Position numbers and translations under genes: made by a program. Of a stretch of DNA of 64,000 nucleotides, positions 1-64,000 are shown in pieces. The notes under the pieces were generated by a model that had not been told where the DNA came from, did no database searches, and saw nothing but the letters and a program-made list of their open reading frames with translations. Origin of the DNA: Scilla litardierei (taxonomy: Eukaryota > Streptophyta > Magnoliopsida > Asparagales > Asparagaceae); NCBI GenBank assembly GCA_030789695.1, contig CM061141.1, positions 280,681,871 to 280,745,870 of the forward strand, given 5' to 3'. How positions within the stretch are numbered: position 1 is the stretch's first letter; each line of letters starts with the position of its first letter.

Positions 1-684
1 TGGACTTAGACTTCCCAACATAATCATCATTATGCACTACATTCATAAAATAAGAATTCATGTAAGCTTGTTTTTCATGCATATTAGTGTTCTTCGGGCC
101 CCAAATAGTGAATATTTTGGGAGCCCTATTCCTATTGGGAGCATGCATATGTTGTTGATTTCTACGTGATGCATGTCTTGGATATGCGTATGGCACATGA
201 TGAAATGGTGGTGACATCATATGAAATGATGCATGATGGTAATCATTCATATGATAGTGATGTGGATGAACATATGCATGTGGAGGAACACGTGCGTGAG
301 GGTGTCTCACTTGGTGTGCACGTGCTCATGGACGTGGTGCATAAAAATCATCATAATTGTGAATCGGTGGAGTAGGATGTGTGTTCCTACGTGGCATAGT
401 ATTGGTGTACATAAATGCATGACCCTTCTTTGGAGGTCCACCCAAAGTGGTTTTCTTTCCAAACGAGGGTGTGTACGAAGTGGAAGCACCATTGGTAGAA
501 GAACTACCAATGGAGTGTTTGCTCCCATTCGTTGAGGCATCGGAGTTGGCCTAACCAAGGTAGTAGACGATTTGGATGAATTTCCCATCTTATACCCCCA
601 AGCCAATGTGATGATTGGCCAGAAGTAAGTCATTTAGGATATTATCCAAATGGTCCTTACCTTTATTGAATTTATTAATTCGGC
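1..684 (-). pseudogene. 3' part of SIRE-type gag, frameshifted
   Basis: The minus strand continues the gag beyond the stop at 685, but in another frame. A lysine-rich stretch that includes KFNKGKDHLDNILN is readable at about 610-680. After a second shift near 540 a Ser/Asn-, then His/Tyr/Pro-rich segment follows and contains GKKTTLGGPPKKGHAF. A TGA lies near 330. A Trp-Gly-Pro-Lys motif near 100, like the gag/pol junction of these elements, is the last recognisable part. The two shifts and one stop mark a decayed copy. Confidence 0.6.
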
Positions 685-2235
685 CTAATGTGCACTCATA
701 CTTCTCAGTGAGAGAATGCATGAAGCATCCAACGTGGACACTTGCGATGTGAGTACACAAACACGAGATTTGAGATTCTCATTCTCAATACTCAGAGTTG
801 AGTTTCGAGAAATCAAGTCCGCCATCTCGCGTTCATCCGAGTTCTCAATATGAACATGCTCAAGTTGAGATTTGAGATTTACAATCTCATTTCTCAAGTC
901 TTCAATAACGGTGTCGTTGTTGATGACGATAGGCTTAGGTGAGGTTTGAAGACTAGCTAGCTCATCTTTAGTCTTAGTATACCTATTAACCAATTTAGAA
1001 TACTTAGACCATATTTGCTCGATTTCTAATCTAATATCATCCATAGTTACCTCATCGCCTTCATCCTCGCTTTCATCGGAGGAGGATTCTTGATCATGTT
1101 CCTCTCTAGCCATAAAGCACATGTGTGCTTGCTCCACTTGCTCATCATCTGACTCTCCACTTGAGGAGTCCTCGTCGGAGTCGGTGAATGTGCCGACAAG
1201 CCCTTTCTTGTACCCTTTCTTGTACTTCTTTGACTTGTCAAACTTTGGCGCCTTCCATTTCTCCTTTTGTTTGTTTTGAGGACAATCTGCTTTCATGTGT
1301 CCTGGCTTGTTGCATTTAAAACACAAAGGAGCAGAGGCGTTAGAAGAACTAACTTTAGATTTGTTCTTGAAATTACCTTTCCGGAAGAATCGGTTGAACT
1401 TCTTTGCCATGGGGGCAATGGATTCTAAGTCCAACTCTTCTTCCGATTCTTCATCATCGGTAGATGTAGATGGAGCGGCCTTGAACGCAATTGCCTTTTT
1501 CTTTGGCTCGTCTTGCTTCAAGTAAGACTTCATCTTGTCCTGTAGCTTTAGTTTACTGTCCTTGCATACCTCATAAGACATAAAGGTACACATTAGTTGA
1601 ATGACAGTATATTTACTCATATCATTACCTTCCTCGATGGCGAAGGTACGCTTTTTCCAACAAGAAGGAAGTCCATCAATGATCTTTGAGACTTTGTCCT
1701 TTTGGGTGTAGGTCTTTCCAAGAGCCTCCAACTCATTGGTGATGTCAACGAAGCGAGCATAGTACTCCTTCATCTTCTCACCCTGTTGCATGTGAAATAA
1801 TTCGTAATATTTATTTACAACAACGAGTTTGGAGTCTCTTACCCTACTCGTTCCTTCATGCAAGATGAGGAGAGAGTTCCAGATTTGATATGCACTCTTA
1901 CATGTGCATATCTTGTTGAAGTCTTCGGGCTCCAAAGCACATTGCAAGGCATTCATTGCATTGGCATTGCTTACCTCCGCGGTGACCTCTGCGGTAGTCC
2001 ACTTAGCGAAATCTTCTTCTGCGAGCTCGACATACTCCATCAATGTGGCTCTCCATAGTGAAGCGCTCCGGAGGAACGTTTCCATCCGGCATTTCCAGTA
2101 CCCATAGTTGGTACCGTTGAAGAAGGGAGGCCTAGTTGAGGAGTGTCCTTCTATCACCGAAGAAGCTCCTTCACGGTTCCTGAAGGTGCTATAGTCTGAA
2201 GGTGGACGAACGGTCTTGTTGTCCTTGGAAGACAT
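685..2235 (-). CDS. gag: Copia Gag polyprotein (UBN2-like domain and CCHC zinc knuckle)
   Basis: Gag forms the virus-like particle that packages element RNA. The frame opens further upstream inside the LTR, but I chose the ATG at 2235 (MSSKDNKTV), the first downstream of the primer site. Residues about 35-60 match the start of UBN2/DUF4219-type gag domains (FNGTNYGYWKCRM), followed by the helical gag core to about residue 240. A zinc knuckle CFKCNKPGHMKADC lies near residue 320. Beyond it are Lys-rich and then Asp/Glu/Ser-rich segments and a C-terminal coiled coil. The stop at 685 probably results from a frameshift near 710-740, because the homologous reading continues in another frame. Confidence 0.8.
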   Translation of the reverse strand: MSSKDNKTVRPPSDYSTFRNREGASSVIEGHSSTRPPFFNGTNYGYWKCRMETFLRSASLWRATLMEYVELAEEDFAKWTTAEVTAEVSNANAMNALQCALEPEDFNKICTCKSAYQIWNSLLILHEGTSRVRDSKLVVVNKYYELFHMQQGEKMKEYYARFVDITNELEALGKTYTQKDKVSKIIDGLPSCWKKRTFAIEEGNDMSKYTVIQLMCTFMSYEVCKDSKLKLQDKMKSYLKQDEPKKKAIAFKAAPSTSTDDEESEEELDLESIAPMAKKFNRFFRKGNFKNKSKVSSSNASAPLCFKCNKPGHMKADCPQNKQKEKWKAPKFDKSKKYKKGYKKGLVGTFTDSDEDSSSGESDDEQVEQAHMCFMAREEHDQESSSDESEDEGDEVTMDDIRLEIEQIWSKYSKLVNRYTKTKDELASLQTSPKPIVINNDTVIEDLRNEIVNLKSQLEHVHIENSDEREMADLISRNSTLSIENENLKSRVCVLTSQVSTLDASCILSLRSMSAH

Positions 2236-2245
2236 AGCTATGAAC

Positions 2246-2260
2246 TTGGCTCTGATACCA
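2246..2260 (-). other. Primer binding site, initiator-Met tRNA
   Basis: The minus strand reads TGGTATCAGAGCCAA, complementary to the 3' end of plant initiator-Met tRNA. It starts two bases inside the LTR boundary at 2263. This is the usual site for plant Ty1/copia elements and it fixes the element's orientation. Confidence 0.9.
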
Positions 2261-2262
2261 AA

Positions 2263-3981
2263 TGTAATGCCCTGATAGCTACTGCACAAGTACTAGAGGG
2301 GGGGTGAATAGTACTTTAAAATAATTAAGAAGATAATTCCTAATTATCTTGTAAACTCAACCAACAATGCGGAAATGAAAATGTGACAACAATAAAATGC
2401 AATCGTAAATAAACGATATAATGGGTTCGGATCCACCCAAGTCTCCCCGACTTGTTCCCGGTTATCCTACGTCCCAAACACCCAGATCCCCTCCGGCTAC
2501 TTGAGTTAGAAACCTCTAACTCAAATTTGCACTATGAAATTCTTGTAGAAAACCTCTACATGATCAAATCATACACAAATGAAAATGTGACTCCTACAAA
2601 CCAGGATCACACACAACTCTCACAACCGAGAGTAAAACTTGCAATATTCAAAGTAAATGAAATACGAAATGCTTACCAACAAAATCCTATGCCTTGAGTA
2701 AACTTACGATTTTAGGGCAAGGAGGATTTTGGAGGAGAAGAAAGGCACCAAACCCTAGCTCCAAGAAGTTGACCAGCAATGGAAGCCTAGGGAGGAGTTG
2801 GTGACCTTGAATCAAGCTCTTGGCTTGAATGGCTCAAAATCAATAAATCTCTCTTTAGGAATAAGAGTGAGGAGAGATTCTTGTGAGAAATGAATGAGCT
2901 TTGAATGAGAATTAAAATGCTCTCTCTTGATCTCTAAACTTCAATAAATATCAGCCTTGAATGCTATGAAACAGCAACTCAAGATTATAAAGGATAGAGA
3001 AGAGAGAGAGAGAAAATTCGTGCATTTAATGCTCCAACGGATCTATTTCTGAAGCAGTCTAATCGGTCAAAGAAGGATCACTGACCGACTAGATTCACAA
3101 CTAGTCGGTCGGTGATTCAACATGGACCGACTAACAGCTTCACAGCCAATAAAGATAGTTCAGGGAATATAGAACTAGTCGGTCTAAGAAGACTTGCCAA
3201 CCGACTAGTTTGACAACTAGTCGGTCGGTGAGTGTTCTTTGACCGACTAAGAGTTGAAAAAGTATAGGCTGAATTCAGGGAGCACTAGTCGGTCTAAGAA
3301 CAAATTCCAACCGACTAGTTTCTCAACTAGTCGGTCGACGGATGTTCTTTGACCGACTAATGATAAACAGTAGCTCAGGCTGAGAAACTGAATACACAAC
3401 TAGTCGGTCTAAGAAGGATTCCAAACCGACTAGTTTGACAACTAGTCGGTCGGTGAACCTTCTTGGACCGACTAACTGTAAACACTGAATGAGCTGAATT
3501 AGAGTAGGATATCTAGTCGGTTCAAGAAGGATTGCCGACCGAATAGATTGCCATCTAGTCGGTTGGTTCTTCTTCTTGAACCAACTAAGATGCACTAGAA
3601 GCCGCGAAATGAAGCGCGAAGCTTCGGAAAAGTTTCTATGGGCTTCTAATAAGATCCTAGCTCTAAGATATGAGCGTTATGAAGATTAAAACGTAAGACC
3701 TACTCAAGGCTTAACATTCTACGAAACGAAGTAGAAGACTATAAATAAAACTTGACGAACCGTCTTCAAAAGCTTCGATCGAATCTTCTTGACTTCAATA
3801 ATGGTCCTTGAGCTTCAATGAAGCTTCAAGCACACGATCACGTGGTTTGAGAAGTCTTGAGACGTCGCTTTTGATGTACATAGAATATTGGCGACGATCT
3901 CCATAACTGCGCTCACAAAGAGTTAGTTCACGATATTTATGTTTGTTCATCATCAAAACCTAATCCGGGGAATCAATACCA
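2263..3981 (-). repeat. 5' LTR of the SIRE-type copia (1719 bp)
   Basis: On the minus strand the LTR starts TGGTATTGATTCCCC and ends GGGCATTACA. Its first 50 bases resemble the start of the second SIRE-like LTR in this window (35918 downwards), including TTTTGATGATGA, which supports the boundary. A TATA-like TTTATAAT lies at 2991-2984. Upstream of that is the palindromic array at 3060-3589. The last 50 bases before the primer site have the poly-C-containing end common in SIRE LTRs. Confidence 0.8.
3060..3589. repeat. Tandem palindromic array, TAGTCGGTC/GACCGACTA, 5 units
   Basis: There are five units of about 110-116 bp. Each holds two imperfect hairpins built from TAGTCGGTC and its complement GACCGACTA: a first hairpin with about a 14-base loop, a short linker (TTTGACAA-like), then a second hairpin with a GGTGAACNTTCTT-like loop. 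A spacer of about 35 bp containing a TAAACAGTAACTC-like string separates the units. The array ends about 70 bp upstream of the TATA-like box. A homologous array is present at 62770-63300 in a gypsy LTR. Confidence 0.9.
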
Positions 3982-4606
3982 AATCCGAGTGACAGACCCA
4001 ATAAAAAACAGAGAATCTGAGCAAATTGGGGGTCTGTCGCTCTGTCTGACTCGGGTGAGTGGTCTTCCTTACTCGGCCGAGTGATCTTTCTTGCTAAGCC
4101 GAGTAGGTCTTCTCAAATTTCCAGTCAGTCGGCTGCTTTTTTGGAGAAAATCCCTGTCAGACTCAGGCGAGTGGGCTTCTCTATTCGGCTGAGTGAACTT
4201 TCTTGCTCGGCCGAGTGAACTTTGAAAATCGACAGTCTGTATCCGTTTCACTCGGTCGAACGTTACTCGGCCGAGTGAACTATCTTTTCGGCTGAGTGAG
4301 CTGCTTCTGGGCTCTTTTCTTCTCATCCTCGCCTCCTCGTCGATCCTATCGAATTTCTTCCTCTTTTGCTCATCCTCCAACGCTGCTAACTCCTCAATAA
4401 AGCCGTGGACGGCGCTCTGGTGTGCGTGACTGTCCCTTGATCTCATTTTCGCTCCAGATCGCTCCATATCTCCTGAAATACGACAAAAACAAGAAATAGT
4501 GAAAAGCAACGCAATATCGTCGAATAATCGTGAAAAACTCAATATGGGCGATAGAAATGTCATGAAAACATGCAGAAAAAAGGTGTAAAATAGGGAGCGA
4601 TCAACT
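3982..4606 (-). repeat. Athila-like gypsy LTR fragment
   Basis: This stretch aligns with the distal part of the LTR at 44773-46692. Both share the ACTCGGCCGAGTG words and a block around ATATCGTCGAATAAT, and both begin on the minus strand with TGATNGCTC then TATTTTACAC. The minus-strand start is therefore placed at 4606. The left part is cut by the copia insertion at 3981. The two copies differ visibly, so this is a related element and not the other LTR of the same insertion. Confidence 0.65.
4049..4300. repeat. ACTCGGCCGAGTG palindrome cluster in the Athila-like LTR
   Basis: About eight perfect or near-perfect copies of the 13-bp palindrome ACTCGGCCGAGTG, with variants such as CTCGGGTGAG and TTCGGCTGAG, lie in close-set groups separated by 10-20 bp of pyrimidine-rich spacer. 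The same word and grouping recur at 46034-46393. Confidence 0.8.
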
Positions 4607-6051
4607 GTCACCGTCCTTGTGGGATCCGACATCTTTTATACTATAATTTGACACAGTCCGCTTGCGGATAGAGCCCGGAATTGACACCTAGGTGCCATAC
4701 TATGCCTGGCGACCGTGACACCGCTTGGTGGAATCTAGGTGTAGGTTACGGGTGCGTCAGTGCTACACAATCTTTACAAGACATTCAATGCATGAAATGA
4801 CATGGAATATGCAATAATATGAGAGCAGATATTGAATTGCGTACCGTTATATCAAATTAAACGTGACTTGTGATATGCATGAAATGACATGGCAAGGGTG
4901 TCGGATCTAGCTTCGTTGTCAAGCTAGATCAAGTATGGTGTCGGATCTAGCTTTGTTGTCAAGCTCGATCTGGTATGGGCGTCTAGGGAACTATCATTTC
5001 ACCGCCTAGTCTCTTTTACACAATTTCAAAAAATAGCCTAAACATGGCTTACAACATCAATCTGAGCAAGTTTTACTTGCCTGAAATGACGTGCTTCAAG
5101 TCAAATGATCAAAGAGTCCAGATCTTCATATGTGCTCAATCACCAATCACCAATCACTAACCTACAGTCTCTTATTATTATATTCAATTAGTGTGTTAAC
5201 AAAAGCAATGAATATTACGTATTTTAATCTTATTTAAACATACGGTGTTTGGGTTTCCTACGGATCGAGATATACCGCAACACGACGTGAGAGCTACACT
5301 GACGTCGAGTAGAGACTTTCAGGGGTTGGACTCCGGCAACGAGCAAGGGTACAGCAGACAGCTAGCGACCACGGTAGCACGACGCACGAACAGTGGCGAG
5401 CAACACGAATGGCGGCGGGAAAGGAAAGGCCGTGCAAGGGTCTTGCGGCCTAGGGGACAGCCGTGTGGATCTGGGCTGCCGTCGAGGGGGGTTCGTGGCA
5501 ACGGCGCAGCGAGCAAGGGAGGCGTACGGCCTGGCCGTGGGTGAAGGAGAAACAAACGGAAGTTTGTGTGGGGGGAAAGGGGTTTTGTGCGACAGTTTGT
5601 GGGCTGCTGCGTAGGTTGTCACGGCCGGGGTTAGCCGACAAAGGAAGCCAGCGGTCAAGGGGGGTGGTGCGACAGGTGTTTGAGAGGAGATGGTCGTGAG
5701 GTTTAGGGGGGTGATCAGTAGTATTTGGAAGTGGAGATGGGGTTTTGTGGCTGTTTTGAGGGTGGAGGAGGTGGTTGCGCGGCTGGGGGACATGGCCGGA
5801 TGAAGGGGGAAGATGCGCAGGAGATGGCCGACGGGATGCTGGTAGCCGGCAGCGGCAATGGGATGGGCGTGGGTTTTTGAGAGGGGGTGGTTGACAATTA
5901 TAATGGGGAAGAGGGGATGGGTTTATGCGTTTTAGAGGAGGAGGAGAAGGTGTTTGGCATGGAGGAGAGCAGAAGGAGCAACTGATGGCAAGGCTCTGGA
6001 GGAGGAGGAAGATGGCCGTGAGTTGGGTTCAAGTGGCGGCTACGTGTGTGA
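4607..6051 (-). repeat. Tekay-type gypsy LTR, left segment
   Basis: This matches the long LTRs at 17792-20568 and 61029-63569 along much of its length. It has the twin GATCTAGCTT hairpins (4904-4970), the CGTCTAG...CTATCATTTCACCGCCTAGTC block, and the ACACGACG...GAGAGCTACACTGACGTCG block near 5280. The first 100-150 bp are hard to align, so the left boundary is approximate. The segment stops at 6051, where a copia-type element is inserted, and resumes at 15020. Confidence 0.75.
4904..4970. repeat. Twin hairpins GATCTAGCTT-loop-AAGCTAGATC
   Basis: Two 27-bp hairpins sit 13 bp apart. Each has a 10-bp stem and the 7-base loop CGTTGTC or TGTTGTC; the second has one stem mismatch. The pair recurs in the other Tekay-type LTRs at 18798-18864 and 26387-26453, and a single copy is at 62152-62178. 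Confidence 0.9.
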
Positions 6052-7369
6052 GATGTAGGAGGATATGTGCCCATAAGGCAATTTATCCTAAGTGTACGTC
6101 TTGTTCATACTGTATGTGGTATGTATTATTCTAAGTATGAAATCGTTCGTATTAATATACTTAGATAATATCCATAGACTTATAGTTAGGTCCTTACGCA
6201 TCTAGATGAGATCTCGATTATGAGTTAGTAAGCGACCGAATAGAAACGTAAGTCTTAAACGGTTCGTGGTCATAGATGTGTCGAGAACTGGATATCGACA
6301 CATCGGATAGACCACTGTGTCTTAGTCTTACCTTAGGGTAATGATGATCTCATAGTCATTCGACTTGGTGAAGTCGGAGACGAGACACATGTGCTCACTG
6401 GAGAATGAGTTCACTGAACGACCAAATTAGAGTTATTAACTGGTTAACTTTAACTGAACTGTCTTTAATAACTCTAGGGTGATGATAGGTTAACTGGTCC
6501 TTATAACCTGAAGTCATTTGTATGAACCTATGAGCGAACCGTGTAGCTTGGACCTATGATCTAGCTTCGAGGCTAGGCCTGCTAAAAGATCTTAGGTTGA
6601 GTTGCACCCGAAGCTATCGTGGTAAGTAGATGACTAAGATAGGATTCGTCACTTCCGTTAAAGGGAAGTTAGTGTTACAGGCTCAGTTCGGTCTTTATGT
6701 TAAACCTCGGCCGGGGTACGTTGTAGGAAGTACAACGTGTATACAACAAAGACCGCCGTATACTGACCAATGTTATCTAATAGGGTTGACAGTAAACCAT
6801 ACCCTAAGCCAACAGGAACACAGTCTTGACGAAGGGACTATAGCTAACGGCATTCATCACTGACACAGCCAATGTAGACCCAATGATGCTTTTGTCAAGG
6901 GGTCGATCACGTTATGATGATTCTGAAACAAGGACGACAGCTACTGCTCGTAATGGCCGTCGTCTAGGGGTTCCGAGCCCCAACCTGTAGTAAGGACAGG
7001 CTGTAGGGTCTCACACCGAGTAGTGTTCATGTCTTAGTAATAGAAAGATTAATTGAGAAAGAGAATCATTTGATGATATTGAATAGTTAGTTTTCACAAA
7101 TCTTGTTGTGAAAATTAGTCGCAATAGCAATAGGGACAAATGTTGCATTTGATGCAACCTATGATTAAACGTATCGTAAATTATTTACGACAAATTTAGT
7201 AGGAACATTTATATTGGAAAGGATTACCTGGCTGACGGGATCGTCCCGGTCTAAACATAGGTTCAAACCGCGTCCAAATCGGAACTCAAACGAGCCCGGA
7301 AACACGAAAACAGTCCAAGGCGAAGTGGGTTAGACCCACTGGGCTAACAAGCCCATAGACAAAGGCAAA

Positions 7370-7560
7370 CGGGCGCAGCCTGCTGGCTGCAGCGGGCGGG
7401 CGCCCGCTGTTACAGCGGGCACGTCCCGCTGCATGCGGGCGCGGCCCGCTGCCAGCGCCCGCTGCTTGAAGCGGGCGCACGTCCGCTGCCTAGCAGGCAT
7501 GCGACCCGCCCTTGTCTCCTTGGGCGGGCACGCCCGCTAAGCTTAGCGGGCGTGCCCGTA
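7370..7560. repeat. GC-rich inverted-repeat block (GCGGGC/GCCCGC)
   Basis: Repeated GCGGGC and GCCCGC words form overlapping palindromes, ending with a GCGGGCACGCCCGC-type pair around AAGCTTAGC. The equivalent block in the 3' LTR (about 13885-14010) is roughly 70 bp shorter, so the array has changed length since insertion. Confidence 0.8.
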
Positions 7561-7888
7561 ACTTAAGTCATTTAGGGTTTTTTGAAACCCCAAAATGACG
7601 GCTACGAATTTCGATAATTTGCCCAACTTTGAGCAATTGTTTGAGGGGTCAAACGAAGTCGAAATTCGTCGTCGTCGGTTCCTACGCGTTCACCATTCGA
7701 AGACCTTCGAATTGATAGCTCGTTTGGTGTCTAAAGTTTATTGATCTGAGAGAATTAATTAGTTAAAGTTTGCTTTTGAGAAAAGCTCACTAAACTTTAA
7801 ATTAAGCTAAATTAGCTTAATTGAATTTTCTCCAAATTAGCAATAGTCCCACATTGCTCATAACGAAAGAGTGAGTGCCGACTCCCTT

Positions 7889-7896
7889 TATAAATA
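7889..7896 (+). promoter_or_regulatory. LTR TATA box (TATAAATA)
   Basis: TATAAATA is followed after about 30 bp by a pyrimidine-rich start-like region (CTCTCTTCGTTG). The 3' LTR has TATATAAATA at 14335-14344 in the same context. It is the likely RNA polymerase II promoter of the element; the start site itself is inferred. Confidence 0.7.
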
Positions 7897-7983
7897 GGGG
7901 TGCACTCTCTTCGTTGAAACACACACCAAGTCCTCGATCGAGTAGCTCCAGACTTTTAGAGCAAGCTAGATCGGCGACTAAAC

Positions 7984-7986
<3 letters not shown>

Positions 7987-8079
<93 letters not shown>
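7987..8079 (+). repeat. CT dinucleotide microsatellite, 93 bp
   Basis: An uninterrupted CT run. The counterpart in the 3' LTR is 83 bp (14435-14517). Both lie at the same LTR position, just downstream of the TATA box, so the run was present when the element inserted and has since changed length. Confidence 0.98.
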
Positions 8080-8082
<3 letters not shown>

Positions 8083-8581
8083 TATTCTCCAGAGTAGTCC
8101 TAGCAAGACTAAAAGGGGGTTTGGATTTGGATCCAGGCATCTAAGACGCAGGTTCTACTCAAGTGAAACTTTCTACCGCGTGTGATCGGCTCGGAGGCGA
8201 AAGTCGGTTCGGGCGGATCGGTGCGAGGGTGCGAGGCGGCTCAGGCGGATCGAGTCAAGGCGGCTCGGCTACGAGGAGCTTCCGCAAACGGTGCGGTACA
8301 TCTTGCCTGGTCCAGGGCCAAGATTCCGGGTATGTGGTTAAGTAATTTTTAATGTAGATTTAATTAGTTTCTTTAGTGTAGATCCCTCTTAGGGTGGTCA
8401 GATCCACCCCAAGTTGGCATAGATCGGGCGAAGTTCTGGCTCCCACAGAGCCTATCTAAATTGTTTAGCTAGACTAGAAAATTTTGTTTTCGATTTCCAC
8501 TGCGCTTTTGTACCTCTGTGGTCCGTCCGACTTGGGACGGACACAGATCCGAGCTCTGGGGGTTTGCCAAAACCCCAACAG

Positions 8582-8595
8582 TGGTATCAGAGCCA
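8582..8595 (+). other. Primer binding site, initiator-Met tRNA
   Basis: TGGTATCAGAGCCA begins one base after the 5' LTR. It fixes the plus-strand orientation and supports a copia-type assignment. Confidence 0.95.
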
Positions 8596-10512
8596 CGGTT
8601 ATGCTATAGATCTATTATAGCGTTTTTTAAAACTTTAAATTGCTTAATTTCAAACATACGAACTATTTTAGCTTTATGTTAAAATTACTTTAAAATTGTT
8701 TAGTGTTTTAAAAATTGTTTTTACAACACGGAATTTTTTTTGAGACGATTTATTTTATGCGATAATTTTAAATGGATCTCGAATGTTTAAATGCTTTATA
8801 ATAATTTTACCAAGCATTTAATAGTTTCATAGTTTATGTAACATCAAAGAAATATTTTAATTTTGGAATTTAAATTTTTCTTAAGTTACATAAAGATTAG
8901 AACTTTAAAACTTTATTTGAAAGCTTTTAAAAACAATTTCTAATGGTTTTAAAAGTGTTTTAAAATTGTTTCAGAGGATATGTAAACTATAGAAATACTT
9001 TAATTTCATGAGATGAGAGATATATTAGTTTCTTTTAAATTACATATATGTTTCTAAAATTATTTATGTGATATTTTAATTTTAGAAATAATTGATTAAA
9101 ATTTTAAAGCCTAGGTTTAAAATTATTTGATAATTTTTTATTACCTAGTTTTATGCGATAAAATGTTTTGAAGCTTTAAATTTTGATCTTTAAATTTAAT
9201 TGTTAAATTTTAGATTCGCATGTTATTTATTATGTAGATAATTTTAAACTTCCGCATTATATGTCACAAAAATGAAACTTTCATTTATGGGGATAAATTA
9301 GTTGTTTCATTTTCTTTAATGGAGATGTTGAATAATGTATTCATGAACCTTATTACGTTAGCCATTAAATATTTAAATTTTTATAAGATGAAATTTTAAT
9401 AAGCTAGTGACATGCTATGTTTGATAAAACAAAACAACATCAAAACCTAATACCAGATTAGGGTAGTCCCTTTGATTGTCAATCATTTCATTAAATCGTT
9501 TAATTGATGATTTTCACAAAAGACTAATGTTGAAACATGTTGTAATTGTTTTATAAAATCCTAATCAGATTGGGGTAGCACGTTGAACGTTTGAACCTTA
9601 TAGTTGATAAGTACTTAATAAAAGTTGTTCAACCAATCCATAAAATTTCGAATTTTAGGATGCACTAGTTGATAAGGATTAACTAGTTTTCTTAATTAAA
9701 AGCCATTTAGTTGTTTGGACAAACATAAAATTGATGAAAACTCCTTCAATGGATCATGATGTCGGTCAATGTGCTTGGCTAAGTTTGCTGGACCAACCTA
9801 GCTAGTCTGGGTACTAAGTGGTCCTGCTTAGTCAATTCCCTGGCCGCGTCCGCTGGACCGCAAGGAGTCGATTCATGACTGTGTAAGTCCATCGACTATA
9901 CCTAAGTCAAATACGATAATAATCTTGTTCAAGATAAATTGTAGCCCTCCTTGTTTTAGGAGTTGGCAACTGTAAGAAACCTGTTACAGTTGTTGAGCTA
10001 CACTCAAGCCGTGATACGGCAATCTTATATGAACCTATTTCTTGATTGACATCTTGACCTAACTAAAACCGTTGTCTCATCCTCCGAGCATCGGCGTAAG
10101 TCTAACCAAGAATGTAGTCTAAGACCTGACCCAAACTGACATGTCGTGCATACACCGAGCGGCGGGGCAAGTCAGGCTAGACACGAAAACAAGGGCCCGA
10201 CTAGGCTAGCCATTGTGATCTGGTTGAGCACACTCATGATCACAAATGACTATGGGTAAAATCAATAGGGAATCATAATAGATATGATTGACGACGAGTT
10301 CGTCTACCGACTGCAGAGTCGGACAATTTGTTGAGACACACTCAAGGTTGTCAGACTCAGGGTAATCGGATCCCTCTCTCACAAATGTTATTATATAATA
10401 AATTGTTTACTATTATGGCTTTAATAAATTTAGCGGGAGAATATAGTTTTATTAAAACCATTAAAACTATACAACAAACATATACTGACTAAAGTATCTA
10501 TAAAAATGCAGA
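8596..10512 (+). other. Long AT-rich untranslated leader
   Basis: About 1.9 kb between primer site and gag has no credible reading frame. The first 1.2 kb is very AT-rich with many TTTAAAA-like strings. The last 700 bp are more balanced and contain repeated motifs around CACACTCAAG and CACACTCATGAT. The leader presumably carries packaging signals, but none can be pinpointed. Confidence 0.6.
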
Positions 10513-11334
10513 ATGGATTCGGGTCTTAGATATATGGTTGAAAAGAACGTGCTCGATGGAACGAACTACAAAGACTGGCTTAGGAACATCAAGTTGGTCC
10601 TTTCCCTAGCCGGGATTGGATACGTACTGTTCGAGGACGCTCCGGAGAAGCCCGATGACGATTCGACCTTCGAGGAAAAAGAAGCCTATAAGCTATACCA
10701 GAGGGATGCAGAGAAGGCCTGGTGCCTTACTCTGGCTTCGATGAGTAACGAGCTGCAGAGGAAGCATGAACATATGGATGTTCAAAGTATGCTTCTTAAT
10801 GCACAAGAGTTATACGGCAAGCGATCTAGAGCTGCCAAGTTTGAAGCCACCAGCAACCTCTGGGGCACAAAGATGGAGGCAGTGCCCGTGCAGGATCATG
10901 TTATCAAGATGATCGGGTACTAGAGGATGCCGCCCAGTTAGGATTTGTCCTGGACAATGAGATGTCAGTGGACATTATCCTGAAGTCTTTAACTCCTGAG
11001 TTTAAGCCTTTCATCACTGGTTTTATAATGAACAGTCTTGAAACGGATCTTCCTGGTCTCCTCAATATGCTTAGGTAGTTTGAGTAGATTAAGAAGAAGC
11101 CGACTGCACTGGTTGTTGGCTCTGCTTCTTCCAACCAGCCAATAGGCAAGGGTAAGAAGAGGCAGGTCCCGCAACCTGCGAAGGCGAAGAAATGGAAGAA
11201 AAAGACCAAAGGGGCCCCGTCGAAATCTGAGTGCTTCCATTGCCACAAGGTTGGCCACTGGAAGAGGAACTGTAAGATATACCTTGCAGAGAAGAAGAAG
11301 GGGCATACTGATGCCTCTACCTCAGGTACAAATT
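10513..11334 (+). pseudogene. gag: Copia-type Gag remnant with CCHC zinc knuckle
   Basis: The frame opens at an ATG in a plausible context (MDSGLRYMVEKNVLDGTN) and shows the gag N-terminal pattern LDGTNYKDWLRNI, near residue 15. The first frame ends at 10923. The homologous reading continues after a one- or two-base indel near 10910 (LEDAAQLGFVLDNEMS) through two TAG codons near 11076 and 11085, where the family pattern suggests Gln. It reaches the zinc knuckle CFHCHKVGHWKRNC at about 11230 and a stop after DASTSGTN. No protease motif follows. Confidence 0.8.
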
Positions 11335-12580
11335 AATTCAATAAAACGTAATTATTTTCAATCATATAGTATAAGAAACTAAAAACATCTGTGTAATGTA
11401 TACAGGTGGCTGAAATGAAGCGAATATTGGGAGAAGTACGGAGGACGGTCGGCAATCTGAGCAATCGTTGCTGCTAGGGCCGTTCAAAGACTTCTAGAGA
11501 CAAGATCAAGAAGGAGATGATACTAAACTTTAGTTGAAATAAATGTATCATTTCTTAAAGGTTGAAAACAATGATTGAGTGTTCTACACTCAAAGTTTAT
11601 TTGATAAACAGATTACGGTTCATCTTTGTGAGCACGTTGTTTTAATGAATGTCTCGGAAATTGCGTTTTCTGTTGAGATTGAAATTTGATTGGCTTAAAT
11701 TTTCTGTGATTGTGGCTTTCTAAGATGGTTGCGAATATTCTCGAATGATGATGTGAAGCTTCGGAAAATGTTGCTTTTGGAGCTGACTTAATGTAAAAGT
11801 CAATCGGTAGTTAAGTATAGGTTCCAGGGGCGTATAAATTGTGTGCGATTACAACAATACGTATATTAAGATTAATTCTTAATAAGCTGTATTTAGTTAT
11901 TCAAGAGTTAATATTAAATGTGGTTAAGGGAAAAGTACAGTGTAGGAAGTTTGATTGAGTAAGTCAATGTCAAGATTCCTTAAACCAATCTTGACTTGAC
12001 TCATTCATCAAACCGAATCTGACACTAGTACATTCCATCTAAAGCACCTACCAAATGGTTGTTTTTATATATAAATGTAAATATGATTTAGATATTATGT
12101 TGAAGTATTCAACCAGGTAATTCTTAAAGTCAGTGGGAGCGAGCTCGTATACTTAGTTCCGGTTTCTCGGACTAAGTAAAAAGGATTTCCACCTTAAATA
12201 AATCATCTATATAAAACATTGAATCAAAATTGTTTTGATTTAATCGTATATATAGAGACTCAGGGTGTCATGTATGTACTTGACATATTGACACAAGAAA
12301 AGTGGAACGAGCAGAGACTGACTTATATATTATAATGTTAGACCCTACATCTAGGTTGTATTAGCTAATTGTTAGCTATACAAAGATAGGAAAAATTGAT
12401 CCAGATCATTTTTCCAAAGGATCAACCATGTGTGCTCAAGAGATGTATTAATCCATTAAAATTCGTTGTAGATACTCGTTAGTAGAACCATTCTTAGGTT
12501 TGTCATATAAATGTCAAAGTGACTGATATGTTATAACGGTATGAGATACCGAGATAAATAGCCTAAGTGCAAGTGGGAGA
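11335..12580 (+). other. Untranslated 3' internal region ending in a polypurine tract
   Basis: No pol-like reading frame is present in any frame. The last ten bases before the 3' LTR, AAGTGGGAGA (12571-12580), are a good plus-strand priming tract. A GT...AG segment at 11326-11405 looks intron-like, but joining its ends gives an almost immediate stop. Confidence 0.65.
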
Positions 12581-14431
12581 TGTAGGAGGATATGTGCCCA
12601 TAAGGCAATTTATCCTAAGTGTACGTCTTGTTCATACTGTATATGGTACGTATTATTCTAAATATGAAATCGTTCGTATTAATATACTTAGATAATATCC
12701 ATAGACTTATAGTTAGGTCCTTACGCATTTAGATGAGATCTCGATTATGTGTTAGTAAGCGACGAATAAAAACGTAAGTCTTAAACGGTTCGTGGTCATA
12801 GATGTGTCGAGAACTGGATATCGACACATCGGATAGACCGCTGTGTCTTAGTCTTACCTTAGGGTCATGATGATCTCATATTCATTCGACTTGGTGAAGT
12901 CGGAGACGAGACACAGGTGCTCATTGGAGAATGAGTTCACTGAACGACCAAATTAGAGTTATTAAATGGTTAACTTTAACTAAACTGTCTTTAATAACTC
13001 TAGGGTGATGATAGGTTAACTGGTCCTTATAACCTGAAGTCATTTGTACGAACCTGTGAGCGAACCGTGTAGCTTGGACCTATGATCTAGCTTCGAGGCT
13101 AGGCCTGCTGAAAGATCTTAGGTTGAGTTGCACCCGAAGCTCTCGAGGTGAGTAGATGACTAAGACGGGATTCGTCACTTCCGTTAAAGGGAAGTTAGTG
13201 TTACAGGCTCAGTACGGTCTTTATGTTAAACCTCGGCCGGGGTACGTTGTAGGAAGTACAACGTGTATACAACAAAGACCGCCGTATACTGACCAATGTT
13301 GTCTAATAGGGTTGACAGTAAATCATACCCTAGGCCAACAGGAACACAGTCTTGACGAAGGGACTATAGCTAACGGCATTCATCACTGACACAGCCAATG
13401 TAGACCCAATGATGCTTTTGTCAAGTGGTCGATCACGTTATGATGATTCTGAAATAGGGATGACAGTTGTTGCTCGTAGTGACCGTCATCTAGGGGTTTC
13501 GAGCCCCAACCTGTAGTAAGGACAGGCTGTAGGGTCTCACACCAAGTGGTGTTCGTGTCTTAGTAATAGGAAGATAAATTGAGAAAGAGAATCATTTGAT
13601 GATATTGAATAGTTAGTTTTCACAAAGCTTGTTGTGAAAATTAGTCGCAATAACAATAGGGACAAATGTTGCATTTGATGCAAGCTATGATTAAACGTGT
13701 CGTAAATTGTTTACGACAAATTTAGTAGGAACATATATATTGGAAAGGGTTACCTTGCTGACGGGATCGTCCCGGTCTAAACACAGGTTCAAACCACGTC
13801 TAAATCGGAACTCAAACGAGCCCGGAAATGCGAAAACAGTCCAAGGCGAAGTGGGTTAGACCCACTGGGCTAACAAGCCCATAGACAAAGGCAAACGGGC
13901 GCAGCCCACTGGCTGCAAGCGGGCGGGCGCCCGCTGCCCAGCGTGCGTGCGGCCCGCCCTTGTCTCCTTGGGCGGGCGCGCCCGCTAAGCTTAGCAGGCA
14001 TGCCCGTAACTTAAGTCATTTAGGGTTTTTTGAAACCCCAAAATGACGGCTACGAATTTCGATAATTTGCCCAACTTTGAGCAATTGTTTGAGGGGTCAA
14101 ACGAAGTCGAAATTCGTCGCCGTCGGTTCCTACGCGTTCACCATTCGAAGACCTTCAAATTGATAGCTCGTTTGGTGTCTAAAATTTAATGATCGGAGAG
14201 AATTAATTAGTTAAAGTTTGCTTTTGATAAAAGCTCACTAAACTTTAAATTAAGCTAAATTAGCTTATTTGAATTTTCTCCAAATTAGCAATAGTCCCAC
14301 ATTGCTCGCAACGAAAGAGTGAGTGCCAACTCCCTATATAAATAGGGGTGCACTCTCTTCGTTGAAACACACACCAAGTCCTCGATCGAGTAGCTCCAGA
14401 CTTTTAGAGCAAGCTCGATCGGTGACTAAAC

Positions 14432-14520
<89 letters not shown>

Positions 14521-15019
14521 TATTCTCCGGAGTAGTCCTAGCAAGACTACAAAGGGGGTTTGGATTTGGATCCAGACGTCTAAGACACGGGTTCTACTCA
14601 AGTAAAACTTTCTACCACGTGTGATCGGCTCGGAGGCGAAAGTCGGTTCGGACGGATCGGTGCGAGGGTGCGAGGTGGCTCAGGCAGATCGAGTCAAGGC
14701 GGCTCGGCTACAAGGAGCTTCCGAAGACGGTGCAGTACATCTTGCCTGCTCCAGGACCAAGATTCCGGGTATGTGGTTATGTAATTTTTAGTGTAGATTT
14801 AATTAGTCGCTTTAGTGTAGATCCCTCTTGGAGTGGTCAGATCCACCCCAAGTTGGCATAGATCGGGCTAGGTTCTGGCTTCCTAAGAGCCTATCTAAAT
14901 TGTTTAGCTAGTGTAGAAAATTTTGTTTTCAATTTCCGCTGCACTTTTGTGCCTCTGTGGTCCGTCCGACTTGGGACAGACACAGATCCGAGCTCTTGGG
15001 GTCCGCTAAAACCCCAACA
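12581..15019 (+). repeat. 3' LTR of the gag-only copia-type element (2439 bp)
   Basis: A close copy of 6052-8580. It differs by scattered substitutions, a shorter GC-rich block and a shorter CT run (14435-14517). The TATA box is TATATAAATA at 14335-14344. It ends CCCCAACA before TGAGT. Confidence 0.9.
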
Positions 15020-15630
15020 TGAGTAAAACCCTAGGGCTGGTGGGTTTTGTTATAATAGAGAGATATTGCTATATAGGGTTGAGAATGGGGTATATTAAGG
15101 TTGATTGGAGAGAGTGTATGTGAGAAGGAGAGGGTAGAATTAGTGTGGCATATAGCTAGGGAATATAACATGTGAAACGTAGGATTCCTAAGTGATTAGA
15201 TTAACTAAATTTAATTAGGATTTGATTCTTGAATTAGTCTAGGCTAAATAGGGATTAAAGATGATTAGAGTGAAAGGAGAGCTAAACGTTGTCCGAAAAA
15301 TATGAGAAAAATATCGGGACGACCGTGTCGACGCTAGGATCAAGATTAAGATGATCGGTCATGAGCTAGGTTAACCGAAAATGGAACTAAAAATAAAAAG
15401 ATCAAACGTCGAAGTCTAAAGTTATGACACCCCTTCATTCAAAGCTGATTTTTGGGAGAACGACATATGAAATGACGTTCATGAAAAATTCTACAAATAA
15501 GTACTCTCTCAGAGTGTCACAACGAAATATTACTTCGGGCGTTCAGGATACAAGAAGAGGTCACAAAAATACGCGTACGAACAAGAAAGTACGCACATGA
15601 AAGACACACGATCGAAAAGCAACCGTGACA
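15020..15630 (-). repeat. Tekay-type gypsy LTR, right segment, with target site
   Basis: This continues the LTR broken at 6051. It resembles 19990-20568 and 27560-28224 in order and in short blocks (GACGACGAAACTAAAAATA-like, ACTCTCTCAGAGTGTCACAACG-like) and ends CCGTGACA at 15630. The next five bases, AAGCC, are also the sequence at this point in the intact copy of the interrupted H LTR (near 40116), so AAGCC is the likely target duplication. A TATA-like box (CTATATAGGG) lies near 15070. Confidence 0.7.
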
Positions 15631-16286
15631 AAGCCCTAGAAAAATAAGATTGGAGAGGAATGGGGCTGAAACCCGCCCCCAAAAACTTCTAAAAATCTAA
15701 TCCAGATAATCGGTTCTGTAATTGGAGCATTCAGGTCGAAAAAAACCCAAAACCCACAAAAACCCGTAAAGAATCCCCCTCTCAGGTCTTGCAGGTCGGG
15801 CGCGAGGCGCCCGTAAAAAGGAGCAGGGGCACGCGCGGAGCGCATTCCCCGCCCGCTGCTGGGGGGCATCCGCCCTGTGCGTGCCCCTTGTTGGGTGATT
15901 GGCGGAGCGGGCCGGCCCGCAAAAATCGTTTATGTTTTTATTTTATTTTTTTAATTACGGCGGCCCGCTGGCTTTTTTTTTGCGTTTTTTTGTTTTTTTA
16001 AAAATTCGCATAATGCTTCTTTGGCTTGAAATAAATCCCCAAAAATGGCTCCAAGCTCCAAAAAATTCTGGAAAAATTCCAGAAAATCCAGAAAATTCCC
16101 AGGAGTACCTGAAAAATAAGATAAGCAAAGATTAGTCCATAAAAATCACATTTTATGTATAAAATAAGAATAGGCTTTAATATTACATAATATCGTAAAA
16201 ACGCACGTATCAAAGCCAATATCAATATGATATATACATAAAGTACCCAGAAATGGGGGGAAATATGCAATTTATATCCCGAATCA
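15631..16286 (-). repeat. 3' LTR of element H, truncated (656 bp visible)
   Basis: It aligns with 40116-40753 from CCCTAGAAAAAT through the GC-rich block (about 15820-15925) and the CCAAAAATGGCTCCAAGCTCC block to the end at CCCGAATCA. The other half of the LTR (39347-40115 in the intact copy) is missing here because a Tekay-type LTR is inserted at 15630. Confidence 0.85.
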
Positions 16287-17546
16287 CACCCCAACTAGCT
16301 TTTTCTTAGTCCCTAGCAAAATAAGCGATAAATTCGGATTAAATAGAAAACATGCACCCAACTCAAGATATCATCATGACATAATCCAAATGTTATTTTC
16401 AAGTGATTTCAAAGCCAATATACACAATATATGAAATGAAATAACAAATGACGTTCTCCTCAATCCAATTCAAAGAAAAGTGAGGTAATAAGCACAGTAT
16501 CACATATATTGGGATATATCACAATGTCAAAATTTTCAATTTTTACAGAAATGGCCAAAACAAAAGATATTCCTTCTAAGTTGTGGGAGATGAGATTGCA
16601 TCGCTCATGTTGCTTGTTCTTTCATTTATTCATTCTTTTTTTTTCTTTTCTTTTTCTCTCTTTTTTGTATGTTTTATGTTTATGTTTTGCATTCAGGCAA
16701 TCATGCTATGAAATGCAAACACCGCCACCTTTGCATACACGCGATAACGCTATATAGGCAAAGGGATGGAATGGTCCCCTAAACCTCATCTTTGGCATCC
16801 TCCACAATGTTTCGTGGGGCACTGGCTACTCAATTTGATTAGAAAAACCACTCGCTTATATTAACTCTCTTTCTCATTCTAAACATGAATTATCAACTCA
16901 TCCACCCACTCCTTAGATGAAAACAAAACATAACCAAATGGCCACACCCTTTTCAATCAAAACTAAGTCATTCATCTCAATTCATGCAATCTCTTACACC
17001 AAACTATTCCCAAATTATTTCAAAGAGAGTATCACAATATATAAAGTAGTTTCATACATGGCATATTAACATTTGACTCCAAAATAGAAAAGAAATTAAA
17101 ACATGCCAATAAAACATCTAAGAAGTTGATACCAAAATAATAATCCGAAAATAATTGCATGGCATTAAGCATGTAGGGACTACGCATAAAGCTAGCGGTG
17201 TAAGGACGAGGAGGAAAAATATGATATGCAATAAAGAGCATGGGCAATGACAAAATGGAGGTATTTCAAAAAAAATAAGCTAAAATCACAATCCGGACAA
17301 TCCTAAAGATTCTAACACTCTCCCCCAACTTAAAATAAACATTGTCCTCAATGTTGGAAGAGTATTAGATCTCATAAAAGATCCTAGAACAAAAGCATGT
17401 ATAAAAAAGAAAGGAAAAAATGCTACTAAAGCAAATAAAACTAAAACACTAATTTTATTTAATTACACTAATGGATAGAAAGCACCATGATCGAAGGGTG
17501 GATCTTGGATGTATAACGGGGTGGGTAGCTAAAACATCAGCTCCTT
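16287..17546 (-). other. 3' untranslated region of element H
   Basis: About 1.26 kb without a credible frame. On the minus strand it begins after the stop at 17547 and contains TTGAGGACAATGTTTATT and a GTTGGGGGAGAG tract (17318-17345) like the region that follows pol in Athila elements. It ends with the purine tract GTTGGGGTG (16295-16287) beside the 3' LTR. Confidence 0.65.
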
Positions 17547-17791
17547 TCACTCCTCCGCCAGCTGCTTTGGAGCTAGGCCTCCACCGGCCTCCTTGGATTC
17601 CAGCAATGCAACTCCCAGCGTCCCCTTTGGATAATATGTGTCATGTGGGAGACGAGATGCGTCAATCCAATCTATGTCGTCATACCCTGCAACAAAAGCA
17701 TTTGAAAATGGGTCGTCAGAAAAAGAATTTAAATGTAAATGATGACAATCTGAATCAAAAATGTGCGGAAGTGCAAATTGGGATTCAGACA
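17547..17791 (-). pseudogene. gag: Element H Gag-like protein, C-terminal segment
   Basis: This minus-strand frame ends with a TGA at 17547. It reads MSESQFALPHIFDSD near its start and is acidic and Ser/His-rich, with no known fold. Counting the AGACA duplication once, it joins in frame with the segment at 28230-28415. That shows the 10.4 kb gypsy element entered a continuous coding frame. Function beyond being the tail of a gag-like protein is unknown. Confidence 0.7.
17787..17791. repeat. Target site duplication AGACA (left copy; right copy 28225-28229)
   Basis: The identical 5-bp sequence AGACA lies directly outside both ends of the 17792-28224 element. This is the duplication expected of LTR retrotransposon integrase and it proves the element boundaries. 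Confidence 0.97.
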
Positions 17792-18797
17792 TGTCACGCC
17801 CCGCTTCCAAAAAACGTGGAGGCGAAGCGTGAGAAAGTCCTCTCAGACTTGAAGCTACGAGCTGCAAGTCTGATAAGCGTCGATAAACAATAATAGCAGG
17901 TCCTTGCAATTGCAATACGAAACAAAGATAATAAATGAAAATGAGACGAAAGATAAATCTCGGAATATCCATAATAATAATAAATTCCAACATCGCAAAA
18001 AAGCCACCAGGCTAAAATAAAAGAGTCTAAAAGAGGCCCCAGCATGGCCAACAAAAGTACAAAGTACGAAAACAAAGTAATGGTGCAAGCACCGACAACT
18101 AACAACAACCTAAAGCAAAAGCAACTCAAACAGTCTCTAAGACTGGTCACCGGTGTCCACGAACTCCTCGACGAACGTAGGCTCAGGCTCAGCGTCAACA
18201 AACACCTCGTCCTCAACAACTGTCTCTGGCTCAGGGTCTAACATGTGTCACCCAAAAGAGCAAGGGGCACATGTCAGCAAGTCTAAAAGACTTGTGCAAG
18301 GAAACTGAAAGTAAAGCAACCTAGCAGTTCTAACATGATGCAATGACATGGCAGTTAAAGTTTGAGTGCGACAAGTAAAGTAAAGTAAGGTGCAGCAAGT
18401 ACAAGAGGACAACTAGCATGGCATGGCAAGAGTAACAACTACTATCAATCACAAGTCACTTCTTCATGTCGTGCACAAAGTTCACGCCTTACAGCTAAAG
18501 AGGCTGTACAGGCACACTTCTACGCTGATTGGTCGCTCAACCCTACCCCTCCATGTGTATCGAGCCAGGGCCTTACCCCTGAACGGGAATGCTCGCTTCT
18601 GGATCACGAGCCAGGAAGTGTTTTCATGATGGCATAGGGGTGCACCTAGCCCGGGACAAGCAAGTTCAAGTATGTAGCATGTGCTACGAATGCGACATTC
18701 AATGCATGGATGACATGACATGGCAAGTAGTAAAGCGTACAGGTAAGGAAAGTAAACATGACAGTTTAGTATGCATGATCAACAAGTTAAAGAGGAT

Positions 18798-18864
18798 GAT
18801 CTAGCTTCGTTGTCAAGCTAGATCAATTTAGGTGACGGATCTAGTTTCGTTGTCAAACTAGATC
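18798..18864. repeat. Twin LTR hairpins (GATCTAGCTT stem)
   Basis: Hairpins at 18798-18824 and 18838-18864 have the loop CGTTGTC. The second has TTT/AAA in place of CTT/AAG at the stem top, a compensated change that keeps pairing. The pair in the 5' LTR is at 26387-26453, where the first stem has lost pairing. Confidence 0.9.
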
Positions 18865-19469
18865 AAGTAGGCGTCTAGCCAGCTATCATTTCACTGACTA
18901 GTCTCTTTTACGCTAAAAATAAGGAAGTGGCCTAAAAACATCTCCCTACACAAGAGTTGGCAAGTTTCACTTGGCTGCTAGTATCACATCTGAGCAACAC
19001 CGTCCAACGAGTCCAAAATCACAATAATCCTACGTGCACAAGTCCACCGGCCTACATCCGTTTTATTAATCTTGATTAGTGAATTCTAAAACATTTAAAA
19101 TACTTTAAAAACGTTTATTTTAGTCTTGCTTAGCATGCATTGGGTTGGGTCCTAGGGGTGCAAAGCGTTACCTCAACACGACGCGAAAGCTACACTGGCG
19201 TCGGGTAGTGACGCCAGGGGTTGGAATAAAAGATCGCGCGCCAAGTCCAGATTCCAATTAGATTCCTCGCTGGAAAGTTCAGAGCAATCAACCGGAGCAA
19301 CGATTCCAGATTCCAAAGCTAGCACGTGCGACGACGGCCTACGACGTGTCGTAACGTCGTACGTGGCGAATCCTTGAAGAGAAAGCACCTAGGTGGGGCC
19401 CACAGTAGTCCTAGGGTCCTAGGGACCAATAGGGGACCCACAATACCTCTGGAGAACTTGGGGGCCCAT

Positions 19470-19965
19470 GGTGGCATGTGGTGCGACAGGTGCGGGGTTG
19501 CGAAGAATGGCTCTCGGTCGTACACAGTCAATGCGGGGGACTTGGCTCGGTCAGACATAGGGGAACGGGCTTTGCAGCGGTGTGGGTCGGTCGCAGCTGC
19601 GGTGCGGGGGCTTCCTTCGGTCGGTGCGGGAGAACGAGCCGGTCAGTGCAGGCGACAGAGCGTTGCAACGTTTACAACGTTGCAACGAAGCGGCTTCGGT
19701 CGGTGCGGGCGGGGGCTTCGGTCGGGCACGGTGCGGGGCGGGCGACAGAGCAGGGTGCGGAGTGGGGCTTGCAATGATGCGGAGCGGGCGGGAGCGGGGG
19801 AAATCTCTCGGTCTGATCGAGAGATTTTCTCGGTCGGAGCGGGGGAACGGAGCGGGCGGTTGTGCAGCATGCGGAGCGGCCTTGGTGCGGGGCGGGGCTT
19901 CGGTCGGAGCGGGGATTTGGGGTTGATTCCGTCGGTCGGTACGGGGCTTGGTGCAGCAACGTTGC
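19470..19965. repeat. G-rich array in the transcribed part of the Tekay-type LTR
   Basis: The plus strand has many GGTCGGTGCGGG- and GCGGGCGGGGG-type words, several dense enough for G-quadruplex folding (for example 19700-19760). It lies downstream of the LTR TATA box, so element RNA would be C-rich here. The second copy is at about 27057-27545. Long open frames here are by-products of base composition. Confidence 0.75.
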
Positions 19966-20047
19966 GACGATTCGTCGCAACGTGGAATTTGGGTTTTGGA
20001 AGCGGCTAGGGTTATTTTCTTGCGAAAATAGGTCTTCCTAGAGGTTG

Positions 20048-20055
20048 TTTATATA
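20048..20055 (-). promoter_or_regulatory. LTR TATA box, Tekay-type element
   Basis: The minus strand reads TATATAAA, within ACACTATATAAACAACC. The 5' LTR copy is at 27636-27629. It is the probable pol II promoter of the element; the start site is not determined. Confidence 0.6.
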
Positions 20056-20568
20056 GTGTAGATGGGTTGACTTGGTCTAGGGCTAAATCTAATAGGATTA
20101 GAACTTCAAAAATATTTAAAATTCATATCTCACCCTCTCCTACTCGCACAAGGATTTGATGCGGTCCAAATGAGCTGAGATTTGGCTCAAAAATATTTGG
20201 AAGTATTTAAAACATAATAAAATTTTGTTGGGCCGAAAATAATTTAAAACCTAGCTTTTTAAAAATATTTTAAACCTTGCTAAAAATATAAAAGTGGTCA
20301 AATAAACTCCAAAAATTATAAAATAAATATCAAGGTGATCGTGATGACGAAAGTGAGCTAACTAAGAAGACGGATCTCAATTCTGACGTCGGACGACGAA
20401 ACTAAAAATAGAAACGTCTCCAAATTAGTGCCACCATTTAATACTCTCGGAGACATTCACAACGGCATATCACAACCAAGTGTTCACAAACAAACAAAGT
20501 CTAAAATAAACATGTGCACGGCCAAAAGCACGTGCACGAACAAAGCACAACGAAAAGTGGTCGTTACA

Positions 20569-20580
20569 TCCTCCCCACCT
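20569..20580 (-). other. Polypurine tract, Tekay-type element
   Basis: The minus strand AGGTGGGGAGGA directly precedes the 3' LTR (TGTAACG). This is the plus-strand priming site for reverse transcription. The related element at the right edge has the same tract at 63570-63581. Confidence 0.85.
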
Positions 20581-20609
20581 TAGGAATGATTCCGTCCTCG
20601 GAATCAACA

Positions 20610-21514
20610 TCAAGCACTGCTCGGGAAAAGGTGTGAGAAGCGCTCTCTCATCTCATCCTCACGTTCCCAGGTGGACTCACCAGGGGAACCGTGACGCCAC
20701 TACACTCGAACCAAGTCGACGGTCTTATTCCTCAGCTGCTTCTGTCGACGATCCAGAATCTCAACTGGCTGCTGATCGTAAGACAGATCCAGACGAACCG
20801 TAATCTCCGAGAAATCCATAGCATGGGATGGATCACTAACGTATCGACGTAACTGAGATACGTGAAATACGTCGTGAACTCCCACTAGCGTTGGCGGCAA
20901 TGCCAAGCGATAAGCCACAGCTCTAACTCTCTCCAGGACATCAAACGGCCCAATGTACCCCAGACTCGGCTTGCCTCTCTTCCTGAAACGAATACGTCCG
21001 CTGTTCGGAGAAATCTTCAGAAAGACATGATCGCCAGGCTGAAACTCCAAAGGCCTCGGTTTAGCATCGGCCCAATGCTTGAAACGGTCCTGCGCAATCT
21101 TCAGTTTCTCCCGGATGTTTCTCACAACATCCACGGCCTCCACAATCATCTCCGGTCCTAAGAGCTCTCGATCTCCAATGTCATCCCAGCTCAGTGGCGA
21201 TCGACATTTCTTTCCATATAGCGCGGCGAAAGGCGCCATTCCAATACTCGCCTGGTAGCTGTATTGTAGGCAAACTCAACGTGATTGAGATGATCCTCCC
21301 AAGATCCCTTGAAGTCCAACATGCATGCTCTCAGCATGTCCTCCAAAATCTGAATCGTCCTCTCGGACTGGCCATCCGTCTGCGGGTGGTACGCCGTGCT
21401 GAAACTCAGACTCGTACCCAAGCTCTTCTGCAGACTCTGCCAAAACTGAGATGTGAATCTCGTGTCTCTATCCGACACGATACTCACGGGGACTCCGTGA
21501 AGTCGTACGATCTC
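20610..21514 (-). pseudogene. pol: Tekay-type pol, last exon: integrase C-terminal half and chromodomain-like tail
   Basis: After the acceptor at 21515 the frame reads [15 protein letters not shown], with the second integrase Asp, then [11 protein letters not shown], with the catalytic Glu. A one-base deletion near 21265 shifts the frame. The reading resumes as [19 protein letters not shown] and continues through the GPFDVLERV segment to a chromodomain-like tail (YDQQPVEILDRRQ). A TAG at about 20695 interrupts the tail where the element at 63616-64000 has Met. The frame then reads WRHGSPGESTWE to a natural TGA at 20610. Chromodomains can steer chromovirus insertion to marked chromatin. Confidence 0.85.
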
Positions 21515-21585
21515 CTGCACGATTCACGTTACATCACTACCTAAACTAGGAAAAGGAAATAGAAACGGAGTGTAAAAGAATTTAC
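21515..21585 (-). other. Putative spliceosomal intron 2 in gag-pol (71 bp)
   Basis: The minus strand begins GTAAATTC and ends GTGCAG. Read through, the frame stops at 21541. Removing 21515-21585 joins codons of YME directly to EIVRLHG in phase 0, giving the uninterrupted integrase core seen in related elements. The segment is pyrimidine-rich near its 3' end. No transcript evidence is available here. Confidence 0.6.
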
Positions 21586-24005
21586 CTCCATATATCTCCT
21601 CGCTAGCGTCTCAGTAGACTGTCCTACTCGGAAGGGTATAAAGTGCGCGGATTTAGTCAATCGGTCTATGATCACCCAAATTGCGTCATTCTGCTTCGGA
21701 CTCTGAGGTAGTCCAGTCACGAAATCCATAGTGATGTGCTGCCACTTCCACTCCAGAATCGGAAGCGGTTGTAGCAACCATGCCGTACGCTGATGCTCCG
21801 CCTTTACTTGTTGGCAAACCAAACACTTGGCTACGCTACGAGCCACACTCCTCTTCATACCGTGCCACCAAAAGTTCAGACGAAGATCCTTGTACATCTT
21901 GGTGCCACCAGGATGCACAGAATACGGCGAACTGTGTGCCTCCACCAATAATTCCTCTCTGATATCTCCAGCTGGCACACACAACCTGGCTCCAAATCTC
22001 AACGAACCATCCTCGTGAATCAAAAAGTCAGTCCGCAGACCGGCTTCCACCTGCTCTCGAATCTTCATCAGCTTAGCATCTCCAGCCTGTCTAGCCTTGA
22101 TCCTATCCACGATCGTCGACTGTATCTGCATACTCATCAACGAAGAGGTCTCTCCAGGAAGAATAATCTCGATACCAGTCTCGCAAAAATCCTGCTGCAA
22201 TCTCCATTGCGAGGTCAACATCATCACGGCTGGAAGTCTGCTCAGCGCATCCGGAACCACATTCACCTTGCCAGGGTGATACTGCAAATCAATCTCATAG
22301 TCAGCCATGAGCTCCAACTATCGACGCTGTCGCATGTTGAGCTCCTTCTGCGTAAAGATATACTTCAAGCTTTTGTGATCAGTGAAGATCTTCACCTTCT
22401 CACCCAGCAGGAAGTGCCTCCAAATCTTGAGCGCGAACATGACAGCAGCCAACTCCAAATCATGTGTCGGGTAATTCTTCTCATGAGCCTTAAGCTGACG
22501 AGAAGCATACGCAACCACGTGCCCATGCTGGTGCAACACACAACCAAGACCTTTGCCAGAAGCGTTACAAAAGATCTCGAATCCTCCACTCCGATCAGGC
22601 ACAGCAAGTACAGGGGCAGTCGTCAACCTCTCCTTCAGAATATCGAAAGCCTTCACACAATCCTCAGACCAAACAAATGGTACATCCTTCCGCGTCAGTC
22701 TGGTCATCGGCTCAGCAATCCGAGAAAAGTCCTTAATGAAACGTCGATAATAACCTGCAAGCCCAAGGAAACTCCGGATCTCAGACGCTGACTGCGGAAC
22801 GGGCCACTCTCTGATAGCCATAATCTTCTCGGGATCCACAGAAATTCCATCGCCTGACACCACATGCCCAAGAAAAGGAACTCTATCCAGCCAAAACTCG
22901 CACTTGGAATACTTCGCATACAAACGATGCTTCCTCAAAATCTCCAACACAGTCCTCAAGTGCGAAGCATGCTCCTCCTCCGACTTTGAATAGATCAGAA
23001 TGTCGTCAATAAAGATAACGACGAACTTGTCTAGAAAGTCGTAGAAGATCAGATTCATCAAGTTCATAAAAACTGCGGGTGCATTGGTTACACCGAAAGG
23101 CATAACCACAAACTCGTAGTGACCATACATCGTCCTGAACGCCGTCTTCGGGATGTCCTCCTTCTTCACTTTAAGCTGATGATAACCACTCCTTAAATCC
23201 AACTTAGAGAACACCCTCGATCCTCCGAGCTGATCAAAGATGTCGTCTATACGAGGCAAGGGATATTTATTCTTGATAGTCATAGCATTCAGCTCCCGGT
23301 AATCCACACACATGCGACGCGAACCATCCTTCTTCTTTACCAGCAACACCGGTGCTCCCCACGGAGACACACTAGGATTGATGTAACCTTTCTGCAAAAG
23401 CTCATCCAGCTGTCTACGTAACTCTTCCAAGTCTGCTGGTGCCATACGATACGGCACCTTCGAAATAGGCTGCGCTCCCGGAATAAGATCGATCGAAAAC
23501 TCGAGAGCTCGATCGGGTGGCAGTCCAGACATCTCCTCGGGGAAGACGTCGTCAAATTCACGTACCACAGCTGGTCTACTCTGCTCCATCTGCATAGCAA
23601 CAATCTCCACCGGCTTGGCCTGAAACCTGATAGGGCCCAGCGAACAGCTACCTCGACTGAACTCAAATACCGGATGTCCAGGGATCTCGAACACCACCTT
23701 CTTCCTCCGACAATCAATTGTAGCATAAAAACTTGCGAGCCAATCCATTCCAAGCACTGCATCGTAGTTGATGATGTCGTGGACAATAAAATCAGCGTAA
23801 AGCTCATGTCCACAGACCACCAAAGGGCAAGAATTGCACCCATGATGCACCGAGATCACGCCATTTTCTGTAACGATGTTCCAACTCTTGGGAAGAGGGG
23901 AAGTCGTCAAGGAATGCTTCTCCACGAAGCTCCGAGAAATAATGCACATTGATGCACCTGAGTCAAAGAGGACTCGTGCAGGAAACGTGCAAACCAAAAT
24001 CACAC
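21586..24005 (-). pseudogene. pol: Tekay-type pol, middle exon: protease, reverse transcriptase, RNase H, integrase N-terminal part
   Basis: The protease motif LFDSGAS lies near residue 15 of this exon. Reverse transcriptase follows, with [15 protein letters not shown], the [10 protein letters not shown] segment and the catalytic FIDDILIYS near 23013. RNase H has Asn in [10 protein letters not shown] (about 22566) where Asp is expected, which would disable it. A TAG at 22318 replaces the Trp expected in NMRQRRWLEL. Past it are the integrase zinc-binding HHCC pattern (ending CLVCQQVKAEH) and the first catalytic Asp (MDFVTGLP). This enzyme set makes and inserts element cDNA. The frame ends at a donor site at 21585. 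Confidence 0.9.
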
Positions 24006-24120
24006 CTATCAAACATTCTAACAATCAAACCCTATTCTAACAAACAATCGTATGCAAGAAATCAAACATAATCTATCAACTAAATCTAACTAAGAAGGAA
24101 ACAACTAGTCAGAGGGTTAC
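24006..24120 (-). other. Putative spliceosomal intron 1 between gag and protease (115 bp)
   Basis: The minus strand begins GTAACCCTC and ends TTTGATAG, AT-rich throughout. Upstream the frame reads EAVDEVIT plus the first base of a Gly codon; downstream starts with its last two bases then VILVCTF. Removal restores one continuous frame in phase 1 up to the protease LFDSGAS. Left in place, the gag frame stops within it. Confidence 0.55.
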
Positions 24121-25237
24121 CTGTGATAACCTCATCCACAGCCTCGCTCTCCACTGCAGTCATCAAGTAAGCCTGCCTCCTCGGCTGAACAGCCTGCTGA
24201 AACGCCTGCTTCTGCGGAAGAAGAGGCGCTCCACGTCCAGCAGGTACAGGTGCTCTCTACTGCAACGGCTGGGCTGCAACTGGTCCCCTCTGTCGATGTG
24301 CTCCATCAGGTCCTCTCCTCAACTGGTTCGCATGCTGACAATCCCTTGCTACATGAGTAGCGTCTCCACAGATCAAGCACTGTCCCAGAAATTTCCTGCA
24401 CTGCTCCTTGATGTGGCCAGTCTTGCCGCAGAAATGGCAAGTCTTCACAATGGGCCCACCTGGCCTCTTGAACTGCACTGGCTGGGTAGGCTTGAACCCA
24501 GGCCTAGCCACTCCTCTGGCCTGCTCAATGGGCCTCTTCCCAGCTCCAGAAATCTGCCCTCTCTTCTGCCTCGCAATCAACTCATGTCTCCTAGCAGATA
24601 CCAGCAACTTCTGATATGACTCCATATCCGTCGTAGACATCAGGCTCTGCAAGTCTAGGGAAAGGCCCTGCAGAAACCTCTGAGCCTTCTCCTCAGCATC
24701 CTCCACCATCTTCGGTGCGAAGCGACTCAATCTAGTGAACTCTTGGTGGTACTGGTCCACCGTCAGATTTCCTTGCTTCAGCTCAATGAATCGCTGCAAC
24801 ATCTCCCTCCTGGCAGCCTTCGGAAAGTACTCCTCATCGAACTTGGACTTGAAAGTAGCCCAAGGTATCGGCGTCGTCAACAGCTCCTCCTCTGCATCCC
24901 ACCAGTTGCGGGCATTATCCTTAAGCTGCTTCTTCACCAGATCAACCCATCCAGCCGGGTTGACCTTCGACATCTTCAGATTATCCTCGGTATTCCTGAT
25001 CCACTCCTCTGCAGCCAACGGTCCTTCAGATCCATCAAAGTAAGTCGGGCCCAGCTCCCGAAACTGCTTCGCTCCCGACTCGTGACGAGGAGCACCCTGG
25101 GTGTTCTGGAGCATGCCCTGCTGCACCTGCATCATCTGATGCATCATCCTCATGATCTCAGCATTGGTGGGCTCTCTATCCGGTACCTCAGCACGATTGG
25201 GCCCACTACCAGATCGGGTCTGTCGTCGTACAGCCAT
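24121..25237 (-). pseudogene. gag: Tekay-type Gag with two zinc knuckles
   Basis: The ATG at 25237 opens the first long frame, 147 bp after the 5' LTR. Residues about 55-200 form the gypsy gag core (YFDGSEGPLAAEEWIRNTE, then WWDAEEELL and FKSKFDEEYFP). Two CCHC knuckles follow near residues 270-305: CHFCGKTGHIKEQC and CLICGDATHVARDC. A TAG at 24259-24257 interrupts the frame after PVAAQPLQ. The same frame continues for 45 codons, rich in Ala, Gln and Pro, to the donor site at 24120. Whether the stop is a mutation or a readthrough point is unclear; the copy's other stops favour mutation. Confidence 0.85.
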
Positions 25238-25383
25238 CTAATACATAGAAAACGAACAAACAAATTAGACTCAAAGCTTAATGACTTGGATGTTGCAATT
25301 TATTTAATGGACCTTCCGTTATTATCGTTGTTCCGTTAATTCACAATTGTAAGACTGGTCCTGCATGGGCCACCAACAAAACT

Positions 25384-28224
25384 TGTCACGCCCCGCTTCC
25401 CAAAAACGTGGAGGCGAAGCGTGAGAAGTCCGCTCAGACTTGAAGCTACGAGCTGCAAGTCTGATAAGCGTCGATAAACAATAATAGCAGGTCCTTGCAA
25501 TTGCAATACGAAACAAAGATAATAAATGAAAATGAGACGAAAGATAAATCTCAGAATATCCATAATAATAATAAATTCCAACATCGCAGAAAAGCCACCA
25601 GGCTAAAATAAAAGAGTCTAAAAGAGGCCCCAGCATGGCCAACAAAAGTACAAAGTACGAAAACAAAGTAATGGTGCAAGCACCAACAACTAACAACAAC
25701 CTAAAGCAAAAGCAACTCAAACAGTCTCTAAGACCGGTCACCGGTGTCCACGAACTCCTCGACGAACGTAGGCTCAGGCTCAGCGTCAGCAAACACCTCG
25801 TCCTCAACAACTGTCTCTGGCTCAGGGTCTAACATGTGACACCCAAAAGAGCAAGGGGCACATGTCAGCAAGTCTAAGACTTGTGCAAGGAAACTGAAAG
25901 TAAAGCAACCTAGCAGTTCTAACATGATGCAATGACATGGCAGTTAAAGTTTGAGTGCGACAAGTAAAGTAAAGTAAGGTGCAGCAAGTACAAGAGGACA
26001 ACTAGCATGGCATGGCAAGAGTAACAACTACTATCAATCACAAGTCACTTCTTCATGTCGTGCACAGAGTTCACGCCTTACAGCTGAAGAGGCTGTACGG
26101 GCACACTTCTATGCTGATTGGTCGCTCAACCCTACCCCTCCACGTGTATCGAGCCAGGGCCTTACCCCCGAATGGGAATGCTCGCTTCTGGATCACGAGC
26201 CAGGAAGTATTTTCATGATGGCATAGGGGTGCAACTAGCCCGGGACAAGCAAGTTCAAGTATGTAGCGTGTGCTACGAATGTGACATTCAATGCATGGAT
26301 GACATGACATGGTAAGTAGTAAAGCGTACAGGTAAGGAAAGTAAACATGACAGTTTAGTATGCATGATCAACAAGTTAAAGAGTTGGATCTTGCTTCGTT
26401 GTCAAGATAGATCAATTTAGGTGACGGATCTAGTTTCGTTGTCAAACTAGATCAAGTAGGCGTCTAGCCAGCTATCATTTCACTGACTAGTCTCTTTTAC
26501 GCTAAAAACAAGGAAGTGGCCTAAAAACATGGCCCTACACAATAGTTGGCAAGTTTCAATTGCCTGCTAGTATCACGTCTGAGCAACACCGTCCAACGAG
26601 TCCAAAATCACAATAATCCTACGTGCACAAGTCCACCGGCCTACATCCGTTTTATTAATCTTGATTAGTGAATTCTAAAACATTTAAAATACTTTAAAAA
26701 CGTTGATTTTAGTCTTACTTAGCATGCATTGGGTTGGGTCCTAGGGGTGCAAAGCGTTACCTCAACACGACGCGAAAGCTACACTGGCGTCGGGTAGTGA
26801 CGCCAGGGGTTGGAATAAAAGATCGCGCTCCAAGTCCAGATTCCAATTAGATTCCTCGCTGGAAAGTTCAGAGCAATCAACCGGAGCAACGATTCCAGAT
26901 TCCAAAGCTAGCACGTGCGACGACGGCCTACGACGTGTCGCAACGTCGTACGGGGCGAATCCTTGAAGAGAAAGCACCTAGGTGGTGCCCACAGTAGTCC
27001 TAGGGACCAATAGGGGACCCACAATAACTCTGGAGAACTTGGGGGGCCCACTGTGGCAAGTGGTGCGACGGGTGCGGGGTTGCGACGAATGGCTCTCGGT
27101 TGTACACAGCCAATGCAGGGACTTGGCTCGGTCAGACACAGGGGAACGGGCTTTGCAGCGGTGCGGGTCGGTCGCAGCTGCGGTGCGGGGGCTTCCTTCG
27201 TTCGGTGCGGGAGAACGGGCCGGTCGGTGCGGGCGACAGAGCGTTGCAACATTTGCAACGTTGCAACAAAGCGGCTTCGGTCGGTGCGGGCGGGGGCTTC
27301 GGTCGGGCACGGTGCGGGGCGGGCGACAGAGCGGGGTGTGGAGCAGGGCTTGCAACGATGCAGAGCGGACGGGAGCGGGGGAAATCTCTCGGTCTGACCG
27401 AGAGATTTTCTCGGTCGGAGCGGGGGAACGGAGCGGGCGGCTATGCAGCGTGCGGAGCGTCCTTGGTGCGGGGCGGGGCTTCGGTCAGAGCGGGGATTTG
27501 GGGCTGATTCCGTCGGTCGGTGCGGGGCTTGGTGCAGCAACGTTGCGACGATTCGTCGCAACGTGGAATTTGGGTTTTGGAAGCGGCTAGGGTTATTTTC
27601 TTGCGAAAATAGGTCTTCCAAGAGGTTGTTTATATAGTGTAGATGGGTTGACTTGGTCTAGGGCTAAATCTAATAGGATTAGAAGTTCAAAAATATTTAA
27701 AATTCGTATCTCACCCTCTCCTACTCGCACAAGGATTTGATGCGGTCCAAATGAGCTGAGATTTGGCTCAAAAATATTTGGAAGTATTTAAAACGTAATA
27801 AAATTTTGTTGGGCCGAAAATAATTTAAAACCTAGCTTTTTAAAAATATTTTAAACCTTGCAAAAAATATAAAAGTGGTCAAATAAACTCCAAAAATTAT
27901 AAAATAAATATCAGGGTGATCGTGATGATGAAAGTGAGCTAACTAAGAAGACGGATCTCAATTCTGATGTCGGACGACGAAACTAAAAATAGAAACGTCT
28001 CCCGTCAAAAGTGAAAATCGCAACGTCCCATCGAATAAGATTAAATTGTGGGAAAACGACTCGAGAAATGTTGTTCCAAATTAGTGCCACCATTTAATAC
28101 TCTCGGAGACGTTCACAACGGCATATCACAACCAAGTGTTCACAAACAAACAAAGTCTAAAATAAACACGTGCACGGCCAAATGCACGTGCTCGAACAAA
28201 GCACAACGAAAAGTGGTCGTTACA
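25384..28224 (-). repeat. 5' LTR of the Tekay-type element (2841 bp)
   Basis: Very similar to 17792-20568, with the 75-bp segment that copy lacks. Hairpins are at 26387-26453, the G-rich array at about 27057-27545 and the TATA box at 27636-27629. The bases after the LTR on the minus strand (AGTTTTGTTGGTGGCCCATG) do not match the initiator-Met primer site. TGGTGGCCCATGC may be the primer site, but I cannot name its tRNA. Confidence 0.95.
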
Positions 28225-28229
28225 AGACA

Positions 28230-28415
28230 TGCAAGGCATGATATGGTGGAAACTTCCCTAAATAATGGCGCTAGGATGTGGTTGATGCACAATCTCAGGA
28301 GGAGAGGAAACTAGCTGCAAGGGCAAATCTAGAGAAGAAGGAGACCTACGCTCGATGTAACCCATTTCACATTTGACTTCGCTCTCCTCATCCTCACTAT
28401 CAAGTATCAAAGGCA
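28230..28415 (-). pseudogene. gag: Element H Gag-like protein, middle segment
   Basis: A minus-strand frame between two insertions reads LILDSEDEESEVKCEMGYIE and has one TAG near the end. It joins in frame on its upstream side with 38073-39170 and on its downstream side with 17547-17791 once the duplicated target bases are discounted. It is acidic like the rest of this tail. Confidence 0.7.
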
Positions 28416-30179
28416 TGTTGGATACAGTGGATGGCAAACAACACTAGAAGGGGGGTTGAATAGTGTTGTATAAAGATAAAACTTTTTCGTTCTTAATAAA
28501 TCAACACAAAACAAAGCCTTCTAATGTTGCCTAAGAAACCAAGTAGAGTGATCTACGCTTGGTTCTTAATCAAATCAATAACTCTTCAAATCAAATCAGA
28601 GATAAAAGTCTTCTGGTAGCCGGCTCCCTATGAACAGTAGTCGACTCCTAGAGGAAAATTAAGCACCGCACAGATAGTTAAATAATTAATGGAGATATAT
28701 AAAATTTACACAGAAGTGTAAACACAAAACTGAACTTTGCAGTATATTATAAAAGAGTTACAAGAATGTTAAGCAAAGAATAATTACAAGTTAAATAAGA
28801 AATGCATGCAAAGATAAACAGTCACAGATAAGCAAACGCAGACACAAGAATTTTTATCCTGGTTCCCCACAACTTGGGTACGTCCAGTCCCCGACTAATC
28901 CGGTACGAGATTTCCACTATCTGTCTTGGCAAATACAAGTACCTAACTTCACTTGTTAGGATTTCCAACAACCTAGCCTTAACCATGATTTCCAACTGCA
29001 ACACCTAGACTTGTCTAGGGTTTCCAACAACAACACCCTTACAACAAAGAGTAACCACAATTTAAAATCGATATCCAATTCACCACAATAGATTGGTGGA
29101 GATTGGATTTACACCCAAATTCTATAGCCAATAGTAATAGACAATTACGTGTACAGTAGCTTGATAGAATAAGATTCTCGATCACACAAAGATACGAATG
29201 AAATCTTTGTGATCTAGATCAAATGTTGTTCAAAAAATCCTTTAAATAAAAAAATTTTAGAATAAATAATATGGATTTTGAAAAACAGATAGCCAAATAA
29301 AATTATGATCTTCAGAAAATAATATCAAAAGAAATTGCAAGATCAAGAGTAAAAACAGATTTGGCTAAGAGAGAATGAAAGTTGAGAATTTGAGAGCGTT
29401 TTGCACAAAAGAATTTGATTTCATTAGTTGTTGTGATTTCTCAATGAAAATGGTCCTCTATTTATAGGAGAAATCTGAGAATTTGAATTTCAAATTCATT
29501 TGACTTTTGTCCCGAAAATCATTGGAAAAATCAATTAAAGAGATGTCAAAAAATCAAGTCAAAACGTCAAACTTCGATAGCTGGTAGTCGACTCCCTAGG
29601 AGTGGTAGTCGACTCCCAGTGTGTTTCAGGAGAAATTGATTATCAGCTGGTAGTTGACTCCCTACCTTTGGTAGTCGACTCCCAGAGGAGTTTCTTCTGA
29701 ACCACTAGTATTCAATCAAGTAGTTAACTCCAGGGTATAGTGGAGTTTTACTACGGAAATATAAAACGACTAGAAAAAGCTCTCAATATCCTTTTTGAAA
29801 ATGATTTAAAAGATATGTAAATGTTTTTGAAATCATTTGTGTGTGTGTGATTGTCTATACGATTGGCTTTAACATAACCCTAAGAAAGACACAACACACT
29901 CACTATAGACTAAGACACGTCTTCGGAAGCTTGATCAACTGATGGAGTAGATGTGAGCTTTCACTTGAGCTTCTTGTTCTATTTGAGCTTTGAGCTTCAT
30001 CATTGATCTTAGCAACGTTCGTCCTTGTCTTTGGGCGTAGATTGCACTTCTTGGAGTATGCATAAAGCTTTTCATTTGTCACACAACCTGCACACTTAGT
30101 CGTAGTGTAGTTAGTACACTAAGCTTCATTTGGTGTGCTCATCATCAAAATCACTTGGGGTGGAATTCAATTTCCATCA
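28416..30179 (-). repeat. 3' LTR of the SIRE-like element (1764 bp)
   Basis: Minus-strand ends are TGATGGAAATTG and CATCCACTGTATCCAACA. It is the same length as the LTR at 34155-35918 and differs by few substitutions, so the insertion is fairly young. The TATA box TATAAATA is at 29466-29459 and the palindromic array at 29581-29746 lies upstream of it. A further pair of the same motif is at 28613-28654. Confidence 0.92.
29581..29746. repeat. GGTAGTCGACTCCC palindrome array in the SIRE-like LTR
   Basis: Paired copies of GGTAGTCGACTCCC, with the palindromic core GAGTCGACTC or TAGTCGACTA-like, are spaced about 25 bp and separated by short variable linkers; the last pair is degraded. Equivalent arrays lie at 35320-35486 and 37472-37637. 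Each starts about 115 bp upstream of the TATA box. Confidence 0.85.
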
Positions 30180-30196
30180 CTCTTCTCCCCCTTTTG
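30180..30196 (-). other. Polypurine tract, SIRE-like element
   Basis: The minus strand CAAAAGGGGGAGAAGAG directly precedes the 3' LTR. The copy beside the middle LTR (35919 onward) is AAAAGGGGGAGAG. Confidence 0.85.
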
Positions 30197-30588
30197 ATGA
30201 TGACACCCAAATGAAAAATGAAGTAATTTGAAATATGAAAATACACTTACTCCACATGCTTTGATGCGGTTCTCCCCTTGCATCGAAGCCGTTAGCAAAA
30301 CAATACATTCATACATTCATTTTTGCATTTCATATTTTTCTCCCCTTATCATCAACAAAAATTAATGATATATAATAACAACATATGAATCATGACAAGA
30401 TTTTTGGAGGGGAATTCAATTACTATTCCTGCAAAAAATGTTAGCATATGATCAACTAATGTTTTAGCAAAAATAGATAAGTTCATTCATAGGCATAGTA
30501 ATAAAGGAGTAGCAAGCATCACACGATAATAGAGTTATTACAGACCATAAGTTTTGAAATCATTGTTAAAAAACCATTATCTGAAAGA

Positions 30589-31758
30589 TCAAGGATGACC
30601 GCCATTCTTCTTCAATTCCTTGATCTCATCAAGGATCATGACAAGAGTCTCCTCCATCATTTTGTTGCTCTTTGCCACGAATTCCTTGAGATCGTCCACC
30701 TTTTTGTTGAGGTCTTTAAAACCTCTCTCTTGGGATATCTTTAACTTCCCAATTTTCTTCAAGAGCATCTCTTGAAGTTCAATGATGTATGCCGGTGGCT
30801 CCTCGTCTTCTCCTTCTTCTTCGCTTCCTTTTTCTTCTTCTCCTTCTTCTTCCTCATCAGAATCTGAAACAACAATTTTCTTACCTCTCCTGGAGGATGA
30901 CGATCCTCCTTCAGCAGCAAGTTTTTCTTCGGGGATGTTTTGATCAAGGTCTTTGTGAAGGTTCATTCTCCCGAGAGCATGGACATCAAATATGCGTGCC
31001 GGTTCCAGAATTGTGGTTTCATTATCCAAAGACACATTATAACTAATAAACAAGATTGTGAGGTAATGTCCATGTGCTAGAGTGGATGAGGGTATGTCTG
31101 AAGAAGCTGAAGCAAGAATGGAGTCAATAATGACTTTGGCCCAATTGACATGGATGTTCCCTAACATAGCATAGATACACTTGGCCTGTTTCTCAGATAG
31201 TATAGAGTGACTACCAGATTTTTGGATAATATTGTACGATAGTATATTTGCAAGAACTCTTCCCGGATAGCGAAGATCGCTACTAGGGAGTTTAGTTTGG
31301 AAATACTTTTTCGGCAAATACATTCTCTCCAAGATACTACTATCAGTCATCTCTATTTTATCAAGTAACATGCCAGTGTATGGGATGCCTATGACTTCTC
31401 CTAGAGATTTTACGGTTATGGCAAGTTTTGTGTCAAGTACTTTGGTGACAAATCGGCTTTTGGCAAGATCATAATCCATATTAGCATAAAATAGGTGCAA
31501 GAGTCTGGGATAGCAGAGATAAGTGTTTTAAGAAGAAAATAGGTTAGCCAAGTTATGGAATTCTAGAATGCTATCAATCCCATAATTTTCAACATGATCC
31601 AGTTTGACAAATCTCTCATGAAGGATGGGTTTCTTAGAGATTTTGACAAAGTGTTCATAGGTAGTACTCCTAAACAGATAGGGCAAGATTGTTTCTTTCT
31701 CAGAGATAGATTCATCTGAAACTTTCCTCTTCTTAGAAAGTATTTCCTTGAGAGGCAT
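30589..31758 (-). pseudogene. Env-like / 'putative plant transposon protein' ORF
   Basis: A minus-strand frame starts at 31758 (MPLKEILSKKRKV), has one TAA at 31530-31528, and continues as a 303-residue frame beginning LHLFYANMDYDLAKSRF. The first two thirds resemble the plant-transposon protein found as a third ORF in SIRE- and Ogre-type elements. The C-terminal third has a Ser/Asp/Glu-rich stretch (about residues 215-245 of the second part) and a Lys/Glu-rich coiled coil. I see no signal peptide or transmembrane segment, so 'env-like' refers to position, not function. Confidence 0.65.
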
Positions 31759-32424
31759 CTAGATAGATTAAAAGCAAGAATTTACAATACTAGATATGCA
31801 AGGAAAACATGAAGTAGAGATGATGAGAAAAGATTTTACCTTGAGTAAGCTTGAGAAAGAGATGAAATCAAGAGTTGAGAGAGCTCCAAGTGACCCAAGC
31901 ACCAAGATAAATTTTCAAGAGAAGGGGAGATTGGGGTAGTCAGCTACCATGGGTTTTTCTTTTGGGGGTTTTAAACAAGAAGGTGAAAGAGGATGAAAGA
32001 TGAGGACCATAGGATCAAGAGTTGAGTGGTTGGGATTAGGTTTTAGCTTATTGGGTATAAGTTGTCTTTTGGATATGAACCCATTAACTCAATGGAACCC
32101 AATAGAAGTTAGTAAAAAATCAAACCCAGAATTCCGCACACACGCTGGTAGTCGACTCCATCATGTAGGTAGTCGACTCCCTACTGGGTTGAGTCGTTTT
32201 CTCATCCCGAGGGGTTTTGATCCAAGACTGAGTGCGTTTTCTGAACAAGCGATGTTTTAAAAATATAACGCAAACATTTATAATCATATAAAGAGATTAA
32301 AAAATATTAACTCATTTAAACAAATTTAAGCATATATATTTTTTGCAAAAAAAATGATTAAGTCGTGAAAGAAAACTTTTGATGCTGATCCAGTTATCAA
32401 GCGTTAGATCTTGTTTTCTTCTCT
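31759..32424 (-). other. Spacer between gag and env-like ORF
   Basis: Noncoding. It contains an internal pair of the LTR motif (TAGTCGACTCC at about 32150-32192), the only copies seen outside the LTRs. The site where pol should lie has an AT-rich stretch (32260-32400). No pol residue motif is recognisable. Confidence 0.6.
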
Positions 32425-34128
32425 TTATTTCTTTAGAGTACCTGAAAAATAAACGTTTATGGTACTCTTTGGCTTTTGAGTCCAGAGGGTTGTCTTTAGG
32501 AAGCCAAACCCAGTTGGTTTAGTCCCTTCATGAAAAATATATTTATAGTTTTTGCTTAAGTGAACTTGTTGAACAAAATTTGTAGCGTACCTTTTCTTTC
32601 TTTGATCGGAAAGATTCTTCGGTATCCAGATGCTCAGAAAATTTTTGTTAGAATGATGCATCCTAGTATGCTTAACCCGTTTCTTGGTATGATGTGAATC
32701 ATAACCAAGTCCGGTTTTGCTAGATGAAGATTTTTGGTTGTTTATTAAACTATCTAGCTTCCCATTCCCTTTGTTGAAATTTTCTATAATTTTCATCGTA
32801 GCGTCGTATTTATCTTTGACAGATACAAGAAGATTATTCAAATTCTCAAATTTTTCATTTACTGATAGAATGTCTTTTTGCAAAGAATTATTCTTTTCTT
32901 TGAGAAGAATATTTTCCTTAATGACTTCTTCCTTTCTATGTTCTTTTATGAGCTTTTCATGCATTTTGCATAGCTCCTTATATGCTCCCCTATAGTCCAT
33001 GTCTTCATCATCGCTTGATGACAAATCATTGTCATTAGATGAATCATGATGCGAACTTACCTTAGAGGATGTAGAAGCCATGAAGCACATGTGTGCTGTT
33101 TCTCTTCTTTCATCATTGTCTTCTGCTGAGGATTCATCGGACGAGGAATCGTCGCTCCGGTCGAAGGATGCGTAAGCTTCCTTATTTGGTCGTCGGAATT
33201 TGTTTCTTCCATTGTTTCTCTTTTCATTATTGTCTCTGTTCTTCCCACGATCTCTGGAATCACGATTGTTTCTTTCCAATGGGCAGTCTCTTTTGATGTG
33301 CACGGGTATATTGCAACCAAAACAAATAATACTGTTAGTAGGTCTAAAAGAGCGTTTACCATACTTACTTGTGATGGACTCTTTAAAGTTCTTTGAAATG
33401 GAGGCAATATGGTCTTCTTTGTCCGTGTAGTCGGAATCTTCTTCTTGGGCTTTCAACGCGAGATTCTTCTTCTTTGGGTTTTCTTCGATCTTCGTATCTT
33501 CTTCAAGTTCAATCTCATATGCCATGAGATTTCCCATTAGTTCTTCGATGGTAAGGTCCTTTACATCATGAGCTTCTCGAATAACAGTTGTCTTTCCCTT
33601 CCACTCGGGTCGGAGCAATCTTAGTATCTTCATTACCTGCTTGTATTCGGAAAGTTTCTTTCCTAATCCTGCAAGCTCATTCGTAATGTTAGTAAAACGA
33701 GTATTCACATCGGTGATACTCTCTCCTTCTTCCAGTTTAAAAGATTTGAATTTAGAATGTAAAACATTTATGCGGGATTCCTTTACCTTCTCAGTTCCTT
33801 CGTGACTTACCTGAAGAGTGTGCCATATCTGGTGAGCTGTCTCGCATTGGGAGACTCGATTGAACTTATTTCCTGTTACATCACAAAATAGTGCATTCAT
33901 TGCCTTTGCATTAAGATTTGCTCACTTCTTGTCGTCGGCTGACCACTTCCCAAATTCAATTTCGGTAGGTGTGATGTACGGGACTTTAGTAACGGTCCAT
34001 GCTTCGATATCCAATGACTCCAGGTGAGTATTCATTCGGATCTTCCAGCTAGCGTAGTTCGTTCCGTTGAACAGTGGTGGTCGCATGGTATTTAGTCCTT
34101 CAGAATGGAAAGATGTTGATGCCATCAC
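32425..34128 (-). pseudogene. gag: SIRE-like copia Gag with variant zinc knuckle
   Basis: The ATG at 34128 opens a frame with FNGTNYASWKIRM near residue 22. A TGA at 33921-33919 replaces a probable Trp; the same frame then runs to 32425. The core resembles the SIRE gag at 685-2235 (AHQIWHTLQVSHEGT, FTNITNELAGLGK). The zinc knuckle CFGCNIPVHIKRDC has Val where Gly precedes the His in most copies. Ser/Asp-rich and coiled-coil segments follow. The frame ends in a Lys-rich tail (PKSTINVYFSGTLKK) near the point where protease should begin, so pol is deleted from about there. Confidence 0.85.
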
Positions 34129-34138
34129 ATTTATAGCC

Positions 34139-34152
34139 TCGCTCTGATACCA
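34139..34152 (-). other. Primer binding site, initiator-Met tRNA
   Basis: The minus strand reads TGGTATCAGAGCGA, two bases inside the LTR boundary at 34155. It shows that the middle LTR acts as the 5' LTR of the gag-bearing unit. Confidence 0.93.
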
Positions 34153-34154
34153 AG

Positions 34155-35918
34155 TGTTGGATCATGTGGATGGCAAACAACACTAAAAGGGGGTTGAATA
34201 GTGGTGTATAAAGATAAAACTTTTTCATTCTTAATAAATCAACACAAAACAAAGCCTTCTAATGTTGCCTAAGAAACCAAGTAGAGTGATCTACGCTTGG
34301 TTCTTAATCAACTCAATAACTTTTCAAATCAAATCAGAGATAAAAGTCTTCTGGTAGTCGACTCCCTATGAACAGTAGTCGACTTCCAGAGGAAAATTAA
34401 GCACAGCTTAGATAGTTAAATACTTAATGGAGATATATAAAATTTGCACAGAAGTGTAAATACAAAACTGATCTTTGCAGTATATTATAAAAGAGTTACA
34501 AGAATGTTAAGCAAAGAATAATTACAAGTTAAATAAGAAATACTTGCAAAGATAAATAGTCACAGATAAGCAAACGCAGACACAAGGATTTTTATCCTGG
34601 TTTCACACAACTTGGGTACGTCCAGTACCCGACCAATCCGGTACGAGATTTCCACTATCTGCCTTGGCAAATACAAGTACCTAACTTCACTTGTTAGGAT
34701 TTCCAACAACCTAGTCCTAACCAGGATTTCCAACCGCAACACCTAGACTAGTCTAGGATTTCCAACAACAACACCCTTACAATAAAGGGTAAAAACAAAT
34801 TAAAATCGATATCCAATTCACCACAATAGATTGGTGGAGATTGGATTTACACCCAAATTCTATAGCCAATAGTAATAGACAATTACGTGTACAGTGGCTT
34901 GATAGAATAAGATTCTCGATCACACAAAGATACGAATGAAATCTTTGTGATCTAGATCAAATGTTGTTCAAAAAATCCTTTAAATAAAAAAATTCGTGAA
35001 TAAATAATATGGATTTTGAAAAACAGATAGCCAAATAAAATTATAATCTTCAGAAAATAATATCAAAAGAAATTGCAAGATCAAGAGTAAAAACAGATTT
35101 GGCTAAGAGAGAATGAAAGTTGAGAATTTGAGAGCGTTTTGCACAAGAGAATTTGATTTCATTAGTTGTTGTGATTTGTCAATGAAAATGGTCCTCTATT
35201 TATAGGAGAAATCTGAGAATTTGAATTTCAAATTCATTTGACTTTTGTCCCGAAAATCATGGGAAAAAATCAATTAAAGATATGTCAAAAAATCAAGTCA
35301 AAACGTCAAACTTCGATAGCTGGTAGTTGACTCCCTAGGAGTGGTAGTCGACTCCTAGTGTGTTTCAGGAGAAATTGATTATCAGCTGGTAGTTGACTCC
35401 CTACCTTTGGTAGTCGACTCCCAGAGGAGTTTCTTCTGAACCACTGGTAGTCAATCAAGTAGTTAACTCCAGGGTATAGTGGAGTTTTACTACGGAAATA
35501 TAAAATGACTAGAAAAAGCTCTCAATATCCTTTTTGAAAATGATTTAAAAGATATGTAAATGTTTTTGAAATCATTTGTGTGTGTGTGATTGTCTATACG
35601 ATTGGCTTTAACATAACCCTAAGAAAGACACAACACACTCACTATAGACTAAGACACGTCTTTGGAAGCTTGATCAACTGGTGGAGTAGATGTGAGCTTT
35701 CACTTGAGCTTCTTGTTCTATTTGAGCTTTGAGCTTCATCATTGATCTTAGCAACGTTCGTCCTTGTCTTTGGGCGTAGATTGCACTTCTTGGAGTATGC
35801 ATAAAGCTTTTCATTTGTTGCACAACCTGCACACTTAGTCGTAGTGTAGTTAGTACACTAATCTTCATTTGGTGTGCTCATCATCAAAATCACTTGGGGT
35901 GGAATTCAATTTCCATCA
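34155..35918 (-). repeat. Middle LTR of the SIRE-like element (1764 bp)
   Basis: Nearly identical to 28416-30179. TATA box at 35204-35197, palindrome array at 35320-35486, and a motif pair near 34353-34395. A purine tract borders it at 35919, so it is at once the 3' LTR of the upstream remnant and the 5' LTR of the downstream unit. Confidence 0.92.
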
Positions 35919-36876
35919 CTCTCCCCCTTTTGATGATGACACCCAAATGAAAAATGAAGTAAGTTGGAATATGAAAATACACTTACTCCACCTTCTTTGA
36001 TGCGGTTCTCCCCTTGCATCGAAGCCGTTAGCAAAACAATACATTCATACATTCATTTTTGCATTTCATATTTTTCTCCCCTTATCATCAACAAAAATTA
36101 ATGATATATAATAACAACACATGAATCATGACAAGATTTTTGGAGGGGAATTCAATTACTATTCCTGCAAAAAAATGTTAGCATATGATCAACCAATGTT
36201 TTAGCAAAAATAGATAAGTTCATCATAGGCATAGTAATAAAGGAGTAGCAAGCATCACACGATAATAGAGTTATTACAGACCATAAGTTTTGAAATCATT
36301 GTTAAAAAACCATTGTCTGAAAGATCAAGGATGACCGCCGTTCTTCTTCAATTCCTTGATCTCATCAAGGATCATGACAAGAGTATCCTCCATCATTTTG
36401 TTGCTCTTTGCCACGAATTCCTTGAGATCGTCCACCTTTTTTTTGAGGTCTTTAAAACCTCTCTCTTGGGATATCTTTAACTTCCCAATTTTCTTCAAGA
36501 GCATCTCTTGAAGTTCAATGATGTATGTCGGTGGCTCCTCGTCTTCTCCTTCTTCTTTGCTTCTTTTTTCTTATTCTCCTTCTTCTTCCTCATTAGAATC
36601 TGAAACAACAATTTTCTTACCTCTCCTGGAGGATGACGATCCTCCTTCAGCAGCAAGTTTTTTTTCGGGGATGTTTTGATCAAGGTCTTTGTGAGGTTCA
36701 TTCTCCCGAGAGCATGGACATCAAATATGCGTGCCGGTTCCAGAATTGTGGTTTCATTATCCAAAGGCACATTATAACTAATAAACAAGATTGTGAGGTA
36801 ATGTCCATGCGCTAGCGTGGATGAGGGTCTGTCTGAAGAAGCAGAAGCAAGAATGGAGTCCATAATGACTTTGCAA
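35919..36876 (-). pseudogene. Second, truncated copy of the env-like region
   Basis: A close copy of 30180-31140: purine tract, untranslated tail and the C-terminal third of the env-like ORF, with small indels that break the frame (for example near 36570 and 36690). It ends abruptly near 36877, where LTR sequence begins, which marks a deletion junction. Confidence 0.8.
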
Positions 36877-36887
36877 GAATGGTAATG

Positions 36888-38072
36888 TCCAACTGTAACA
36901 CCTAGACTTGTCTAGGGTTTCCAACAACAACACCCTTACAACAAAGGGTAACCACAAATTAAAATCGATATCCAATTCACCACAATAGATTGGTGGAGAT
37001 TGGATTTACACCAAAATTCTATAGCCAATAGTAATAGACAATTACGTGTACAGTGGCTTGATAGAATAAGATTCTAGATCACACAAAGATACGAATGAAA
37101 TCTTTGTGATCTATATCAAATGTTGTTCAAAAAATCCTTTAAATAAAAAGAGAATAAATAATATGGATTTTGAAAAACAGATAGCCAAATAAAATTATGA
37201 TCTTCAGAAAATAATATCAAAAGAAATTGCAAGATCAAGAGTAAAAACAGATTTAGCTAAGAGAGAATGAGAGCTGAGAATTTGAGAGCGTTTTGCACAA
37301 GAGGATTTGATTTCAATAGTTGTTGTGATTTCTCAATGAAAATGGTCCTCTATTTATAGGAGAAATCTGAGAATTTGAATTTCAAATTCAGTTGACTTTT
37401 GTCCCGAAAATCATGGGAAAAAATCAATTAAAGAAATGTCAAAAAATCAAGTAAACGTCAAACTTCGACAGCTGGTAGTCGACTCCCTAGGAGTGGTAGT
37501 CGACTCACAGTGTGTTTTAAAAGAAATTGATTCTCAGCTGGTAGTCGACTCCCTACCATTGGCAGTCGACTCCCAGAGGAGTTTCTTCTGAACCACTGCT
37601 AGTCAATCAAGTATTTAACTCCAGGGTGTAGTGGAGTTTTACTACGGAAATATAAAACGACTAGAAAATCCTCTCAATATCCTTTTTGAAAATGATTTAA
37701 AAGATATGTAAGATGTTTTTGAAATCATTTGTGTGTGTGTGATTATCTATACGATTGGCTTTAACTTAACCATAAGAAAGACACAACACACTCACTATAG
37801 ACTAGGACATGTCTTTGGAAGCTTGATCAACTGATGGAGTAGATGTGAGCTTTCACTTGAGCTTCTTGCTCTATTTGAGCTTTAAGCTTCATCATTGATC
37901 TTAGCAACGTTCGTCCTTGTCTTTGGACGTAGATTGCGCTTCTTGGAGTATGCATAAAGCTTTTCATTTGTCGCACAACCTGCACACTTAGTCGTAGTGT
38001 AGTTAGTACACTAAGCTTCATTTGGTGTGCTCATCATCAAAAATCACTTGGGGTGGAATTCAATTTCCATCA
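36888..38072 (-). repeat. Third LTR of the SIRE-like element, 3' end missing
   Basis: Matches 28990-30179 of the full LTR. The roughly 575 bp that should adjoin a primer site are gone. TATA box at 37358-37351; palindrome array at 37472-37637. It ends at CCATCA (38072), followed by AGGAT of the interrupted H frame. Confidence 0.88.
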
Positions 38073-39170
38073 AGGATCTGCAGACCTTCCCAGACTATGA
38101 AGTGTATCCTGAAAATCTCCATGAATGATGGCCTGGTGCGCATCCCGAGGTGAATGGTATATGACCTGTTGTACTGAAGTAGGAGGAAGGTCTAGCTCGG
38201 GCTTCGTCATGGTCTTTAAACTCACTCCCTCGCCCATATCATCCTCTGCCTCATCAAATAAATCTCTCTCAGCAGTCCGTCCCATGCACTCATACACCTC
38301 AAAATGGGCAGTTGTAGTAGATGGGAAACATAACTCAGGCTCTGCAATTTCATCCATATCGCTCGTACCTTCACATGCATCCACCACAACATCACCACCA
38401 ACATAAAAATGCATTGTGTCCTCAACATGGTCGACAAGCACCCTATCATCCATCTCTTCATGCTCACCAAGATATGGATATTCAGCTCCTTCCACTTGGT
38501 TCCCATGCACCCCATCATCCTGTACTTCTCGTTCTTCTATAAGGTCATATTGGAATGAGCCCACAGCTGGCTCCTTGGGCTACTTCGGTACCTGTTGGAC
38601 TGTGTCCTCATACTCTGCAAGATCTCTCATGTAACACCAAGAATCCTCGGTCGAATAATCAAAGAATTCCCCACCACAGCTCATCTGCACGAAATCTCAC
38701 CCAGATGGTGATAATCCTGTATAAAATATCTGTAGGAGATGATCCTCGTGGAAACAATGGTGTGGGCACGCAAACATCAAATCACTGAACCTCTGCAAAG
38801 CTTGATGGTAGGCCTCTCCATCAGCTTGGGTAAAGATTTCTATATGCTGCTCCATGACCTACCGCCCATGTACATGCTCCAAGAAAATAGGCAAAAACAC
38901 TCGGAGAAATTCTGCCTAAAATGATAACCATGTAAAATGTGAGTCAAGAGACAATGAATCAAACCACATTCTAGCATTATCTTGCAAGAAAAAAGAGAAG
39001 AATCTAAAATATATGCAATCATCACAAATATTCCCACCAAGACAAGAATACATCCACACTTCAAACTTTTTCATATGTAAATGAGGGTTCTCCGACTTCG
39101 AACCATGAAAGTATGACGGGAGTGGGATATCATCCAAATCAATATCGAAAAAATCTGAAGATGATGCCAT
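38073..39170 (-). pseudogene. gag: Element H Gag-like protein, N-terminal segment
   Basis: The ATG at 39170 (MASSSDFFDIDLDD) starts a frame that carries a plant gypsy gag domain: YFHGSKSENPHLHMKKFEVW at about residue 20, WFDSL near residue 70, then HQALQRFSDLMFACPHH. At least four in-frame stops (TAG near 38916 and 38860, TGA near 38700, TAG near 38580) break it. It continues as an acidic tail (LGEHEEMDDRVLVDHVEDT) to the insertion at 38072. No zinc knuckle is seen. The gag core and the primer site suggest Athila/Tat relatives. Confidence 0.75.
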
Positions 39171-39325
39171 TTTGTTTAAAAAAAATTTTCAAGAAAATGA
39201 AAATAAATAAGCAAAAACTAAATAAGTGGAAAATAAATAAAATGGAAAGACACAACACTAAGAGATAGAAGCATCACATCAAATGTTTCTAAATTAATCA
39301 GAAAATGCAAATAGTAGAAACGGTT

Positions 39326-39344
39326 GTTCCCGGCAACGACGCCA
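39326..39344 (-). other. Primer binding site, element H (Asp-tRNA type)
   Basis: The minus strand TGGCGTCGTTGCCGGGAAC starts two bases after the LTR. It resembles the Asp-tRNA primer sites of Athila/Tat elements; the tRNA identity is inferred. Confidence 0.75.
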
Positions 39345-39346
39345 AT

Positions 39347-40753
39347 TGATTGAACCAGAAAACGCTCAAAGGAAGCACGCCTTCCACTTCCAAGTGTAGG
39401 AGCGTCAATGTAATATAAATTTATAACCGGTGAGTACCGGGTCGGATCACAGGGACAAGTCGTTCTACCCTTGCAAGTTTGATCGGAAAAGAAAGGTAAA
39501 GCATGATACAACCACCTCGTTAAATGAATGGAAGTGGAAAAAAAGTGTGGTGAATCTACAATCCTAACCTAAGTGGGTAGGGTTAGAGAACCAAATGGGG
39601 AGTTAGGATAGCTAGGAGAGGAGCATGGGTTGTAGATCCACTAATGTTAGTGTTAATCAAGCTCAAATGACCCACATATAACTCAATTGGGCCTCCGGGT
39701 ATGGCAAGCTCAATCGGTAAATTTAGCATTCATGAACACAATAATTTGCAATAGGTATGGACGCATCATCATAGCACTAATCAAATTAGGAACATGGACT
39801 TTTCTTAAAGTGTACCCACTTGGGTATTAACCAATGAAAGTTAGCCCTAATGATACATCCAACATCAACATGAAAATGGGCAAGAGGTAAGTAAAACAAA
39901 GATTAACGACCAACCATCATGAATTACAACCCAAGAATTTAACACTACTCAATCATGATAAACATGATGAGAATTTTATACAAATCCCAAGTTCATTACA
40001 AGAGAGAGATGCAAAATACACAAGAGGGAGAAGAAAGATATCACCAATCTCTCAAAGAATGAAGCTTTTCTCTCACTTGAGCACCTCCTCGAAGCTTCCA
40101 ACCTCCCCTATGGCCTCCAAGCCCTAGAAAAATGAGATAGGAAGAAGAATGGGGCTGAAACAGCCCCCAAAATCGTCTAAAACCCCAATCGAGCTAATCG
40201 GGTCTGCAATTGGGGCATTCGTGTCGAAAAAACACCCAAAACCCGCAAAACCCACAAAGAAGCCCCCTCTTAGTCTTGCGGGTCTGGAAAAGGAGCAGGG
40301 GCACCCGTAGAGCGCGTGCCCCGCTCGCTGCTGGGGGGCACGCGCCCTGCGCGTGCCCCTTGTTGGGCGATTGGCGGAGCGGGCCGGCCCGTAAAAATCG
40401 TTTATTTTTTTTTATTTAATTACGTCGGCATGCTCGCTTTTTTTTGTTTTTTTTTTGGTTTTTTAAAAAATTCTCAGAATGCTTCTTTGGCTTGAAATAA
40501 ATCCCCAAAAATAGCTCCAAGCTCCAAAAAATTCTGGAAAAATTCCAGAGAATCCAGAAAATTTTCAGGAGTACCTGAAAAATAAGAGAAGCAAAGATTA
40601 GTCCATAAAAACCATATTTTATGTATAAAATAAGAATAGGCTTTAATATTACACAATATCGCAAAAACGCATGTATCAAAGCCAATATCAACATAATATA
40701 CACATAAAATGCCCAGAAATGGGGGGAAAATATGCAATTTATATCCCGAATCA
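39347..40753 (-). repeat. 5' LTR of element H (1407 bp)
   Basis: Minus-strand ends TGATTCGGGATA and GGTTCAATCA. It holds a GC-rich inverted block (about 40296-40396, GGGGCACGCGC paired with GCGTGCCCC). The 3' copy survives at 15631-16286. The sequence beyond it, TGATG (40754-40758), belongs to the host Athila-like element. Confidence 0.85.
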
Positions 40754-40799
40754 TGATGCACATGTCAAACTTTCCGGGGAGGACATGGGGGTTCGGATG

Positions 40800-43700
40800 T
40801 TACGCTTCATTGGCTTCCTTCAGGTGTGCCTCCTCTTTAATGGTGGTGGGGGATGGCTCCTCCAAGCTTGCATTCTTGGCATATTTCTTCTTTCCCAGCG
40901 ATTGAGGTGTGTTTGCTGGTGGTGCTTTCTCCCTTTGCTTCCCCGTAGAGAGCTTGCAGAGCTCTCTAATCCTCATAACATCAGCGTCGTTATTTTGTTC
41001 ATCGGTGAGCTTGGTCACTTCCTCGATGAGAGGATCTGGTGGTTCTCCAATTGGGATGACATCCTTAGTATTTGGGACTTCATCAAGGCTCTCCATGTAC
41101 AAGGCTCCAGCGGCATAAGGCACGTCACCATCAATGACCTCATTGAGTAGGTGTGACAAACTTTGAGTCGAAGCCTCTCCTAGATAGATACTTTTCACTT
41201 CATCGATAGGATCTCCCGTGGAGTAGTGCTTGAGTCTTTGTCTGTTAACTTTGAATGGTACCCCGTCGTTTCCTTCTATCTCAAAAGCTCCTCCTGGATA
41301 CATGTGGTGAAGGGTGAATGGCCCCGACCACCGTGATCTCAGCTTCCCGGGAAAGAGTCGGAGTCTCGAGTTGTATAGTAAGACCTTATCTCCAACCTTG
41401 AATTGCCTCACGGTAACATGAGCGTTATGGAAGAGTTTGGTTCTTTCTTTATAGATTCAAGAGCTCTCATAGGCGTCCCTTCTAATCTCATCGAGCTCAT
41501 TTATGTCCAGAAGACGACGTACTGTCGCGCTCTTGTAATCATAATTTGGAGTTTAGATAGCCCAATAAGCACGGTGCTCCAACTCCACCGGTAAATGGCA
41601 TGCTTTCCCATATACTAGCCGGTATGGGGTGGTGCCAATGGGGGTTCGAAAAGCCATACGATATACCCATAGTACATCGTTCAACTTCATGGACCAATCC
41701 TTTCTTGACCTATCCACCGTCTTCTCTAGGATTTGCTTGATTACACTATTCAACACTTCCACTTGCCCACTTGTTTAAGGGTGATAAGCCAAACCAACTC
41801 TATGATGCACTCAGTACTTCTTTAGTGTGGCTTCGAACTTGCTCTCTATAAAATGGCTACCTCCATCGCTTATCAATTTCTTGGTACTCCAAAGCGGGGA
41901 AATATGTTTTGCCTGAAGAACTTGGAGACTACTTCTCGCATCGTTGGTTGGAGTAGCAATATCTTCCACCCATATCGAAACATAGTCGACGGCCAATAAT
42001 ATATATCTGTTTCCTTTGCTAGATGGAAAGGGTCCCATGAAATCTACTCCCCAACAATCAAATAGCTCAATCTCCAAGATATGTTTCATCGGCATCTCAT
42101 TCCGCTTGGATATGTTTCCCGTCCTTTGGCATCTATCACATTTTTTGACGAACTCATGAGTGTCCTTGAACATAGTGGGCCAAAAGAATCCACATTGCAA
42201 TATCTTCGCGGTGGTTTTGGAAGCGGTCGCATGTCCTCCGCATGGCATGTCATGACAATGTGAGATGATAGAAGTAGCCTCTTCTTTCGAAACATATCTC
42301 CGTATAATCCCATCCTTGCATATCTTGAAGAGGTATGGGTCTTCCCAAAAATAGCTCCTGACTTCATGGATGAATCTTCTCTTTTGTTGTATGGCCAAGC
42401 CATGCGGTTTAATACTGCACGCCAAATAATTCACGAAATCCGCATACCAAGGTACCTCCACGGGTTGGAAGGCGAAGAGCTTCTCGTCGGCAAATGTCTC
42501 TTCAATAGGTAAGCTTTCGTCCTTCCCGTCACAGATTTGCCTTGATAATTGATCCGCCACAAGATTGTCCGTGCCCTTTCTATCCCGGATCTCCAAGTCA
42601 AACTCTTGTAGAAGTAGAATCCATCTTATTAGTCTAGGTTTGGCCTCCTTTTTGCTCAATAAGTACTTCAATGTCGTGTGATCCGTATGCACAATCACCT
42701 TTGATCCAAGAAGGTAAGAATGGAACTTCTCAATAGAGTAGACCATGGCCAAGAGATCCTTTTCGGTGGTGGTGTAATTCTTTTGCGCCTCATCCAAAGT
42801 CTTTCTTGCATAATATATCGCATGAAGCTTTTTATCCTTTCTTTGCCCCAACACCGCTCCAACTGCTTGGTCACTAGCTTAACACATCAACTCGAAAGGA
42901 AGACTCCAATTCGGTGGCTGTATAATTGGAGCAGAAATGAGCGCCTCCTTTAGCGTATTGAACGCTTGCAAACAATCATCTGAAAAAACAAAGAGTGCAT
43001 CTTTAGCAAGTAAATCCATAAGTGGTCGGGAAATTTGAGCAAAATCCTTGATAAAACGGCGGTAAAACCCCGCATGACCAAGGAATCCTCTAATGCCCTT
43101 GACATTAATAGGAGGGGGTAGATTTTCTATTACATCAATTTTAGTTTTATCAACCTCAATCCCTCTCGATGAGACAAGATGCCCAAGAACTATTCCCTCG
43201 GTAACCATGAAATGACATTTTTCCCAATTAAACGTCAGATTATTTTGTTGGCATCTTTTTAAAACTTTAGTTAAATTATCCAAACATAAGTCAAATTCAC
43301 TGTCATACATAGAAAAGTCATCCATAAAGACTTCCATGATGTCTTCAATGTAATCGGAAAAAAATGGATGTCATGCACCTTTGAAAGGTGGCGGGGGCGT
43401 GGCAAAGACCAAAGGGCATCCTACGGTATGCATAAGTGCCATAAGGGCACATGAAGGTGGTCTTTTCTTGATCATCCTCATGGAGGGGAATCTGAAAGAA
43501 TCCTGAATACCCATCCAAATAGCAAAAATATTTATGCTTAGCGAGACGTTCTAGCATTTGGTAAATAAAGGGTAATGGATAATGGTCCTTTCGGTCAGCT
43601 TTATTCAATTTTATGTAATCGATGCACATGCGCCAACCCGTGACGGTCCGTGTGGATATAGATTCTTCCTTATCATTTTTTATTACGGTCATTCCTCCCT

Positions 43701-44010
43701 TCTTAAGGACGACATGAATTGGGCTAACCCATCTGCTGTCAGAAATAGGATAGATGATATCGGCTTCAAGCAGTCTAAGGATCTCTTTTTTAACCACGTC
43801 CTTCATGTTGGGGTTTAACCGCTTTTGAGGCTCTATGGAGATGGCTTTAGTGTTTTCAAGATGGATCATACGTATACATAGCCTACGACTAATCCCCTTA
43901 AGGTCGAAAATTCTATAGCCAAGGACATCCATATGGCTTCTCAGGACATTTAGAAGACTCTCAAGTTGATGGTGGTTGAGGCTAGCATTAACAATCACAG
44001 GATAGGTCAA
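40800..44010 (-). pseudogene. pol: Athila-like pol (reverse transcriptase, RNase H, integrase), frameshifted
   Basis: Reverse transcriptase spans 44010-42880: VSPIHVVLKKGG, MCIDYIKLNKADRKDHYPL, LDGYSGFFQI, MPFGLCHAPATFQRC, then after a frame break near 43340 the catalytic MEVFMDDFS and VLGHLVSSRGIEVDK. RNase H follows ([34 protein letters not shown]), with a TAA near 42879. Integrase has the zinc-binding [10 protein letters not shown]...CDRCQ pattern, [15 protein letters not shown] (first Asp) and LISDGGSHF (second Asp); a stop near 41811 and a shift precede [16 protein letters not shown]. The tail (MRQFKVGDKVLLYNSRLRLF) ends in Lys-rich sequence. Four or more breaks make it nonfunctional. 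Confidence 0.88.
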
Positions 44011-44098
44011 TTTATCACCTAAAAATGCATATCTTAAGTTAAGAGGTAATTGTTTTAGTTCTACCTCAGGGGGGTGCTATACCCCCTGTTTCCTTCTC

Positions 44099-44548
44099 CT
44101 ATGAAAACATGGCGTCCTCGGCCTCATCTTCGTTCACTCCCTCTTCAGAAGATAGGCTCTCGCATGCCGACTCAAAATCACTGATCGATGAGGATGGAGC
44201 GTCAAAGTATATGCTAGGTGACTCTGCTCCCGAATCGATGGAACCACCGCTCTCCTCTTGTTCACACATGTCATCAAAAGGTAAGTCGGTGTATAAACTG
44301 ATGTCATAAAATGCATCATCAAGTATACTTCCCTGAATGTCGGTATCCCAAGGTAGTTCTTCACAAAAGTTGATCTCTTCGGTGCATGCTTCGATGCCTT
44401 CATTTATTATAGGCTGAGGGACTACGTCAACTTCAAGATACAGCTTATCATATCTAACATCGACTCTAATGATGCCCTTGATCGTTCCTTCCAGGGAGAT
44501 TTGATCAATGATGAAGGTGGCAAATAGTTGCTCAAGTTGGTCCTCCAT
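44099..44548 (-). pseudogene. Acidic ORF upstream of Athila-like pol
   Basis: A 149-residue minus-strand frame (MEDQLEQLFATFIIDQISLE) rich in Asp, Glu and Ser, ending GVNEDEAEDAMFS. It lies where the segment between gag and protease would be. I recognise no domain, and the gag core that should precede it is absent. It may be the remains of the gag-pol linker. Confidence 0.4.
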
Positions 44549-44749
44549 TTGATGGCAATGGGTCTTGTGGCTTGAACCTCGCCCATAATTTCCTCTAGAA
44601 GGGATATAAAAGTATCGTCGTATTGCGGGCTAGAGTCCGTACCCATCTTCACGTCTTCCAGGTAACCTGTTAAATAACAATAGAAAAGTCTGGAAAACAA
44701 CGTCAGTAACCACGTGAGTACTTAGTAAATAAAATAAAATACTGTCGCC

Positions 44750-44766
44750 TCTATGGCAACGGCGTC
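44750..44766 (-). other. Primer binding site, Athila-like element
   Basis: The minus strand TGACGCCGTTGCCATAG lies six bases inside the LTR. It resembles the TGGCGCCGTTGCC primer sites of Athila-type elements with one change in the first three bases. Confidence 0.65.
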
Positions 44767-44772
44767 AAAAAC

Positions 44773-46692
44773 TTGGTCGCTCTCCGGATACACATCCGGA
44801 GAAGGATGTAGCTTTACCGCAAATGCACGGTTTATTGGCAAGCGGGTATCGAATCATAGGGAGGACTAATGATGGTACTCTACGTTAATTACTAAGCTAC
44901 TTGGTGGAAAATTGTCTAGGAATGGTTGGTGTCACAATTGTTCGAGTACGAATAAAATTCAATATAATAAAGATGTCTAGGGCTAGGAAATCCCCACTAT
45001 GGATTTTCAAGCATCAATGTAAGTTATGAATTACCATGCAATTAAACTTGGTTTTAAGGTGAACTTGTCACAACTACATCGAGAACCGACACACGCTGTC
45101 GTGCTATGCAAGTCTATAGCAATCTAAACTAGAGCCTCGATGTCACGCAAGCCTAGTCCAGACCACTAGCATTAAGATTGGCAATTATGTCCAATCCCAA
45201 CTCAAGCTCGATGTCGTGCAATTTGAGTTTGGATTTAGATCGTGATAGTTCATACTCGTTCACCGTCGTGCAACGAATATGAGTATATGAGAACAATAAA
45301 AATGCCAGCTTTGGTCGCTGCCATGCACCAAGTCTAGGAAATTTCGAGTGTAATCCGAAATCGAATAACTAGGGCTTTCCTTGGATCAACATCCTCTGTC
45401 GAGCTCTCAAGATCCAAGAGAAATCCTTATCTATCCATAGTAAATTAATCAAGACCTAGCCTCTCTAACAAGCCTAATATCATAGCAATTCATAGATCTC
45501 ATAAACCATACATTAGACCCATAGGGTTCATCCTTTGCCATAAATTAAAGAAACTACTCACAAATCATATTAGAAATCAATAGGAAAGCAAGATCAACAA
45601 TAGAATTCATATCAAAACTCCGATCTAGCAGGAGATATAGGATAAAAATTAAAGCTTTTAAGAGATAAAGACAAACCAATGTTGCAAAGAAACATCAAAT
45701 AGAAAATTAAGATCAAAAATAGAATTCATATCAGAACTCAGATCTAGCAAGAGATATAGCATAAAAATTAAAGCTGTCAAGAGATCAAGACAAACCAATG
45801 TTGCGAAGAAACTTCAAATAGAAAATTAAGAACAAGTCTTCAATCCCTCGCCAATATAAAAGATTAACTAAAATTAAAACTACAGAAAAATTATTCTAAG
45901 AAGTCTCTTTGGTCTCTCTGGTCTGGAGACAAAACTGGGCTTAAATACATGCCCGAAAAGACCCAAAAAAATCCAGACCAAACTGCCCCTGTGCAGCCAG
46001 AAACCCTAGTTTTCAAGACTGGCTGTTGGCGCTACTCGGCCGAGTGAGAATCTCACTCGGTCGAGTGCCAAATCTGCAGAACTAACAGAGATATTCGTGT
46101 TCAGGCATGCAAGCCACTCTGGCGAGTAGGATTTCTCACTCAGTCGAGTGAGAAGCCTACTTGGTCGAGTAGGACAGTCTACAGGTCCCTCCAATAACAG
46201 AGAAGTCACCTTGGATTTCTTTAGAATATTTGCCTCCACTCGGGCGAGTGGAGTTCTTACTCGGCCGAGTGGAAGTTATCACTCGGCCGAATACATTTAG
46301 GCACTCAGGCTGGAACTGATCTTTGTATCAGCGTTATTCAGCCGAGTAAGCTGCTTCACTCGGGCGAGTGGCTTCTCCACTCGGTCGAGTGGCCTGTTTC
46401 TGAACTCTTTTTTTTCCTCCTTGCTTCCTCGTCTATTCTTTCGACTTTCTTCTTCTTCCACTCATCCTCCAGTGCCGTTAGCTCTCCGATATGATCATGA
46501 TGCTTCGGCACGCGTGTAAAGACTCTAGGCTCCAAATTGCTCTCAATTGCTCCATATCTCTTGAAATCGGACGAAAACCAAGAAATAGTGAAAAGCATTG
46601 AAATATCGTCGAATAATTGTGAAAAACGCGATATGAGCAATCTAAATGACATGCAAATATGTAGAAATAATGTGTAAAATATGAGCCTATCA
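44773..46692 (-). repeat. 5' LTR of the Athila-like element (1920 bp)
   Basis: Minus-strand ends TGATAGGCTCATATT and GAGAGCGACCA. A TATA-like TATTTAA is at 45947-45941, with the ACTCGGCCGAGTG array upstream (46034-46393). The 45000-45900 stretch has repeated TCGTGCAA/GTCATGCAA-type words and AT-rich sequence. It shares its distal 600 bp with 3982-4606. Confidence 0.8.
46034..46393. repeat. ACTCGGCCGAGTG palindrome array, about 11 copies
   Basis: Perfect and near copies of the palindrome (central CC, TC or GC variants) occur in groups of two or three with about 10-bp spacers, and the groups are 60-100 bp apart. It starts about 87 bp upstream of the TATA-like box on the minus strand. The same word marks the LTR fragment at 3982-4606. 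Confidence 0.88.
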
Positions 46693-48528
46693 AATGGACA
46701 ACAAGGTTTGGCAAGGAGTTGGGTGAAACTTCACAGTGTACTGATAAATAAGGTTTTTTCTCTTAAGTATGGTGAAGCGAAGGCATATTTGTTAAATAGG
46801 GCTGCCTTAGATCATTCGCCTATACTCTTGCAACTGGTTGTTAATATGAAGCGATATGGCCCAGTGCCATTCAGACTCCATAACATGTGGACGTCACATG
46901 TAGATTTTTTACAAATGGTGGAAACATCCTGGAATGAACAGTTGTGGGCTGAATCAGCGCTATGTAGACTAGTGGATAAACTGAAGAGATTGAAACAAAG
47001 GATTAGGGTGTGGAATAAGGAGAAGTTTGGTCGTGTCGGTGGCATTATCCGGGAGTTAGAGGAAAGAGTGGAAAGATGTGAGGAGTTATTGCAGGCAGAA
47101 TTTTCAGAATTAGTTGAAGAAGAGTTCCTTGTTTTGAAAGTAGAATTGGAAGTATGGTATAAAAGAGAAGATCCAATGCTAGCGTAGCAAGAAAAAAATG
47201 GTTAACTGATGGTGATAGAAATTCAAGATCCTTCCATGCAGTAATTGAACAAAGAAGAAGAAACTCTTGTATGAGGTCCATGGTACTTTCGGATGGTTTG
47301 GTGTTGGAAAATATGGAAAAGGTATATGATGATGATGTTAGCTATTTTGAACAATTTTTGGGCTAGGAAACCGAGCTGCAAAGACTTAATCTGGAAGATA
47401 TAATTCAACCGAGATTGTCTGAGGAAATGATAAAGAAGCGGAAAGAAGAACCTACTGAGGAGGAGGTATTTGAAGCCGTTGCTTCTATTTCAGTGGACTA
47501 CAGTCCAGGACCTTATGGTTTCGGGTCTTCTTTTTACCAAACCTGTTGGAAGATTGTTAAAGATGATGTGATGGAAGCAGTTAAGGAGTTTTTCAGAGGA
47601 GATGATTTGCCTCGGTTTTTTTGTGCATCATTCTTAGTGCATATTCCGAAGGTAAAGGAACCACAGTCTTTTGATAAATTTTGTCCGATAAGTCTTTGTA
47701 GTGTGATTTATAAAAAAAATTCTAACCTTTTGGTTGGAAAAGTTTCCCTGTGATGGGAAATTTAATATCATCGGAACAATGTGCTTTTGTGAAAGAGAGG
47801 AGTATTTTTGAAAATTCTACGCTTGCTCAAGAAATGAGAAAATTTTTACATCAAAGGATGCGAGGTGAGAATATGATGGTAAAAATTGACATGAGTAAAG
47901 CATATGATAGAATGGAATGGAAGGTGGTAGATCAGATTCTTCATGCATTTGGGTTCCCAAATTGTACCTATAAGTTGATTTAAAATTGTATTTCTACTCC
48001 ATGGTTTTCAGTTATGATGAATGTAACACATAGGGGTTTCTTTAAATCTAAAAGAGGGTTGAGGCAGGGAGATCCATTGTCTCCTTACAGTTTTATTGTC
48101 CTGGAAGAAGTTTTGTCTAGATTTATTCAAAAGAAAATGACAGAGAGGAGTATCTTACCGTTCGCTCATCCAAATGGTGCACTTATTATTTCACATTTAT
48201 TTTATGATGATGATGTTATTATTTTTACCAATGCAAGTAAAAACCCATTAGAAGCTTAATGAAGGTGATCAATGAGTATGAAATAGGAACGGGACAAAGG
48301 GTGAATAAAGATAAATCTACTATATTTTTCTTAAAGAAATTGGGTATACAGCAGAAGGGAGAAATATTAAATCAAATGGGTTTTGTTGAAAGTAAGTTTT
48401 CGTTTACTTACTTGGGAGTGCCAATTGAAGATTGTGAATTGAAGGGTTGTTATCTGAATCCCTTAGTAGAAAAAATCAGAAAGAAAATGGAGAGTTGGAA
48501 AAAGCAGACTACTGGCGCAAGGTGGTAA
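46693..48528 (+). pseudogene. LINE ORF2: endonuclease end and reverse transcriptase
   Basis: 46693-47185 reads ALDHSPILLQLV (end of the endonuclease fold), RLHNMWTSHVDFLQMV and a coiled linker (RIRVWNKEKFGRVGGI). Reverse transcriptase pieces at 47415-48528 include SPGPYGFGSSFYQTCW, KIDMSKAYDRMEWKVV, KRGLRQGDPLSPYSF and the active-site region FYDDDVIIF, where FADD is usual, then YLGVPIED. Breaks lie near 47190, 47370, 47750, 47983 and 48259. Confidence 0.85.
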
Positions 48529-50290
48529 ACTAGTGTTGCTAAAGCATATGCTTTCAAGCATGGCCTTGCATCTGATTTCTGTTTTAGATGTTCCGAAGAC
48601 AGTGATTAAAAAATACAAGAAATACTTGCTTCTATTTTCTGGGGGATGCATGATGGGAAAGAAAAAATGAAATGGAGAGCTTGGAAGAAAATGAGTGTCC
48701 ATTTGGAGGAAGGGGGTAAAGGAGTAAGGGATTTATCGGATGTCCATTGTTCTTTGTTTATGACGTTTGGATGGAAATTATTGACTAAAAATGCCTTATG
48801 GGCAAGATTTTTCAGGACGAAATATGTTAAAGACGGGCACATTGCGATGTGTGAGATACACGTTACGGACTCTGCTTTTTGGAAGAAAATCATGAAGTGT
48901 ATGCCTGAGTTATTAAGTAACTCCAAGTGGAAGGTTAGAGAAGGAAACATTACTTTGTAAGATGAAAAGCTTCTGGATGCTGGTCCTTTTTTTGATGTAC
49001 CTGATGGTAACATTCTTTAATAAAAATAAAAGAGTTAAGGATTAATAATGAATGGGATGTGGAAAATTTAAAAAGACGGGTGGGTATTAATAAGGCAGAA
49101 GAAGTGATGGAAAAAATTGGCCAACTGAGTAATTCTTCTGATTTTTAGTTATGGATCCCAGACAAAAATGGAAGTTTTAATACAAAATATGCTTGGGATA
49201 ATATCATATTACGAGCATCAAAATTTGAGTGTAGTAAGTAGGCCGCGTTTGGCACAAATATTTTTCGTTGAAGGTGGCAGTCTACATGTGGAAGTTGTAT
49301 TTCAATGTTTAAGTGTGGATGAAAAGGTGAGGAGGGAGGGAGTATCTCTTGCATCGACATGTGATTGTTGTGAATTAAGACAATCGGAAGATCTAGAAGA
49401 TGTATTAAATAAAGGAGAATTTGCTACTAAATTATGGAGGAATGCATCGGTGGAGGTTGGAGTTCCATTCCTAAGAAATCAAAGCTGGAAGGAAAGAGGG
49501 AAGATTTGGTTCAATAAAGCTTCCAGATATTCTCAGTTGGGAATATTAATTGGGTTGATTCCTTCTTTAATAGTGTGGAGGTTGTGGAAAAGAAGATATG
49601 GGGCCAGAATGGAGGGAAGATTGGAGAATATTGAGGAAGTTTGGAGGTCTATCAAGTGGTAGGTGGTCATTTTGAGTGAGAACATGTCTGCTGTGGAACG
49701 TTTAAAGGAAGCTGATGTGAGGGTATTGCATAATCTGGAGGTTTCGGTGTCTGAATTAAAAAAGAAGAAAATGTTGAAAGTGGTGAGATGGCTTAAACCA
49801 AGCCAACGAAAGTTGAAACTTAATGTGGATGGGAGCAGTTTTGGGAATCCCGGACTGGCTGGTGGTGTATATTCTTAGAGATTGTATATATTCTCTTATT
49901 GCTGGTTTTTCTAAATTCTTTGGTATTTGTTCTAACAATGAAGCTGAGTTACGTGTGGTGATAGAGGGAATAAAGATGTGTAAACAGTGGGGTTATAATA
50001 GTATTGATATTGAATGTGATTCGGATATTGTAGTGATGTGGATAAGAGGATGCAAATGTTAAGTTTGGTATTTGTGTGAGTTTTGGGAACAACTTTCGGG
50101 TTTATTAGAAGGATTGGATGTTTCAATAAAGCACTTGTACAGAGAGAGGAATAAGGTGGCTGATGTGTTAGCTCGTCTTGGAGCCATAGGAAGAAATAAT
50201 TTATTTACTAGTAGTGCTAAGTTTCCGAGATCTATCAAAGGTTTGTATAGATTGGATAAAATGGGAACAGCTTATATCAGACATGTTTAG
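48529..50290 (+). pseudogene. LINE ORF2: zinc-binding region and RNase H
   Basis: 48646-48960 reads KGVRDLSDVHCSLFMTFGWK, typical of the segment after LINE reverse transcriptase. The zinc-binding part near 49145-49400 is badly broken. RNase H appears at 49800-50290: LNVDGSSFGNPGLAGG (first Asp), NEAELRVVIEGIKMC (Glu), DIECDSDIVVMWI (Asp) and RERNKVADVLARLG (last Asp), with stops at 49877 and 50060. RNase H at the end of ORF2 is a feature of plant L1 elements. Confidence 0.8.
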
Positions 50291-50485
50291 ATTGATGATT
50301 CACATAGGCATATTTAGTTCATGTGGTTTAGTCGGTTTTGCTGGGGTTTTAAGTAGTTCGGATGTTTTTTGTGCTTTTGTTTTTGTTTTTATTATAGTAG
50401 TGTTTATCACTAATGTGATTTATATTACCACGGTATTCATCCGCCATAAGTGAGGGATTTTTTTAATAAATTTGGGACGGCGCAA

Positions 50486-52357
50486 AAAAACACTATTGTC
50501 TGTTTGCTTTCTTTCATTTTGCCTAATTTGACGATTTAATATTTTTACGTTGTTTATACGTTTCTAGTGCTTCTTTACCAAGTATGTTAAGTGAAGATTC
50601 TTCAGAAGGACCTCATGAAGAATAGGAAGAGAATGGATTAGGTAGGTCATTATATAATTTATGTTGAGGGTAATAAACTTCGTTGTACAATATATAGATG
50701 GGTCATTATATTATGTTGTTGACAGATAATTTGGAGTATAGATGTTGTTGAGTCGCATCTTTTTTCTAATGTAACTTGTTTTCTCTTCACTCTCATCTAG
50801 GCAAAGTGATGAAGGTGCAAGCTCACCTGAGAGAAGAAATGTCTTACCGATATAGATTGAGAAATCTTAAGGTGAGTGTAATGTAATTATGTGCACACTC
50901 TAAATTATTCAACTCCAAAAAACCTCATACATATTGTTTCCTGTTCCGGCTGCGATCGCCATCCAAAAATGATTAGATCCAGATGTTGCTATGGAAAATC
51001 ATTTTTGTATCTATCAGCTACGAAGTGATATTTTCCTATGTTTTTGTGGAGGATGAGATGCAATATTAAATATTCACCAGGTCGAAGTCACCCTTCAGGA
51101 TTGCTGATTTGAAGAGTGTTCTTTTAGACATGCAATCGTATCAGGACTAATACAATTTGTATTGAAGATGGCATGTTGGTTTTGTTTATCAGACGTGATG
51201 CTGAACTTTTAGTTATAATGAAAATGGATGTAATCCAACCTGTTATGTTTCGGTTGGCATCGATTGTATTGTCCTTGATAAAAGTTACAGAACGATATCT
51301 TTCGATTTTATACTTAATGCAAAGTCCTATATATTTAGAACAACATCCTTTGTCAGAATCTTCATCTTGCAAAATACTGAAATATTCTCTGCCGCCTGTT
51401 GATTCTAAGTGATACAGTGCATTAGGTCACCAGAAGAGAAAGAAACTTACATGCATCAATTTGATCCCCTATTGAGAATACTGAACAGATTCTAGCAATT
51501 CGACAAAAATGGGAGGCATCAAAGATGAACATCCCTGCAACTGATCATCATTTGGTCGCTCTTCCAGCTTATCACTCTCCGGGCAAGTTATCGATCTCCT
51601 GAAGAGGCAGATCATGGCCGGATTAATTTAGAGGATAGAGATATATAAATGGAGAGAAGTTTGAAAAGAAAAAGAATGGGCAGTTGGAATTATGCCCGGA
51701 GATATGCAACATACAATTCTGGATTTTGGGAGTTTGGCCAGATTTGGAGAGACATGGAGAATCCCTTTAAGCACTGGGGTTGTGTATTTGGATTGCAATT
51801 TCTTAATTGTCTACTTTAAGCACTCTGTTATGTAAAACCTATTAACCACTTTAATTAATAACTCGTGTGTTGATATGGGCTCCTTCCTACATCCTTTGCA
51901 CATGCAATTTCTCAAAGCCTTCCTAGCTTTCTTCATGTTTGTTTACTTTATCAACCATATAAGATGCAACTATTTTTTGCACACCAAAAAAATTCGACCC
52001 TGTAAAGCAGAATCCAATAAGAGAACACTAAATATTTTACTTTAAGAGGAATAGAATTCCTCAAAGGTCACAAAATACATGAAGAAAGACTTCTTCATGA
52101 CCTCCACATTTCTCCTAACTAAGGCTTAAAAGCATGGGGATGTGGGAAAAAAAGATGAGAAACATCAACATTTTGAAGGGGAAAAACAGAGATTAAGCTC
52201 AATATTCCACCATCTGCAAATTAATATACATGATTTCAATTACCAAGCGTCATATCGGAACTCTGAGAAAATGGGCAAAAGGTTTTACTGGCATGAGAAT
52301 GGAGAGCACAGAGTTTAAGTTCCGAGTTGATGTCTTGGCAGTGACAGAGGTCTCTAG
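50486..52357. other. Unassigned sequence, possible host gene scraps
   Basis: No transposon domain is recognised. One segment, 50812-50882, is bounded by a good pyrimidine-rich acceptor (TCTCATCTAG) and a good donor (GTGAGT), as a small internal exon would be. An open plus-strand stretch near 51465-51600 (ILAIRQKWEASKMNIPA) looks coding-like. Neither can be tied to a family. The rest is AT-rich and without long frames. Confidence 0.3.
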
Positions 52358-52675
52358 GGCCCTGTTTGGTTGGAGAGAAAATGAAAGAAAGGGAAAGAAA
52401 AGAGATGGGAAAACTGATTTCTTTTGTTTGGTTGGATATAAAAGCAAAAAGAAAAAAAATGAGAAGGAAAGTGATGGAAAAAAAGCAATGACAGTTTTCT
52501 CTCTGATTTTCTTTCTCCAGACCCACGGAAAACATTTTCCCTTTTTGTTCTCAAATTATTACGGACTCCATTTCTTTGTTGATCAACGTCTAATGCATGC
52601 GTTGGCGCACATGCAAGTGGCCGATAATCGTGATTAGTTTAATCATGGATGACGATGCTTGGATTAAGTAATTAA

Positions 52676-53602
52676 TGTTGAATAAAAATGAAGCTATCAA
52701 AAGGATGGTGCTATTAAACAGAAAGAGAAAGGAGGGACTTATCGGTTTGCCGAGGCGTGCTAGGCACTGTCCTTAAGAGTAGATTTCCGCCCCTCAGAGT
52801 ATGAACTCGGTGCAAGTCAGGTCAAGCGGCTACCCTCCAGGATTCAACGGCAACGGCCTTGTAAGTGTGCACTCACAATACAAGGCTCCAGCGAGCAGCA
52901 ACAGTTCTTCGATCTCGAACGAAGTGGAGGAAGAGCAAGGGGGACGCAGCAGGCCGCAGAAACAAGGAACTGCTGAAGGAGAAGATCGGCTCGGGTCTGT
53001 GGAGGCCGAGATGAACAGAACAAAGCAGCGGCGAATTTTGTTGAGGAAGAATTGAGTTTTTCGCAATGTGTCAAAACCCTTGACAGACTAGGGTTTATAT
53101 AGGTGAAGGCAAATGACTGTTGGGATTACAGTCATTAAAGTCAAAAAATAGCCGTTACAGAATTAAAACCGCTATTAAATAGAATATAGCTGTTGAGACA
53201 ATTAATCAGCGTCATTAAAAAGAATATGGCTGTTGGGAATTTAATGGGCCTTTCAAATTCTGCAAAAAACAAGTGGGCCAAAAAAAAGATGCAAAACTCG
53301 GGCACTCCGCGCGCGCACCCGTGACCCCCCCCCCCCCCCCCCCCCCCCCGGCGCAGGCGCGACGCCAGTGCACACACGCTAAGGTTTTCCGGATCCGACG
53401 CCCACAAATTACATTCGGTTCAACACGGTTTGGGCTCGGCCCCATGCTTGGCCTCATGCGCACGCGAGCTACCCCCAAGTCCTAGCCCATTAACAAGTCC
53501 AATAGCACATTAAAAAGATGACTATAATATACCCATTCAAAGATTGTCTCACATCCGATGTGGGACTATCTTTATCTTTTTGAAATGGAGAAATATCCAA
53601 CA
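52676..53602 (-). repeat. 3' LTR of the copia element (927 bp)
   Basis: Minus-strand ends TGTTGGATATTTC and TTTTTATTCAACA. TATA box TATATAAA at 53101-53094. It contains a run of 25 C (53325-53349) that is only 8 C in the other LTR (58748-58755). A purine tract AGTGGGGGAT (53612-53603) adjoins it. Confidence 0.95.
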
Positions 53603-54204
53603 ATCCCCCACTATTTCAAAATTTCAAGAGATGTGATGAAAAGGAATCCAAGATTAGAAAAAAGGAAAGATTTCGAGATCGAATACGACAATTCAATACA
53701 TTAGCAATGGTGACTTTCGGTCTATGAATCATTACTTAGGGAATGGAAGTGTGTTCTACAAGAAGTTGGTGAAACATATAGTTTCTATGAACCAATCCCC
53801 TTTATTGTAAAACATTGACTTACAACCCATATCGAATCATCAATGAATAGTTGCTTGCTCTTTCGGGTTGGCACGTTTCGGCCATGCGACATACCTGGAT
53901 TTTCATGAGTGCTCTAGCGAATGTACCCAAATTCGCATAGGAAGCGGCCCCACTTCCACACCCATATAGGTGGACCCATCAAGTGTGCTCGACGATTATG
54001 CACACCACCCAACAAGGGCTATGGTCTCCATTAAGAGTCATATGCTCACCCTCTCTCATCGTCGATAGCACTATCTACACCATAGGAAGGGACATGAACA
54101 TAGTGATAGTGCTCCTCACGATCAACAAGTGACTTGTTGTTACCCATATGAACCTACTTCATGAGATCATCAATCACATAGGTTGGGTTACCATCACTCT
54201 TGAC

Positions 54205-57200
54205 CTATGTTTTAGGTTTAAGTCTCATTCCCCTCGATGTACTTTCCACTAACTTCCTATTTAGTGGTTTTGTCAGAGGATCTGCCAAATTCATCTCTGA
54301 CCTCACTTAATCAAGGGATACTATCCCATGATCTAGCAGCTGCCTCACAATAGAGTGCCTTAGGCGTATATGCCTACTCTTCCCATTAAAAACTTTATTT
54401 TTGGCTTTTGCAATTGCAGCTTGGCTATCACAATGGATAGACACAGACGGTACCGGTTTTTCACAAATGGGAAGATCACCAAGAAGGTTCTTAAGCCACT
54501 CGGCTTCACTACATGCCTTCTCTAAGGCAATAAACTCGGATTCCATAGTAGACCGAGCAATACATGTTTGCTTGGAAGATTTCCAAGACACAGCACCTCC
54601 ACCAAGTGTAAAAACATAACCACTTGTGGATTTAAGCTCATCTGAATCAGAGATCCAGTTTGCGTCAGTAAAACCTTCTAAAACTGATGGATCGCCACTA
54701 AAACATAATCCATATTCAAGAGTTCCTTTCAAGTATCTCATAACTCTTGACAATGCATTCCAATGATCACTATTAGGATTTTGAGTGTAACGACTCAATC
54801 TACTAATAGCATAAGCAATATCAGGGCGAGTACAATTCATTAAATACATTAAGCTACCAATGATTTGAGCATATTTAATTTGTGAAACAGATTCACCAAA
54901 ATTTTTAGCTAAATGTAAACTAGCATCATATGGAGTAGCTACAGGTTTTTGATCATGATATCCAAACTTTTCAAGCATTTTAATAACATAATGTCCTTGA
55001 GAAAGCATAATACCACTAGGTGTCTTAGTTAACTTAATACCTAAGATCACATCAGCTTCACCCATGTCTTTCATATCAAACTTAGAGGACAAGAATGACT
55101 TAGTTGCATTTACTACGTCTAGGTTGGTGCCGAGAATAAGCATGTCATCAACATATAAGAAAATAATAACACCAACACCATTATCAAACTTTGTGTAAAT
55201 ACATTTATCAGCATCATTTATATGATAACCATTTGAAAGCAAAACAGAATCAAATTTATCATGCCATTGTTTTGGAGCTTGTTTTAAACCATAAAGAGAT
55301 TTAACAAGTTTGCATACTTTATGTTCATTTCCAGGAGTGATACAACCTTCAGGTTGTTCCATATAAATCTCTTCTTCCAAATCTCCATTCAAAAAAGCAG
55401 TCTTTACATCCATTTGATGGATAACAAGACTATGTATAGATGCTAGAGCAACCAGAACACGAATAGAAGCTATCCTAGTGACCGGAGCAAAGGTATCAAA
55501 ATAATCAATGTCTTTCTTTTGGTTGAAGCCTTTAGCAACTAATCTAGCTTTGAACTTGTCAATAGAACCATCAGGTTTAAGCTTCCTTTTAAATATCCAC
55601 TTGCAACCAATAGTTTTAGCTCCTGGGGCAAGGTAACAAGTTCCCAAGTGTGATTTGATATAATAGATTCTAATTCACTGTTGATTGCTTCTTTCCAAAA
55701 AGTGGCATCAGGAGATGTGATGGCTTCATGGTATGTAAGAGGGTCATCATCAATAAGAAAGGTAAAAAAGCCATCACCTAGATTAGTCTCCCTCCTAACT
55801 CTTTTACTCCTTCTTACTTCTATCTCATCATCATTATCATGTGAATGAACATCAGAAGTGTGAGATGATTGTGGTGCAGAAGTCATCCTACCATTATCCA
55901 TTTTCATTGGAAATATGTGCTCAAAGAAATCAGCATTCTTGGTTTCAACAATTGTGTTAGGCTCCATAATGTTTTGCTCACTTTTAACAACAAGGAATCT
56001 ATAAGAAGCACTATTTTGAGCATATCCAATAAACATGCAATCAAAGGTTTTAGGACCTAACTTTCTTTTCTTAGGTTCAGGTAAAAGAACTTTAGCTAAG
56101 CACCCCCACACTTTGAGGTAACTAAGGTTTGGAGAATGACCTACCCAAAGTTCATAAGGAGTCTTACCTAATTTCTTATAGGGAATTCTATTCTGAATGT
56201 GACAAGCAGAGAGAATAGCTTCTCCCCAAAGGTTAAGAGGTGCACCTGAACTAATTAGCAAAGCATTCATCATTTCTTTTAAAGTCCTATTTTTCCTCTC
56301 TGCTATGCCATTTGATTCAGGTGAATATGGAGGAGTAGTCTCATGAATAATCCCATGTTCTTCACAATACTCATTAAAAGTTGTAAACTCCCCTCCTCTA
56401 TCTGATCTAACCCTTTTTATTTTCTTATTAAGTTGATTCTCTACTTTAGTCTTATACTTCAAAAACATATCAAAAGCTTCATCTTTAGATCTAAGCAAGT
56501 ATACTTCAGTGTATCTAGAGAAGTCATCCACAAAAGTGATATAGAATTTCTTACCACCTCTAGTTATATGGCTTTTCAAATCCCCAAGGTCACTATGAAT
56601 TAAAGCAAGAAGTTCACTTTCTCTGTGTACAGACCTACATGTTTTCTTAGTGGCTTTTGATTCAACACAAATTTCACATTTATCATTAGAGGAAGATGAA
56701 GCATTCAACAATCCAATTTCTTTCATTTTCTTAATATATGAATAATTAACATGCCCTAATCTATAGTGCCAGATATCAAAAGAGTCAATCAAGTAAGCAG
56801 AAGAAGATGATGCATTAGTATTCATGACATCAAGCACATTCAGAATGAAAAGACCCTGGTTACAATATCCCTTTCCCACAAACTGACCATTATTGGTCAT
56901 TACAATTTTATCAGACTCAAAAGTAACCTTAACCCCCACTTTTCCCAGAAGAGAGACAGAAACCAGATTCCAACGGATATCTGGGGCATGGAGCACTTCA
57001 CTAAGCGAAAGGGTTTTTCCTGAGGTTAATTTGAGAAGAACCTTCCCTTTCCCGATTACGGGTGAGGGTCTTGAATCCCCCATGTACACATTTTCCTCGC
57101 CAGAGCTGATAGGAACATAGGAGGTAAAAGCTCCTCTATCAGCGCAGATATGCCGGGTTGCCCCGGAGTCAATTACCCAGTCCTTAGCATGTGCCACCAT

Positions 57201-58082
57201 GTTAACCTCTGAGATCACCGCATCAATTATATCTCCTTCTACCAAGTTTGCACTTGGTTTAGGAGTATCTTTCCGGAAGCGACATTGAGCTGCATGGTGT
57301 CCAGGTTTCTTGCAAATAAAACAGTCCCCTTTCTTCTTGAAAGTAGTATGGTTTTGGCCCTTTTGAAATCTCTGAGTTGGTTTGTGGTTGGGTCTAAATT
57401 TCTTGAAAGGTTTCTTAGGATGAGAAGGAGGAAAGGAAGAATTAGCTTCAATAAGATTGGCTTTAGAAACAATTTCTTTAGCAGAATTGGCTTTTTCTCT
57501 TTCCCTATTCTTTTCTTCAATCCTAATATGGATGATAACATCTTCAAGGGACATTTGCTTTCGTTTGTGTTTAAGGCTATTTTTATAATCTTTCCAAGAT
57601 TCAGGAAGTTTTTCAATAAGAGAGCCAGAAACAAATGGTTCAGGGAGAGTTATATTTTCATTTTTAAGATCATCAATAAGGACATGGAAATCATGGATTT
57701 GGGTGGAAACAGATTTGTCTTCAGTCATGGCAAAGTGAAGGAAATTGCCTACAGCAAATTTTTGGGTACCAGCATCTTCTAGGATGTATTTTTTGGTTAG
57801 GCTAGTCCAAATTTCTGAAGCAATTTTAGTAGGACAGTACACATCAAATAATTCATTAGAGAGAGTATGAAGAATAGTATGGCGACAAATTTTGTTGGCA
57901 CGGTCCCAGGCAGGAAGGTCTTTTTCATCTGTTGGTTTAGGATCTGTGAGTGCGAAGGCAAAGCCAGTGACATCAAGTGTACTAAAGACTTTTTCTTGCC
58001 AACGTTTAAAGAAAGAACCAGAAAAAAGTTCGATTTTAGACAGATCAGGCAGATGTTTGGCAGTCACAATAGCAGCATCCAT
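54205..58082 (-). pseudogene. gag-pol: Copia gag-pol polyprotein with one frameshift and one late stop
   Basis: The ATG at 58082 begins MDAAIVTAKHLPDLSK. In order: gag core (IWTSLTKKYILEDAGTQKF), zinc knuckle CFICKKPGHHAAQC near residue 255, protease WVIDSGATRHI near 305, integrase zinc finger (HYRLGHVNY...CEICVESK), catalytic FVDDFSRYTE and SDRGGEFTTF, then reverse transcriptase with [10 protein letters not shown] and RNase H with [10 protein letters not shown] and ADPLTK. A C is missing from the run at 55625-55628, shifting the frame in the segment before [16 protein letters not shown] at 54309-54307 precedes the last 34 codons. Otherwise the catalytic residues are kept. Confidence 0.93.
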
Positions 58083-58097
58083 ATCTACTCTTAAGAT

Positions 58098-59008
58098 TGT
58101 TGAATAAAAATGAAGATATAAGAAGGATGGTGCTATTAAACAGAAAGAGAAAGGAGGGACTTATTGATTTGCCGAGGCGTGCTAGGCACTTTCCTTAAGA
58201 GTAGATTTCCACCCCTCAGAGTTTGAACTCGGTGCAAGGCAGGTCAAGCGGCTACCCTCCAGGATTCAACGGCAACGGCCTTGTAAGTGTGCACTCACAA
58301 TACAAGGCTCCAGCGAGCAGCAACAGTTCTTCGATCTCGAACGAAGTGGAGGAAGAGCAAGGGGGACGCAGCAGGCCGCAGGAACAAGGAACTGCTGAAG
58401 GAGAAGATCGGCTCGGGTCTGTGGAGGCCGAGATGAACAGAACAAGGCAGCGGCGAATTTTGTTGAGGAAGAATTGAGTTTTTCGCAATGTGTCAAAACC
58501 CTTGACAGACTAGGGTTTATATAGGTGAAGGCAAATGACTGTTGGGATTACAGTCATTAAAGTCAAAAAATAGTCGTTACAGAATTAAAACAGCTATTAA
58601 ATAGAATATAGCTGTTGAGACAATTAATCAGCGTCATTAAAAAGAATATGGCTGTTGGGAATTTAATGGGCCTTTCAAATTCTGCAAAAAAACAAGTGGG
58701 CCAAAAAAAGATGCAAAACTCGGTCACTCCGCGCGCGCACCCATGAACCCCCCCCTGCACAGGCGCGACGCCAGCGCACACACGCTAAGGTTTTCCAGAT
58801 CCGACGCCCACAAATTCCATTCGGTTCAACCCGGTTTGGGCTCGGCCCCATGCTTGGCCTCATGCGCACGCGAGCTACCCCCAAGTCCTAGCCCATTAAC
58901 AAGTCCAATAGCCCATTAAAAAGATGACTATGATATACCCATTCAAAGATTGTCTCACATCCGATGTGGGACTATCTTTATCTTTTTGAAATGGAGAAAT
59001 ATCCAACA
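58098..59008 (-). repeat. 5' LTR of the copia element (911 bp)
   Basis: Closely similar to 52676-53602, differing by few substitutions and by the C run. TATA box at 58523-58516. The sequence just inside on the minus strand, ATCTTAAGAGTAGAT, precedes the gag ATG. Confidence 0.95.
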
Positions 59009-59204
59009 ATTAAGTGGGCAAATATGCTTGATGCATGTTATTAGCATTGGGATTTGAGCGTGTAAGGATACAAGTTTGCAAACACAAATGGACAGTATAC
59101 GAAATAATATACAAATACAATAATTTAGCATGAATATATGTCTCTTAGATCTAATTTCGGATTAAAATTTTAGCCTGATATGATATAAACGTTGCAAAAA
59201 TAAA

Positions 59205-60322
59205 GTAAGTGTTACGACCTAAAGATCGTGATAGTCTGACTTTCTAACCCCGTCCACCGACGAGCGGCAGCTCGCCCCGCCTTCTCAGAAACCACGCCTC
59301 GGTTGACGGGAGATGGGAAGTTCGGCACCCCGACCTCATCAGTGCACCTCCCGGAGACCCTTCCTAAGCCCGTCAGATCCGAGGTCCGCCACGACCATCG
59401 GATAGGGCGCCTGGTCGTCGAGACCGGCGCCCGCGGGGCGTCCATCCCCCCCAGAGCTCGCTCGGGGAACATCAAGGACGCCTGACGACCGTCCAACGCG
59501 GCCCGATGGGTCAAGTGCTTACCGCTTACGTTGATGGGATCCCGCAGCCCTTTGGCGCATCGGACACGACAAACAACCTAGTACAAGGACGCCACTGACA
59601 CTTCTGCCGCTCGACAATCTGACAAAGTACCCTTTGGCCGCTGCACCCCCTGACCGTTGGTGCTTTCGGCTCCGACACCCTAACAAAAGCACTCATGGCC
59701 GTTGCTCCGTCTGACAAAAGCATGGCTAACACGCCAGATCCTGACATCCTCGTCCAAAGCTTCCGCTGACAGATGGGCCAGCTCAGCACGCCAAGTCAGC
59801 ATGCCAAGCCAGCCACACACAACCACCCCCGTCAGATATAAATACCCACTTACCTCCATCGAGGAAGGGGGTTTGTCAATTAGTTCTGAATCTCATTTCT
59901 CACACACATAAGGGCAAAGATCCTCCATATCTTTTTTCTTCCACGATAGCTCGTCACGTAAGGTCGACTCATTCTTAGTCCAACCTGCGTGCCTAGCTCC
60001 CGCTTTTAAGCCCTAATACTAACTTAGGCATCAGAGAGGCTAAAGGTTGGACTCCAACCCGGCCTTTCTGACAAGCTGCTTCTTGTGCAGGCGAGCTCAT
60101 CTTCATAGGTTGCGCTCAACTCCCACCTCCGGCAGTGCGGTTGGTGGGCGGAGTCCTCGCGGAACAGACCCGTGGTCGGCCTTCGCAGCGCGCTCAGCCT
60201 CGTCACTACACTCATTACTTGTCAAACAGCCTACCCTAATCACATCCAAATCCTAACCACCGTGCCCTTGGTTCCCCTTAATACAAATTCATTGTACGCG
60301 AGTTCTACCCCGCAACAGTAAG
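59205..60322 (+). mobile_element. Solo LTR (59210-60317) with GTAAG target duplication
   Basis: A 1108-bp sequence begins TGTTACGACC and ends CCCCGCAACA, flanked by perfect GTAAG copies (59205-59209, 60318-60322). There is no internal region. TATAAATA at 59837-59844 suggests plus orientation. It is much more GC-rich than its surroundings. A solo LTR forms by recombination between the two LTRs of a full element. The family is not identified and no second copy is in the window. Confidence 0.88.
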
Positions 60323-60921
60323 AAACAGGTATATCGGAACGAATGTAGGCAGGTATTCTTATAGAGAATAAGATGAGAGAGAATTGGTTTGGCCATTTAC
60401 ACATGCACGTGTTACACATGCGCACGTTAGAAAGACAAAACAAATGAACTGATGGCTTTTTTGTATTTTAAATACATGAAATGCTAGAGAATGGCATCTA
60501 CTGGATCAATATTACATTTGTAATCTCAATGCTATTTTTAATTTTGAAAACATTGTTTTTTTATACAACTGAATAAATTAATTTAAAAAATTTTATCATC
60601 AAAAAAAAAAATTTTCGTTACTCATTTTTTAATTTTCAGTATGATGGCTTTGGATTGAGGTTAATAGAAAAATGAGACCATTTAAAATATTAATTATAAC
60701 TAAAATCATATTATCTATCTAATTTTCCTTTTCATTTTCATAAGCAACCAACCATGAGAAATCATTTTCTTTATCATTTTCCTTTTAATTTTCTTTACAA
60801 TTTTCCTCAATAGCCAAACATGAAAAAGAATTTAATTTCTTTTTACTTTTCTTTCCATTTCTATTTCTTTTTCATTTCACTTTTCTTTCTCTCGGTTTCT
60901 TTCAAACCAAACATAGCCTAG

Positions 60922-61028
60922 AGGAACTTAGTTCATCCACGTCAAACCTTACTTGTTCAAGCATTTCTTGTAGCTCCGTCCACTTCTTGGTCTTGGCCCT
61001 CACCCCAAATAAAAGGATTCTGATGCGG
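60922..61028 (-). pseudogene. Possible host coding remnant beside the MITE
   Basis: One minus-strand frame is open across the whole stretch (LLFGVRAKTKKWTELQEML, then EQVRFDVDELSS) and has an amphipathic helix-like pattern. If the MITE and one TAG are set aside, it stays open into 52354-52236. No family is recognised. A gypsy element begins at 61029, so only about 35 codons are available here. Confidence 0.25.
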
Positions 61029-63569
61029 TGTCACGCCCCGCTTCCCTAAAATGGAGGCGGGACGTGAAAAGGTCCGCACGAGAGTAGAGCTGTGAAGCCT
61101 CAAACCCGATAAGCGTCAATAAAACATAAGCAGGTCCCTGTAACCACAACGGAACAACAATAATAACATAAGGAGGGACTGAAATAAAATCTCATATCTC
61201 ACAAATTGTCCAACATGAAAATAAGTTCGACATCCAGAAAAGCCACCAGGCTAAAAGAAAGAGTCTAAAGGCCCAGAACAAGGCCAACAAAAGCAACAAC
61301 GAAACAAAGTATAGGTGCTACGCACCGACAACAAAACAGCAGTCTAAACAAAAGGGAAAACACAACGGAGACACTAGGACTGGTCCCCAGTGTCCACGTA
61401 CTCCCCGTCAAACACAAGCTCGGGCTCGGCGTCAGCAAACACCTCGTCCTCAACAAGGTACTCAGGCTCAGGATCTAACATGTGTCACCCAAAAGAGTAA
61501 AGGGGCACATGTCAGCAAGTCTAAAAGACTTGGGCAAGGAAACGGAAAGTAAGGCAACTAGCAACCTAGCAGTTTTAGTATGCATGACATGGCAGTTATA
61601 ACATGAGTGCACAGGCAAGACATGGTGAACAATAAGTACAAGAGAACAATTATCGGGACAAGACAAGAGTAGCCAAGCTACTAACAATCTCAATCAATTC
61701 ACTATTCACGTTTCACTGTTGTTTGTAGATGTTTACGCCCTTCAGCTGAATGGTATAGCATTCACGCTGATTGGCCCTAAACACTACCCCACCCCAGAGT
61801 TTACGCCTTACAACTGCAGTTGCTGATCAGGCAGACCCCCAGTTGAATGACCGCTTAACTCTTACCCCATCCCACACGTAAACAAGCCAGGGTCCCTGTA
61901 CATGAGCCCAGCAAGTGAGCCAGGGTTGCCCCGCACGGGAGCTTGTTTTCCTAGTTCACAATTCAATATCGAGCGTTGGGGTTAGCAACTCATTATGCTC
62001 GCTTCTGGTCACGAGCCAGGAAACACAAGTATTGTAGCGATGCTACGCAATCACGGAATCACTTAAAGAATGCAATGACATGACAATTAATTTGCGTACC
62101 GTTAATGGAATTTAAACATGACATGGTAATTGTGCAACATGATAATTGTCGGATCTAGCTTCGTTGTCAAGCTAGTTCCTAAATTTTGCGCCTAGGCGAG
62201 TATCATTTCGTCGCCTAGCCTCTTTTACGCCTACAACAAGCAAATGGCCTAAAACATGGCCTAAACCCTAAGTGGCAAGTTTCACTTGCCTAGCACCGGG
62301 GATGACGATCACGAAGGTTCGTCTCGCGGATGCTAATCTACGGGGAAATCGCTGTTATGGGGAAACAATCATCAAAACAACATTCATTTCATTAGGGTTT
62401 CATAAAAATACAAATAGGTTATGAAAACATCAAGAGATCGATTTCTTACCGTGAGGAGGCGGAAGAAACACTCCGGAGAACCTAGGGACCAGATCTGGAA
62501 ACGAATGGAGAAGTTTGGAGAACTAGGGTTTTTGGGGGATTTTGGGGATTTGATGAGATTTTGGGGAAGATGAGGGGTAGAATGTGTTGAGGGATGGTTT
62601 GGATGATGGATCTTGGGCTTGGAATGAAGGAATAAGGGTTTGGGGAAGAAGGGGGCTCAATGGGGGAGAAACTAGGGTTTTGGGTCGAGTGGAGGAAGAA
62701 GAAAACGTTTGGGAGGGGTTTAAATAGGATGGGCTGGCGGCTGCCCAGAAATTAGGGTTTTAACACAGATTAGTCGGTCAAAGAGCAACCACTGACCGAC
62801 TAGTTTGGCAACTAGTCGGTCGGTCGACCAACGCAGACCGACTAAGTGTAAACAGTAACTTCTGAACGAAAATAGAATTTAGATTTAGTCGGTCGATGAA
62901 CAACTACTGACCGACTAGTTTGACATCTAGTCGGTCGGTGAACGTTCTTAGACCGACTAAGAGTAAACAGTAACTCGACTGTACAGAAGAACCAAGAATT
63001 AGTCGGTCTGAGTACAAAACTTAACCGACTAGTTTAACAACTAGTCGGTCGAAAGATGAACTTAGACCGACTAAGAATGAACAGTACTGATACTAAAATT
63101 TAGATGATGTGTTAGTCGGTTAAAGAAGCATTGCCGACCGACTAGTTTGCAACCTAGTCGGTCAACCAACGTTCTTAGACCGACTAACGATAAACAGTAA
63201 CTCCTGAGAAATTTAGAAAGCTAACTAGTCGGTCCAAGAAGGATTGCCGACCGACTGGATCGTCATCTAGTCGGTCGGTGCCCCTTCTTACACCGGCTAA
63301 TAAGCACCAAAAGTTCCGATACGGAGCGCGGAGCTCCGGGATCGATTCCTAAGACTCCTAGGCTTGATCTAATAGTAAGATACGACCGTTATGAAGCCCG
63401 TCATGAATGACTTACTCCGAAATCGACGATCCTAAGGAAGAAACGAGAAAACACGACGAAACGATCGAAAATGAAAGTTACGGAGACGAAAACCACACAT
63501 GAGGAGAAAATCCACCAAAACATATATTATAATATAATAAATCCAGATACATGAAAACCAGTCGTTACA
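61029..63569 (-). repeat. 3' LTR of the second Tekay-type element (2541 bp)
   Basis: Minus-strand ends TGTAACGACTGG and GGGGCGTGACA. It shares with the other Tekay-type LTRs the CACCCAAAAGAG...GGGGCACATGTCAGC block (61486-61520), a GATCTAGCTT hairpin (62152-62178) and the CGCCTAG block. A TATA-like TATTTAAA is at 62726-62719; the palindromic array 62770-63300 lies directly upstream of it. Confidence 0.92.
62770..63300. repeat. Tandem palindromic array, TAGTCGGTC/GACCGACTA, 5 units, in a gypsy LTR
   Basis: Five units of about 105-115 bp have the same two-hairpin plan as 3060-3589: TAGTCGGTC, loop, GACCGACTA, TTTGACAA-like linker, CTAGTCGGTCGGTG, loop, GACCGACTAA, then a spacer containing AAACAGTAACTC. 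The total length (531 bp) nearly equals the copia array (530 bp). About 100 bp beyond it also match (GGAGCGCGGAGCTCCGG here, GAAGCGCGAAGCTTCGG there). Confidence 0.92.
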
Positions 63570-63581
63570 TCCTCCCCAACT
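63570..63581 (-). other. Polypurine tract, second Tekay-type element
   Basis: The minus strand AAGTTGGGGAGGA ends directly at the LTR start TGTAACG, as in the element at 17792-28224. Confidence 0.85.
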
Positions 63582-63615
63582 TAAGAAAAATTCCGTCCTC
63601 GGAATTTCCAAACAC

Positions 63616-64000
63616 TCACGTGTCCGGAAACAAAAGTGGGAAACGCTCTCGCATCTCATCCTCATTCTCCCAAGTAGACTCTCCAGGCGAGCCGTGTCGC
63701 CACATCACCCTCACAAGATTGACAATCTTGTTCCGAAGCGATTTCTGACGCCTGTCCAGAATCTGCACTGGATGCTGGTCATACGTCAAATCGGGGCGAA
63801 CGGTAATCTCCGAAAAATCCACCGCATGAGATGGATCGCCAATGTATCGACGAAGCTGCGACACATGGAAAACATTGTGAACTCCCTCCAAAGATGGCGG
63901 CAAGGCTAAGCGATAAGCTACCTCGCCAACCCTCTCCAAAATGTCAAACGGTCCAATGTATCGCGGGCTCAACTTCCCTCGCTTCCCAAAACGAATCACA
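63616..64000 (-). CDS. pol: Pol C-terminus: integrase tail and chromodomain-like segment (partial)
   Basis: The minus-strand frame is open from the window edge to a stop at 63616. It reads KRGKLSPRYIGPFDILERVG (the GPF/Y-type segment of integrase), then FHVSQLRRYIGDPSHAVDF and a chromodomain-like tail (YDQHPVQILDRRQKSLRNK; MWRHGSPGESTWENEDEM). It is uninterrupted where the 17792-28224 copy has a TAG, so it helps to diagnose that copy. The tail may guide insertion by binding modified histones; this is inferred from the family. Confidence 0.88.
   Translation of the reverse strand, partial: VIRFGKRGKLSPRYIGPFDILERVGEVAYRLALPPSLEGVHNVFHVSQLRRYIGDPSHAVDFSEITVRPDLTYDQHPVQILDRRQKSLRNKIVNLVRVMWRHGSPGESTWENEDEMRERFPLLFPDT

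Follow-up and report, generated by a model that had tools for sequence, protein, structure and literature searches.

Two retrotransposons of different superfamilies, the Sirevirus-type Copia element SIRE1 and the chromovirus-type Gypsy element Tekay2, carry palindrome arrays in their LTRs that are, judged by their sequences, one homologous module and not two separate words. Both lie in a 64,000-nt stretch of the Scilla litardierei genome (the window). Exchange between the two kinds of element is well supported, and its likely direction is from Sirevirus to Gypsy. Taken together, we consider it probable (roughly 0.62) that a Sirevirus-type "repeated motif" module moved across superfamilies and that it most likely acts as an enhancer. 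The module would consist of a conserved left flank and ∼3–6 units, each ∼113 bp long and built of four half-sites (F-14-R-8-F-14-R), and would end ∼40–75 bp before the TATA box. The features are listed in Table 1.

Table 1. LTRs, palindrome arrays and TATA-like boxes in the window.
Feature	Position	Strand	Remarks
SIRE1 5′ LTR (Sirevirus-type Copia)	2264–3981	-	CA end, TTTGG-TATCAGAGC, copia gag adjoining
SIRE1 TATA-like box	2984–2991	-	weak as sequence; read from sequence
SIRE1 array	3059–3588	-	5 units, 20 half-sites; unit F-14-R-8-F-14-R
SIRE1 non-repeat left flank of shared module	3589–3684	-	aligns with 63301–63396
Athila2 LTR fragment with Athila word	4048–4277	-	7 copies at ≤2 mismatches; cut by SIRE1
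Gag-only copia GC-rich hairpin block	7370–7560	+	TATA about 7889
SIRE-like Sirevirus LTR array	29581–29746	-	GGAGTCGACTACC; TATA 29459–29466
Athila1 TATA-like box	45941–45947	-	downstream of Athila1 array
Athila1 array	46034–46393	-	11 near-perfect 14-bp palindromes, CACTCGNNCGAGTG type
Tekay2 3′ LTR (Gypsy, chromovirus-type)	61029–63570	-	starts TGTAACGAC; adjoins pol end
Tekay2 TATA box	62719–62726	-	44 bp past last half-site
Tekay2 array	62770–63300	-	5 units, 20 half-sites; word and gaps as in SIRE1
Tekay2 non-repeat left flank of shared module	63301–63396	-	aligns with SIRE1 flank

The SIRE1 LTR interrupts an Athila-like LTR as a nested insertion. Its PBS match lies at 2249–2260, the 5′ LTR/PBS junction CA-TTTGG-TATCAGAGC has one mismatch to the Sirevirus CA/ATTGG/TATCAGAGC, and the copia gag ORF (688–2292) matches PF14223 and zf-CCHC (PF00098). 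The U3 edge is approximate, as it was set by eye from the right-arm motif. At locus L009 the SIRE1 3′ LTR was not found, and of the inverted repeat flanking the PPT only the right arm was seen. CCTATAWATA stands at the matching TATA place in several related SIRE copies. As in the Sirevirus RM-box criterion, SIRE1 has CGGTC/GACCG-core half-sites upstream of the TATA and more copies in the linker, where a further array of the SIRE word follows the RT match (L009 6382–6570). The second LTR of Tekay2 (L010 6938–4397) is 99.3% identical to the first over 2542 bp, and each LTR of this recent insertion has the array. In Tekay2, matches to the gag, RT and INT of Tekay1, which has Gypsy-type domains, follow one another in Gypsy order (L010, minus strand). 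The pol C-terminus matches SH3_Tf2-1 (E 1.3e-24), and the match to the chromodomain PF00385 is weak (E 4.8e-5; 23.6 bits, below the Pfam cut-off of 25.1). "Tekay" is the label of a preliminary description of the window, and kinship was measured among the window's own copies (87–88% DNA identity in RT).

That description had held that the words differ by family. For SIRE1 and Tekay2 they do not: the units align one to one, and with a 96-bp non-repeat flank the alignment covers ∼625 bp; the arrays are 72.6% identical over 574 alignment columns. The homology has sharp ends and ceases short of the TATA box. When U3 regions were compared with each other, this pair scored 354 and other cross-family pairs at most 27. 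The left flanks alone scored 27, against a maximum of 15 in 1000 shuffles, while no relation was seen between the right flanks in the U3 comparison. At ≤3 mismatches the 21-base start of the left flank has two sites in the window, one in each element; when the tolerance was relaxed to 7 mismatches in 21, it was found in 44 of 46 LTR arrays, and the flank is visible in 22 aligned rows. Identical positions number 185/200 in the words and 123/180 in the spacers. In register the spacers were 68.3% identical, compared with 55.7% for units out of register, which placed the true order second among 120 permutations; the words alone ranked 36 of 120 in this test.

Both arrays are widespread in the 3.68-Gb genome, in which exact TATA motifs were counted. 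We found GACCGACTA 30–60 bp upstream of 3383 of 3736 Tekay2-type motifs and GACCGAYTA 45–75 bp upstream of 7482 of 8409 SIRE-type motifs. Arrays missing or randomly placed in most copies had been named as evidence against a promoter-linked element; in these two families the word stands at a near-fixed distance from ∼90% of the exact TATA motifs counted. As both kinds have the same palindrome block at such a near-constant distance from the TATA box, a probable control block was passed between them. Across the window and loci L009–L048 the F to R gap is 14 in 461 of 467 cases, the inner R to F gap is 8 in 238 of 250 short gaps, and inter-unit gaps range from 32 to 61 (n = 176). A sample taken with two kinds of LTR probe from one stretch of one contig held 38 arrays, 34 in SIRE LTRs and four in Gypsy LTRs of the Tekay2 type. 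The array is also present in 12/12 Tekay2-family 3′ LTRs from 11 contigs, which were picked by protein match and not by array. It is absent from three of eight Tekay-type LTR starts in the window and loci (window 20576, L009 3339, L010 7671) and is thus not a trait of the whole Tekay lineage. No copy of the module was seen in another species.

Arrays of the SIRE word occur outside LTRs as well (n = 8); seven of these lie 387–410 bp past a copia RT match, and the one at L018 has no such match. SIRE elements therefore have arrays in both known Sirevirus places, LTR and linker, which makes Sirevirus to Gypsy the likely direction of transfer. An unrooted tree separated 7 Gypsy rows from 37 SIRE rows (split 70/93; bootstrap support 69%); it nests neither family in the other and does not settle the direction. 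The donor would most likely have been a Sirevirus LTR and the recipient the LTR of a chromovirus-type Gypsy element; transfer, by template switching or gene conversion within U3, would have been followed by multiplication of the module along with both kinds of element. In keeping with this direction, the L010 Tekay2 stretch holds a single array and Tekay1 none.

The remaining palindrome arrays of the window differ from this module in sequence. Counts of inverted 7-mer pairs on the upstream side of the TATA-like box were tested against 200 dinucleotide shuffles, giving z values of 26.6 for SIRE1, 33.3 for Tekay2, 10.5 for Athila1, 15.5 and 5.9 for the 5′ and 3′ LTRs of the gag-only copia, and 4.5, 3.4 and 5.9 for three SIRE-like LTRs. 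Together with RNA fold z values of −18.0 (SIRE1), −16.0 (Tekay2), −8.7 (Athila1), −3.7 (SIRE-like) and −9.3 (gag-copia), these confirm the arrays where they had been described, and in all five the named TATA-like box is downstream of the array when the LTR is read in its own orientation. An upstream array is not universal: inverted 7-mer pairs revealed none in Tekay1 (z −0.4 and −0.1) or the 58-kb copia (z 1.6). Downstream of the box, excesses were 3.4 and 3.9 in SIRE-like LTRs and 8.5 and 7.8 in Tekay1, and slight in SIRE1 (2.6) and Tekay2 (2.9). The spacing is near-fixed in the SIRE and Tekay2 types but not in every family: the gag-copia block lies ∼330 bp from its TATA-like box, and the Athila-like copies L018 and L019 have no such box close behind the first array, with further words beyond.

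Athila elements (a label again taken from the preliminary description) have Gypsy RT and INT domains, and the flank of Athila2, a fragment that the preliminary description had overlooked, is 72.7% identical to 46358–46681. The SIRE-like array has matching copies at 35322–35421 and 37474–37573; its word recurs at 28636 and 34353, downstream of its own TATA, and at 32147 and 32168 in the interior of the element. SIRE-like elements have the PPT AGGGGGAG with a flanking inverted repeat adjoining the 3′ LTR (35921 and 30185), a junction CA-CTTGG-TATCAGAGC with one mismatch to the Sirevirus CA/ATTGG/TATCAGAGC, and a gag matching PF14223 alone at the Pfam threshold used, which is 34% identical to that of SIRE1 over 301 columns. 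The 3′ LTR copy of the gag-copia lacks 78 alignment columns of the GC-rich block. Across families, the Athila-like, SIRE-like and gag-copia arrays showed no sequence relation (U3 scores ≤27). Here the words do differ, and of the suggested convergence or exchange a parallel origin fits better; these arrays seem to have arrived at a similar layout independently.

Our best guess from sequence is that the SIRE1/Tekay2 array is a multi-site enhancer. A host protein would bind the repeated ACCGAC sites (the DRE core) at a constant helical spacing and drive the promoter just downstream. This motif, noticed after the fact, is present in 36 of 40 half-sites (17/20 in SIRE1, 19/20 in Tekay2) and occurs 20 and 22 times in the two arrays, against 0.28 and 0.60 times in shuffles. 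The DNA helix has 10.5 bp a turn, and same-strand half-sites 42 bp apart would be spaced by four turns. Preferential binding of DREB2A to ACCGAC motifs has been reported (PMC4625044); RCCGACNT, the longer DREB1A site, is absent from both arrays. CpG o/e is 0.99 and 1.38 in the arrays compared to 0.44 and 0.68 in downstream LTR parts; outside the array, the start of the SIRE U3 also reaches 1.38. Tentatively, and with the odds somewhat against it, we suggest that a single cassette, Sirevirus-born and carried over into Gypsy chromoviruses, sets promoters in thousands of LTRs from both superfamilies in this genome, giving them a common DREB2-type stress factor and silencing target. If true, the cassette would be a promoter unit that can be transferred, not a trait of one family.

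The genomic RNA includes U3 at its 3′ end, and hairpins in RNA or single strands could be what is selected, with units that fold long and feed small RNAs or serve RNA packaging or strand transfer. Beyond the array folds (z −18.0 and −16.0), 86 non-redundant units have a mean MFE of −41.0 kcal/mol and a mean z of −9.1. The spacers show some arm-to-arm matching, which a hairpin needs and independent DNA half-sites do not. Native spacers out-fold swapped ones in 51 of the 86 (Wilcoxon p 0.0005) and arms match better within than across units (p 0.0015 for spacers), p-values that are too small because the rows are related. Spacer complementarity excess is 0.050 in the true register and ≤0.014 in 12 shifts, nearly half of it supplied by one column pair, and one spacer column pair reads GC 35 and CG 31 times. 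Maize Sirevirus palindromes are described as small-RNA hotspots (PMC5311732, PMC10760457). However, the covariation score, a weak test on 10 units, was reached by 39/500 shuffles, and the single-family ranks were 15/120 (Tekay2) and 2/120 (SIRE1). Although the spacers have diverged, the 14- and 8-bp gaps are invariant, which is easier to reconcile with DNA geometry than with an RNA loop, and selection for hairpins leaves the place just before the TATA unexplained. We regard this hairpin reading as unlikely.

Less probable still is a third mobile element or host sequence as the source for both families. The tree nests neither in the other, no outgroup was found in the sequence collections searched, and the palindrome most common in maize Copia is reported also to lead the structured motifs of annotated Helitrons (PMC10760457). 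On the other hand, all 38 arrays sampled with the two LTR probe kinds on one contig stretch lie in SIRE or Gypsy LTRs, the eight arrays without LTR flanks fit SIRE linkers, and the motif is presented as a general trait of the Sirevirus genus (PMC2829016). Convergence through binding by the same host protein could draw on CGGTC-GACCG-core Sirevirus words in distant plants (PMC2829016, Table 3) and on the unrelated arrays at a similar place in the window's other families. We reject it for SIRE1 and Tekay2, where it is very improbable, because the 96-bp flank outside the units is common to both and unit order tends to persist. That one Tekay2 copy gained SIRE sequence after insertion, by a nested piece, gene conversion or misassembly, has next to no probability: array-bearing SIRE and Gypsy copies do adjoin in L014 and L024, but the array is in both Tekay2 LTRs, in all 12 family members and at 3383 promoters, which refutes a local accident.

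Coding domains define the classes of LTR families, and each family is usually regarded as having a promoter of its own. A large enhancer-like module of precise layout, common to a Copia and a Gypsy lineage, would imply that promoters travel separately from genes. Palindrome arrays would be portable, and the activation and silencing of unrelated elements could be coupled. The copy counts and fixed geometry make such a module directly testable.

Sirevirus repeated motif (RM) arrays in LTR and linker had been described by 2010 (Bousios et al., PMC2829016). The module resembles them as described there: a many-copy CGG-CCG palindrome in the upper LTR half, CpG-rich, with a TATA soon after and copies in the linker; the Vitis RM word CGGTCGACCG is nearly the core of the SIRE1/Tekay2 word. 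Whereas that account treats RM boxes as specific to Sireviruses and lacking in the classic (Ty1/copia) elements it compared, a restriction to Sireviruses fails here, as the array is also in Gypsy LTRs. In the RM-box description we found neither the 14-8-14 unit nor the common flank. Maize Sirevirus LTR palindromes are likewise strongly folding arrays in the LTR cis-region, described in Copia (PMC5311732, PMC10760457), and their recurrence as the top motif of annotated Helitrons is a hint in print of spread beyond Copia (PMC10760457). DRE/CRT-like sites in maize TEs have been linked with stress response (PMC4287451), and a DREB1D site was associated with LTRs by machine learning (PMC11656987). 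As far as described, these studies score the presence of A/GCCGACNT or a matrix, whereas in our case each LTR has ∼20 ACCGAC half-sites in ordered arrangement, and A/GCCGACNT is absent. The one close precedent we found for Copia-Gypsy LTR exchange is QuinCent, a segment of the Gypsy LTR of einkorn RLG_Quinta with a Copia homologue in RLC_Gisela, for which gene conversion was proposed (PMC11302176). QuinCent, too, precedes the TATA box region, within the 5′ half of its Gypsy LTR, and contains a cryptic inverted repeat; it is ∼162 bp long, with nucleosome placing proposed and no word array in the description, whereas the module reported here spans ∼625 bp and is multi-unit and Sirevirus-type.

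LTR elements fill the window, mostly on the minus strand of this plant DNA. Pfam scans covering 20 open frames of the window located, among others, the gag and pol pieces tabulated below. Tekay and Athila are provisional lineage names, carried over from the preliminary description. In protein searches plant retrotransposons were the best matches, with gag and pol relatives among them, and no relatives were found in viral_contigs and genome_contigs. The SIRE-like element (28416–38072), whose LTRs are Sirevirus-type, is a tandem LTR-internal-LTR-internal-LTR arrangement with gag present and no RT among the frames scanned. Several Tekay-type LTRs carry a conserved short segment in R-U5 (74–85% identity) with a CTAGCTT-AAGCTAG hairpin.

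Coding regions and R-U5 hairpin segments located in the window
Feature	Positions	Basis or location
copia gag (SIRE1)	688–2292	Pfam scan
Gypsy-type gag and pol pieces (Tekay1)	20703–25237	Pfam scan
pol end (Tekay2)	63619–63999	Pfam scan
Gypsy pol (Athila-like)	41814–44076	Pfam scan
copia pol	54310–58160	Pfam scan
CTAGCTT-AAGCTAG hairpin segment	4900–5083, 18798–18976, 26383–26566, 62147–62291	R-U5 of Tekay-type LTRs

On the upstream side of the TATA-like box, inverted 7-mer pairs were counted and set against dinucleotide shuffles. The excess was strong in SIRE1, a Sirevirus-type Copia LTR (z 26.6), in Tekay2, a Gypsy chromovirus-type LTR (z 33.3), in Athila1 (z 10.5) and in the LTR fragment Athila2 (z 6.3). 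It was z 15.5 and 5.9 in the two LTRs of the gag-only copia and weaker in the SIRE-like LTRs (z 4.5, 3.4 and 5.9). The palindrome arrays reported earlier in SIRE1, Tekay2, Athila1, the gag-only copia and, more weakly, SIRE-like are thus real and beyond chance. No upstream excess was seen in Tekay1, a related Gypsy element (z −0.4 and −0.1), or in the 58-kb copia (z 1.6), and an excess downstream of the TATA-like box was found in SIRE-like (z 3.4 and 3.9), Tekay1 (z 8.5 and 7.8) and, slightly, SIRE1 (z 2.6) and Tekay2 (z 2.9). The upstream plan proposed for these LTRs is therefore frequent in the window, but it is not a rule. The GC-rich hairpin block of the gag-only copia differs between the two LTRs of the element at 78 alignment columns (7370–7560 versus 13895–14010), which indicates that the length of such blocks can shift rapidly. 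Past the TATA box of the same LTRs lie pure TC repeats, 93 bp (7987–8079) and 83 bp (14435–14517) long.

On sequence comparison, the SIRE1 and Tekay2 arrays are one module. The aligned stretches are 3684–3059 in SIRE1 (626 bp) and 63396–62770 in Tekay2 (627 bp), and the alignment ends sharply on both sides. Each has 5 units and 20 half-sites, and the order F-14-R-8-F-14-R (F and R being the word orientations, numbers the gaps in bp) holds in 10/10 units. The two also have in common a 96-bp flank outside the units, which scores 27 against a best of 15 in 1000 shuffles. In-register identity is 92.5% in the half-sites (185/200) and 68.3% in the spacers (123/180), and the spacers of a unit tend to match those of its same-numbered counterpart (rank 2/120 permutations; words alone, rank 36/120). 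From array to TATA box the two LTRs are unrelated (p 0.54). Convergence, one of the explanations offered in the preliminary description, is ruled out for these two words by the common non-repeat flank and cannot account for such a likeness.

The other Tekay2 LTR (locus L010) has the array as well; the pair is 99.3% identical across 2542 bp, indicating a recent insertion. Searching the genome with the Tekay2 pol end produced 50,882 candidates at first look; 150 of these were scored. The array was present in 12/12 3′ LTRs adjoining pol-end matches, with 3 to 5 units and a start ∼268 bp inside the LTR; these LTRs, 12 of 17 planned, are all from Tekay2's own close family. As the array is in both LTRs and in all of these family copies, a local event after insertion at Tekay2 is ruled out. 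The family arrays (L049–L060) vary by whole units (3, 4 or 5). A single unit, in L053, departs from the 14-8-14 pattern of inner gaps and is read by regular expression as 10-12-14. Among Tekay-type LTR starts in the window and fetched loci, 3/8 were without an array within 1300 bp.

The 16-mer ACTAGTCGGTCGGTGA occurs 30,399 + 30,428 times in the 3.68-Gb assembly, and its reversed control once. Among the matches listed, 34/38 array sites were in SIRE LTRs and 4/38 in Tekay-type Gypsy LTRs; the sites are not independent, some being two LTRs of one element, and a few were assigned by one flank only (e.g., L016, L020, L040 and L041). They come from the first 100 exact 16-mer places listed, all on contig C1 at 0.25–4.4 Mb, and comprise 18 of 20 planned every-fifth places plus 20 more in list order (0.26–1.78 Mb) with some neighbours skipped. 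Two further Gypsy arrays lie beside SIRE arrays (L014 and L024).

In Sireviruses, palindromic boxes have been described in the upper half of the LTR with the TATA box soon after; a CGG-CCG core is present in almost all of them (Bousios 2010, PMC2829016). In that paper, env-bearing Sireviruses have more boxes in the linker and classic Copia elements are without boxes. The SIRE copies studied here share this two-place layout, with arrays in the LTR and outside it: 8 fetched arrays were outside LTRs, and 7/8 sit 387–410 bp after a copia RT match. The Tekay2 stretch in L010 has a single array, within the LTR, and Tekay1 has none, though its RT DNA is 87.9% identical to that of Tekay2. This distribution favours a transfer that would have run from Sirevirus to Gypsy. 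A tree of 44 flank-plus-first-unit rows (2/46 LTR arrays dropped, L020 4460 and L040) sets its 7 Gypsy rows together on one side (support 70/93); it indicates neither a direction nor how many events took place. Within the tree the Tekay2-type and L015-type Gypsy groups are widely separated, and the RT genes of these types and of Tekay1 are all 87–88% identical.

Genome-wide, GACCGACTA was found 30–60 bp upstream of 3383 of 3736 Tekay2-type TATA motifs (90.6%) and GACCGAYTA 45–75 bp upstream of 7482 of 8409 SIRE-type motifs (89.0%), counting the exact motif of one subfamily each and scoring a mutated word as a miss; reversed controls gave 0. The expectation that most copies carry the array at a near-fixed place was thus borne out at about 90% of the exact TATA motifs of both types. 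The last half-site is 43–48 bp from the box in 8/8 Gypsy arrays (window and fetched loci), 44–45 bp in 9/12 Tekay2-family 3′ LTRs (no box found by regular expression in 3) and 27–75 bp, median 67, in 32/38 SIRE arrays (no box by regular expression in the other 6). In the window and L009–L048, the adjacent F-R gap is 14 bp in 461/467 cases, the short R-F gap 8 bp in 238/250, and gaps between units range from 32 to 61 bp (n = 176). Half-sites on the same strand lie 42 bp from each other, which at 10.5 bp per turn makes four turns of DNA. The spacers have diverged in sequence and kept their length, which, with the 42-bp spacing, points to probable binding on double-stranded DNA.

ACCGAC is present in 17/20 half-sites of SIRE1, 19/20 of Tekay2 and 282/344 of 86 non-redundant units. 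The SIRE1 array has 20 occurrences and the Tekay2 array 22, where shuffles give 0.28 and 0.60; the remaining 62.9 kb holds 26. ACCGAC motifs are described as preferred binding of DREB2A (PMC4625044), and a DREB2-type protein is a lead, noticed after the fact, for the putative binder of these half-sites. DREB/CBF sites are present in maize TEs that have been linked with stress response (PMC4287451), and in a machine-learning study plant LTRs were associated with a DREB1D site (PMC11656987). The DREB1A site A/GCCGACNT was found in neither array. Heat-shock elements were considered for the spacers and set aside; GAANNTTC/TTCNNGAA occur 1 and 2 times in SIRE1 and 1 and 0 times in Tekay2.

The 3′ end of genomic RNA contains a copy of U3, and the arrays may have a hairpin role alongside a binding role. 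Their RNA folds are far below shuffles, and arms pair better inside units than across units (spacers p 0.0015); taken alone, within-unit arm matching ranks 2/120 in SIRE1 and 15/120 in Tekay2. In the 86 non-redundant units the complementarity excess peaks in the true register (0.050 versus a maximum of 0.014 in 12 shifts), one column pair supplying nearly half of it, and native spacers outfold swapped ones in 51/86 (p 0.0005). However, the unit rows are related, so that these p-values overstate, and a covariation test on 10 units is weak, with 39/500 shuffles reaching the score. Dyad symmetry past the word was not found in the Athila-like and SIRE-like arrays (p 0.29 to 0.98).

Five copies that follow one and the same U3 start have the Athila-like word (CACTCGNNCGAGTG): two lie in the window, and L011, L018 and L019 hold one each. 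Athila words without a U3-start match are seen in L034, and in L041 and L043 the match is too close to the locus end for an array to be visible. Neither L018 nor L019 has a TATA-like box closely after the first array, further words lying beyond, and the similar array-to-TATA spacing claimed in the preliminary description therefore fails there. The SIRE-like word is also found inside its element (32147–32180), ahead of an ORF that has PF20167, and on the downstream side of its own TATA box. No homology of either array to the SIRE1 module was detectable, and they are best read as probable parallel origins. In the window (3941–4080), and once more in L011 (3952–3990), a SIRE LTR has inserted at or immediately next to an Athila-like palindrome array. 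A 119-bp tandem repeat (2.2 copies, 45579–45835) lies downstream of the Athila1 TATA-like box.

The Sirevirus array itself is already known. In literature on LTR palindromes, superfamily exchange and DREB sites, of which coverage was partial, we found no Gypsy LTR described as carrying a Sirevirus-type array and no Copia-Gypsy LTR block case beyond QuinCent. A maize study describes no clear hairpin peak in Gypsy elements and a palindrome that annotated Helitrons have in common with Copia (PMC10760457). Template switching between co-packaged RNAs has been proposed as a route to chimeric LTRs in related elements (PMC1950507). For the Copia-Gypsy movement suggested here, the one close precedent is QuinCent of einkorn, in which an LTR block is described as having moved between Copia and Gypsy (PMC11302176).
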